Shown here: piece by piece, positions 1-64,000 of the stretch
How the letters are laid out: each line of letters begins with the position of its first letter
How positions within the stretch are numbered: position 1 is the first letter of the stretch
Assembly (NCBI GenBank): GCA_950295325.1
Contig: OX485805.1
Coordinates: 53,714,758 to 53,778,757, forward strand
Origin: Polytrichum commune
Lineage: Eukaryota; Streptophyta; Polytrichopsida; Polytrichales; Polytrichaceae
Direction of reading: 5' to 3'
DNA length: 64,000 nucleotides
Notes under the pieces: model-generated
Seen by the model: only the letters and a program-made list of their open reading frames with translations
Told to the model about the DNA's origin: nothing
Database searches by the model: none
Program-made: the position numbers and the translations under genes

Positions 1-800
1 TTTGGGGGGGGGGTCTAGTCTGACCCTTGTGAGGTTTGGGTCGGTCGACCCAAACCCCTTCACTAGTGTTGGGGGGGGGGTCTAGTCTGACCCTTCTGAG
101 ATTTGGGTCGGTCGACCCAAACCCCTACCCCACTATGGGCGTTTATCGTAAAACCTTTCAGAAGGTTTGGGTCGGTCGACCCAAACTTTTTCGCACATCG
201 TGAACGAATTGTTAATGGCCCTTACCCAAGGTACTCAGAAGGTTTGGACGGACAGAGTAGGAACCTTATCCCATCATATGTAATGTTTGGGTCGAGCGAC
301 CCAAACCTCATCCCAGTGTGGGTGGATTTACACTGTGAAAGTTTGGGTCGACCGACCCAAACCCTTTCCCAGTGTGGGTGGACTTACCCTGTGAAAGTTT
401 AGGTCGACCGACCCAAACCCCTTCCGAGTGTGGTGGGTTTACCCTGTGAAAGTTTGGGTCGGTCGACCCAAACCCCTTCCCAGTGTGGATGGATTTAGCC
501 TGTGAAAGTTTGGGTCGACCGACCCAAACCCCTATCCAGTGTGGGTGGATTAACCCCGTCAAAGATTGGGTCGGTCGACCCAACCCCTTCCCCAGTTTCG
601 GAGGTTGTAGTTGACCATGACAAGGATTGGGTCGGTCGACCCAAAATTTTCCCCACAGCGTGATGGAATTCTAAATGGCCCTCAACCCATCATTGTACAA
701 GGTTTGAGTCGGTCGACTGGAACCCGACCCTATCCCACGGGCAAGGTGTGGATGGCCCTCAATCCCTGGTGCCACAGGGTTTAGGTCGGCCGACCCAAAC
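1..800. repeat. Array of 12 inverted-repeat sites (TTTGGGTCG-NN-CGACCCAAA)
   Basis: Twelve 20-bp sites, each with 9-bp inverted arms around a 2-bp centre, start at 35, 102, 166, 286, 342, 398, 453, 509, 565, 626, 703 and 780. From 286 to 565 the spacing is 55-56 bp, with conserved spacer wording around AGTGTGGGTGGA and CTGTGAAAG. It is looser on both sides. The centre is GT in seven sites, AC in three, AG in one and GC in one. Sites 9 to 12 carry arm mismatches, strongest at 703. Two poly-G tracts (4-13 and 71-80) begin a 67-bp repeat at the left edge. The array ends about 200 bp before the transposase-like gene, so it may be its subterminal or regulatory region. That role is inferred from position only, and the left boundary lies outside the window. 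Confidence 0.85.
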
Positions 801-1000
801 TCCCACCCAAAATATTTTGTGGAACATTTTGTGGACTGGCGCATAGTATTGGGAGCTCACATTGCATTTGTGTTGCAAATGTTTTGATCCTCAGTGTCCC
901 CATTTATCGTGATGTTTTGCATTTTCCAATATTTGATTTTTTTGGACCCTTACGTTGTGTCCATGTTTGTTGAGGTTTCATGTGCATTTGTGTAGGCGCA

Positions 1001-4000
1001 ATGGAGGGAGTTGGTGGAAGAGGGGATTCCTTCTCTGAAGACATGGGCAGCACCCAATCTCTGTCTGGGGATGAGCTAGACATTGTCGGGGAGGATAGTT
1101 TTGATGACAGTGCAGATGAAGGTCATTTGGGGAGTCCTTCGCCATCTGACCCTTTTTGCCCCATTGTGGAATGTGCGGGGCTTTCACGAGCTTCATGGGT
1201 GAATTTGGATGTGGTACTTGTTAATGACAGTGGAGTTGCTGTGGCGGAGGGTATTTGTCGTAACACACATCCACAAGATTGCATTGATGAACACTCCCTT
1301 GGCACCGAGGACGTTGGAGTTGTTATATTAGAATCACTTGTACATTCGGAAGTCAATCCAACTCATAGGTTCTCGTTGCGAAGGTGGCCGTTGAGGAATG
1401 TGACAATTGAGGGGGTTAGTTTGCGCGACCATGAGCGACGACACGTCCAAATCCAACAGGAGCTCCAAGCAAACATTCGGCCACGCAAAGGCCTTCGGAA
1501 GTACGAAACATTGACACGTCCTACTCCGTCTGCAAATAAGTGTAAACGTCAAAGGTTGCTCTGTGAGGAGTCTATTAGAGAAGTTGCTACGAAGGATTGT
1601 TGTGTACATCGTTGTTGCCAATTGTTCCCAAGAGATAAATTGAAGGCCATCCGTGAAGAAATGTGGCTTGGAGATTTCCGTCTAAGATCCACCAAAAAAC
1701 TTGATGTCCATAGGGCGATACATGTGAACGGAGCGGGTCGCAAGGTCATCACCCTTGAGAGCATAGACGTGTGTTGTACGGCATGGTACACCATTCACGG
1801 TGTGTCGAAAGCGGAATTTTATAGACAAGCCGCGTATGCCAATGAAGGCCGCCGTGCCCGTCACCATGGGAACACGGGCTTAAAGAAACCAAGAGAAGCA
1901 ACGAGACAAGCAACAGCCACTCTGGCAACCATCATTGTCCCCCTTGCCGATGCAATGCCGCACAAAACACGGACACTCGCAACCGGTGAAAAGGTTGTGG
2001 AGAAGGTTCTTCCTACAGGCACGAAATGGAAAGACATATTGTTGGACGTAAACGCAGTTGGCGAGAAGGCCGGGTTGGACCCTATTTCGTTGTCGAAACT
2101 GAGTGCTATCAAAAAATCTCACTTTAGCGAATACATCACAAAAAGACGAGGCGACAAATTTGCCCGTTGTTCCAAATGCGAGAAGTTGAAACGCCTTCGA
2201 GATGCACACACGATGGGGACAGAGTCCTATGCCGCACATCAAATGAACTATTTCAAGCATGTGAACATGCAAGAGGCACACCGTAATGATTACTACACAA
2301 ATAGAGCTTTGTCCATCTCCAGGCCTTTGGAAGTCCTTACAATCATCCATGACAAAATGGACCATGCCAAAACAGCCTCACCATGTTTTGCAAATCGAAT
2401 AAAAGCCACGGACGGCCTTTTTAAGCTTCCTGTTTCGGTTACAGGTGATTTTGATAACAATTGCATTGCATTACCTAAACACAAATTTGTGCGTTTAGGT
2501 TTGTACTTGGGGCCATACATGTACACCATGTGAATTTTTTGGTGTTATAGTTGAATATTAAACCATTGGGTTGCCTTTGCAGGAATGATTGCACATGGGC
2601 ATGGAGATGTCAAGTATGCTCATTATGCTCTTGATTTGTATCCGGGGGATTCAAACCACACGATAGGGTCATTTGCAAAGCTTTTACGTGATTTGGAGAA
2701 ACCACCGTCCTATTCATCAAGATTGCTATTTGAAAACTCGGGATCAACACCTCTATATGAAGCGGTCTTGGATGGAAGAGATGTATGCGTGCACTCATTG
2801 CCGGAGCCACCAAGTGAAGATGTGATTGCCAAGAATTTGCCCCCAACTCTGCGTGTCCAATTGGACAATTGTGCGAAGGACAATAAAAGTAGATATGTTT
2901 TTGCATATTGGTCGTTGTTGGTTGCGAAAGGCATTTCCAAGGAGGTTTTTGTGTCCTTTCTATTGGTAGGCCACACGCACGATGATATTGATGCGTCCTT
3001 TGGGCGGTGAAGCATGAAGTTGCGCGAGGAGGATTTTCCAACAATCCCATTGTTGATGAAGTCGTACATGGATTTGGAGAACATTCCCGTCATCCCACAT
3101 ATGATTGAGGAGGTTCCAGACTTCAAGGCATTTATAGAACCGTATATTCGAAGCGGAGCTCACCGATTGATCGGGCATACGAAGGCACAACAATTTCGGT
3201 TCTACGTGCGTGACGATGGTGTCCCCGCCATGCAATACAAGTTGTTGTGCACATCACAAGACTGGAGCCCGCCGGAGGGTCTCCTTGTATGGCGTGTTGA
3301 TGGGGAAGGAAGGACGATGTTGCCTGACGGAGAGCCTAAGCCTTGCAAACCAATACCCATGAAGAATTTGGAGGACATTTGTAAAGGCATATCAGGCTTC
3401 ATACAATATTGGGAGAGTTTGAGGGTAGCGGATGTTGGTGGATCGTGTTGGCTTCGTTACGGAAGTTGGATACAATATTGGACACGTGTTCGTGGCGCTT
3501 TGGCAAACCTTCATGAAGATACACCCCTTACTTTAAGGCATGGGTTTTGGCCACAAACACGTGTCAATGTACAAGCTTCGGAGGCTAGTCTTTTGGGAAA
3601 TGGAGAGGTTCGAGAGGAGTTTGATGTGGACGACCATTACGTGGGGCCTGCTAGTAGTCGTCCGCCACCATCTTTCCGCATTGCAGTGGATTGTCATGAA
3701 GGTTATATGCTCATTTTGCGTCCTGGAGATGAGACATATGCAAAGCCAGTGTGGGTGGCAAGAGCTTTGTCCAAACCAAATTTTGTAACTTCCAGCCCTC
3801 ATTTTCGACAAATACAAGTAGAGTACTACCGACCGACATCACGGAATGAAGATGTTGTTCGGCATTATACAGGCTGGGATACAAACCCTAACTTTCGGTG
3901 GAAGGTGGATTCTGAGCATGGTCCATCTTGGATAGATACAGATTCCATATTCATAGCATGGAAACCACGGAAAAATCATAGTGGATCGGTGTCCATCCCT

Positions 4001-4069
4001 CAAAAGTACATAACTTTTGCAAAAGACAACCTTGCTCGGATCGCAGAAGAAGCAACCCACGTTAAATGA
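1001..4069 (+). pseudogene. Transposase-like 'GHTHDDID' family protein (DUF7869-type), interrupted by one TGA
   Basis: Two exons encode about 976 codons. Exon 1 is 1001-2444 and exon 2 is 2583-4069, both phase 1 at the junction (ACAG|GTGATT ... TTGCAG|GA), which joins LPVSVTG to MIAHGHGD. A second usable donor of the same phase lies at 2499. I chose ATG 1001 because the frame upstream (ATG 980) runs through a splice-acceptor-like TTTGTGTAG. Visible motifs are an acidic N-terminus, a Cys-rich DCCVHRCCQLFPRD block, a CxxC (FARCSKCEKL), IHDKMDHAK, VQLDNCAKDNK and VGHTHDDIDASFGR. The last three supply Asp residues in the order expected of a DDE/DDD RNase-H-fold transposase, with about 40 residues between the last two. 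The frame is open throughout except for TGA 3008-3010, between FGR and SMKLREED, where I expect Trp. The family resemblance is recalled and its transposase role is inferred. Confidence 0.7.
2445..2582 (+). other. Intron of the transposase-like gene (two possible donors)
   Basis: The reading frame stops at 2531-2533 and resumes in a new phase at 2583, after TTTGCCTTTGCAG. Donor 2445 (ACAG|GTGATT) and donor 2499 (TTAG|GTTTGT) are both phase 1 and both restore the frame through GGA. They differ by 18 codons. I prefer 2445 because the joined protein then reads VSVTG-MIAHGHGD, which matches my memory of this family. Transcript data would decide. Confidence 0.65.
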
Positions 4070-5560
4070 GAAGTTGGTAGGATTGTGTTAGCATGATTAT
4101 AGTGTAATATGTAATTCGACGAATATATATTACTCATATGTGTGCTCCTCAAACTTGGGGCAAAGTTTGGGTAGAACTTGCGAATGCTATATTGTTTGGG
4201 GTTGGATGAATATTCATTTACTATATTTCAATACAAATGTGAAGTTCATTTTTTTATTAAGTTTGGGACTAAATTGTCCATTGAAGAAAAATGCATTTAT
4301 TGCATGCACTTTGTATGTTGCAATGTCTATATTTTATTGACCATGCTAATAATATAAACCATTTTATATGTTTATTGGATGAAACTAGTTTGGAGTGCTC
4401 TACCCAAAGTGTTTTTGTTGATGAAGTTGGTGTTGAGTGCTCTACCATATGTGCTTATGTCCACACATAATAGATTTGGGATATTAGAACATATAATATA
4501 TTTGAGATTGTTCGCAATATAGTTTCGGAACACGGAATGTTGTTTGATCCATATATTAATTTGAGACTAGAGAAAGTCTCAATTTAACGAATATAGTGTT
4601 ATGGCATCACGAGTGCCAACATTTGTGCTCGCATGCATGTTCTTCCTAAGTTGTCAAGGCACTATGAAAGGATCACAATGTCCACACAATTAATAATGCA
4701 AGAGTCACTTATTTTCCTCCAACAATGAATATGAAATTAAACACATTTCAAAAAATTTAGGACAATCAGAGATGTCATTGTTATGATAAGAAACTTAATA
4801 TAATTGGCTAAAAATTACAACATGGTTCACTAGAGTGATCCAAAGTTGCAAACTAAAATATGATCATGAAGTGATCTTGAAAATGTCAACTTGACGTCTT
4901 AAGGATGTAAGCACTTATGAGGTGATATAAAGGATAACTCCTTGACTTGATTTGGACACTTTATTTATCAAGCTTTAGAGGTAATCAATACCTACCTCTG
5001 CCATCTAAACAAGAATTTTGCTAGAAGCACTTTATTGTTCATATTTGGTATAATCTTTAGGAACCACCTACATCCAACCATTCATGGCATTATCCTAGAG
5101 TTATTCTCTAATTTTGCTATACTTTTCAAACACGGAAAATGGTGAAATATTGTAAGTAACCAAACAGTCAAAGTGTCAATTGAGATGTGAGCAATGCATG
5201 TGAAAAGCTATTCATGAAGTTTTCTTCATATCAAGCTCTTGGAGGTGGTAGACAATCTCAATAGATATGCATGACCAATAACAAGTGGCTAGGAATTAGC
5301 TCTTTTGAGCAAGATCCAATTATTTGACATCAAGAGTCCCATTTTGGAAAGTTTTGGCCACTAAGGGTTGAATGCTTGAGCTCTTCACTCGAAAGCTCAT
5401 GTGTAATCAAAGACTTTGGAATTGAGTTGAGAGTGACTTAGGATTGCTTTGGGATTATTACTTTACGCAAGGAAGATGACAAACAAGATACACTCACACA
5501 ATCATGTTCAAACTCCACAATCCTGGCTAAACTTAGAGAAAATGAGAGCGCCAACTATTC
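4070..5560. other. AT-rich intergenic stretch
   Basis: No coding region is supported here. The first 350 bp look like the 3' flank of the transposase-like gene. Two short similar passages with 'GAGTGCTCTACC' lie near 4394 and 4434. No copy of the 20-bp site array from 1-800 recurs on this side, so a right-hand end of that element is not visible. Confidence 0.5.
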
Positions 5561-5972
5561 GGTTCGTGTGATTGTACGCTGACATGGCGCTAAACATGAG
5601 GAGATCCTATAACCGCGTCGCCTCTCTCGCTCGACTCATAAAGACGCCCCTCCTTGACACTCCACATCGCACCTTTGCGTTGCTAGCCTCTCCCTCGGCT
5701 GCTTCTGAATAGGTTAGAAGTCATAAACCTCTCTGGACACGCACATACTACGCAGTCGGAGCCTGAATTTCGAAGGACCTGCCTGGCAGACAGGTGATTG
5801 AGCTCCATTGGTGAAGCTCAGCTGTACTGCAGCTACATAAGTCTTGCGTTGTTCTGAGATTTAAAGAAGAGAAACGGTTCGACGGCTTTCCGAGCAAACT
5901 TTCTAGTTGCAGCAACTGTTGAAATCAAGCGGCTGTGGCCCTGGCTGGGTTCTGTGAAGGAGTCGTGGTAGA
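5561..5972 (+). promoter_or_regulatory. Probable promoter and 5' leader of XTH copy 1
   Basis: Base composition shifts from AT-rich to balanced about 400 bp before the XTH start codon. Weak TATA-like strings are CTATAACC (5607-5614) and CATAAAGA (5637-5644), followed by C-rich sequence. Neither is a strong match, so the transcription start is not fixed. The last 100 bp, purine-rich then mixed, fit an untranslated leader. Confidence 0.3.
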
Positions 5973-7809
5973 ATGGGGTCAGCAATGGCTGCCCTTGTCG
6001 CAGTGTTGGGATTCGCGATGCTGGTAGCGGGAGCGCAGAGCCTGGGATTCACTGAACAATTTCTATACTACCCCAGCGATGGGTATCATGTGCAAACTAG
6101 TCCCGATGGGCAGAGCGCGAATCTGGTGTTAACGCAAGGATCAGGTAACGTGAGGCTCTCATCGTCGTGGTCGGTGGCAGTCATGATGGGCAAGGATATC
6201 GCCGTCTTGGGAAATCTGCTGTGTGTAAGAGGGGTATTAATGTTCAATCGATGTAGATTCTTGGGTCCCAATCCGTGGATCAAGTCATGCTCCAGCGGTG
6301 ATATGGGCACACTGGCAGACGGTGCATGCTTGTGGTGATCAGCAGAAGTTAGAAGTGTATTGTCTGGATGACAATGAGTTTGGTCGATGCACTGGGATAT
6401 GCTTAATTTTGGCAAGAGGATGCGAATCCTGCCCCCCCACAGTGAATGAGGTTGTCTATGTTCAATAGTAAACTGTTATCCAACCTAGTGAGGGTCCTGC
6501 CTTCGCAACATCAAGTCTGTCAGGCGAGCCTGTGTGGTTGGTACTCTGTTTCTGGTGGTTCTTGCAATGATATACCGCAATACGCTGACTTTATTTGTGT
6601 TGGGAGGGTTGCCTCAGCCTCTGGATTCTGGTCCGTGAACAAGTACTTGTTCGGACACCTCCAAGTGCGCATCAAGTTCGTGCCCGGCAACTCGGCCGGC
6701 ACCGTCACAGCCTACTACGTAAGTGCCATTATTTAATCTCCACTGCATGCATGGAAACGTATGTGCACTACTTAGAGATCTCGGGAATCAGTGGTCACCG
6801 GGAAATCAGTGCTCCATTTCGTATGAATTCAGGCAAGGTTGTATGCGCTCGGCTGTAGAACCCTGGATACAGTTGGGATGTGTGTTGTGATGAGCTTGGA
6901 GAGCATGTAGGCGGCAGTGGGCGATGAGAAAGTAGCTGGATCATATTTCCTGAAATATGATGATTATGGCGGAATGATTCGGGAGTTGAAAATGGGTTAG
7001 TGATTGGATATTGGATGACGAAGTGCGTCGTTACATGTGATGTGCAGTTGTCCTCCACCGACAGCAGCCACGACGAGCTGGACTTCGAGATGCTGGGCAA
7101 CTCGACGAACCAGCCGTACCTCGTGCAGACAAACGTGTTCGCCAACGGCATAGGCGGCAGGGAGCAGCGCATCGCGCTGTGGTTCGATCCCACGTTGGAC
7201 TTCCACACCTACGGCTTCTTCTGGAACAAAAACATCATCATGTAAGCGGTGCATTTGGCACGTCATCGGATGTAATAGGCAGATTTAGTATAAAGTGGTC
7301 ACATATGGTCACATGCATGTTGGAATCAAAACCTGTTTCAGGAGCATCTGAGAATAGTTATTCGGGAATATCGTCGGCTGATGTACGGATGGTTGGGATT
7401 GTTGATTGTGGTATGCAGTTTCGAGATCGACGGCAAACCCATCCGCGTGTTCAAGAACAGCGAGGATCTGGGCGTGGCGTTCCCGAAGATGAAGGCCATG
7501 GGAATGTACGCGAGTCTGTGGGACGGGTCTAACTGGGCGACGCAAGGCGGGCGCGTGAAGATCGACTGGACGGCAGCGCCGTTCGTGTGCTCGTTCCAGA
7601 ATTTCGCGAACCTGGACGGGTGCGTGTGCAACAACGGCGACGTGGCCGCCTGCTCGAGCGGGAAGTGGTGGGACGCTCCCCAGTACCAAGGCTTGAGCCC
7701 CATTCAGCAGCAGGGCCTGGCGGACGTGAAGGCGAACTACCTGACCTACGACTACTGCACCGACTCCGCCCGATACAGCACGCCCCCACCCGAGTGCAGC
7801 CGCAACTAA
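5973..7809 (+). CDS. Xyloglucan endotransglucosylase/hydrolase (XTH), copy 1
   Basis: Four exons (5973-6144, 6618-6718, 7048-7241, 7419-7809; intron phases 1, 0, 2; all GT-AG) give 285 residues, normal for the family. Residues 1-23 form a secretion signal, so the enzyme should act in the cell wall, cutting xyloglucan and rejoining it to another chain or to water. The GH16 active site is [10 protein letters not shown] at 99-108: E101 nucleophile, D103 helper, E105 acid/base. A glycosylation site follows at once (N109-S-T). Met106 stands where Phe is usual. The substrate-cleft segment [15 protein letters not shown] and [11 protein letters not shown] are typical, and the C-terminal third carries the paired Cys of the XET C-terminal domain (YDYCTDS, PPECSRN). 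Exons 3 and 4 use almost only G/C-ending codons, unlike exon 1. No function other than XTH is plausible; whether transferase or hydrolase dominates cannot be read from the sequence. Confidence 0.95.
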
Positions 7810-9440
7810 GCTGAGCCAAGCCAAGCCGAGGCAGACCAACCAATTCTTCTGGGCACGTCTCTCAGGGTAAACATACAGGCACATAATCGGAAGGCGCGAG
7901 TCTCACTGCCTCTAACTGAGAATCGAATCTCAGCCACCCCGGGATTGACATGAGGTGTATAGAACTATGGCTTTCGTGTGGGCTTTGCGTCCATGTGCTG
8001 AAAACTGAATGTGCAGAGCAGCGGAAATTGGAATTTTTGGAGGATTTGTCTTCGTCGGAATAGTGTCGAGAATAAGATGGTGATGAGTTGTTGATGTTTA
8101 GGAGGTGTTTGCACCTTAGTAACTTAGTACAGGCAATCTCTTGGGGCTGTAGTGCAGACACATATGAAGAGAAACCTCGGGTTAGTACTGGTCTGGAGCG
8201 TCCATGTACAGATTTGTAAGCGAATCGTGGGATTATCCACGGAGGAGCATTCTACTATTCTTTTAATAAGGTCAGTGATTCGTCACGACCATTCAGATTC
8301 TGTCCAGATGCGGCCACTGCAGCATATATTTCAATTCCGTGCAGTTATCGCAAGTGCAACTTGAATTGTAATCCGTTGTTTCTGCAAATCGTTATGGCCA
8401 GCGATAATAGAGTCGTGGAAACATACGTACTTTGGAGAAGAATTCCTTTTGCTGATGTGACAGATGGAAGAAATTTAATTAATTCATTCCCAAAACTGTG
8501 GAGTATGTATATTAAATTAATGGTATTGTTCATACGAATAGTAGAGGTGCAGGTAGAAGCACTGTAGCTCGAATTGCAATGCGTTGTTTCTACAAATCCC
8601 TACGGTCAGTGATAATGGAGTCTACCACCGTGGACAAGATATATACTTTTTCGTCCTTTTAAGCCAAACGAAATAAGTCTATTTTTCTCCCAAAACGGTA
8701 GATAAGATTATACTTAAAATATCAATCTTTATAAGTTAATATGTAGAGGGCATGTACAATAAAAACTGTTGGTTCTCTGTCGGTGCAAGGATATTGGCCA
8801 TCTGCAATCAGCAAACTGAAGATAGACAGAATTGGAATGTACGTACCTGCCGTTTGGAGAGGATTGTGTACTATGAAACATTGTAGTAAAAGCCGAGGCT
8901 GGAAATAATCATAATTGGAATGCAGAATGTGGAACTTGAAATTGAAAATAACCGATATAGTTTATCAAGTGCGGCTCTCTTTCGGAAATGATATCCTTTT
9001 TATTCAAATATAGCCGTACCTCATGGGCTATGGTGCTACGGATGCTATCTCCGTCGCCATTGTTTCTGCTAAGCCCTGAGAACCAGTTGTGCCTAATGTC
9101 ACGCATGTGGCAACCAAAATGCCCGTGATATTAAGAAAGTATGTAGTATTAATATGGCTGCGTGATAATAGAGAATTAATGTAGAGTGTGACATTATGGA
9201 ATATTGCGAAGTTAGCATTGCAATAATGACAATGTGGTGTGTACGAGTGTCTGGTTTTATTTTTTAGGTGGATTATTTTATGTCAAAATCCATGATATTT
9301 GAGATGGGAATGTGACAACAAGGAGGGAGATTTAAGCTGAGAGCATCCGTTCCCTAGGGTTTTGGGATACAAAAGAGGAAGTCACATTAAGGAGGGTGAT
9401 ATATCCGAGATTAGGGTGTACTTCTGTGATGTAGCCACAA
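7810..9440. other. 3' flank of XTH copy 1 with a degenerate direct repeat
   Basis: No gene is supported. A passage at 8363-8417 (AATTGTAATCCGTTGTTTCT onward) returns in degenerate form at 8571-8625, an offset of 208 bp, which suggests an old tandem duplication. The first possible AATAAA is at 8758, which is far for a poly(A) signal of the XTH gene. Confidence 0.45.
8363..8625. repeat. Degenerate tandem duplication, period about 208 bp
   Basis: The two passages share the order CGTTGTTTCT(G/A)CAAATC, then TA(C/T)GG-CAG(C/T)GATAAT(A/G)GAGTC, about 80% alike over 55 bp. Similarity fades after that, so only the start of the unit is certain. Confidence 0.5.
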
Positions 9441-9655
9441 CACTAATCTCTATTTTAATGCGTGTTACTATTCGGAGTTACACATTGTTATGACCATTTA
9501 ATGAGAGTGTAATATTTTACCAAGCAAAGTCATTTATGTTCTATAATGTTTGAACAATCTATTGAACTTTTGTTAATTAAACTTGAACTCTTCAGTAAGA
9601 TGTTATTGCACTGCATAACTCTAAATAGTACCATGCAATAAATTGACTAATCAGT
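9441..9655. mobile_element. TA-flanked MITE, family A, copy 1
   Basis: About 215 bp with long inverted termini. The left end reads CACTAATCTCTATTTTAATG and then TGTTACTATTCGGAGTTACAC. The right end, read in reverse, is CACTGATTAGTC followed by TACTATTTAGAGTTATGCAG. TA follows the right end; the left flank has decayed to AA. The same family recurs at 10990, 25805, 31858 and 42781. No coding capacity is present. Confidence 0.7.
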
Positions 9656-10989
9656 GTAGTGAGCTTTATGAACTAGCATATCACTACTAATAAACCTCTT
9701 AGATCAAAAATTCTACCACGTCAATCACGGCGTCACACCCTGGATGGTACTTAGACCATAGGAAGACCCAATATCTCAACTCAATTCCTCTTCTCTCTTC
9801 CCGAGAGGCACAACAATTGTTTAGACAATTTATAATAAGCTAATTGTGCCAATTAGCTTAAACTTCGAAGAGACAATTGCACAAGAGACAAGGGCTTCAC
9901 ACCCTCTAGTTGCACTCAGACTATGGTCCTTGGCCACATTTCACAATCAAGGAGATTGTCCACTCTCTTCCTAGAAGCTGAGATAATTGTTACACAAATT
10001 GCCACCTTCACATAAAATTCATACAAAATAATCTTCATAGTGGCTAAGGTTTCCCACCCAATACTCACCCTAAGACAATTGTATTACTCAAGTTCTCTTT
10101 TCCACAAATCCACACTCTTCCTGAGAGGGATCTCTAGTTGTTACAGTCTCCCTTGAGTCTCCCTCCAACTCCTCTAATTTTGGCCTAAAGAAAAATGTAA
10201 GGGTGAGGGGAGTAGGGAGCTTAACCCTCAAAGGATGTATTTGTTCATATATAGCCTGATTCCAATCATTTCTCCACGTCGTACACATGTCTATATTGTA
10301 TGTTATTGCGTGACAAATTATAAAGTACAATACATTTTCTGAAGGTCTACTTCATTTTCCCTTTCCCTTCCCAAAAACCGACAATAATGGAATTGATTTT
10401 ACAAACTTTAGAATCTACTTCTATGGATGTAAATCATGTAGTTTGCAAAAATGATTATGAAAACATCATGATCCATCTTATTAGTAACCTTAAAATGAAT
10501 CATCATTATTGTTTTGAGTTATAAAACTAGAAAATGTGACTACTTGCCCCTCTAAACTAACATGATACAACTTTTTTTCACTTCGCCATTCTTTGGCCCA
10601 TGAACTAATTTAGAACATTTCTAAAATTGGTAGAACACTCTATTAACATGGGTTTGAAAGTTCATGAACTACCTCGGAACCTTCATGAAATTGAGTTTGC
10701 AATTCTATGAAGTCATCTTACCAAAGGAGTAATTGTAGGGACCTATATAATCATTTATTGAGAAATAAATACTCACTTTGACAATAAATAATATATTCAT
10801 ATGAGCTCTAAAAATTTATGAGGAAAATGGCTATGGACATGATTAGGATTTGCTATCCAACTCACACTAGTTGTTTATTTCATATCCTATACGAAGTGAG
10901 CTAAGAGGAAGATAAAAAAAGTGTTCATTTAAGACCCACTTATCTTAGAGCACTTCTTCATGTATTGAACCTCTACCCAAAATTATATG
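9656..10989. other. Intergenic, with a degenerate 150-160 bp repeat
   Basis: No gene is supported. Three passages near 9795, 9965 and 10115 share CACTCTCTTCC-(C/T)-GAGAGG followed within 20 bp by AATTGTT or AGTTGTT, hinting at an old tandem repeat. The remainder is AT-rich without recognisable content. Confidence 0.35.
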
Positions 10990-11192
10990 TTTTATCTAAT
11001 TAGTGTGGGTTACCATTCAGAGTTATGTGTTGCTCTAACTTTTAAAAACATTATCACTTTTTATCAACTAAGTTGTATTATGTTCTTTGATGTGCATACT
11101 AACTACTTTTCCTATGTCGGTAAAAGAAGATACTCCGTTAAAAAGTTATAGCAACACATAACTTCAAATGGTAACCACACTAATTCGACAAA
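10990..11192. mobile_element. TA-type MITE, family A, copy 2 (diverged)
   Basis: Inverted termini of about 40 bp: left end AATTAGTGTGGGTTACCATT then CAGAGTTATGTGTTGCT; right end in reverse AATTAGTGTGGTTACCATTT then GAAGTTATGTGTTGCT. The inner wording matches the other family A copies. The extreme ends have decayed, so boundaries are approximate. Confidence 0.6.
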
Positions 11193-13699
11193 GCAGGTAG
11201 CTGGGTACCATGGCCTGGTACTGTTCTATTACTACCAAATACCTACTGGACCATTGTCACAAGGAACCATTTTGACGACAACTAAAGAATTTGTTACCTT
11301 GCACATACTAGAAGATATCAGATGATGTCATTTTTCTGGAACTTATAAGCACCTGAATAAATGGCTCGGGATTCATGGCATTTATGTACACTCATCCATC
11401 GTGGACGAAGGGGCTCTAGTAAAAACATGTTCCCTACAAGGTTTATGGTCGTTTCATTCCAGCTAGATTTCATTAGACTTATTGGATGTTTTTGATGTTA
11501 ATTTCAGAGTTAAATAATATGAAAATAATCATTTACAAGTTATAATATAAATCACACAATGGTAATATAATATTCATTAGACCCAATGGCAGTTTAATTG
11601 ATCGTCACAATTCTTAATTGTGCATAAGACCCACCTCTTTTTAATCTTGATGTTCCTAACTCAATATTCGGTAGATTATGAAATTATCCACTTGCTGCCA
11701 TGTAGGACACCAGGTAGATTTTTCATTCATTCAAATTTCTTTGGTTCCTGAAGCCTTCAAAGTCTAGTATAAAGTGAACTTGGACCGTCTCCGACTTCTC
11801 GACCAATCACATAATTTGTATATCACAGGTCAAGGGCCCTCAAGTTGTAGTGTAAAAGTGGCCCACTATATATATATATCAAGAAAGAACCAAAGTGAGT
11901 TCATAAAATCAAAATTGGGCCACATATTCAATCTACATTGATTATGATCGACATTGTGGGCATATGTACAGTTTCCCTTACCCTTCACATCCTATGTTGT
12001 GGTCCATAATATTATCAATCACCATCATGCATGAAAATAGCATGCAATGCTAGTTACACTTGATGTTTCAACCACTCAATAGGTTATCAATCTTTCACTT
12101 TTGGTTGGTGGGTAAGGTATCAATTGGAAGTAGTTGAAAATGCAAATCCAACTTGAACATACACTCATGTCCTAAGACCAAGAATTGAAGGAGAAATCAT
12201 AAAAAATTGACATGTTTGATTTCACGGGAAGTTCATTGTCAAATTTTTATTAAACCATGTGAGAAATTTTTTTACAAAAGTTTTGAATTACTAGAGCTTG
12301 GATAAAATGACCCATACAATATTATATTGAAGATAGGATAGGTGGTATTTAGTTTTTATTAATAATGTAGGGTATGTAATATTTGGACGAACGAAGAATT
12401 TATGTGCGGTTCAATGAATGTGTTTGGATTGGACTAGAAATCACCTTAATTGAGTATAAGTCATCCAATTTAGAAGTTGGCATTGGACTTCTTGGTTTAG
12501 GGCCATTTCACACACAAGCCAAGAGCCACGGCCATGAAATTGTGAGAGCCCAAAAGAAGTGTCCAAAGGTTGTCCCAAGGCACTTCCAAAATCATGTAGT
12601 GTGGTCACATGCCTTCAAGTGTAATGAGAAATCATATGTAAATGGGTCCTCAACCAAATGCTATTTCAAGAAATTGCTATTCCTATGAGGTCCTCACACA
12701 TGATAAAATAAGATAAATCAACAATTGTGAGATTTCAGAGTGCCATGGTCTCCAGTTGTATGTTAGGCCTATCTCCAAGAGGTGGTTTTTGAAAATAATC
12801 CAAATTACCATGGTCCATGTTCCATTCGATACCATGTAGAAATCCATGTAGACTTTACATCAATCTTCCATTCACTTACTCCAATAGTTGCTCAAGCATA
12901 GTGTGAAGCAAACATAGATCAGCTCCGCCTCTCCCACCGATGAGAGTGCTTGAAGTGCAATGGCCACGGGCCCTGAGTTTTGATTGTACTTTTGAGGAAG
13001 TTTAATGTTATTGTAGGATGTGTTTTGGAACATGAAGGGGTTTTATGTGACTTGGCTTTTAATCTCATAAACAAATTTGAAGGTTCAACACAAGGTTAAC
13101 CAAGTTTGAGACACAAGTCGCAGCTTCTTCTTCACGACAAGCATGGTGCCACACTCTCTGGACCGTAAAATGAACCAATCCAACTCATCTAGCATACAAA
13201 CTAAGCAGTAAGTCTAGAGAGGTGAATAATGACAATGTTAAAATTTTGAGGGTTGAAATGGAAGAAGATAATGAAAGCTCTAAGGGTGTTATGGAAGACA
13301 AAACTATGGAAAAGATTGTGTTATGATTAGAGCATTAGATTGCTCGTAGTCATAGGATTGTGATCGTTAGAGGTATATGAATGAATAAGGTTTGAATAAT
13401 CCCATATGCTTTAATTGCTAGTTGATTAAGGAGTGGATCTTGAATACTTCTTGCACTTGAAGGAGCCTTTGGGGTGCTTTGCGTTGGAGGTGCATTGGTG
13501 CACGTTCAGAGCATCGGTTGGTACTTGGATGTTTAGAGCATTGTAGGTGTTCAAGTGCACATTTGGAACTTGTGAGTGTTGCATTAAGTGTTTCTAATGC
13601 TTGAGTGCATATTTGATGCAATTGACTATTGATTTGAGTTGGTTGAATGCAATTCTGCATATTTGAGAATATTGAAGGTGATTTGAATATATTAAGGAT
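11193..13699. other. AT-rich intergenic stretch, no gene supported
   Basis: An open frame of 101 codons at 12383-12688 (+) has no motif I recognise and no good start context, and I treat it as chance. From 13440 to 13690 the sequence becomes repetitive in wording (GCACATTTG-, TTGAGTG-), grading into the minisatellite that follows. Confidence 0.4.
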
Positions 13700-14170
13700 G
13701 CAAAGGCACATTTGAGTTGAAAAAGGTGGTTTGAGGGTGTAACGGCACATTTGAGTTGAAGAAGTCTTGATTTGAGTTGTTTGAGGGTGCAATGCTACAT
13801 TTGAGTTGAAGAGGGCATAAATTGAGTGGTTTGAAGGTGTAACGACACATTTGAGTTGAAGAAGACATGATTTGAGTGGTTCGAAAGTGCACTGGCACAT
13901 TTAAGTTGAAACATGCCTTATTTGAGTCATTTGAGGGTGTAAAAGCACAATTGAATTAAGGAGGGTCTGATTTGAGTGATTTGAGGGTACAAAGGCACAT
14001 TTAAAAGCAAGAGGATTCATTTGAGTTCAAGAGGATTTGATTTGAGTGGATTGAATGTACAAAAACACATTTGAAAGCAACATGGCTCATTTGAGTTCAA
14101 AAAAATTTGACTTCAAGAGGATATAACCTAAGTGGATTGAGGTGCAAGGAGACATTTGAATCTATGAGGG
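13700..14170. repeat. Minisatellite, unit about 50 bp
   Basis: The string CACATTTGAGTTGAA or a near match recurs at about 13707, 13746, 13795, 13845, 13896, 13946, 13996 and 14066. That gives a core period of 49-50 bp, with shorter or longer units at the ends. Each unit also carries TGATTTGAGTGGTTTGAGGG. The array ends about 120 bp before the copia gag reading frame, so it could belong to the leader or terminal repeat of that element. Confidence 0.7.
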
Positions 14171-14472
14171 GTTCAATCACTTTAAGAGGGGTTGATTGAG
14201 TTTGTGAAGTCATTGAGTGCATATAATCGCTTAGAAAGAGCTCATTTGAATTACTGACTAGTATATCTTCATTCTTTGAGCATGAGATAGCATCACTTGA
14301 AAATTTTCAATATTTGGAAGTTCAAATTGGAGATGGGATTGGCTTCCATAGACCTTTGGGGTATTATGGATGAATATGAAGAAGCTCCATCTTCCAACGT
14401 TGATTCCAAAGTGAAAAAACAAAAATACAAAAGGTTTGTTGAAAAGACAATGTCTATCATCGCACTCAACTT

Positions 14473-15241
14473 CCCGGGTAGGGCACTCATACATGTATTT
14501 AATAACCCATCTATGACGGAAGGGTATTTATCATGGGGCTATTTATCTAAGAAATTGGAATTCTTTACACCCTATCAGTACAGATAAATCTAAATTTTGT
14601 CATTTTAGATGACCCTATTTGTATTTATAAAGTCGCAAGTGAACTAGTTTCTAGTACCCTATGTTCCTTATAATTTTTATATTTGACCCCATGAATGACA
14701 AATCATAGGACTCTTGAAAGTTTGTAGTGAAAATTCAATAAACCATGTCTAAACTGAAGACATCAAACAATGTCTCAAAACATAAAAACTTGAAGCATTA
14801 TTAGGACCTCCTATTGTTCCAAAACATACATCAAACAATGTTCAAATCAAACAAACTTGAAGCAAGCAACCCTAGGGAAAAATCAAAGATACAACGCACA
14901 AAGCAAAGAACACCAAAACCCTCGTCATCCAAATTTTTCATTCGGGAATTTGGATTGAAAATGGATAGTTTTTCATCCATTGACCACCATAAAATGCATT
15001 GTATACCTCTGCCTCAATATTTTTTTCTCTACCTACTATTCCCAACCCTATTTTAGATTGAAAGAATTAGATAAATTGATGCATTATATGATACCCTTAT
15101 TTTTTTATACATACAACTTTGTAATTGAAGAGGTGCTTCATTATATCGAAGAATTGTATAAATTTTCTCACAAATGAATAAAAAATACCCTACATTCTTT
15201 CTCACATGGTTTAATAAATTTTCGCGAGTGCCCTACCCGGG
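14473..15241. mobile_element. 8-bp-TSD DNA element inserted in copia gag
   Basis: 769 bp bounded by CCCGGGTAGGGCACTC and its reverse complement GAGTGCCCTACCCGGG, with looser pairing inward to about 34 bp. The target duplication CTCAACTT is exact at 14465-14472 and 15242-15249. The gag frame (SIIALNF | GNYLAHIKSCK) resumes across it. The interior is AT-rich without a convincing reading frame. Termini and TSD length resemble the CACGGGTAG elements further right. Eight-base duplications suit the hAT class, but that assignment rests on TSD length alone. Confidence 0.85.
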
Positions 15242-15423
15242 CTCAACTTCGCAGGTAATTACCTTGCGCACATCAAGAGTTGCAAAAGACCAACGGATAC
15301 ATAGAAGACCTTTTGCAACATTCATGAGACGAGGAGTTTGTCCAAAATTATCGATCTTCATTCATCGCAAGTTTTCATGAGCAAAAAAATGATGACTTAT
15401 TGGACCACATTAACAAGGTCAAG

Positions 15424-15823
15424 AAAAACACAATATTCATTACAATGAGAGTTTTCCAGTGAATTGAGAGTACATAAAGCAAACTATTAATCCAAGAATG
15501 AAATGAAAACCACTGGAAAGTTGTAGAGTACAAGTAAAAAAATAACATTTGATTTTCTGCCGTAAATTCCATTAAAATGAGAGTATGTTAAGCTGGGAAA
15601 TCGACTCATTTAGGTCGACTCAACCTAAATTGACAAAATATTGTCCTCATTTAGGTCGACTCAACCTAAATGAGTCGATTTCCCAGCTTAACATACTCTC
15701 ATTTTAATGGAAACTACACGTCTGAAGTATAATCTAGTATTTATCAACCTAACATGACTTTTAGGTGTCCAAATGGCCATTATTATTTTGAGAGGATCCC
15801 ACTCTCTCAAAATATTGAATATC
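15424..15823. mobile_element. Hairpin-bearing insertion in copia gag
   Basis: About 400 bp separate HINKVK from LVDQFVCLEV in the gag frame. The ends pair loosely: AACACAATATTCA..TGAGAG on the left against AACACGATATTCAA..TGAGAG read in reverse from the right. A near-perfect long hairpin (15567-15712) sits in the middle. The target duplication is unclear, with GAAA at both ends at best. The boundaries are set by the gag frame and are good to about 10 bp. Confidence 0.55.
15567..15712. repeat. Long near-perfect hairpin, 48-bp perfect arms
   Basis: The arms start TTCCATTAAAATGAGAGTAT on the left and close with the exact reverse complement on the right. They match without error for 48 bp and, with a few mismatches, to about 63 bp, leaving a loop of about 20 bp. 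Each arm contains ATTTAGGTCGACTCAACCTA plus AAT in the same orientation (about 15608 and 15648), itself an 8-bp stem with a 7-bp loop. A foldback transposon core is the simplest reading. A small-RNA precursor is possible but untested. Confidence 0.85.
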
Positions 15824-16478
15824 GTGTTGAAACTCGTAGATCAGTTTGTTTGCTTGGAGGTACTTGTGATAAATGGACATATTATCATGACTTTGCTCGA
15901 GAGTTTGTCACCCGCTTACAAACTCTTGATCATCACCTTTGAGACCATGCTCATGAAGGAGCTGATTATGAAGTATGTGACAACACGTTTGATACACGAG
16001 ATGTCCAAGAGGAAGGAGAACAAATTCCAATGTAATGATATCATAATAATGTTGGTCAAAGCAAAGGAGGCAATTCATCTTCGGGTAAAGACATCAAGAG
16101 GTGTTATTTTTGTGACAAACCGGGACACATACTACGTATTGCAACAAGGCAAAGAACAAGGACAAAGATAATGCAAACAACACCAAAGATAATGATAATT
16201 GCGCATTTACAACACAACATATTAGAACATATTTGTAGATCATATGTAGGTGGATCACGGATTTGAAAGCAACAAAATACATGATTTTCCATATGGTGGC
16301 ATTTGATACATACGAGATAATTACTTCATGCAATATTTGTTTAGGTGATGATAACATTGTGAAAGTAATCAAAATGGATTCTATTGGTGTTGAAGTGTAG
16401 GTGAAATACAAAGCCAAAAAACATTCATATAGAAAATGATCTCCATGTACCCAAGTTACAACAAAAACACACCCCCCC

Positions 16479-17645
16479 AAAAAAATCATAAATTTAAAAA
16501 ATATAAAAAAATATATCTAATCACACCAAATTGCAACACTTTAGGCATTGAGCATATTTTTTATTATTTGAAATCTTCTTTAGTGTATTTTTCATTTTTT
16601 TAATGTTAACGTCAATTTATGTCAATCTTCCAAGATTTTGATAAATGGCAAACTCTACAAATAAAATAAATTTTATAAAATAAATTCATGATGTATATTG
16701 CATGTACCTTTAGGGTCTTGAAAATAACCTCAAAGTACCATTTTATCTACTAGTGGGATGCCAATTATTTAAGAACTTTAGATAAATAGCCCACCTTTAA
16801 ATAACCCCTGACCACACATGATTTACAAAATCATATAGCTAGTGACCTCCCCATGATGTGTTTCTTGAGGCTAGATGCAATTGATCTTGGAATGGTCAAT
16901 GCATCCAAATGGCTAAGCATTAGAAAGAGCATGAAAAGCTCTATAAGATAAATTTTTGGTTTGCAAAAAAGACTAACAAAATTTGAAAGAGATATCATCA
17001 TATGTTTCTTGGACCTCCCATATTATGTGGTTAGTTGAAATGAGTTGGTTAATAATGTGCACCCATTGTTTTATACCCAATATGTTTTATATGGAGTCTT
17101 TGTTATTAGTATGGCCCACACAAAATTTACCATAATTTGCATACTTCTATGAATGGTTACCATTTGGAGTGGTGATACTATGAGGGGCCAACTTCTATAA
17201 ATGAAAATGACAAAAGCATGGGGGGCACACTTCCAATATTTTCCAAAAAGGGGATGGAATATAACAAAGGGTGGCATTTATTTTTCAAAAGTAAAAATTA
17301 TACTAAAATTACACTTAACAAAGGATGGCATCTATACCTAATACTTATGTTAAAAAAAACCTAGCCTACTAGTTATTGGGTTTTTTTAAGAAAATATCAC
17401 AAGTAACATACATATACAAATATCCCAAGAGAAAAATCAAAAGTTGAGATTATTTTGCAAGATTATTGTCTAGACCTTAGGAGACCATATGATCTTTGTC
17501 TTAGGAGAATATTCTCTATCCCATGAGAGGAGCCAACAAGTGAGGCAAATTTCATTCATGAGAATTCATATTTCATTCATTCAAGGCAACCCTTAGGGAT
17601 GTATGAAAGGCATTCCCTAAACCCTAATGGGGGGGAGCTCATTTT

Positions 17646-17648
<3 letters not shown>
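16479..17648. other. AT-rich intergenic stretch, no gene supported
   Basis: The copia relic stops at a C-tract/A-tract (16471-16488). Nothing downstream continues into integrase or reverse transcriptase. Short open frames on both strands have low-complexity composition and no motifs. Confidence 0.4.

Positions 17649-17715
<67 letters not shown>
17649..17715. repeat. (CT)n microsatellite
   Basis: An uninterrupted CT tract of about 33 units. It creates a Leu/Ser-rich open frame on the plus strand and an Arg/Glu-rich one on the minus strand; both are artefacts of the repeat. Confidence 0.97.
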
Positions 17716-17718
<3 letters not shown>

Positions 17719-17847
17719 CCGTGTAGCAAACAAGGGTGTGTGGGGGCGAACACAATGGGGTGTGTACAAGCCCCATTACAAGCATGTATCTATTTTGGCC
17801 CTTTTTCTTTGTTAAACATTGCAGCAAGGAGACACGCAAGAGAGGTA

Positions 17848-18030
17848 TTAAAGAACTCAAGAGTCATACAACGCAAGTTTAGGGTGGTGAGAGTCAAGCG
17901 CGAGAGGGGTCAAAGCACTCAAAGGTCACACAACGCAAGTTTCGTAAGGCATGTATTGGGCACAAGAGATGGATCGAAGAACTCAAGAGTCAGACAACTC
18001 ACGTTCTCGGTGGTGGGTATCGATGTTTGT
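17848..18030. repeat. Degenerate tandem repeat, unit about 62 bp
   Basis: The phrase (G)AACTCAAGAGTCATACAACG, followed by CAAGTTT and a GGTGGTG tail, appears three times in diverging form with its CTCAA anchor at about 17856, 17918 and 17981. No coding role is supported, although the frame stays open across the repeat. Confidence 0.5.
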
Positions 18031-19525
18031 GAGGCAAGGACCTTGAATACATCTTTTGGTAAGTCTCTAATGGGTGTTGTGGCGGTGGCGAGATAGGGGT
18101 GGATTTTTGGGTGAATTTGTATTGGAATCTTGAAAAATATCTTTATTACTTTATGTCCAAATCTCTTCTTCTTTTTAGTTTCTTCATATACATATTTGGT
18201 TAGGGATATGAATGCTCCAAAATCATAATTAAGAATACACCACTTCAAAGGACTTGAATTCCAATATAACATAATTTAAAAGTCCTCAAAATGGACACCA
18301 AGGAAAATTAATTACCCCCCCCCCCTTAAAAGTATGTCAAATATTGCACGTATCACAACATTTTACACTATGTGTGGCTCCCGTGAATAGAAGTAGTCTG
18401 GCTAAATCACCTCACCAAGCACCAATTTTAACAACTTAACCTTAAATAACATGTTTTTTTATTTTATTTCAAACATTTCAAAACCCTGCATATCTTTTCT
18501 TAGAAAAATAAACATTTATTTTATTACCAAAAATATATCCTTACAATGCCAAGGGGACCCAAAGCAGCAGAGAGCGGGGTAAACTCTGCATACTTAAGCT
18601 GGATTTAGTATCATTGGGCCATCGTATAAGTACAAATCTGTGAAGTGTATAAGTACACATTAATGTACATGATGTAGAGGTAAATGACAGGAAGGCTATT
18701 TGAGCTACTTGGAGTCATGATTGCTACTTGTAGACTTTAAGGCAATCATCGATGAAAGGTTTTTCACTGTCCAGCTAAGTGTCGCGAAGTTTATTGATTC
18801 GTAACTTCATCATAAAACATACGGACAATGAATATCTTTCTCTCAGGAGATTAATCTGCTCAAGTGAGTTAAAGAAGTGCTTGTATGCTCCTAAGCAGTC
18901 CATCACTCCAGCAACAAAATTTGTTCAAGGTGTTCCATCACCAAGTTAGCCTTGAAATCAAATCTCATCAATTCTTCTTCAGTGCTGACACTAATTCTAT
19001 GGCACAACAGAGGCGATCTCACCTGAACTTACTTGATACTCTTTATCAGACTACTAATTCCTCATCATCACAGGAAGTGGGAGGCTCCTGTTTGTAAAAG
19101 TACAGGCTGTTCATCATGACATACTTGCCCACGATTTCTTGAGGCTGCAGGCAAATTGGCGACAAACGTGGATTTGCATGAATGCGAAGCATGCCGACAC
19201 TCCTGATTGTAAGCGTTGACATTGACCATGTGTGACTTCATACAGTTGTCAGTGTGGAAGTGTTTGCAAGACTTTTGCCTTCGTATTTGCAGGCCACAGG
19301 GGCTTTGCAAATGCACACACATCAGTTGTCCTTGTTGAAGGACCAGAATATAGTTCTGAAGTTTTCTAACTAGGGACCAACAATATTGGAGAGCTAAGTT
19401 TGGAGAACATTGCTTCAATCCTGAAGAATAAAATCAACAAAGGTAGCAAAAGTCCAACTAAAATACGTTGACTTAAGGAAAGGAATGAGTTTTCTTGAAC
19501 CTGCAGATTATTGCTTGTGGATTAA
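18031..19525. other. Intergenic, no gene supported
   Basis: From about 18540 the composition becomes more balanced than in the AT-rich flanks. An open frame of 116 codons on the minus strand (19068-19418) is Cys/His-rich but matches no domain I know, and its frame has no splice partners I can see. There is a C-tract at 18317-18326. Confidence 0.4.
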
Positions 19526-20119
19526 GGGGTTGTTTACATCATGGACCATGAAGTCGTTCCTTGCTCCTTTGAAATATATGATCGGCGGTTGAACTCGTCC
19601 CAGGATCCTTTCAGTTTACATCAAGAAAAAAAATGTAAGAGTAACCATGGAAACTTGAGGTTCTCAAAGGGTCTATTATGAGGCGTACATTATCCACTCT
19701 CATGATCCAACGGGTTTTGCAGTAGGAGAGGCAAAAGAGGTTCTCTCACTGCAAATGTCAAGGGACCATGACAAAGAAGTGCCATTTTAATCACTTTTTC
19801 AAAGAAAAATTAATGTGTCTTTTTTTCCCCCCCAAACGTTTTTATAGTTACGAGGAAATAAGAGAAGACAAGGAGAAGGTCAAACATGAAGAAAATTCTC
19901 AACAATGCCCTTTTTGGACATATATTAAAAACATCAGCACATACACTTTTTGATGCATGGTCACTTGGTTCACATTTGGTTTACACCTAGTTAAGGGCCC
20001 AAAGACTTTAAGAGTACATTTTCAAAAATTGAACCATGGAAATGTGATGATGAAGTGTGACCATGAAAAACTGCCCTCTGACATGGGACAACTTCATGGT
20101 CAATGGTGTACACAGCGCC
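19526..20119. mobile_element. Tourist-like MITE (TWA target), copy 1
   Basis: 594 bp flanked by TAA on both sides (19523-19525, 20120-20122). The termini are inverted: GGGGTTGTTTACATCATGGA on the left, and GGCGCTGTGTACACCATTGA read in reverse from the right. The TWA target and G-rich ends fit the PIF/Harbinger (Tourist) class. The interior aligns with the copy at 29614 over most of its length, including a run of GACAAAGAA and a CATATATT(A/G)AAAA block. No transposase frame is present. Confidence 0.75.
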
Positions 20120-20122
20120 TAA

Positions 20123-21515
20123 GTTTCCAGGTTGCTGATTACTGGAGAGTCAGTCAAAATACAGACTTGTCATTTGCCAATACTTGAAAGAAAGCTTGGC
20201 AACAACTTCAGCAGTTAATTATATTCCTCTTGATGTTTTATCTTTTCCATCCCAATGTTTAATTTCCACAAATTCCAGAAATTACTCATACCAATCAGTC
20301 TTGTTCATGCGCCTCACAAAGTCAGGATCACACAATCTGGATTTTCAGGCATTGGATCAAAGGGGGTTAAATCTACTTCACATGTCTGGATGAGGAAACA
20401 TCACTTCACGTCACTTCAGTCAAGCCTTGTTTGTGTGATTGAATAACCTCCTTGAAAATGGAAACCCAATTGTTGTCAAGTCAAGGATTTGCTGAACCTC
20501 CGCAGACCCAACTGGCATGGAATGAAAGGGACATTGCAGCTCATACTCACTCCCTATGTAGTTTCCACCCTATAATATGCATGGCCAGCCATATACTGGT
20601 GATGAGTGATGAGGCCAAATGATTGTAGCAGCAGGTACATGCGGTATCACAGATTCTCTCAACCACTGGTTAGCAATCACTCGCATTGTGCACAGGTTCC
20701 CTCAACAACTTTAATTCCTCATGACCTCAGATTTCACATCATGCAGATTTGATTCTACTGTGTGCATGTTCAATGCGCACACAGTAGTGGCAATTCAAGT
20801 AGAAGTTTGCCTTCTCTTGAACTCCAAGAGTGCGGACACACTCATGTGAATCACTACGCAGAGCAGCATATAAACACAACCCTCGTACATCACAAAATTC
20901 ACTACAAGACAATGAAGATTGGATGCTCTAAACTGTTGAAAGAGCGATTGATATCCACGTCAAACAGAACTATACCAGGAGCTTGAAATCAGATACACAA
21001 TCACAGACTTCTTCTGGGAAGTCGCAATGCACGAGAGTGGCAATCGCAAAGTTAGCTGCCTAACATTACGAAATAGGAAGATATGACCAGATCCTGCAAT
21101 GAGAACGCATGTAGAAACAATGGCCATTTATTCAATTCAAAAATTAGTAGATAGAGTCTCGTGCAAGCATGTTGAGCCATGGCCCTTGGGGAGGAATTAG
21201 CCATATGATGGTGACTCCAAGTGGGTCCATGGCTTCACACGAGCAGCCATACCCACACAATTCCGCATACACCAGTCAATTCAAAATCGGTCTGCAAATC
21301 AAACATGGTCCTCGCCAGATGAGCAAGAGAAAATGAGAATGACAGACTCTTTACGTCCAGTATCCCAATCGACACTAGTGCTACTACAAGGGTCTCCGAT
21401 GCGTTGCAGATACCCGAAAAATCACTCAAAGGAGAGGAATATTCCCTCCCTAAATGTTGGTCCACCAATGAGAGAGAAAGGGCTAATTAATCACCCTCAT
21501 CTCCATGTTTGTTGT
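20123..21515. other. 3' flank of XTH copy 2; no further gene
   Basis: Balanced composition, with no gene recognised. On the minus strand a candidate AATAAA (plus-strand TTTATT at 21126-21131) lies about 385 bp past the XTH stop codon and could mark its 3' end. A small inverted repeat around GTGTGCATG/GCGCACAC lies near 20760-20785. Confidence 0.4.
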
Positions 21516-24022
21516 TCACAATGGATTCCTGGCACATTCAGGAGCGGCAGTTGGGAAGCGCTTCCGATCGGCGCAGTAATCGTACAGAAGATAGTTCTTC
21601 CGAATCCATGCCAGCTCATTGACCTCCTTGACACCCAGAGTTTGGTAAGCAGATTGCTCCCACCAGCTGTTGGTTTCAGCAATGCAGGGTGCAGTGTTGC
21701 CATTCAGGGCTAGGCAAGCATCCACGTTGAAACCCTCGTAGGTCGCCACAAAGGGGGCCATTGTCCAGTTGAGCTTCACCCAACCATCATTCGTGGCCCA
21801 GTTCTCGCCGTTCCAGATGGTGCTGTAGATCCCTACGGGCTGCGAGTCGGGGTATGCCACACCAATGTCCTTGTTGTTCTTGAACACTCGGATCGGCGTT
21901 GTGTCAACATAGAAGCTGTAGAAAGCATGCAAGTCCATTAGCTTCGCCATACAATGTCGAATCCACCCACTCACACATGCATGATTAAGGACGACTATAC
22001 TAATCTCTTCACATCTTCTGACATAACCAATCCATCTCGATATATGTCCACCCTGATACTTTGATCATTGCAGGGTACAATGTCATCAGGACTTCTACAT
22101 TCCTGAGGAGAAGCTCTTAACAACAAGGTTTAGCCATGGCTACTATGACTCGACGTTGTGTCAACGTGGAAGCTGTAGAAAGGATGCAAGTGACCCGTTG
22201 GCCTCGCGCCGTACATCGAATCCACTCATGGTTTTGGAGAACTAGACTGCAATTTCTTCACATCTTTGATGTGCATCTTTGATTTGATCAATCCATCTCG
22301 ATGTATGTCCACCTTGAAGCCTCGATTGTTGAGTTGTGTGTTATCAGGACCTCTATATTCCTGAGGAACTCTTAACAACGAGTTTTGGCCATGGCTACTA
22401 TGACTCTACTGCTCATGACGTAGAAGCGTGGAGCTCGGAATTTTATTCTGATGTGCATGACATAACTACAGCATTGGAGTACACTCATTTTAAGGAAACT
22501 ATTCTAAATTTATGCAAAATTTAGACACAATGTCCCGTAACTGTGGACCAAACGAACATAATTTATGTAGATGTGTGCAAAGAACCCCATGCTCATGAAC
22601 ACTAAGGTTAGTTCAGGTGGAAGTATCACACAGGAAGATGAGCAAACATACATGATTTGGTTTTTGTTCCACAGAACAGAGTATGTGTGGAAATCTGCAG
22701 TTGGGTCGAACCACAGGTAAATTCGCTGCTCACGGTTTCCTATGCCATTGGCATACACATTCGTTTGCAGGATGTAGGGTTGGCCTGATACATTGCCAAG
22801 GAACTCAAAATCCATTTCATCGTGCTTCCCGGGTGTCTGCGAAGACATCTGCAAACCCACAACCGGAAGTCACAGGTAAGAACAAGGGTAATCACCACTC
22901 GAGACAAGAACTGTGAAAATTATGGAACTGTATGTGTTCAGACTCCAGAGGGATTGGTGTACAGATCAGTAAAGATTCCAATTCAAACTCACATAGTATG
23001 CAGTTACAGTGCCAGCTGAGTCTCCTGGCACAAGCTTCATGCGCATTCCAATATTTCCAAATAAATATTTCTCCTTGGATCCAAATCCAGAAGCTGTAAA
23101 ATCACAGGCAAACACAGCTAGCTTGAGAACACAGTATACGGACCCGCATCGAGTGTCCTACATGTCCTGGAATACAGTTCATAAAAATGCCACTACATAT
23201 CATAATAGTGCAGCAGCTCAAGGTTAATTTCCTTAGCCTGCAAGACAGGCCCAGCGTTCAACTAATTCTCAACCGACTCTTCAGCATAAAGAAATGTTCG
23301 TGAGGACAATGACCTACTGTTCAACTGCCCAGATATGAGCAGCGAGTACGTCACCATCCACAACAGATACCCAAATTTGACAAGACGCCTCATTCACGTT
23401 AAATGTTTTAGCATTAGGAATAAGTTTCAGCTCAACAACTCTTCAATCGTTTATGGACCGATAGCTAGATTCTTGCTATATGTTAGTGCACAGACTGGAA
23501 GTGTATGGCAAATTATGGCAAGAGGCTTGTCATCAAGCTCATACAGCTAGTACATTGTCATTGCCAGAGGCTAAACCTCTACACGCAATAGCCATAGATA
23601 CTGATAATCCTGCATCCCATAGAGTGTTCTCGCAAGGATCACATTGCTCAATGAGCACTGTTTCAAGCTGGACCAGGACTCAAGTAGCTCCAAGGAGCGC
23701 AAAATCAATCAGTAGCAGCCATTGCAACACTTGGAAGTTAGGTGAAATACAGGTAGAGGAGAAGGGGGTCGGCATGGAGAGTAGAGTCACCTGAGTATTC
23801 ATCCAGCACAAGCTGCACCTGCATTCCATTATTGAGCACCCGAAAGTGCTGCAGGTCCGACTGACTCACGTAGTTCTCCGTGAAGGGCGTGGGGGTTTGT
23901 TGGGCTCCAATTCCTTGGCCAGCGACCAGGACCATAATTTTGCTCACCATGAATCCCAAGCATGCCAGTGCAACCACCCACTGCCTCATTGCTCCTCCAA
24001 TCTTCAGATCAGATAGACCCAT
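21516..24022 (-). CDS. Xyloglucan endotransglucosylase/hydrolase (XTH), copy 2
   Basis: Four exons on the minus strand (23791-24022, 22993-23093, 22652-22848, 21516-21915) with phases 1, 0, 2 as in copy 1, and exon 2 of identical length (101 bp). They give 309 residues from ATG 24022, or 298 from the in-frame ATG at 23989. The second start puts the hydrophobic signal ([21 protein letters not shown]) closer to the N-terminus, so the start is open. The GH16 active site is [10 protein letters not shown] at 120-129 (E122 nucleophile, D124, E126 acid/base), followed by N130-V-S for glycosylation. [26 protein letters not shown] and a C-terminal domain ending in [17 protein letters not shown] complete the family signature. 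Role: secreted remodelling of wall xyloglucan. It converges with copy 1 across 13.7 kb. Intron 3 (736 bp) contains a duplicated copy of its own acceptor. Confidence 0.95.
21898..22405. repeat. 256-bp tandem duplication spanning the last acceptor of XTH copy 2
   Basis: GTTGTGTCAAC(A/G)T(A/G)GAAGCTGTAGAAA occurs at 21898 and again at 22155. GCCATGGCTACTATGACTC closes each unit at about 22133 and 22388. The offset is 255-257 bp. In gene orientation the upstream unit places a second CTACAG|CTTC acceptor at 22173 inside intron 3, still in splicing phase 2. Reading from it meets TAA after 14 codons. Confidence 0.85.
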
Positions 24023-24186
24023 GGCAGTCTCTCAGAGTGCCGAATAAACTTCAACTGCAATGGACAAAGCAGTAGTCTTGCACTAACAGTGATGGGGGTT
24101 GGGGGGAAGAGATTGGAGGTGTGAAGTCAGAAGGGAGACCCTGCAGAAGAATGTCCCTACAGAAGTTCCAGTGCTCTAAATGAGTA

Positions 24187-24194
24187 CTTTATAT
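24187..24194 (-). promoter_or_regulatory. TATA box of XTH copy 2
   Basis: Read on the minus strand the string is ATATAAAG in the context GGCACATATAAAGTACTC, 165 bp upstream of the first ATG. That spacing suits a leader of about 130 bases. It is a better TATA match than anything upstream of XTH copy 1. Confidence 0.6.
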
Positions 24195-25804
24195 GTGCCC
24201 CACCGGAAGTGACAGATAACTCTGCCAAGCTGCAGCAGGGTTAGGTTGAGCTTGGGATCTCAAAGCTTCATCCAAAAAAAGGAACTAGCTCTAATCTAAA
24301 CCCAACACTACCGCTAGCATTCAGGCAGCTTCATGTGACCTTGCAAAAACCTTCTTGGGTTTCAGCTCAGCTACTGTTTCCGAAACCCGCAGAAGTACTC
24401 CCAGACTCTAACTTCGCAGTAATGGAGACTAGAACAAGTGTTACTGTAACAAGTGTCCTGCAAAGCACAGCGAGGCTCGAAGCAGCACAGAGTTACCGAG
24501 GAATGAGTAACAGGGGATGAAGTAGCTGGAAGAGGCAAATTTCTCTCTGCAAGTAATTTGAGGTCAATCTCTTAGTAAGCACAGATATTAGAAGCTCATG
24601 AGCAGCTCATTCCAAGACTCTGGCCGTAACTACACTGACAACAGAAATGGTCGAATGGTATTAAACTAGGTTCTGGAAATTGTCACATGGACTTTGCAAT
24701 GAAGCCAGCTTCCTCGGATAGCACAAACGTCAGCACCTCTAAACTTCAGGCTCGCTACCTCACATGCAGAGGACGATCACTCTTAAACCCCAGGAACTAG
24801 CCCCGGCCACTTTCCAGCTCAATAAATGATTGTTACACATGCACATCACCATGAAGTAATAAACCACACCTCAAACCTCAAGTTCAATGTGAATCCCACA
24901 CAACTCAAAAGCCTGTCACGGTGTGATCACCTTTTCACTCACTTCCACGAACTGCATACCTCCCAAGATAAACGTCTGTAAAAGTGTGTGACTTATATCC
25001 TTCCCCCACAAAGTGCAGTGATCATCAGCTACTGAAGCCAGTGCAGTTAAAAGAAAGCTCCGAAGATTCCACCCTCTTGCCCGCAGCTGCCTGAGCTTAA
25101 CCCGGCCCCCCAATGTGGTGATGAACTTGAGTTTTGAAGGTGATGGTGATGGAGAAGCATGCTGGCTATGGAGGCACTTCACAGGGATATAAGTGCCTGG
25201 AAGTCTAGTCCCAAAGGCAGCAAGCTGGCCGGAGCGACTGTAGTGTTATTACCTGGGAGGGAGGTTAGTGAGTCGGGACTGACTAACTGGAGTAGGGTTA
25301 GTGAGATGAGCTGTATTAGGCGAGGGTGGGTTAGTGGGTAAGGTTAAGTAACCCAAGAGTGGGTTAGTGACAGAAGGCCAAGCCAGCTGGGCGACAGACT
25401 CCTTTTGTACGGAGTCGCAGGTGTCCTGGAAGCCTCCTGCTCGCCTGACGGGCGATGATGTGGCGTGGGGTATGGAGCCCCTCTCTTTGTGCCCAGGTTG
25501 GGAAATTATTTCTTTTCTTGGCTTTAGCTGTCACCCTGTGAACACATACAGTATGTAGCCTGAGTTTGTGTTTGTTCCTCTCTTTCTTTTAAGTACTGGT
25601 TTTCAAACTTTTGAAGTTGTGAATCTGGAGATGTTTGGGTTGATTTGAGATGAAATTGAGATGTACGAGGTTGAGATGGTATCACGATTTTTGGTAGACC
25701 AACAGAGTATTTCATGTTCAGTGTTGGATGAAGAGGACCACGAGGGGCGCTGTTACTATTCAGCATATTTCTCATCCATCCAAATGAGCACTCTGCATGG
25801 GCTA
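24195..25804. other. Upstream region of XTH copy 2
   Basis: Balanced composition, no gene supported. Small open frames on both strands lack motifs. It contains the GGTTAGTG-rich stretch listed separately. Regulatory elements for XTH copy 2 would be expected here, but none beyond the TATA box can be named from sequence alone. Confidence 0.4.
25255..25385. repeat. GTTAGTG-rich short repeat
   Basis: The heptamer GTTAGTG occurs at least four times, within GAGGTTAGTGAG, GGGTTAGTGAG, GGGTTAGTGGG and GGGTTAGTGACAG. Variants such as GACTAACTGG and GGTTAAGT lie between them. It sits 1.2 kb upstream of XTH copy 2. The unit is not the plant telomere heptamer (TTTAGGG). Confidence 0.6.
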
Positions 25805-26025
25805 CACTGATTATCCCTATCAGTGCGTGTTACTATGCAGAGTTACGCAGTGCTAAAACGATTTAATGAGAATGCATTATTTACTAAGCAGAGTCATTCG
25901 TGTTCTCTAATGTCCAAACAACCCATTCAACTTCCGTCAATAAAAATTAAGCTCTTGAGTAAGACTTTATTGCACTGCATAACTCCAAATAGTAACAAGC
26001 ACTAACTTAGTTGGGATAATCAGTG
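25805..26025. mobile_element. TA-flanked MITE, family A, copy 3 (best preserved)
   Basis: 221 bp between TA dinucleotides (25803-25804, 26026-26027). The left terminus CACTGATTATCCC..CAGTGCGTGTTACTAT pairs with the right terminus read in reverse, CACTGATTATCCCAAC..TTAGTGCTTGTTACTAT, over about 54 bp. TA flanks fit the Tc1/mariner-Stowaway class. The interior carries no coding frame. Confidence 0.85.
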
Positions 26026-26601
26026 TAGAGCTTCCCCCAACAATGTAAACTCATCCATACAGAGGATGGAAACAGAATGTATTATTTTAAGATCAGAGAA
26101 TTGAACTTATCTTATTGAGCTTGTTTCACTCCGAAAATGATACCAAAGATTCTGATATTGACAAGGTAACCTAGTTTAAAATATATTAACCGTAAACTTA
26201 CGGAGGGAGAATTTCTGAGAGAGTTCCTTCAACTAAGTTACATGGTCTGAGGAAGCTCAAGCCACTTGCCTTTTGGTTTGTCGTTGATTCATTTGAATTG
26301 GACCTTAGTCACCGGACTAATTTGAGATCTTTGAATAATTCCGAGTCAAATGAGAGAAAGATATTCTTGTAAAAATCAACTTTGGCTTGACTCTTTGCAT
26401 GAGAGGTACACTTGTTTCCAATGATATTCGGCGGCTGATGAAGAGACTCTCAAAGCAAAGGTAGGTACTGTATGTGTTATTGAGGTGGTATAAATTCTGA
26501 ACTACCAAGAACGACTCTGCCAGCGTGCACGCACTGGTTGTGCATTGTATAATTGGGTCCGCTCTCTCTCTCTCTCCACGTAGTACTGCAACCCAACACT
26601 C

Positions 26602-26925
26602 CACTAAATATTGTATTATGTGTCATATGGTATTTTATGTCATTGTAGTAACTTTTCTAATGACACGTCTTACGAATCAGTTTACAAGTATTGTCATGGA
26701 TGATCACGATTTGGATGCAACCATGCACCCCTAAGACTTCTGTAATGAAATATCGTCATGGAAGATTGAAATCTAGATGAAAATGCACTTAGTAAAGTGA
26801 TAGTAAATTGTAACATTGTGAATTCCAATGAAAATGTTTTTGCAGAAAAAGACAAATATTGTTAGGTTTACATTTAGTGTTGGTGACACTACACATGCAG
26901 TTTACAATTGGTATTGAGCATAGTA
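26602..26925 (+). mobile_element. TA-type MITE, family B, copy 1 (right end lost)
   Basis: It starts CCACTAAATATTGTATTATG and shares with the other B copies GTCATATGGTATTTTATGTC, a GTCATGGAAGAT..GAAA(T)TCTAGATGAAAA block, and ACATTTAGTGTTGGTGACAC. The right terminus is replaced by unrelated sequence after ATTGAGCATAG. Full copies lie at 38933, 46000, 49043, 54281 and 57549. Confidence 0.7.
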
Positions 26926-26981
26926 GGATCGTGCAAGCCCCAAGTCAATAACTATGCCATTTATTCAATTGATGAGCACCA

Positions 26982-27041
<60 letters not shown>

Positions 27042-27042
27042 T
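26982..27042. repeat. (TG)n(TA)n(CA)n microsatellite
   Basis: A compound tract that is its own reverse complement: about six TG, about eighteen TA, about six CA. It can form a perfect hairpin. Confidence 0.95.
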
Positions 27043-28996
27043 AAGTTATGTTGCAACCACCTCGTACTACCAATCATGCATTGGCTTGGATTTTGTTACA
27101 TAGCATGGATACATTATTGAAAGTAACACTAGCCAAATAGGGGACGTCGATCGACAAGGCCCACGCTCCAAACTTGGTGTGTGGACAACCGGTAGGTAAG
27201 TTATTTAGTCCTAAGCTTCATAACTTGCCTACAAGTTACCAACCGACGATGGCCCCACACCATGCGATGGCTCCCTCCATAGTGACATGGCAATGGCAAA
27301 ATTAATATTGCCAACCCTTACCCAGATTATTTGGTACTATTATTTTGGTGTCATTTCTTTAGGCTTTCCGTGCTCAATCATTCCATGGTGTACCCTATTT
27401 GGTATTTGATGCAGGCCCCAATAAGGTCACGGTGATAGGGTCCTATTTATGCATGTGTTCCCCAAGAATGTAAAGAATTGTCCTCATATTTGTTGTGTAT
27501 TTAAAGACATTTTTATGCGGCTCATAGAAGAAACACTGCATCTTACAAAAGAAGGTAGATGGGCCTAACTCAGTTGCTTACTTAAGGTAGAAGTGTCTAT
27601 AGTGGACATTTTGAGCACTTGAGACCTTGAGACCTTTAACATGTATAAACTTATTCATAAGGAGGCTAATGTACTTGAGTTTATCAAATTTTCTCATCTT
27701 GCGATTTAGATAGGATCAATGACAATCAAGATTTCTATGTAACCCAAAGTGGTTACATATTCCCCCCCCCCCACACACAAACAAGTGGACAATGTTGATC
27801 TTTAATATTTTGTTTCTATAAAGCAATGAGTTGTGTGTTTAGTTCTTAGAATAATTGAATCAATTCATGTTGAAATATGTAGCTTGACTTTGGGACAAAG
27901 CAACGACAGAGTTGAGCGCCTCTACCTTAATCAAACACCTATGTATGGGTACCACTATGGGGTTAGGTGTTTGATCTAAAAATGGAAACCCCATAATGAT
28001 GTTGGTTTGAAAGAAATTGGACTATTTCCTCAATTTTTTTAGTTGTTCTAGGCTCAATAGCCCAAATGTTTTTTTAATTGGGGGAAGGGCTATAGAAATA
28101 TTTAATTTATTTTGGATAGGTACTTAGTTGTTAATAATGAACAAGTTATCCATACAAGTTCTAAAATTATTAGGATAAATGATTATGGCCACAATTTGGA
28201 TTTGTCAATCATCTTGCACTAGTTGCATGTTTCATATGCTATGAAAGATGGGTGCAAAGTTGAATGTATTCATTTTAAGGCCCACTTACATTGGGTATGA
28301 GACATTTTTTGCGGGCTTAGGGTTTGTAGCATCTATGTAAGCTCGTCCATTGTGTTTGAAAGGACTCTTATATAAACAAATTCCATATAAGGTTGGGGAT
28401 TGAGTCATTTCAGTTGGACCCCATTGGACTAAGTCTTTGATGCCATCCCTACAATCTTGAACACATATAAGATTAGTCACATCCCGTGTTGTAAAATGCT
28501 TTGCTAATTTTTCAACTTCCTAATGGATGAGCTTATGTTGAAACCACAACTCCCTAGCCCATCTTTGTTGACATATCTATTTCAAAGATGTGTAGGATAT
28601 ACACTTGGATTGGCCTTCATGTTGTAAAAGGGCAATATCCTTGGTCCTAACAAATTTTCTAGGCTAGGGCACTCATGCTCATGTCCTTGTGTCATCGTTA
28701 ACAAAATTTGGAAGGGCGTTTGGAGCGGCCCTCCTATTATAGTGAGGTAAGTCCATCAAGTTATTTATTTTCTTTCTATTATGTGAATGATAGGGTGCCA
28801 CAATTTCTACACAACCTTGTAGCATCCTTCAAAAGACAATGACACCTTCAACAAAAGTTGAAGCAACATTTGCCCAAAATCGCCTACACATTTTAATCCA
28901 ATTATTAATGAAAACTATAATTTCTTATGATAGATCTAACTGTGGAGATGACATCCTTGTGTAGTTGACATCCTTTACACAAATTTTCAAAAGATT
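27043..28996. other. AT-rich intergenic stretch, no gene supported
   Basis: No reading frame of note. It includes a C-tract at 27763-27772 and a short inverted repeat AGGTGTTTGAT / ATCAAACACCT near 27930-27975. The remainder is unremarkable. Confidence 0.4.
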
Positions 28997-29005
28997 ACAA
29001 CATAA

Positions 29006-29068
<63 letters not shown>
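29006..29068. repeat. (TA)n(TG)n microsatellite
   Basis: A TA tract passes directly into about 24 TG units. It yields artefactual Cys/Val and Thr/His open frames on the two strands. Confidence 0.95.
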
Positions 29069-29071
<3 letters not shown>

Positions 29072-29613
29072 ATAAATATAAGTATATGTATATGTATATG
29101 TTGGTATTATCATGCGGTGATAATTGCCCGACCAAAAATGTTTGCCTCGGCCCCTAGAGGTGTAGCATGTTGTCACATGGCAATTTGCATCATCGTTCCC
29201 ACCACAATCCGTTCCTTTGTGTCATTGACCAACCATCCACTTGGGGGTCAATCATAACCATTGATGGGAAGGGAAGTTAGGGCCACTTCACACAAGACTG
29301 TAGGCATGTGATTATTACATTCTAAGATCTCTCATTGGTCGAAAAGGCCAAGACTATCCAAGTTCACTTCACACTAGAAGTTGAAGGTTTAACGACTTGA
29401 AGAAATTATTATGGATGAGAAGTCTACATGGATTCTTACATGGAATAGATATTGTAATATGGTCTACTAAAATTTACACATGGTCACCTCCAAGAGGTTG
29501 GCTTGATACAAATTCCAATAGACCATGTCAAAGTCAAGGATCCTCACAATTAGATGGTCACAACCCTTGGCTTGTGTGTGAAGTGGCCCTTGGAAGGCAT
29601 GCCATAATACTTA

Positions 29614-30150
29614 GGGGTTGTTTACACCATGGACCATGAATTCGTCCCAAGGCCTTGTAAAATCTATGATTGGATGTTGAACTCATCCCGTGACCACTTC
29701 AATTTACACCAAGGAAACAATGTCAGCGTGACCATGGAGTTTGAGGTCCCCAAAAGCCATATTTTAAGCCCTACATTATCCACTGACGTGGTCCAACAGG
29801 TTTTGCGATGGGATAGGCAAAAAAAGGCGTTTTATTAGAATAAGGCAAGGGCCCATGACAAAGAAATGATGTTATCATAAATTTTTGATGAAATTTTTTT
29901 GGGGAAGAGAAGATGAAGACAAGAGAAGACAAGAGAGTAGTCAAACTTGTTTCTTTCTTTTTTCAAACTGCCTTTTTGAACATATATTGAAAAAAATCAA
30001 CACATTCACTTTGGTGCATGGTCATTCCACTTGGTCCACATTCGGTTTACACCTAGTGAGGGACCTAAAGACTTTGTTTAGTGGTTTTTTAAGAAATCGA
30101 ACCATGGGAAAAGGCCATCTTCTTCCATGGTCCGTAGTGTAGACCGGCCC
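29614..30150. mobile_element. Tourist-like MITE (TWA target), copy 2
   Basis: 537 bp flanked by TTA (29611-29613, 30151-30153). Left terminus GGGGTTGTTTACACCATGGA; right terminus in reverse GGGCCGGTCTACACTACGGA. It aligns with the copy at 19526, including GTTGAACTC(A/G)TCCC and ACATTATCCACT. No coding frame. Confidence 0.8.
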
Positions 30151-30153
30151 TTA

Positions 30154-31857
30154 CATGTAAATCCATGGTCGTCAAAGCACAAATAGTTGAACCTTGGATG
30201 CAGGAGAACGGAAAGATGGAGGGAACTGGTGTGCATGGCAGTTGAGGTGGGAGTCAGGGAATAGAGTTAAATGGGGAACCTGGGAAAGGAAGGGCATAAT
30301 GACTGACACGTGTACGTTTCTCATTTATAGGTGGAATGATGAGGGGGCTGTCAGCAGGTTCAAGCATTGTGCAGCGGATCCATCTTACGCAACTCAGGCC
30401 TTTCATCTGCCCGGACCCAATGCCAAGTTTCTCAAACTTTGATATTATCATTCGAAATTCGGGCAATCATTTTGGGGAAATGTCATTCGAGTCAGATTTT
30501 TAGTTTATCTACATGGACTTTTACAAGGGTGTACCCAATCTGGCAATCTTTAGCAGGGCCCAAAGACACAAGTTATTGGGCATGTAATGATGTCATGACC
30601 TTGAGAAGGAGATAGCCATTTTCTTTTCTTTTGTTTACCTTTTAGGCGGAAGGCCACTAACACAATGCCGGGAATGCGTGTTTTTCCTTTTCTTTCTCTT
30701 TCTTGAACAAGATGCCAATAACATGATATATGACGCACTCAAAATTTAGTCTGAATAATCTGAGTTCCTTTTGTGTGCTCTCGGGACATGTGGGCTTATC
30801 CCATCAAAGCAAGGAACTCTCAATGGCACATATTAACCAACCATGTGGGAACATAGGGGCTTGTCCTTGGGGGAGATGTAGATGATCACTTTCTTCTATG
30901 TCTCACTCATGTACATTTGTGTCTCTCGTCTACTAGCTGTGACACACAAGTGTCAGCCAACTTGTTCACATCTGTTCAAGGTGTTCATTCACCTTTGAAA
31001 GGAGGTAGTAGTCGTTGGGGGACCTCTAATTCTCATAATGTTGGTTTTGGGATTGCATATAGATTTAAACCAACTCAAAAATGAAGCAACACCGTAGCTC
31101 ATGCCAATGGCAACATCAAAGTTGTCTCCTTTCTTTCTTTGCAAAAAATGCAGAGCGTGGACATTGTATCTAGGTTTAGAAAAGAGGACCTATTGCTCAG
31201 TAATTTTATATGAAACGATTTTCTAGATTTTCACAGATTGATCGGGGAATGGGATTCATAATTTGGCTCAAGCCAAGAGACAACGGCCTCTACTTAGCCA
31301 AAAAAATTACAACACTCATCATTGATGTGAGTTGAGATAAACTTGAAAATATCATATAGTTCATGACTTATATTAAGAAGAAAAAAAATTGACACTAAAA
31401 TTAGAATCACTACACAGATTATCCCAATCAATGAGGGAGCTAATAGTGCATGTGGGAAATTAGTGAAGGTGATACTAAATTTCTTAAGGCTATGAATTTA
31501 ATGCCACCAAAAGATCCATGAAGTATTATTCTTCAAAAAAATACTATTCATAACAACACTATCCACTAAAAGAACCAGCACCATTCATCATGGCATTATT
31601 CCTTGACAAACACGTGTTTGTTTATAATAAAATAAAATTTCACTCTACAAGCACCTTAGAACACGCACTAATTTTCTTGAAATGTTTGGTAAATGAGCAT
31701 CTATTCATGAATTTAATATCACTCTGTAAAAATTTCAACCCTCACTAGTCTTGAGACTTTGAAAAATAATGTATATTTTGAGAACTAATACCACGCGCAC
31801 TAATTGAGACAACAAGTGTAATGATAATGAATAAACTACACTAAAAATGTTATTTAG
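30154..31857. other. Intergenic with MITE fragments
   Basis: No gene supported. Near 31420 ACACAGATTATCCCAATCAA resembles a family A terminus. Near 31795 CGCGCACTAATTGAGACAAC resembles the opposite terminus, so 31420-31830 may be a long, decayed relative of family A. Confidence 0.35.
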
Positions 31858-32050
31858 TATCACTTACTATTTAGAGTCACACAACCCTATGTCTTTACAC
31901 TAGTCATGTTTTTTTTTACCAAGTAAAGATGGTAGTGCCCTATAATGTCCAAACAACCAATTCGACCTTTGTTGGTAGACAAGAGATGTACAATAAACAC
32001 TTGTAGTGGCGCATAGTTCTAAATAGTACATGACACAAAATATGATATAC
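31858..32050. mobile_element. TA-type MITE, family A, copy 4 (decayed)
   Basis: Inner wording matches family A: ACTATTTAGAGTCACACAAC on the left, CCTATAATGTCCAAACAACC in the middle, and GCGCATAGTTCTAAATAGTA on the right. The extreme ends are too diverged to fix the boundaries or target site. Confidence 0.55.
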
Positions 32051-32054
32051 AATG

Positions 32055-32603
32055 TAATGATATGCAATTGGGTTGAATCCGAAGCCACAAATTCATAAAG
32101 AACATGTATATACAGGACTCCCACACATGAGTGGTACGAATAGGTATGAGACGAGCGGGAGGGTACGCCATAATGTAAGTTGAAATGGGGGAGAGAAGAG
32201 TATGTAGTAGAAGTACACCCTAAGACCGCTTTTACTTATTTACCCGTTAACTTACTTATTACCTTGGCCCCGCCCTGTTCTTTGAAATCCCCGAGTTCAT
32301 GACTGGTGACTGACTGACCGACTGACTGACTGCCTGCACTCATTAAATCTGCCGCTGCCCATGCTCGCTCCAGCTCATCATCCCGCCCACCCAGGCTGGT
32401 GCCAGTCACATAAGTCCTCATGGACTCACTCCGCCCCACTTTCATCCCCGTATTTTTCATCCGCACATCGCACCTAGACCGAGAGGTGCACCCTAACCTC
32501 CGTAATATCACGCCTCCCCTTTCATCCCGTAAACGTACGCTTTCTCGGCTTACATCGTTGTCACATTTCCCTCCCGTATATCATAGGCTCAGCCATGCTT
32601 GTT
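32055..32603. other. Intergenic, GC-richer, no gene supported
   Basis: Contains a short (GACT)n-like run around 32310-32332. The open frames here (about 90 codons on minus, 73 on plus) carry no recognisable motif and overlap on opposite strands. Confidence 0.35.
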
Positions 32604-32611
32604 TCTGGGTC

Positions 32612-33019
32612 CACGGGGAGGTCACTTCATTGTCAAGTTGACACCACGTGTGGACAAAGTTTGTTACCCCTATATTACATGTCATAAATAATTTTAAAAT
32701 TTATGATATTTTTTCTACATATACATAACCATTGATAGTATCTTTTTTATAATTTTTTGAAATTTTTAGTCATCTTTATTTTTTTAGTAATTGTTTTAGT
32801 TCAATTCTATGTCATTCTAGTTAGAAATGGTATGTTTTATGAAAAAAACAAATCATCAAATTTAAATACCACTTTTGACTATGTCATAAGTACTGTGTAT
32901 ATCTACTCATGAAAAAAAATTGATAAAAAATTGACCCATTTTGGTGGTGCAACTTACCAAAAGAAGATTTTTTTGGTCACACGTGGTGTTCAACTTGACA
33001 ATGGAGTGATCTACCCGTG
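32612..33019 (+). mobile_element. CACGGG-type MITE, 8-bp TSD, copy 1
   Basis: 408 bp with inverted termini CACGGGGAGGTCACTTCATT and, from the right, CACGGGTAGATCACTCCATT, pairing for about 38 bp through GTCAAGTTGA..CACCACGTG. The target duplication TCTGGGTC is exact (32604-32611, 33020-33027). The interior is AT-rich and closely matches the copies at 35517 and 61826. No coding frame. Confidence 0.93.
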
Positions 33020-33027
33020 TCTGGGTC

Positions 33028-33760
33028 CTATGGAGGAAGCACTATAGTCTAAGCTCGTTAATACGACACCTTCGATATTACAACCCATTTTTTGGTGAGG
33101 CCGAACTTTGTAGTTCAAAGCTCCCTCTTTTATACGACTAAGTCACTTGTTCATGCGACATTTAGAATCTCCGTTTTGTCATAGTAAAGAGGTAGTACAT
33201 GCTAAATTTTCTTTCATCTTTGTTATGTACATCTAAACTACATTCATTTTCACTTGGGAACTAGTATACTTGTCATTGGGAATGTACTGATAATTAAGGT
33301 TACTAGTGCAGATGTGGATATTGTTGCTCCACTTATAGTAAAGCTCAATGATGCTAAATGTCATGCATCATTGTTGTCGAGTTTTTTTCCTTAGAGAATT
33401 CTTTATATTTTGATGTTAATGAAATTATGAGTTTTCAAAAGTTAGTAGGGAATTTAGATAAGATGACAGTTGTTAAATTGGGTAGGCAACGTAACACCAT
33501 AGATCTTTGGACTCCTATTTCAAGAGTTCTTGAGAATATTTGTAATTGTTTGGAGTTATAAGTCATTGTTTCATACCATCTATATTGCTTGAACTTGTTG
33601 AATATATATTCTTAAGCTCATATTTACTTATGTTTTTGTATTCCCTCGATAATATGACAACTTTACGCCATTTGTCATATTACAAGAAGACAACACCTCG
33701 ATAATACAACCTTTTTGTGTGTTTCCCAAACGTGTCATACTAAAGAGGGAGAACGATACA
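33028..33760 (+). mobile_element. pogo/Tigger-like (Tc1/mariner) transposon relic
   Basis: Both flanks carry the 'CTCG(T/A)TAATACGAC' wording typical of pogo/Tigger termini: CTCGTTAATACGACACCTTC near 33055, and CCTCGATAATATGACAAC (33645) plus CCTCGATAATACAACC (33696) on the right. Between them, about 33310-33525 reads as a transposase C-terminus in two frames: ADVDIVAPL..CHASLLSSFF, then after a frameshift NSLYFDVNEIMSFQKLVG and KLGRQRNTIDLW. The DDE core and N-terminal DNA-binding domain are absent, so this is an internally deleted relic. The exact ends are uncertain. Confidence 0.55.
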
Positions 33761-35508
33761 TTGTTTATGGGATTTAGTGTCACATGCATAATAGTCTCAC
33801 TTACCCTACTTTGAGGCATATGTTAGGTTACACTATTGATCAACACTTCATCATTAGTGTCACCCCATGACACTTGGTGTTAAAGCGCGCCTATTTATAT
33901 CTTGACATGAGTATGTTCGATAGTGTTGTGAGGTGCATGCATGTGTTTACACAATGGTCTATGAGTTGACCAAGGTGTACACAAATGACACTTAGCATTA
34001 CTACGCTCAAGAATATCTTCTTCTTGCATAACTAGAACGCAAAACTATCATCTCAAGTATCCCAATGTGCTAAGCTAGATGTCATGATGTAAATAATTTC
34101 CCACTTTGAAAAATTACTTATCATATTAGCAATTAGTGGACATGACACTTTGAGACCTCTAAACATCTAGTTTAGGCCCTTCGCAAATAATGTACGTGAC
34201 ATTAAATACCTTAAATGATGTAGTAGAATTACCTTGGCATGTGTGCCTTTATTACATGTTACTCTTTTCTCTCGACAATTTACCCACATGGTTAAGGCGT
34301 TGGGGGGTCTAGGGTTCAGGGCGCATTTAGGAAGGAGAGAGCAAAGACTTCGAGAAGGCTTGAAGGACTTAGAAAACCGAGGCTAAGTTGATGTGCAAAG
34401 AAAATCACCAAAGGTCACTACACATTGTGAAAGAAAGTACGTGTATAGATCAACCACATGAAGGTGAGGAGCTATGGCATGTTGGAGATGCAAGGTGTGC
34501 TTCAAATTTTGATGTTGTTTCTCCTCCTCTCGAAGTTGTGGGTTGTAATTGTTTAGCTTCGTGAACTAAGAGGTTAGGAATTCCACTCAAGTGGGTTGTT
34601 GAGAGTGGACAAGCTTCAAGCATAAGGATTGGGGTGTTTGGTGCTCAAATTTTGGTTTAGAGATTGCCAATTGTCAAATATCTTTGAAAGTTGAGGTAAG
34701 TGTCATTCATCGTCTTTTGTCTTCATTATCCCATGGTCTCTATTATATTTCAAGGTTTGATTGTGTTTGGTTTTTGAGTAAGGTGAGTGCACATATTTTG
34801 ATGCAATTGGAAGCTAAGATGCCTCAAATTATGCACATAATGCCATGAAGTTTTTACGGCTCCGTTTAATTTTGGGATTGTCAAAGAGGTAGTTCCTTCA
34901 AATTGTCTTGATTGTAATGGTGCATCTTCATGCCACTATAGGGGTTTATAGTTGCATTTTGTCATTGTTTTTGAGATTTGTGTTGTATTTAATAATACTC
35001 TATCGCTAAAGGGGTAAATGAAGTCGGATGTTGTAACTCAACTCATAGTCTTGGGATGTGGTTTGCGTGTCACAAACTTTGTCCTCTCTCTCTTAAGTTC
35101 ATATAAACCTCTACCACCTTTTGTGGATGAAATAGTTCCTCAAACCTACACGTGGCAGTTGAATTGATAATCTAGAGCCTTGAAGAATTTGGGCTAGTGG
35201 ACGTGTAGCAAGAGGTACGTGGTTGTCGCTCCAATCCCAAGCAAATAATTTTGCACAAAAATCCATTAAACTCACAATTTAACCCATATCGGTGATTCTA
35301 ATCATGACCTAAAATTAGAGGGTTCTTGCATACGTTACCCATTGTGCCTCCCTCGTTCTCGTGTGACATTGCGATGGCCTTCATGTGACACGCACCTTCT
35401 CACATATGACACACATTAATTACAAGTGCTTGTAGTCCAACCCAAATTGGTCTTACTACCCATGAATTGAAACTAGGTGGCTCCTTGCTTATCATTGTGC
35501 AACATTGC
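33761..35508. other. Intergenic, no gene supported
   Basis: AT-rich with no reading frame of note. GTGTCACCCCATGACACTTGGTGT near 33855 is a small inverted repeat. A run at 34290-34700 is richer in purines but carries no recognisable motif. Confidence 0.35.
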
Positions 35509-35516
35509 AATGACCT

Positions 35517-35926
35517 CACAGGGAGGTCACTTCATTGTCAAGTTGACACCACGTGCGGACAAAGTTTGCTACCCCTATATTACATGCCCTATATAATTTT
35601 AAAATTTATGATATTTTTTCTACATATACATAACCATTGATAGTATCTTTTGTATACTTTTTTGAAATTTTTAGTCATCTTTATTTTTTTTAGCAATTGT
35701 TTTAGTTCAATTTTGTGTCATTCTAGTTAGAAATGGTATGTTTTATGAAAAAAACAAATCATCAAATTTAGTTACTACTTTTAACTATGTCATAGGTACT
35801 GTGTATATCTACTCATGAAAAAAATTTGATAAAAGTTTGACCCATTTTGGTGGTGCAACTTACCAAAAGAAGATTTTTTTTGGCCACACGTGGTGTTCAA
35901 CTTGACAATGGAGTGATCTACCCGTG
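35517..35926 (+). mobile_element. CACGGG-type MITE, 8-bp TSD, copy 2
   Basis: 410 bp. Left terminus CACAGGGAGGTCACTTCATT (one change from copy 1); right terminus in reverse CACGGGTAGATCACTCCATT. The target duplication AATGACCT is exact (35509-35516, 35927-35934). The interior is nearly identical to copy 1, indicating recent spread. Confidence 0.93.
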
Positions 35927-35934
35927 AATGACCT

Positions 35935-37610
35935 TCATGTGATGTATAGATCGCTAAACAGAGGTTGAAACATGGTAGCATGAACTTTGGCTACAGTAGT
36001 TGCAGTGGAAGTGTTGAAATTCATCCCCCATGCATTTCTTGTGATTTGTCACTAGAAAAAAACGGTGAGATCAAAAATATGATATTAAGAGTTTTATGTT
36101 GCATGCTTGATGGTGACCATTTTTTGTATATGTTATATATGTAGGAGTGTTTTTATACTTGTACATTTTCTCACCATTTTGTACATGTTGTTATGAAATT
36201 TTGAACAAACATATCCTAGAAAGTGTGAGCTTTGCATATGTGTGCAACTTTGGAAGATAATATGTGTCCCATGTATGAAATCATCAATTTGAGGATTGCA
36301 ATTGTTGCAATTTGTGTTATCCCGTAATGTCACATGCTACACTTATTCTCATATTATGCATCCATGTAACACTACGTAATTCCTTAATACCACTTGCACT
36401 TTGGTTGCAACATGCATGATATTATGGAGGGTAGAGTGTGTGTGTGCAATTACATTACCTCGTCTTATTTTACCAATAGTCCACACTATTTTGAACATTT
36501 ATTACTACATGAACAAAATTCGTGATTTTGAAAATTTGTGGTTGCTATAGGGTAAATTTAACAAAGTTCTAAGTTTTTGTGGTATGATTTTGACCCAAAG
36601 TCTTTGCATTGGTAGAGAGGCAACCTATTCATGAAGGCGATCTAGTTGCACACACCAATTCACACAATGCACCCTCACATTGAAAGACCGTGAAGATGTT
36701 AATATTCTTGCGCTTCCCAATGTGTGAGCAAAGTATGTCGGGCCATGGATATAAGCAAAAGAACCTCGCATATGAGCATGTCTCTCATCCATCCAACATC
36801 AAAAACTCGAACACCTACAAGTTTATGGTGATTCATCTCAAATGACTTGGACTAGAGTAGAGGCGCCCATAACCGTTCGCTTAAGAGATTTTACGCCAAA
36901 TTTGGAGAAGTATGAGGTGGTGCAAATTTTCCCGTGTAGGAATATAAAAATATGGAGGATTGTAATTTTCTAATAATCATATTCTTTAAATTGAAATTAC
37001 TATGAGTTTTTGAACCCAAACTTCACCCAAACATGTTAGAACCAATGTCTAGAATTTCCCATAACCACTCATTCCTCCTCACTTTAGCGTCAAAACCATG
37101 GACATGTGTCATGACACTATTGGTTCCGATCTGATCAACATATAATCCCAACATAATTGAAATTACGAAACCCTATAGATTCCCAATGAGAACCTGATCA
37201 GGAATAGGTGCTTCGACTATAGATCAATTTGAGGGCTTTGAAACTATTCCCGGAGTTGAATAAATCTTTTATATATATATATGATAATGTTGGATGAATA
37301 CGATGTATGTTTGTATGCCAAAAAAACACTCTCGCCTTGCTCGCGTATCGGATCGTGCGAGAGCATTACATCCTTAGGGGCTTCTAAGGTGAGGGCATAA
37401 AGCACTGGCGCATGTTGCAAAGTGCCAACAGAATTTCAGATGCATTCAAATTTCCTTCACATATGATCAAACTAAAAACATGCTCCTCTTCGATGTGCAA
37501 AAAAACCAGGGGAAAAAAAAACGTGGTTGACTAACAGACTGTGGACAAATCCAATGCCATAAGAATGACTTTAAGGTGAATAAATTTCAATTTGTGACGA
37601 ATTTCAAGAG

Positions 37611-37642
<32 letters not shown>

Positions 37643-38932
37643 ATTGTTTAAGTGGTCACATAGGTGTACCTAAAGTGGTTAGTGTTGAGCATTAATTTCT
37701 TGCCTATGCTTTATTAGAGTCAACCATAAAGTCACCAAAAGCGAGGACCAACTCATGGGTTTTTGAAGGGATCTCCCATATTTTTCCCCTTCCAACACCT
37801 GTGTCACCGACCTAAAAAATAAAACTAGAGAGGAACAAAAACTTTGCTTTATTACAGGAGCAACAACAACTTGGACAAAAAATTGAAGTTCTTTTCTCGA
37901 GTTTGATTCTATTTGGAAAGTAAAACAAGTGGTGAGAGGAGCGAAGAAAGGCATGTGCACAGAGACGATTACGATTATGAGAAAATCCTCACTTACATAA
38001 AATAATAAAACACGTCGACACCTAAAACTCAAAGCAACCCTCCGAGACTTACCCGTTACACTTAAACAAACGACCATTCAAAAACTCGAACCGCGTCTCG
38101 CCCCCCTACTTTACAGCTAACTCCACATTCTTGCGACAAGCTCAAGCATAAAACAAACTTCCTAAACTTCCTCCCTCCTGAACCTTGTAAGGCGGGTGTG
38201 GAGCAAAGCGATGCGATAGCATTGGTACGAGGGGTGGGGGAGAGGGAAGCGTACAAAACATACCTTTCAAGCACACAAAGGAGTTATTATAATAATAATA
38301 GTAGCTGCAGCGGCAGCAGTGACTGAAGAACCATGATGGTGCGGAGGGGGACTCAAAGGCCCCCCGGTCCATTGCCAGAGCAGAACACATGCTCAGGGGC
38401 AGCTTTGTAAACTTCTGGAGTCGCTCTCCCTGCCCGACCTCCTCATGTAAAATCGCCCATCATACCCCACCATGTGACTGCCCGAGTGCGTGACCGAGTG
38501 TGTGACCGAGTGCGTGAGGGGGTGAGTCGGGCAGTTAAGAAACTTATTGGAGAGGCTCCGTAACCAGGCATTGAGAAGTTAGCCAGCAGTAAGTTAAGTG
38601 ATGGGCTCGAACCGTGGTACTTGTTTATTCCCGGGAGCCTTATCTAACTGCCCCAGCCTTTCATGAAAAGGTCTACTGTCGGGTCGGGGGAGGACTCCAG
38701 CCCATCCGGTCAAATCCTAAAAACTTCTCGACTGAATGGTTTCTTAGTAACTTCCGTCACTCCACTCTTGACTCAATCCTCTTGCTTGCGTCATCCTGCA
38801 AGTTTCTTGTATAATATGTGATAATGTTTGTCATGGGTTGTGTGGCACTCCAAGTGACTCCTGCAATGGCCGGTTTCAGTTAGGACTAGGGGGTAACTTA
38901 CGAATAGTTTATTTTGGGTGTCATATTTACTG
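35935..38932. other. Intergenic with a GC-richer patch, no gene recognised
   Basis: 35.9-37.6 kb is AT-rich and featureless. From 37680 to 38830 composition rises. Here a minus-strand frame of 132 codons (37679-38077) and others overlap without known motifs. A degenerate 12-bp repeat CGAGTG(C/T)GTGAC lies at 38482-38520. The patch could be the edge of an unrecognised gene or an LTR; I cannot tell which. Confidence 0.35.
37612..37639. repeat. (TA)n microsatellite
   Basis: About fourteen TA units. Confidence 0.95.
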
Positions 38933-39257
38933 CACTAAATGTGGCGTTTAATGTCCCTATGGTAACTTTGGGGATGACACTTGTTAGGGATTAGCAAACA
39001 CATACTGTCATAGAGGATGGATGAGTTTCACCCATTGGCCAAAACCCTACCTTCTCTTGTCAGCAACTTGTGAGAAAACATTGTCATGGGTGCTTGAAAT
39101 TTGGATGAAACAGTCACCTGGTAAGTGACAGTGATTGCAACGTTGTAAATCAAATAATGTTGGGTTAACATTTAGTGTTGGTGACACTATACGGCGGTTG
39201 ACAATTAGTATGGATTAAGACAACGATAATTGGTGACCCTAAATAACATACTTAGTG
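38933..39257 (+). mobile_element. TA-type MITE, family B, copy 2
   Basis: Begins CACTAAATGTGG and ends ATACTTAGTG next to TA. Interior blocks shared with copies 3 and 6 are GGCCAAAACCCTACCTTCTC, TTGTCAGCAACTTGTGA and ACATTTAGTGTTGGTGACAC. No coding frame. Confidence 0.75.
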
Positions 39258-42200
39258 TATGAAGCCAACGCATTCCAGGTTAACCGACAAACTTGAAACC
39301 CAAGCTTTATGACTCCAGTTCATACATAACCCGATTGTACATTGTTTTCATGATGCACAAGGTAGGTGAGGCTAATGTGGACACCTCAAGCTCTCTGGAA
39401 TCATCCAACCAATGGATTTGAACATTAGAAGCTTGAGCTGGTTAGCAATTCAAATCTAGACCAATCTTTTTTTTAAATCGTTTAAATCGGAGTTAAGGAA
39501 GGTGTTGATCTAGGCTTTGAAATCAAAGATTCTTTGCTTCCCAATCTGGTGTTACAGGGGGGGACTCTTTTATCGTTCAATATTGTGTAAGTAGATGACA
39601 TCATTAGCATATTCTACATGAGTCATTTGCCAACGAATATCAAGTTTAATGGCAATATTGGTTGTGTCATGTCTCTAAAGTGGTCACGATAAGATAAAAT
39701 GTTGTCGAATCGGCTTTTCATTATACCCACAATATAAGGTGGTCGGCACCTCACAGCCACATGATTCCGCCTTCTAATTTGCCCAAGTAACCACCTCTTG
39801 ATCCCAGGAGGTGCACCCTTCATAACACAGACGAGTAAACGTGAGTGCACAAAAGGGATACTAATTTGAATTGTTATGTACTACGTATGCATATGCCACA
39901 CAAATGATAACTCATAGTTATGTACATGTATGGGGGACCTTTAGAAAACATACAACATTGGTACTTGTATGGTAGGGTCACTAAACTTTATGGGGTAAGT
40001 ATTTAATGTTGGATGAAACTAGGATGAATAATTATCTCTTTTCCTTATCTTATCCATGTATATATGAAAGAGGCAATATTAGGGTTTAAGATGAGGACTG
40101 TGATTATGATCACATATTGATTGATGATTATAGTGCTCAAGGTGGTGACTAGGATAAGACAATTCGAACATGTGCAAGGATGTTGTCATAGAGACAGAAT
40201 TGATGCAGTCGCATGTTGAAACTTATTTACATGAAGATGTGGAGTCGCAAAATTAGCTCCGACATGCCTTGGATATTCTAGTTGATGAAAATGTTGAAAT
40301 GGCCTCTCAATCTAATGTAAAGTCCATTGTGGCTTATGTAGAGGTAGGGAGTCTAGAATTTTCAAAAGCACACTTGTTAGTCAATTGAATGGCAATCCAA
40401 CTTTATTCAAAGATTGATTGACTTGGATTTAGGCTAGCATATTATACATGAAGCCTATACCCTTTACTGCCGCAAATCATTATGCTATGTGAAATCTTGG
40501 TTGTGATTGTGGAGAGTGTTTTTTTTAACACACTTGAAGCTAAAATTGTCAAAAACATGTGGTAGACCTCCCTCCCCCCCCCCAAAAAAAAAGAAAGCTC
40601 CAATTAAGGTTTGGTTTGTTGGAGGGTTTATAGGATTTGGTAATCATTGGGTAGAGTAAAGAGATCCAATTGACTTGATGGATTGTCCATCAAATATGGA
40701 GATTTATTAATTTATTTACTTATGTTGGTATCAAAAAGGAACCAACAATAAGTGGACTTACGATCTTATGGATCATTTGATGGTAGATTTAGAAACAATA
40801 ATTGCATTAGCTTCTATGACACATATTGTAGACTGAGATGCTTATGGGTTACATCCTAGGGATGAAAACATCCTCAATGACTTCATTAGTGAATGCTAGG
40901 GTTTTACATTATACATATGATTGGGGATCATTATTATTCAAAAGCATATTTGATTACTTATAATAATGAATATATAAAAATGTATATATTTTTTAATGTT
41001 TACATATTGTCACTTGTATTATTATCATTGAAATTGTACATGTATTTCTTATTTTACAAATAAATAAAAATTGTATATAGGGAGTATATTGCAAATACAC
41101 ATGGTTCTTGGTTTTTAATGAAAGGTGCATCCTCTGGGATCCCGAATTGCCCACCTTTGCCCACAAAAATCAAGCATGTCATAGCTCGGTGAACAACAAT
41201 CCTAATTATGGAGGATGGTGGGTGTACTTTGATTTTTGCAAAGGTGACTAACCCAAGTATCATCAAGGTGATGGCTAAATCACCATGTGTTACTTACCAA
41301 CCAAATTAGAGCAGCTAAACCAAAAATAGGTGTTTGATTTAAGAAGCTAACTAAATTAGCCTCATCTACCTCAACATGTCCATAAAAAATGAGGGAAGTT
41401 CAAGTCAAATGTAGGTGACATGTTCAACTCATCATAATATTATAACTCAGCTATAGGCCAATGCATTGTAGGCCCAAGAAATTTTCAAGCATTATGTCCA
41501 ATTTATTATGAGTTTTCCTTGCAAAATGAATAATTTTCAACTTGAGTATTGTTCACATCATACCTTTGTAATTGATAGCTAGCTGAACTTGGACCCTGAT
41601 TACCATAATTAGCATCATGTATATAACATCATTCCTCAAGAACATGCCGCTCTCTTTCTATTTTTGCTTGGTAAAACCCATCGACATTGTGCCAAGGTTG
41701 AAATCTAACCTATGGTAGCATGTGCTTGTGTTAGACATGAAGGGAGTGATTGGGATATAACTTGAAACTACTCCCTCTAGGCATCTACCGAGGATAATAC
41801 TACAACAAATTGGAGTTAATGATTAGGCTCATGGAGCACGAGGGGTGGTATATAATGTTATGTACCATCCTAACCCAATTGAAGACTTTATCATAACACA
41901 AGAAAGATTAGTTCCATTTAAGATGTTTCATATCAACAAATTATACATGAAGGAGTAGTGCTTTTTGTTTGCAATTGGGAGGCGGTTTTGATTGCAGGGA
42001 AAACCTTGTCCCTCCCATGCAATGTACTTTTCAAGACATGGACTTTCCCATGACACTCCTCAAGACTTGGAGCTTCCCGTGCAGTGTTGAATTTAAGTCA
42101 AAGTCCAAGTTCATTTTTGGTCATATAATCAGTCAAAATTCTATTGTTTCCCAAGTCCAATTGGTTACATGTTGTGATCTTTTGGTTTTGCTTTATTATC

Positions 42201-42780
42201 TTGCAATATATTCCATAGATGCTTCTAAAACGATCGGTAACTATTGTTAAGTCTTGAGCTTAATATGTAAACCCTATAGATGCATTAAGCAAATGGCATG
42301 TGGAGGATTTGACTACAACTTACTAAGTTACTATACTTGAAATATATAGCTTTACAAATGACATGAAACCTTGTAGATGCAAACCGGCATGTGGAGAAAT
42401 GGACAATACAATTTTAGTGTAAGTTGCAAATGTCTTGAGATTTGGAGCTTAAGTATTTACCATGTTAAACCTTGTAGAGTACAAATGATTGTCGTGGAAA
42501 CTAAAACTATTGTTATACATGAGTTATGGAGTTTAGTTAGGTGAAACTCTACAAATGTAAAAGATGGCATGTGGAGAAATATGACTGTGAAATCAATGAA
42601 TGTTGCCAATGTCTCAATATTTGGAGCTTAAACATCATGTTAAACCCCGTAGATTACAATTTATTGTAGTGGACATTGACAATACCTATTTATATTGGAG
42701 ACATGGAGCTTTAACATGCAAAAATCACCACACAACACTCACATGCCTAAGTTATTAACCTCCGCTAGTGACTTAAACTA
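39258..42780. other. AT-rich intergenic stretch, no gene supported
   Basis: Several phrases are repeated loosely, for example (A)TGTGGAGAAAT(G/A)(G/T)AC and AAACC(C/T)(T/C)GTAGA between 42260 and 42700, suggesting an old tandem repeat. No domain or long frame is recognisable. Confidence 0.4.
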
Positions 42781-42997
42781 CATCAATTATCCCAAATAAT
42801 GCATGTTATTATTCAAAGTTACGCAGTGCAATAACATCTACTCTAGAGTTCAATTTTCACTAACGAAAGTTCAATGAGTTGTTCGGACATTATAGAACAT
42901 AAATTGTTTTGCTTAGTAAAAATATTACATTCTCATTGAATAGTTAGAGTGTTGCGTACCTTCATATTGTAACATGCACTAATTGGGATAATTAGTA
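42781..42997 (-). mobile_element. TA-type MITE, family A, copy 5
   Basis: About 217 bp, TA before the left end (42779-42780). The left terminus CATCAATTATCCCAAATAAT pairs with the right end in reverse, TACTAATTATCCCAATTAGT, and both continue into TGTTA(C/T)(T/A)AT. The interior GAGTTGTTCGGACATTATAG matches other A copies in inverted orientation. Confidence 0.75.
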
Positions 42998-44496
42998 TTA
43001 TAGTGACCATATGTAAGTGCAAGAAAAGCAAACATGATTTTCAATAGGTGCTAGGTTGAATAGAAAGATGTTGTGACATTGCCATTAAATCTCTCGCAAA
43101 GCATATGAATGCAATGTCTGTCAACCCGATTCTATATTCTCGTGCACGTGTGAAGCGAAAGCTTGTATGGGGCGACCTCCCATGGCTCACATGATGTTGG
43201 CAATGAAGGTCATGTCCCTTCACTCCAAGAGTGTGGTGTTGTTTGTGGAGACATAACTCACCACTTTTGTCCTCTTGAAGTCACAAGGTGTCCGTGTAGA
43301 AAATCTAAGGCGGAATGGAGCTTGAGATCCTCCCCCACGGATTGGGACTTACTTACTCTTAACTCATGGGACAATGTCATAGGACTCGGTGTCATTATTA
43401 TACATTATGTCCTAAATTGCCCCCATCGAAGTTAGAGTAGGTCCTAGGACTCCATGGTATATATTGGACTTGGCATACCTCTGTACTTACCTATACTATA
43501 TCACTGATCGATCTACAATGATATGTACAAATAGCTCTTGGTGCAAGCATGTTGAGTTATGTTTCTTTTATGATAATTCTATGAAGCATTTACACTATCT
43601 GTACGAAAAGATTGATTGAAGTGGGTGATGAGTTTTACTAGAGATAACATGTTTATTGTAACTCATGAAGAGAAAATGCATAAATAAATCATTATGGTTG
43701 TAAATCAAGGGTTTTTAATTGTCAATTGTCTAAACACTGCAACAAAACCTCTAGTTGACAAGTAAATTTAATATATATATACATTTTCTCATCGTGTTTT
43801 TTAACTATGCAAGTTTACTTCTAATGTTTTGGTTCCCACTTTTAGTCACTACTAAGTTACGATATGCAATTATTGACTTTGTGATATGTTTGGAGGTCAT
43901 GGATTATTAAAATATGACAATTGATTGCTCACGACATGCCAACATTTGCAATCAAAGGTGGGTGACAATCTTGTGTTGTTGGAGATTTTCAATAAATTTT
44001 TATACCACTAGAATTATTTGTAAAGTCCCTCAAAGATGGACAACTCCGTGGACTTTCTATTAAGAGTTGGTTAGTTTGTTGTGTATCAGAGCCTACATTG
44101 AAAGTTGGGTGAAACTTATAGGATTCCCTCTATCCACCTCTCAAACTTTGAAAGAATTGTAGTATCTAAAATAGGTTATGCACATAGGACCCATTGTCCA
44201 AAACCCGGCTCGGGATATGCAAGGCTAGCTTGGTCCACCCATCCCAATATGACAAGCTAGAAAGCTATTTGTTTACTAGCATGATATCACTCTTTCATGT
44301 ATGGTAATTAAAACAATAAGAAAACTTGGATGACTTTGTCTTAATCCTCACGAACTCAAGGTTTGGGACTAAACCCATGGTTTCTTTTGCTTTACTTTAC
44401 AAGTAACTCTATTAGATGTTCTTTTATCCAATTTGATGAACTTTTGAAGGTGTATTTGGAGGATTGAAAATGTGCTTTGTGGTGATACATTACATT
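42998..44496. other. Intergenic, no gene supported
   Basis: A plus-strand frame of 90 codons at 43163-43435 has a Cys/His-rich look (CGVVCGDITHHFCPLEVTRC) but no splice partner or known domain. The rest is AT-rich. Confidence 0.35.
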
Positions 44497-44511
44497 GAGG
44501 TTTCGAATGTG

Positions 44512-44752
44512 GTCCGAGATGACCTAAACTATCAGATGACAGTGGAGAGGTACCCAAATCCAAACAAAAGGGTTGGCAGTTCGATTCTTGACTATGAAAT
44601 CTTCTCTTTACTTGACGGAAAATCCAAGAGCCCACCCACCACAAGGTAAGCAGTAAACCCCACCTTGCACCAAGGAAATCCTTGAGCAGGATAGGACCAA
44701 CGGGCTCAAATTCACCTCGGATTGCCCAACGTTGTATATTACATTATATTAT
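44512..44752 (+). mobile_element. tRNA-derived SINE with 15-bp target duplication
   Basis: About 240 bp between GAGGTTTCGAATGTG (44497-44511) and GAGGTTTTGAATGTG (44753-44767), a one-mismatch target duplication. The head resembles a tRNA gene: an A-box-like GATGACCTAAACTATC at 44518-44533, and a B-box-like GTTCGATTC inside AGGGTTGGCAGTTCGATTCTT near 44572-44592. The body has no reading frame and the tail is TA-rich (TATATTACATTATATT) rather than poly(A). An actual tRNA gene is ruled out because the stems do not close. Confidence 0.65.
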
Positions 44753-45207
44753 GAGGTTTTGAATGTGATTACCACACCATGTGTCTGTTTCATATTAATG
44801 GACTAGATTTGTTGAATTAGTACGACACACCTTTTTCTGTATTAGAATAATGATATTAATCATAATTGAATGTACGATTGTTTTCATTCACATTGGATTT
44901 CATTTGAAATATGTGCCCTACTTATTGACATTCTCAGACACAATATGGGGAGTCCGGCAGAAATCCATATGCAAAATGTATCCATGAATGAAAAAGGAGT
45001 CCATACGAACTCATAAGATATAGGATAGATGTGTGAATTTGGAATTTTAAAAAACCACACCAGTTGGCGCAAATTGAAATTAATATGGATAATAACTTGA
45101 AGCTGATCAGTGTTAATAATACAATCTTACTGTAAATGTCATTTTTTTAAATATAGGAAGTTATCTCAAGTAAGATAGCCATAATTGAGCGTAAAGCAAT
45201 CCATGAT

Positions 45208-45791
45208 CACGGGTAGATCACTTAGTGCATTTTAAAAACGACATGCGGCATAATATAGAGAGGATTAAAATCATTTGAAATAAAAATTATAAAGGAATTC
45301 CAAATAATGAAGGGGCCATTAAATGTAGACAATCCCATTATAAGTAAGTTAGATGGACATAAAATGTGGGCCATGTATTTTTTGTAAAATTAATATAGGG
45401 GCTGAAGATAAGGATCCTATGTGTTGTCATCATAACAGTGTTTGCAATGGTATTACTTTGCTATGGTCTCCTATGTGTTTTCTTCATAACTCTGTTTGCA
45501 ATGGTATTACTGTTTGCACCCTTCTTTGTTTCCATGCTTTCCCTCAACACTCGTCAATTGTGTTAGGAAGTAGATTAGCTTTTATTACTTAAAAGGAATA
45601 TAGAGTACAAAAAATTACAGTGGCTTGGACAATATAAGTAATGGAAGGGTGCAAACAAATGGGCCATTTTTGAAATTTAAGTAATTATAGGGAGGCTTTA
45701 ATTCAGCCCTTGAAGGTAAATAGCCCCAAAACAAAAAAAAAACCCCAGGCGCACGTGGTGCACAAAAATGCCTTAGAGTGATCTACCCGTG
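45208..45791 (+). mobile_element. CACGGGTAG element, 8-bp TSD, second subfamily (short form)
   Basis: 584 bp with termini CACGGGTAGATCACTTAGTG and, from the right, CACGGGTAGATCACTCTAAG. Target duplication TCCATGAT is exact (45200-45207, 45792-45799). The interior differs from the 408-bp MITEs but shares about 230 bp on the left and 250 bp on the right with the 2.1-kb element at 55230. It contains a short tandem duplication around GTTTGCAATGGTATTACT (45440 and 45494). Confidence 0.93.
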
Positions 45792-45999
45792 TCCATGATA
45801 AAAAAATGGGCATATATTGTTAATTTTAAAAACGTCAGCATCGCATAACTCCAAACAACATACCATACAATTTCCATTGGGTCCCAATGTGAGATGAGGG
45901 GCTTCTTAAATGGGGCACTAGACATGGAGGTAGAAAAAAGGATTGCCTATTGGTCGTTGATTCATTTAATCACATGTGAACCATAGGGATGGAATGCTA

Positions 46000-46374
46000 C
46001 ACTAACTATGATATTTTAGTGTCATATGGTATTTTATGTCACCATGGTAACTTTTCAGATGACACTACTTATGAATAAGTGAACAAATATTGTCATGGAA
46101 GATGGATGAGTTCATCCATTGGCCAAAACCCTACCTTCTCTTGTCAGCAACTTGTGATGTAATATTGTCATGAATGCTTGAAATTTGGATGAAAATTAAC
46201 TTGGTAAGTGACAATAAATTGCAATACAACAAATCTTTAATCCTCCTAACAATTTACAAGGAATGACAAATAACGTTGGGTTAACATTTAGTGTCGGTGA
46301 CACTATACCGCGGTTTACAATTACTATTGAGCAAGACAGTTAGAATTAGTGACACTAGATATCATATTTAAGGT
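46000..46374 (+). mobile_element. TA-type MITE, family B, copy 3
   Basis: Begins CACTAACTATGATATTTTAG after TA and ends CACTAGATATCATATTTAAG. The terminal block is close to self-palindromic. The interior is well preserved relative to copies 2 and 6 (GGCCAAAACCCTACCTTCTC, CCGCGGTTTACAATTACTAT). Confidence 0.8.
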
Positions 46375-49042
46375 GGTTTGAAAGTGTACCGACATGTGGA
46401 TAATTTCCTATAGCAAGTAGGGGAAATGACTCTCAAGTAGGTCGTCCATCACAATACTTAATTCATGAACATAGAAGGTGGTTATGTGCACACATATAAA
46501 AGAGTAACCTTCTTAGGATGATAGTTCCTGACATGCCAGTTTTTAAAAAAAAATTTGTGCTAAATCTTTATCATACCAACTTGGTGAGATACTCCCTAAT
46601 TGCAAATTGGATATCCGATCATGTAATTGATCATAATTCTTGGGTGAGAATGTAACATGTTGGAGTGTTGTGGAGTATGTCGGGGCTCCTTTTGTAGATG
46701 GATATGGGGTGAACATGTTATGACAAAGTGTACATCTTATAGGGAAAATGAACTCTTAATTCAAACTTCATTTTGTAGAGGTTGGAATGCACACGTCTAT
46801 TTTTGGCATGGGAAAGGGATATTGATGCTAAGGAATAAAGTTTTCAAAGGGGACCCAACAAACAAGCCATATTATGTTGTAGATAGTGGAGTTGCTTTGA
46901 CCTCTAAGCTTTTGAGAGGCTCAAGTGTATATATCATGAGAATAAGATGAGGGTGCAAGCACGGTAAAGTGGACGACTCTTGATCCTTGCCTAGTCTTAA
47001 GTGAAAGTGATTCAAAACTATACACTGACTTTGAATTTTATGAAGGAAAAAATCATAGACATTTAAAAATATATTGATCCACAAAGCCAAGGAATTTATG
47101 ATGACAAAAAAATCTAGTATTAGTCTACATCTTTTAGAAGACGGTGCAAGTGATGTGCAAATAGGTGATATTGAACAAACAATTGCCTAAAATTATGAGA
47201 AAATTACATTAAATTGATGGTTTTCTACAAAATTCTGTGATGATGCCCTCAAATGGATAATGAATTCAAGGAATATGAAAAAAACCCCAACTTCAAAATA
47301 TTTAAGATCATGAAATCTATGTCCAAAACCATGTTCAAACATTTGCTTTTGAGCAATCACTTTTGATGATAAGTTTTGTAGATCTCAACTTTATATTCTA
47401 CATTTGAGTATTCAACACAACAATAGAGGGCACCTTGAAAAAAAATTCCAATTTAAACAACACTTTGCTATTACTTTTAGGCCTTTGACCAAAAAACAAA
47501 GTATGATTTTAGTATACTAGAGCATTATTTTGGTCCACTTTACCATGCTTGCACCCATGAAGTGAGTTTTGATTGGTTAGATCATGGTTTTGTACATCCT
47601 TCAGAAAAATGAATAGCCTTTTTAGATGTACACACAAGAGAAAATTAATGCCTCTCCCTCGTGTATGCTGTATATGTTAGTGCCTCAAATAATACCCCTT
47701 CTTACACTCATGTTAGTTTGTATGTGGAATGAAGAATCTACTCCTTGGGAATGGGAGCTCAAAAAATTTCAGATTATACACCCAGCCCACTTTTGGTTGA
47801 TTATACGTTGGAAGATTAATGCCGTAGTGTGACTCATGTATGAATGTATTTATTTCCTCGACATAAAGAATATCTACTAGATGAAGCTCCAAACCCATAA
47901 ACATCAATTCTAATAATTTGATATTTATTGAGGCTCACATAAATTGTGTATATAGCCCCTTAGTCTTTTGAGCGATAAAGGCAATAAAACACAAATAGAA
48001 CACCTTCTTGTATATGTAGATGCATTCATTTATCTATTTTGCAAGACAAATGAAATGCCTTTATTTCATTGCCAAAAAACCCATCATACAAGGCCGCCAA
48101 GAATGTGAGAACCGCAAACCACCAGAACGAGTAAAAAGTCCTAAACAACACTAACCAAGCCAATCTTAGGTGCTTTAACGTTGCATGTCAACACTTCTAG
48201 TGTTGTCCATGTGGTAGAGGAGCTCCCCCCTCCCTGCCCCCAATACTTTGTTATATTTTTTCAGCGCACCATCATATCTTATTAGATGACAGTGTGTCTG
48301 GATCTCTCAATAATTTGTCCTACACAATTCTTGCATATTCTAAGACCTTGTCATGGTTTTTGAAAGCCCCATCTCTTATTGCTGTAGCTGAGATCATTCC
48401 TTTCAACCCGAATGGTTCACAAAGTGATACCTCCAAGACGTAACCAAAATCTGGGAGACTTTACTAACCGGGGACGGGATTTCCTTCCCGAAAATCCCAT
48501 GTTGCCAATCAAGTGGTTTCCAAGGCCCTTTTTGCCCTTGCCGCGCCTTGTACAAGATCGATAATTGTGATGGCAATGCCCCGTGCTCTATTATGCAACC
48601 TGACAACCCCAAACCTACGTGAAATTGTAGACATATCTGGATCGAGCTGGCAACCTAGCCTAATGATACTCGTAGAAAGGCTTGGCAGTGTATGCTCCTA
48701 TGTTGGCCACCTACGTACTAATGGGAAGAATTGTGTGAGAGTTTTGGAGCCTGCCACCAGTTTCAAGCTTTGCAAGGTAATTGCCTAGCAGTGGACATTC
48801 TTGGACTCTCTCTTGCTCTCTTGCTCGAGTTGAGTGTTGGAGGTGGCCAATTCCCAGGCCACACAACTGGCTTTGCGGATTCCCACACGGCCAGCCTTCA
48901 TAGTTAGAGAGACTTTGCAGCAGGCTGTGTGCATGAAAGAAAAGCACACAGCAATTTATGGTCACCACTGTACTCCTCCCTTGATCATCAATGGCACTCG
49001 CTGGGATGTTATTGATTATCGCCCCAAGTAAGTTAGTGCAAC
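46375..49042. other. Intergenic, no gene recognised
   Basis: A plus-strand frame at 46657-46950 (97 codons) and two at 48513-48788 and 48834-49031 have ordinary amino-acid composition but no motif I know. The 48.4-49.0 kb stretch is GC-richer than its surroundings and could be a captured or decayed exon. No function is proposed. Confidence 0.35.
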
Positions 49043-49534
49043 CACGCTAAATGTTGTATTTTAGTGTCATATGCTCGTTTATGTCATGGTGGTAAAGTTC
49101 TTCTAATCACACTTCCTCTTGACTAACTTTCATCTTTACATGTGCATGTTTTTACATGTGGTTTTCATGTGGGACACGAGTGGGTTTCGGCGATGCAAGC
49201 ATGACACATGGCAAAATTTGAGGGGAGAATAATCGTTTTGTGGTAGAGTAGCGAGCCCTCTGTTTACTTTTACCTGAACTCATTTTCACCGAATCAAAGT
49301 TTGGTATGTTCGATGGCATCCTAACATCTTTATATATGAAATAATGTCATGGATGAAAATTGGATGAAAAAGCACTTAGTTAGTGACAATAGTTGTAACA
49401 TTGTAAAGCTATGCCCAAATTTCTCGTACAAGGAGTGAGCTTTACATTTAGTGTTGGTGACACTACATGGGTGGTTTGCAACTACTACTGACCAAGACAA
49501 ATAGAATTGGTGACACTAAATACAATATTTAGTG
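49043..49534 (+). mobile_element. TA-type MITE, family B, copy 4 (with extra internal segment)
   Basis: Starts CACGCTAAATGTTGTATTTT and ends CACTAAATACAATATTTAGT G before TA (49535-49536). It is about 120 bp longer than copy 3. The extra sequence lies near 49135-49320 and has no counterpart in the other copies. A (TAG)n run follows at once (49535-49552). Confidence 0.75.
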
Positions 49535-49912
49535 TAGTAGTAGTAGTAGTAGAGCTTAGTCCTGTTCATGAGGTAGATAGGTCTTAACATGTAATATCTC
49601 CAATTAGCCCATTTCTCCTAAGACATGAAATACTTGATTGATACAAGTTGGTTAGCAAATCCAAGTTGGGGCCATAGCCACTTTCCTCATAAATTCTGGA
49701 GGTCGCACCAAAATGTTAGTCATTATCAAAGTGAAAAATTTTGTGCTCATCAAATGGTCATATAAACCCACCCCCCTCCAATTACGTTGACAACAAAACA
49801 TCAAATGATTATCATATTTCAAGCACAAGTCCTAATTTCTTTTAATTACATGTCACAAAATCACCACATACCACTAAGATATAGGCGCTCAATTATGATG
49901 AGTAACAACATT

Positions 49913-49952
<40 letters not shown>

Positions 49953-50770
49953 TACATTTTATTCATCCAACATAAAAATTTGACCCCTGATAGGTTTGTT
50001 GCTGATTCATTTCAAATAACTTGGAGTAAACAAATGGGAGGGGGGATTTGAAAACTAATTTTGGTGTCAAATAAACTTAAAGAAGTAATCTTCTGACTGA
50101 AATAATATTCTAGGGTTTTCAGGTTAGATGAATGAGAGGTATGCTCGTATGTGATAATCCCCTCTCTCCCCGTCTAAAACTTACTTGTATGCATGTACGT
50201 TAAATCATGGTGCAAGAACTAAGGAAGCCTACAGAGTGAGGATTTGGACGAACCAACCCATACACTCATTCCTTGTTGGATGCCTAAACCCTTGCCTCCA
50301 AGGAGCCAATGTACGGGTTCCTTCGCCCCAGCCCCTACAAGAGTGAAGGGTGGCGTTGCATGCCTCGTGCGGCACAGTGGACGGAGTGGACAGCTCAAGT
50401 GGGCGGGGCTGGTTGCAATTTAACTCAGTGATTCTTTGCTACATTCCAAGAAACTTCTCCAACGTGGAACACGGTGTCCAGGGAGATTCTTGGGCATAGT
50501 GTATCAGTGAAGATCCTGGCCTTTCCAAGTCTGACTGGTTGCATGTTGACATCTTCCGGTTTTCCTTTATTGATCCAAGGAGTATTGCATAGATTCTTCA
50601 AAAATGATCGGCAATCTCCCGATTTCTTGAACTTCCGCCGGTTATTTGTCAAATTCAAACCACTACGTCTGTAATTAGCGGTCGGTTGTCCTAGTTCATT
50701 GGACAAGGATTTAACACCTTGTACAAATCGACAACCATGTGGAAGACATCACGGGGTCTTATCTCACTAG
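49535..50770. other. Intergenic, no gene supported
   Basis: Includes a (GA)n tract at 49917-49950. A stretch at 50230-50700 is GC-richer and may be the upstream, unrecognisable part of the LINE relic that follows. Confidence 0.35.
49917..49950. repeat. (GA)n microsatellite
   Basis: About seventeen GA units, uninterrupted. Confidence 0.95.
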
Positions 50771-51280
50771 GACAACTGTGACAACCCAAACACATCTAAA
50801 ATCACATATGATGATGTTAAGGAGGCCTTTCTTGTCAAAGAGTGGAACTCTTTCAATTTCCATTTCTTAAGGAAGAAACTACACTACCTCCACTTCAAGA
50901 AATTTCTCATATACGAATGTGAACTGTACTTGAAGCAACCATTGACACCGCCACAACGCAAGATCGTTGCCACTTACCGCACCTCAAGCCATAGAGTAGC
51001 CATTGAAATTGGGCGATGGTAAACTATCCCTATCTCTAGAGATACTAGACTATGCCACTTTTGCTCCTACAATGTAGTTGAAAATGAGGCACATTTCGTG
51101 TTGGAACGTCCTCTATATAAACCCATTAGAGACAAGTATCCATCAAAATTTGAGAATGTGGTTATAGGGAGCCTCAAGTCTTTCTTTCAAATGAATCACC
51201 AAGTTGACATTAGCCTCTATCTCACGGACGCTACCGCACTCTGCGACTCTTGTGAATTATCTGGTTTGAAACCATCATGA
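50771..51280 (+). pseudogene. LINE retrotransposon ORF2 C-terminal relic
   Basis: A frame of 170 codons with one internal stop (TAA 51020-51022, just after IEIGRW) ends at TGA 51278-51280. It reads AFLVKEWNSFNFHFLRKKLH, ECELYLKQPLTPPQRKIVAT and YRTSSHRVAIEIGRW. Then comes the zinc-binding-like tail CHFCSYNVVENEAHFVLER followed by PLYKPIRDKYP. LINE-type ends usually show C-x2-C...H-x4-C here; the last Cys is Arg (CGT), one base from TGT. The reverse transcriptase core is missing, as in a 5'-truncated insertion. No poly(A) tail is evident. Confidence 0.65.
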
Positions 51281-52845
51281 TGTACTTTTAGGTTCATTAG
51301 CCTTTCTTGGCTTCCTGGACTTTAAAATAAATTTCATTTCATTTTCATTGGTGAAACATAGGGATGGATCATGTGCAATGATGCATCTTTGTACATGGAT
51401 TGGATGATAGATCAACATGTCTTCCAGAAAATAGAGTGAAATTCTGCAAAGTGGCATAGCTTACTCTGCCATGGCTTCCACAGGGTTTGCAGCACGTGCT
51501 AGATCTGGAGGCTGGAGTTGCCTTTACAGATCAAGTGGTTTAGGGCTGCAGTCACATTAGTACTATGGTGACTCCTCTGATTAGAATATATGATTACCAC
51601 GATGTATTACATGTTACTATAATAGATTCAATTCCATAATGACCTCATTTGATCGATGCGGTTATGCCCCTCTCATTTGTTCCAGGTCCCGATGGTCTTG
51701 TACTATATTTGGCAATAAAATCAAGCGCTTCATTTGTATAAATTTTTTAGGGGAAAAAAACATTAATGTTGTTGTTTAAGAAAAACAAAGGAGCTCAAGA
51801 CGAGGTTGTGTATTGCAGGTAAAATAACATTATGATTGTTCACCTTGAGGTTACAAATTTTTCTTTTCATGTCAATAATAATATTGGAATACATAATATA
51901 TATATACACAATACAATATTGATATTGTTCTCTAAGTTGCAACTTGACTTTTCTCTTGAAGTCTTGAATAATATGTGTATATTGACATAAGGTAGAGGGT
52001 GTTGAAACCAACACCTTGAAATATTGCATAATAAGTACATATCGATTATGAAAATGTTCACCATGAGAATATGAATCTTCTTAACTGTTTTGAGTGACAA
52101 CACAATGTTCACTTCAAGAATTATTTATTTATTTCAATATTGAGGGGAAAACCAAAAAATTGCAATGCACCCGGTCGTTTTTATATATTATTTTTATTTT
52201 TTAATAATTTAATTTATATTTTAACCTAGGAATATATATATTTACATTCATGTTACTACCACATCTATGCCAAATACCTTAACTTCTTGGTTTAAGGTGT
52301 TGCTACCCTATTATAAGTTCATAATCATAGTGTTACAATCAAAGGGCCCTTGCAAGAAGTGTAGGAGTTGCCACCAAAAAGTACATTGAGACATATTCTC
52401 TCCACCTGGAGTAATTTGTGCTTTCTTAAGGCCAATTTAGTATTTATTGATTAGGCGCAGTCACGAAATAAGGTCACCCATGTTCACCTAATATTTATAT
52501 TTAGAAAATTAAGACAAGTAAAATAAATTTGCCTAAAAAATGCAGAGGATGAAACTCTCTAGAGTGCATGTCAAAGGGAGGCCACACATATGCCTCCAAA
52601 TGGACAATTTACTTTGTCCTAGCCACCATGTGCAAGTATAGGGGCTAAATATCATGAATAATTCTCTTGTGAACTGGCACCTAGGAACATGGGTTTGCCT
52701 CCCCTCCGTACTAGAGTTTGGTAGCTCCTGAAAAACGGTGGGGCAAAAACAAGGTCCTTGTCGCAACCCTTGCTAATTCCCCTTAGCATTCTTGCCAATT
52801 TTCAATTCTAGCAAGGGTCACAAGCGCTAACCCTTCGCATTCCGC
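51281..52845. other. AT-rich intergenic stretch, no gene supported
   Basis: No reading frame of note. TA-rich tracts lie around 51896-51908 and 52180-52240. Confidence 0.4.
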
Positions 52846-53760
52846 CATGTTAATGGTTAGCTCTTCCTACCCCGGACCTTATAGTTCATAAGAGGGAACC
52901 AACCCTCTTACTTTGCTTTCGGGACTCACCCCTTAATCGGTAACCAATTCTTAGATGTGGATTTCCATTCATGGAAGTCCAATCTTTGAATGGAAATCCA
53001 ATCTTATGTTGATCATCGCATTGCTGGAACAACACTACAACAACCCGAACCATACTAGGCAACTATGCCCTCACATTGGGCCAAAGCCCATGAAGGCCGT
53101 GCCGTTCGGCCTCGGGTGGGTGAGGCCACACCACCTCACCCATTTAAGCCTCTAGGACCCTAGGCGGGGCCCCTACCCCACCGTCAAGAAACCTTTTGTC
53201 TCTCTACCAAGAGTTGGGGCCAAGTAGACATTTTCTCTTAGCCGCTGGGCCTAGAAGCCCCTAGCAGCTTCAGACCATCATAACTTCCTTATGTGATCTT
53301 TGATGCTAACAAGCAACACTCCATCTTCATCTACGCTTTACGTAGATACCGATGGACTCCTCACTTGCCCCATTTAGGCAAGTATTGAGGAAGTTATGCC
53401 TGTTCAAACCTTGGCAATCCCGGGAGCCACTCCCGGGCCACTACTGTACCAGCACTGTCCCGAGACAACGCCCCACTCAAATTGCCATAACTCTTAGCTC
53501 ACACCTCTGATTGAGGTGTTCTTGAGCATTCTAGAATCTACACGGCATAAGCTACGCATAGCTGATGGCCTTACCCCTCATGCCTCCTAGTCTTCATGGG
53601 TGGGAGGCGTTCCCAACGCCCGGGGCCCTCACCCACACTAGGATCACTTGGGCCCTCTCACCAACGGCGCCACAAGTTCTGGGTGTCACTCCGGGGTCCC
53701 CCTTGTGCCCATGGTGTTTCGGGCACTCCTCATGGAGAGGTGCGCGACAATCCTAGATTC
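52846..53760. other. GC-rich block of unknown nature
   Basis: About 900 bp of clearly higher GC than both flanks, ending at a foldback element. It contains short inverted pieces such as CCCGGGAGCCACTCCCGGG (53426-53444) and CGGCCTCGGGTGGGTGAGGC, and many CCATAACT/CATAACTTCC phrases. Small open frames overlap in several phases without motifs. It could be an LTR or an internal retrotransposon fragment, since composition differs so sharply, but no terminal repeat or primer site is visible. Confidence 0.4.
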
Positions 53761-53776
53761 TGGAAGCCAATGAGAA

Positions 53777-53965
53777 TGCATCATATAACATCATTAGGCA
53801 GTGTGTTTCCATTCATGTGGGCCTCAAGAATATAACCCATGAGATGTCCCAACCTAGTGCAGATTTAGATTTAGTCTGAGTCTCCTTGCACTAGATTGGG
53901 GCTTCCCATGGTTATATTCTTAAGGCCCACATGAACAAACGCATATTGCTTAATAATGTTATGCA
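53777..53965. repeat. Foldback repeat, arms about 80-95 bp
   Basis: Left arm TGCATCATATAACATCATTA..TTCATGTGGGCCTCAAGAAT..AACCTAGTGCAG pairs, at roughly 75-80% identity, with the right arm (53887-53965) read in reverse. The unpaired centre is about 15 bp. It looks like a foldback MITE. Target duplication not identified. Confidence 0.75.
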
Positions 53966-54280
53966 CCGGGTCTTAGGTATTTAATATTAAACATTTTGGC
54001 CAATTTGTAAAATAGTCACCTTTGAGGTAGGGTCGGTGTGCCAACAACTAAGTATCTTGTAATTTATCAATATTTTAGAGGAGTCTTGATATTACATTTG
54101 GAATGCTATTCTAATGTTTTTGGAGGGGTGTCATGGAATGGTCATGATATGACTAATAATGCAACTACTTATGGGGAGCTACTCCAAAAAAAATGCAAGC
54201 ATGCCAGGTTGCATATGACCTTGGAGGTTAGAGACCTTTCACCGCCAATGTGATAAATTTTGATGACTTTGAAGGTACTA

Positions 54281-54650
54281 CACTAAATATTGTATTTAGT
54301 GTCACCAATTCTACATGTCTTGATCAACATGAACTATAAAACAAATGTGCAATGATACCAACACTGAAGATAAATGTAACATTATTTATCATTCATTGTA
54401 AAATATAATGGGCATCATAGATCTACAAATTTGCAATTACTCTCATTAAGTGGTTTTTTTCATCATCCAAGTTTCAATCATCCATGACAAATTCATTACA
54501 TAAATGCTAGGATGTAGAACATATTAAAAGTGGAAGAACAATAAGTAAGTCGGGGATGACAATATTTGTAAACTTATTCATAAGAAATGCCACTAAAAAA
54601 GTTACACATTGACATAAAATACCACATGACATTAACTACAATATTTAGTA
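54281..54650 (-). mobile_element. TA-type MITE, family B, copy 5 (inverted)
   Basis: TA at 54279-54280 precedes CACTAAATATTGTATTTAGT; the other end is CAATATTTAGTA followed by TA. Interior order is reversed relative to copies 1-4. Confidence 0.75.
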
Positions 54651-54652
54651 TA

Positions 54653-55221
54653 GATATGTTTTGGATCTCCATTAAGAGGCTATAAAAAGTTCCATTCCGA
54701 GGTCTTCTTTCATGATAAGATTTTGGATAGTGCATATTCATCTGCAGTTGTAGAAGTCATTCAAGAAATCCTGCCACCCGTAGAAACCTACAAAGCTATG
54801 GAGGAAACTAAATTAAGATTGGCAAATGATTATATGACTTTGATATGGAAATGCAATGCCATCAGCAAAGTTTGAAACTTCACCTCCATGAAAATACTTT
54901 GAAGATGGACTAGGAGAAAATGAAAAGATTTGAAGACCTTAAAGTCCAACGTCATTGCTTTAAGTTGAAATATGAAAGAAGAGAACAAGGTCATGGGTAT
55001 TTGTCATCAAGTGGACTGGAAAAGAATAGACATACATGTTAAGAGAATACTCCAAGTATAAATTTCTAGATATTTCTATATTATGAGTTAGGTAGAGTTC
55101 ATATATATATATAAGAATGTTACTACATTAATATTACAAGAATATGACCCTTAAATTTTTGTTTGTTCAAATTGTTTGATGTGAAGAATGTTATGAAATT
55201 ACAAATATGATGATTATCCAA
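54653..55221. other. Intergenic, no gene supported
   Basis: AT-rich; phrases around GAAAATGAAAAGATTTGAAG read openly for short distances, but no domain is recognisable. Confidence 0.35.
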
Positions 55222-55229
55222 GTTTGACC

Positions 55230-57306
55230 CTCGGGTAGTTCACTAAGTGCATTTTAAAAACAACATGTGGCATAATATAAGGAGGATTAATTTCGTTTGA
55301 CATAACATTTATAAAAGAATTTCAAATAATGAAGGGTCCATTAAAAGTGGACAATCCCATCACAAGTAAGATAGATAGGCTTAAAATGTGGGCCATTCAT
55401 TTTTTGTAAAAATAATATTGGGGTTGAAAATAAGAATCCTATGATGTATGTTAAGTAGGATCAATTTTGTACACATGCCTTAGGAGGGATGGATGAAAAA
55501 TGACTCATCGTTTGTCCAAAAATGAATGAAAATTGCAGCACCTGATACTAGTCGTCTTCCTGCACTATCGTTTGTAAAAAAACCTAGGGTTTTGTTTCTT
55601 CCTCGAGTCGGTTATGTTTTGGGTAACTTTTTGTTGAAGCTCATTTTTGTTCAAGTTTATGATAACTAATTCCAACAATTATGTCTTGTTGTAGTTGCTT
55701 TAGGATCAAGGTTTTGATTTTCTTGGTTGAAGGTCTTACGGTTGTTTTGGAGGCAATTTAGGGTTTAGATTTTCCATGCGTGGCTTGTGATTGATTGTTC
55801 CGCTTCCGCTGGGGCAGTCATGTTGGTGTTTACAAATGGCAACTCAAATGAAGATGTGGACTATGGAGGGCGATTCTATTGTGCTGTAGTATTACACCAA
55901 GTTGAAGGTATTTGAGGTGGAAACGTACGCCTTGCTTAGGGTTTTGAGGATGAAATGTATGCCTCGCTCATTGATGGTTCGGTTGACAATATGGGAGTTT
56001 GGGTAACCTCTACTCTTAGATCTTGATGTTTGTATATTTTCTTTATCGTAAATCACTTGTTTCTTTGGTGCATGATTGGACACTAAGGTATAGGACATGG
56101 TTACATAAGTTTGTTTTGTTTTGCATACTGTCTGCACAGACTTGTAGGGAACCACATGACTTCTGCATAGCTACAATGGTTGCGGTTAATATTGGGCAAC
56201 ACGGTGAAATTTGGTGTGTTTCGGCTCACACAAGCTGATGTCCCTACGTTTCCTCCATACTGGCATGCATTTTGAGGGCTGGCAATCGTCGACACCTTCG
56301 ACGCCCACATGGAGCTGTTGCATAAGTCGTGGGTTTTGAATCACCTGATGCCCAACCACCTTCGCACGAGCTCTTTTGCACACCTTGACTTGACGGACCT
56401 TTATGCAATCCGTATGCACCTCAAGTCAAGTTGGTTGCGAAAATACTTTGTTTGTCATGGTGATGGTTCGGTTGACAATGTGGGAGTTTGGACAACCCCT
56501 ACTCTTAGATCTTGACGTTTGTATGTTTTTTTGTGTTGTAAATCTCTTGTCTCTTTGGTGCATGATTGGACACTAAGCATTGAGACATGATTATATAAGT
56601 TTCTTTTGTTTTGCATACCTTAAATCCACATGCACACACTTGTAGGGAACCACATGACTTCTGCATAGCTACAATGGTTGTGGTTTTTTTGTGCGTGTTT
56701 GGGTTAGACATTTACAGAGCGGGTATTGTGTTTGTGAACACACACTCACTCTTGTTGTGTTTCCACCTTGAGCCTTCTTTTTTGATGCATGAAGGTTATG
56801 TTATTTGGGTTGTTAAACTGCAAATTTTAAAGCAAATTTTAAATTGCATTATGCTTAAGTATCCTTGTGTTCTTCATCACTTACAACTTTATGATATCAT
56901 TTAGGTTATGATCTTGGAATGATATGCATCATGTTACCACACTTGTTCTTTTGTAATGCACAAGTTTAGATTTGTTTTGGTAAGCACAAGTCTTTCACAT
57001 GTATGATAAGTTTTTGCAATAGTATACATGCTTTATGCTTTTTTGTTGCCATGCTTTTTCCCACTAGTTTGCATTATATACTTCATTAAATTAACTTTTT
57101 TTTTTAATTAAAAGGAATGTAGACTAGAAAAAATTGCAAGGACATGGGTAGTATAAGTGATGATAGGGTGCAAAAAATAGGTAATTTAAGAGAATTAAGT
57201 AATTATAGGGAGCTTTTAATTTATGCCTTGAAGGTAAGTAGCCCTTAAACAAATAACCCTCCGCCACACGTGGTGTACAAAAATCCTATAGAGTGACCTA
57301 CCCGAG
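55230..57306 (+). mobile_element. CTCGGGTAG element, 8-bp TSD, long form with foreign interior
   Basis: 2077 bp with termini CTCGGGTAGTTCACTAAGTG and, from the right, CTCGGGTAGGTCACTCTATA. Target duplication GTTTGACC is exact (55222-55229, 57307-57314). The first 230 and last 250 bp match the 584-bp element at 45208. The central 1.6 kb (about 55445-57050) does not. That centre holds a direct repeat of about 220 bp (55973-56190 and 56462-56688). Between the two copies is a GC-richer segment, open for 79 codons (56276-56515), reading VDTFDAHMELLHKSWVLNHL, then MPNHLRTSSFAHLDLTDLYA. I do not recognise that protein. No transposase is evident, so the element was probably moved in trans. Confidence 0.88.
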
Positions 57307-57548
57307 GTTTGACCATTTTCATTTTGCTTCAACCTTTAGCCAATCTAGCATAAGTTCTATATTATTTATGGTATTCAATCTCACCTACACTATTAGCAAA
57401 TAGTTGCACTGTATTGCAAAAATGTCAAGTTCACTAGTTGTCAGCATAAAAATATTTGTCAATGACCCTCCTCCATGGTATTATAGGAGTCATTCTTAAA
57501 TGAAAAATCTTGAATAGAGAAAGATGGTGGAAACCAAATTAAACACTA

Positions 57549-57920
57549 CATTAAATATGATATTTAGAGTCACCAATTCTAATTGTCTTGCTCAATACTA
57601 CTTGTAAACCGCGGTATATTGTCACCACTAATTGTTAACCCAAAAATATTTGTCATTCCTTGTAAATTTTTTGGAGGGATTATGAATTTACAGTGTTGCA
57701 AGCACTGTCACTTTACCAAGTAATTTTTCATTCAAATTTCAATCATCCATTACATTATTTCATCGAAAGTTGCTGACAAGAGAAGGTAGGGTTTTGGCCA
57801 ATCGATGAACTCATCCATGATCCATGACAATATTTGTTCACTTATTCATAAGGAGTGTACGTCATCCAAAAAAGTTACCAGAGTGACATCAAATACCATA
57901 TGGCACTATCATATTTGGTG
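57549..57920 (-). mobile_element. TA-type MITE, family B, copy 6 (inverted)
   Basis: 372 bp between TA dinucleotides (57547-57548, 57921-57922). Left end CATTAAATATGATATTTAGA; right end in reverse CACCAAATATGATAGTGCCA. The interior is the reverse complement of copies 2 and 3, including GAGAAGGTAGGGTTTTGGCC. Confidence 0.8.
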
Positions 57921-57922
57921 TA

Positions 57923-60900
57923 GTATTTGGTCAAAGATGTTGGGGGACTTTGTGGCTCTTCAACACACCATATATCACTAAAACTAACAAAAACAGTGGC
58001 TCATTTGTACATGTAGTGTGACCGCAAGTTTCAAAACATCCAATTTCATCTCTCTAGTCCGAGACGGCTTTCTATAAAAATCTTTGGTTCAAGCGTGTGT
58101 GGGTTTCACATGATACCAAACAACCCCAAGAAGGGCTAGAGACCTAAACAAGGTCACCCACAATTCATGTATGGAATGTCACATTCTATGGTATTGCAAT
58201 TTCATGCAGTACATGTGGTAATTCTGTTCACCTTTCAGTTGTGCTACTTGCCATCCAATTTCAACCACAATGTAAGTGTGACTCTGAAACTCTTTTCTAT
58301 TCTTTCTGGAAGTAAGGCAACCTGACTTATGATCCGCTAGCGCAACTTCACAGTACCAAGAGCCAGTTGATTTTGGAAGCCTGAGGGTTGACTGCATACT
58401 GCTACAAGTTCTTTAAAACCCAGTTGTAAAGTTAAGAGAATTTGTTTTGATCAATTCCCTCGACATTCAATGCCGCACAAAATTCTCCCTTGAAATCAAG
58501 CACTAACTTAGCAGCCCACTTATGATTAACATCCTTTCAAGAAAAGTATAGTTTTGAAATTACTCTTTGACGTGATAGTCTGGTCTGAGAGGAAGAGGGC
58601 TTCATATTCTGCAATACCCATATAGCTACGATAACTGGAACTGCACTTGCAGAATGTAACAAAGTATTATAGCATAACCTGGATTCTGGATTCGTAAGGA
58701 TTAGGATCACATCAGAGTCTCATTCATTCAGCTACTTGGAGCTGCATGGATGCGAAAACTAATGATGAGGATCCGCCAAACATGATCAAAATGCATCAGT
58801 TTTGGGGACTGTTTAATGACATTTCAGCTAAAGATTATCTACTGCACGAAATCTTTTGATGTGCAAAGATTGCCAAGTATGTGGACAGCTTACACTGTGA
58901 GGCTAACATGCTTTTTGAAAACTTGAGGTCTTCTGAGAAGACACAGTGGGCAGAGAGGTTACGTACTCACATCTCCTTCACATCTAGATTGTGAGATTGT
59001 GCTGCGTTTTGTTGGTGGAACTTCAAGCATGATGATTATGAGCAGATTGATCCATCCTGTCTATACATCATGTCCAGCAAATGGGGTTTGTTACTACCCA
59101 GAGATTCTGTGTTGTGGGAGCTTGTAGCTCTGAAGTATCTAAGTATCTGCAGAGTCTAGTGGAAACTAAAGAATCTGAAAGGGTCGAAGAAATAAAGCTC
59201 GTTGATGGAGTGTAATAATATGAAGAAAAAAAAAACAGCACCATGATGTGCTCAGTCATTCTCCTGTGTTCTGTTTTGATTTATTTTGTTTTCTTCTTCT
59301 GTTGTTGTTGTTGTGGTGCCATCAAAGAAGCGTTTCAGTCATTTTAGTCGAGCTTCACATCAACTAGATGATGAGGCCGAAGTTGAATGATCAAAACATG
59401 TAGAAGCAAAATATTATGGACATGCTTTCTTACTAGCTGGATGCGAACTATACTACTGTAATGGGGCTTGATGACCTCATCATGGATTGTTATACTGGAG
59501 AACGCTTTATTGTCTGGAGTTGGATTCGTTTGCACTAAAGCAAATTTTGAGATAATTATGAGCTTGATTACTTAAGAATCTACTCATGACTGTAAGTTCT
59601 TTGTATCACTTGCCACGACAACCCTTGAGTTACCTGAAAGAAAGAAGAGTTGTGCTGACCAACAAATTTGCGCCGAGTGAGATGGCTTGCATCAGGTTAC
59701 TAATTAACTTAAAACTAAACACACAGCAATGGCAAAGTAGCAAGCAAATTTTTTCACCTAAACCAAATAATAACACATAATAGACGTGACAATTCAATGA
59801 AAAACAATTCTAGGTTACAACATAGAATATTGTATTTGCAATGTGTTGAGAAATATTAGCCAATCTAAAATAATATGATCATGCCAAATCACATTGACAA
59901 CATACAACAATTTTGTTGCACCCCTAATTGAAGTCAACTGACGTTGTGTTTGTAGGATTGGACCTTGGGATTATGCCCCAAGTTTCATAGGTAAAAAGGT
60001 GATATAGGGGAGTGGCTTAAATCATATGTGGCACTAAAGATGTGTCAAAAGACCACACGCAGCCTCAAGAAGGCAAAGTGTGGGGGTTCTCTCGAAATGA
60101 TGCCTTCTAGGGACAACAACGCTTTTAATTTTTTTTTGATCATAATATTATCTGACTTGAATGATTGAACTATTATTAGTAAAATTCTTAAGGCCTTTCC
60201 AAATGTGCAATGAACATTCCAATTGGACAAAGGATGCGGTTTGCAAAGCCTGTCAAAGTCTAGGGTTGTTAGCCCCAAAAGTGGTAGTTGGCCTCACTTT
60301 GGGGTGAACATTTGATTCTTTGATGGTGAAGTGGGTATTATAAACATAGGACTAGAAGCTTATATGAGTGGGAAGGGTAGTGAAATCATGGGGTGATGTC
60401 CTATGACTTCCCCCACTTATGAGCTTAATGCATATGGCCATGTTCGAGCCATTGGGCTCCTTAGTGACCTGCACTAATAAGGGCATGTCCCTAACTCCCA
60501 ATGGAGAGTTTCAAGGACATCCCTACTTGAAACCCCATTGGGCAAGCATTCTAGGATGTCCCGTAGTGGGGCACATGCCATGCATTCCGCACTTAGGTTT
60601 ATTGAGGGAGGTTGGACTAACTTGTGTGGGGCCCTTGGTTATGTAGAGTTAGCGGCATTACAAATCCATTGTGTCCCACTTTGCGGCTGCCATCGTTACA
60701 CAATGTGTTGCCTTCAAACTAAGTGTGAGTGTGAGATGTGACAAATTCAATTAGAGCTAGTTAAAATGTTTCCCCAAGAGTGTCTAATATTCATACTCCC
60801 ATAGTAAAAATAAGAATTTTTCAAGACCTCAATACATGTGGTATTCATGGAGAATTCATTACTCCCATACAACATCAAAATACTAATTTCTAATTTCTAA

Positions 60901-61817
60901 CAGCTAAAATAGTATATTTTATTACATATAACTATTGTAAAAAGGCTTGATTTTTTTTTTCTAATCTCAACTTTCAGTATTGTATTTACCTCTTGGGATC
61001 ATTAAAAAAAACCCTTCATTTTAACTCATGTTAGGTAGGGCTCAAGCTGGATCATCATCTAACATCTCCATATTTCATCCATTGTATGAAGGGTCTATGA
61101 ATTGCCCATCACCACCCAAAACCCTAGGGTTTGGAGTTGTAGTTTTGAGGTGTTAATGTGAATCATTTATGGAATTTGGGGCGAAACCATTTGAATCCAT
61201 TTTGAGCTCATTTTGATATATTTTGAGCATTGAAACACTCCCTTTAGTGGGGGGCTTGCAAGTGCTACATTGGTGTAGGGTTTGTGCAACAGTTTGGGGT
61301 TGGGTGAATAAGGAGGAATCCAAGAATATCATTGTGTGGGGATATTTTGTTGTGTGGCGGAGTACATTGTTTGCAAGCTTAGCTCATATGTAGACGCCAA
61401 AAGATTGCAAGTAGGTGGGTAGAGTATAACTAACCTCACGAATAAGTCTTCAAATATGGAAATAAAGTTATGTTGGTATCAAGACTTAAGTGGCTCAATG
61501 TGCACTTATGTCAATTTTACCAACCACATCATTATATGAGTTACACCCAATGAATGAAAGAGTATACCATGACCTCATTAAGCAATAATAAAGCATGTTT
61601 GCCTTTATTGTAGGCCTATTTTTGCAAGATTTATATTCTTTCATATACATTTGCTATGGTTTTTCAATCTAATTTTATTTTTGCGTGGTATATATACATT
61701 TTGCTTATTCTTAGCTATAACTTTGTATGTTTATCCCTTTCTTTGTCCTCCCAAAAACCGTATACAAGTGTTGTAAACTGAAGGTGATACACAAACATGG
61801 GTATGCTTTTAATGAAG
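57923..61817. other. Intergenic, no gene recognised
   Basis: 58.1-59.8 kb has balanced composition like the flanks of the XTH genes and may include unrecognised exons or a non-coding transcript. A minus-strand frame at 58179-58397 (72 codons) has no motif. 59.8-61.8 kb is AT-rich apart from a balanced patch at 60400-60740. Confidence 0.35.
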
Positions 61818-61825
61818 GGTGTACC

Positions 61826-62234
61826 CACGGGGAGGTCACTTCATTGTCAAGTTGACACCATGTGCTGACAAAGTTTGCTACCCCTATATTACATGCCATA
61901 TATAATTTTAAAATTTATGATATATTTTCTACATATACATAACCATTGATAGTATCTTTTGTATACTTTTTTGAAATTTTTAGTCATCTTTATTTTTTTT
62001 AGTAATTTTTTTAGTTCAATTCTGTGTCATTCTAGTTAGAAACGGTATGTTTTATGAAAAAAAAAATCATCAAATTTAGTTACCACTTTTGACTATGTCA
62101 TAGGTACTGTGTATATTTACTCATGAAAAATTTTTGATAAAATTTTGATCCATTTTGGTGGTGCAACTTACCAAAAGAAGATTTTTTTTGGTCGCACGTG
62201 GTATTCAACTTGACAATGGAGTGATCTACCTGTG
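61826..62234 (+). mobile_element. CACGGG-type MITE, 8-bp TSD, copy 3
   Basis: 409 bp. Left terminus CACGGGGAGGTCACTTCATT; right terminus in reverse CACAGGTAGATCACTCCATT. Target duplication GGTGTACC is exact (61818-61825, 62235-62242). Same orientation and nearly the same interior as the copies at 32612 and 35517. Confidence 0.93.
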
Positions 62235-62242
62235 GGTGTACC

Positions 62243-64000
62243 TCTTGGGAGGTAGAAGTTTCAACCACAAGACATGTTTGATTGAATTTGGCACATTATT
62301 CTTTTACACACCATATGACACCAAAGTGGGTATACAAAAATTCTATATTAAGCATAGGTGAGCCTCAAAGTAAACCCCCTTAGATGACCACACATTTATG
62401 AATCACAAAATTTGTACTTTAATTCAAGACCCTAAACGTACGAGTTCCAATAGTAAATTTCAAACCTGGCAATCTAAGCTCATGAAAAAATGTTGGCTTA
62501 AGAAGTTTTGATGCTAGTTTAATAAGTGCAGTTTATTCATTTAATGGAAAAATTAACATGTTGAGTTGATAAGGCCCACGTTAGGCACACATACCTTCAG
62601 TTTCATAAAAGGGTATGAATTAGCCATGATGTAGTGTAAATAACGATCGTGTGTCACCGCACCTCGAGTACCAACCAACACTAACAACCAAAACAAAACA
62701 TAGCAAATGCACACATACATAACATACCTCCACAGAGAAAAAAAGAGTCAAACCCTAGCAAGAGCTCTAATTCTCTCTTCAAATGTACACAATGATTCAA
62801 GTTATCTCTTACTTCATCACTGGAGAATCCAAGAGTGTAAGGGGAGATGAACTCAAGATTTTATTGCGATAACATGCAATCTTCACCTCACACACGCTCT
62901 CTTCACACATTCATTCACAAAGCTTGACTTGGTAAGAATGCCAAGCCAAGGAGGAGGCTCCTCACTTAGGAGCATCTCTCCAACTCCTAGGTTTCATTTG
63001 TCCAACTTCAAATGAATAAAACCCACTGGATGCGGTGTGGACGTTGACGCCACATACCGTGACAGTTGTCGTGTAAATAGCAATCATGTGTAATTGCAGC
63101 TCGAGTACCAATCACCACTAACAACTAAAACTAAAACATAGTAAAGGTACACATACACAACATATCTTCACATGCACCCCTTTAGCTGACTATGGAGCCC
63201 CGCCAAGTAGCTAGGACCAACGCCAATCCAAAGAGCATAGATAATGAAGAATTGCTCCACAACCAATTGGGGTGGTGAACGTCATTCCAAAGAACTGTAG
63301 GTTAGGTACAATGTAAGCCCCATCCTTAATCGCCTATGATGTTTGGTCATTAGATTCCAAAGAATAAATTCCACCGTCTCGCGTTCGATCGTGTTTTTAA
63401 ACCATAAGTCCTCATTTTCCACTTAGGCAGGCCCACCACAGTGAAAACCATACATGATCATTGAGTATGACTGGTGGAAGCACCAAGTACCAAAGATCCT
63501 CGACAACGAGGACAACTTCACTATCCAGATGGTAGAGAAGTTAAGGCATGCGATGTGCCAATCAAATTAACACTGGTCCCACAAGAGCATAGTAACCATT
63601 TTTTTTTCTCCCCGCACACAAAATATGAAAGATCATCTAGCATCATGGCCAATTCAGGATGAATTGTATCCTCAATGCATAGATGACATGGGGTACATTT
63701 TTTTGAATGCCCACAATATTCCCTGCCATCTTTGCCTTCCAACAATAACACACCACTCGGCAACACCTCCTTCACCCTAATGATAGTGCATTGCAGTTAG
63801 TAAGCACCACTATAAATTTGTGTATAACGCAATGTGTCACGGTGTTGAGCAATGGACAAATTCTAAAATGGACATAGGCATGGTCCTCTGGAAGAACTGA
63901 GCCCGCTCTTGCAAACACTGGGCCCAAACGTTTGGGTCATCCAAATCCACAACATGAGCTAGCTTTTCCCAAATAGAACTCGAGAGCAGAGGTTCACGTC
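62243..64000. other. Intergenic with a 100-bp direct repeat; no gene supported
   Basis: Besides the direct repeat listed separately, 63180-64000 has more balanced composition. Frames of 62 codons (plus, 63474-63662) and 84 codons (minus, 63521-63775) overlap on opposite strands. The minus one has several Cys and His (HSKKCTPCHLC) but no known domain. Confidence 0.35.
62634..63172. repeat. Direct repeat of about 100 bp, 437 bp apart
   Basis: GTGTAAATA(A/G)C(G/A)ATC(G/A)TGTGT opens units at 62634 and 63071. Both continue through CTCGAGTACCAA(C/T)CA and ACTAACAAC(C/T)(A/)AAAC to ACACATAC(A/-)(T/C)AACATA. Between them lie CT-rich phrases. It may be a decayed tandem duplication or the terminal repeats of a small retroelement; no primer-binding site is visible. 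Confidence 0.6.

Follow-up and report, generated by a model that had tools for sequence, protein, structure and literature searches.

The window, by which we mean the whole 64-kb stretch of DNA that was analyzed, contains six elements with inverted ends. Each is flanked by an exact 8-bp target duplication, none of them longer. The elements fall into three families, A, B and C, which have an end signal of two blocks in common. On balance, the evidence favors non-autonomous cut-and-paste DNA transposons that were moved in trans by a transposase encoded elsewhere, probably a hAT-like one. The conclusion on the superfamily is based on this one window. The first-pass annotation had described the six elements, their exact duplications and their related termini, and all of these are present in the sequence. 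The two-part end is a new observation relative to that annotation, as are two orphan ends at 12223 and 16855 and a DUF7869 gene at 974-4066.

The window resembles plant nuclear DNA in that it contains parts of two xyloglucan endotransglucosylase genes. Pfam matches to GH16 and XET_C are located at 7294-7806 on the forward strand and at 21519-22064 on the reverse strand, and an additional GH16 piece at 22513-22869, also on the reverse strand. An Rfam scan of the window gave 0 matches at gathering score, and a tRNA scan of the window gave 0.

Three families of elements

Family A comprises the elements at 32612..33019 (408 bp, with the duplication TCTGGGTC and imperfect inverted ends, 87.5% identical over about 48 bp), 35517..35926 (410 bp, with the duplication AATGACCT and inverted ends, 85% identical over about 48 bp) and 61826..62234 (409 bp, duplication GGTGTACC, inverted ends of about 41 bp, 83%). 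These copies are 93.9-95.1% identical to each other (93-95% by BLASTN). Three short copies and a longest stop-to-stop frame of 57 aa are characters of MITEs and non-autonomous TIR elements, and family A is MITE-like.

Family B is formed by 45208..45791 (584 bp, duplication TCCATGAT) and 55230..57306 (2077 bp, duplication GTTTGACC), with 15-bp inverted ends that contain 0 and 1 mismatch. BLASTN revealed that the two have similar left ends (about 212 bp, 86%) and right ends (210 bp, 78%), and that their middles differ. Inside the longer element, about 225 bp are directly repeated (85%). Family B, with two copies that have common ends, would be of the filler or deletion type. The only member of family C within the window is the element at 14473..15241 (769 bp, duplication CTCAACTT), with 16-bp perfect inverted ends, CCCGGGTAGGGCACTC. 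It represents a third family and, with one copy in the window, lacks the copy number of a MITE. The three families bear out the earlier count of at least three kinds of interior, as judged by BLASTN.

The six elements have little coding capacity, with longest stop-to-stop frames of 45-101 aa. Two of them, 14473 and 55230, were scanned with Pfam over the whole element. No match above the cut-off was found in any of the six frames of 55230 or in four of the six frames of 14473, and below the cut-off there was one colipase match (E=0.043).

Two unrelated 8-mers match with a probability of about 2e-5, so exact duplications at six of six elements are not due to chance. The motif GGTAGNNCACT is found 12 times in the window, whereas 60 random sequences contained it 0.23 times on average. 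Element ends account for nine of the 12 occurrences, and the remaining three are located at 4404, 4446 and 10629. In a motif-free scan, 12-bp inverted ends with at most 2 mismatches, 60-6000 bp apart, were combined with an exact 8-bp duplication. Of the 30 pairs that it returned, four are elements described here, 25 fall within microsatellites, minisatellites or AT repeats, and one belongs to neither group. Since each of ten shuffled windows yielded at most 1 pair (4 in total), this last pair, 34452/35944, is probably due to chance. The elements at 35517 and 61826 were missed because their first 12 bp contain 3 mismatches, above the limit of 2.

The first-pass annotation regarded the insertions as recent, and the divergence of family A lends this no support. 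Private substitutions number 12/407, 7/409 and 12/408 in its three copies (1.7-2.9%), which at the plant rates that we assume corresponds to millions of years. By simple arithmetic, at about 2.5% per copy a pair of 8-bp duplications stays intact about two times in three. Intact pairs thus survive that age more often than they are lost, and they are no proof of recent activity.

The target sites show no excess of palindromes (p 0.24 for the 8-mers, 0.17 for the 14-mers). In a search of the window for empty sites, the joined flanks had no matches other than themselves and, partly, dispersed repeats, and no second copy spans a junction.

Several other repeats are found in the window. One dispersed family, whose pieces occur on both strands and are about 60-92% alike, is located at 26620-26920, 38934-39254, 46019-46377, 49435-49539, 54276-54374 (reverse strand) and 57545-57858 (reverse strand). 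Each of the two family B elements is followed by a copy of it at a distance of about 230-240 bp. Another repeat of about 130-145 bp has three copies, 78-82% alike and one of them inverted, at 9515-9660, 25880-26008 and 42777-42921. A minisatellite with units mostly of 50 bp, at 13726-14100, adjoins the family C element.

A two-part end

Ten ends were aligned, namely eight element ends from all three families and the two orphan ends. The alignment revealed that the end is composed of two parts, a tip, CNCGGGTAGNTCACT, and a second block around ACCACGTGTGG. The first base of CAYGYG is position 34 or 35 in 11 of the 12 element ends; the background frequency of this sequence is 0.001 per site. The exception is the left end of 14473, which lacks the block; its right end carries it at 34. 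Counting both orphans, where it starts at 34 and 36, the block is found in 13 of 14 ends. The spacer between the blocks varies by family, and the distance is constant within two bases.

We scanned for the tip (at most 4 mismatches) with CAYGYG at 33-37. The scan gives a measure of specificity and does not confirm the block independently, as the block was chosen with these ends and the orphans in view. It retrieved 13 places in the window and 3 in all in 15 shuffled windows. The 13 places are the 11 element ends that carry the block, 12223 on the forward strand and 16855 on the reverse strand. Three other tip-like sites, 10625, 28659 and 39967, were rejected as ends, as the scan did not retrieve them.

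The tips had been described as C(A/C/T)CGGGTAG. Two of the 12, the left end of 35517 and the right end of 61826, read CACAGG instead of C.CGGG. The GGGAGG reported at three left ends is present. All three belong to family A, so it counts as one inherited feature and not three. Farther inside, GGGCTAYTTA (at most 1 mismatch) is found near 63-66 in the right ends of family B, the left end of family C and 16855. It is looser than the first two blocks, with 13 sites in the window, mostly elsewhere than at these ends.

The left orphan, 12223..12270 on the forward strand, is a degraded end with the tip CACGGGAAGTTCATT and CAYGYG at 34. Over 21 bp it is identical to the right end of the family C element, at the same offset. 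Its tip score is not significant alone, 2.9 such being expected per 64 kb. The right orphan, 16799..16855 on the reverse strand, is likewise degraded, with the tip CATGGGGAGGTCACT and CAYGYG at 36, and matches the right end of 55230 at 78% over 55 bp. Its tip score is unusual (0.125 expected per 64 kb). The two face each other 4.6 kb apart, and the family C element is located between them. They may be the ends of one old 4.6-kb element with a nested family C insertion, or two separate remnants.

We did not count the pair as a seventh element. The flanking 8-mers, TTTGATTT and ATGTGTTT, agree at 4 of 8 positions, and weak, sub-cut-off matches to copia gag-pol are found between the ends, although both ends do pass the two-block scan. 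The 50-bp minisatellite is located between them as well. Pfam searches with 10 of 12 translations of the interior gave a weak zinc knuckle and Pol_BBD, and nothing else. An inverted repeat at 15562-15717, with 69-bp arms 18 bp apart and 93% complementary, is also located between the orphan ends.

The elements may have moved as follows. A transposase encoded elsewhere would recognize a bipartite end, in which the 15-bp tip marks the cut site and CAYGYG follows about three helical turns inside. From the end sequences we infer that it contacts both blocks. It would pair two such ends and cut the element out. Joining across an 8-bp stagger and its repair would then produce the 8-bp duplications. 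The first-pass proposal of one transposase acting in trans agrees with three families that have different middles and yet share the tip, in most ends the second block, and 8-bp duplications. Several related transposases would explain this equally well.

The exact sequence CACGTG is present in 7 of the 12 element ends. CACGTG is the core of plant G-box sites. Insertions that carry it could affect the regulation of nearby genes.

A search of viral contigs with the two-block end gave 0 stretches, and a search of literature text with four end strings gave no match on topic by title among the matches listed. The two-block end is specific enough for one pass over the source assembly to yield relatives, perhaps an autonomous element. 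An autonomous element, if found, would tell which transposase moves families A, B and C.

Superfamily of the elements and candidate transposases

We lean toward a hAT-like nature of the elements, and membership of hAT is unproven. All six duplications are 8 bp, as in hAT. CACTA/EnSpm elements have CAC..GTG ends and, like PIF, 3-bp duplications; here 8 of 12 tips start with CAC, yet the duplications are 8 bp. hAT ends usually have A at position 2. This is the case in 8 of 12 ends; the four exceptions, with C or T, are the two ends of 14473 and the two of 55230. The duplication pattern nTnnnnAn is characteristic of the Ac group. It is also the pattern of Hermes (PMC10368747), and Buster elements have nnnTAnnn (PMC3517528). 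Neither pattern is found here (0/6 for each), and a hAT pattern is a preference and no strict rule. For the Tip group of hAT, the authors of one report had not studied target preference (PMC3942097).

A review names seven plant TIR superfamilies and, among the five with lengths in the sections consulted, 8 bp is covered by hAT (8 bp) and Mutator (7-12 bp) (PMC10741241). Terminal inverted repeats of hAT usually measure 5-27 bp according to the same review. The earlier remark that the termini are long for hAT thus holds for family A, with 41-48 bp at 83-88% identity, and fails for B and C, with 15-16 bp.

Open reading frames of at least 70 aa outside 900-4100 number 134, of which 47 were searched singly. 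No hAT, MULE or KDZ domain was found in these 47, and no hAT transposase domain in the scanned part of the window. With 47 of 134 covered, a remnant that is shorter or older may have gone unnoticed.

Another superfamily with 8-bp duplications, or an undescribed one, is in our view rather unlikely. Duplications of this length are reported for Zisupton and a Dileera element, both of KDZ (PMC12730594), and for Merlin (PMC10045372), and of about this length for P (PMC3706591), and the failure of the six duplications to show either hAT pattern would fit such an origin. However, the seven plant superfamilies named in the review include none of them (PMC10741241), no KDZ, Merlin or P transposase was matched in what was scanned, and the tip resembles the end of a hAT element, Mar. 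We are similarly doubtful that the families form a lineage outside hAT defined by a transposase possibly of the DUF7869 type, 8-bp duplications, a two-part end that spans about 41 bp (tip plus CAYGYG at near-fixed spacing) and diverse plant passengers.

MULE duplications are mostly 9 bp, MULE tips usually begin with G, and their terminal repeats are long; all duplications here are 8 bp, and the inverted ends are at most about 48 bp. Non-autonomous Mutator-like (MULE) elements that happen to give exactly 8 bp in six of six cases are quite improbable, even though the 7-12 bp range given for MULEs (PMC10741241) includes this length and the ends of family A are longer than usual for hAT. No MULE domain was found in what was scanned of the window.

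A near-complete remnant of a DUF7869 (PF25273) gene is located at 974..4066 on the forward strand. The domain is its only Pfam match (E=1.7e-39). The gene contains an apparent 138-bp GT-AG intron at 2445-2582, and a single in-frame stop interrupts it at 3008. Its translation contains three aspartate motifs, IIHDKMDHAKTASP, LDNCAKDNK and GHTHDDIDASFG, which possibly represent a DDD triad. Judged from its sequence it is possibly a transposase gene, and its relation to the elements is uncertain. Just 5' of it, a 22-bp near-palindrome, GTTTGGGTCGGTCGACCCAAAC, is repeated in an array within positions 1-810, with a period of 56 in 285-592. These copies could be subterminal or promoter repeats of a DUF7869 element.

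Other searches gave little. No paper was found in a literature search on the name DUF7869, and an NCBIfam search gave 0 families. A PDB sequence search returned one match that is not meaningful (E=1.2). In viral contigs, the DUF7869 motif pattern gave 0 stretches, and two pieces of the protein gave 2 pattern-matching stretches each, none of them confirmed.

It is very unlikely that a transposase of the DUF7869 type moved families A-C, with 974-4066 as a decayed copy and a lineage that makes 8-bp duplications. Besides the domain match and the possible triad, this explanation draws on two tip-like motifs downstream of the gene, at 4394..4450 on the reverse strand (ends 4408 and 4450), both with GGTAGAGCACTC. 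The one ending at 4408, GGGTAGAGCACTC, is in the right orientation about 340 bp past the open reading frame, and 0.0017 motifs of its score are expected in 400 bp on one strand. However, per 64 kb its score is expected 0.55 times and that of 4450 5.5 times, and the unpaired site 28659 outscores it. The 4408 motif begins with TTT and not CNC. Both motifs lack the CAYGYG block carried by nearly all element and orphan ends, and neither has a convincing partner end in the window. The gene is thus flanked by a tip-like motif only and not by two-block ends. Comparison of 1-980 with 4069-6500 gave 13 weak inverted pairs, none with a flanking repeat longer than 2 bp. The left end of a DUF7869-bearing element may be located before the window start. 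The gene may also be part of a known superfamily, possibly Sola, whose duplications have a different length. We marked DUF7869 down as the common transposase because the second block is absent at 4408 and a convincing partner end is lacking; with inverted pairs that have no flanking repeat over 2 bp, the link is kept as a low-probability rival.

Comparison with known systems

With a hAT-like transposase acting in trans as the preferred explanation, we compared the elements with three known systems. Zisupton and Dileera (KDZ) were compared by duplication length, and like the elements here they make 8-bp duplications (PMC12730594). They differ in that no KDZ match was found in the scanned part of the window.

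Mar, a hAT Buster MITE of Drosophila, has the terminal repeat CAG(G/A)GGTAGGC, which is close to CACGGGTAG. It also makes 8-bp duplications and is short and non-coding (PMC3517528). Given this likeness, the first-pass suggestion of a poorly described class is not supported. Unlike the families described here, Mar is an animal element, and its duplications fit nnnTAnnn, a pattern found in 0/6 cases here. The likeness in sequence was judged from the tip.

The Ac/Ds system of maize (hAT) includes varied non-autonomous elements, Ds1, Ds2 and Ds-l4, with common terminal repeats and some subterminal motifs. As in the window, unrelated or filler middles and 8-bp duplications are found (PMC3260210). 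The Ac/Ds ends differ in having another tip, and Ds has 11-bp terminal repeats and AAACGG subterminal repeats. The ends here have a 15-bp tip and a single CAYGYG block at a near-fixed distance, and no Ac-like gene was found in what was scanned. The elements repeat a known pattern, that of Ds-like passengers behind common ends, for which Ds is the direct precedent (PMC3260210).
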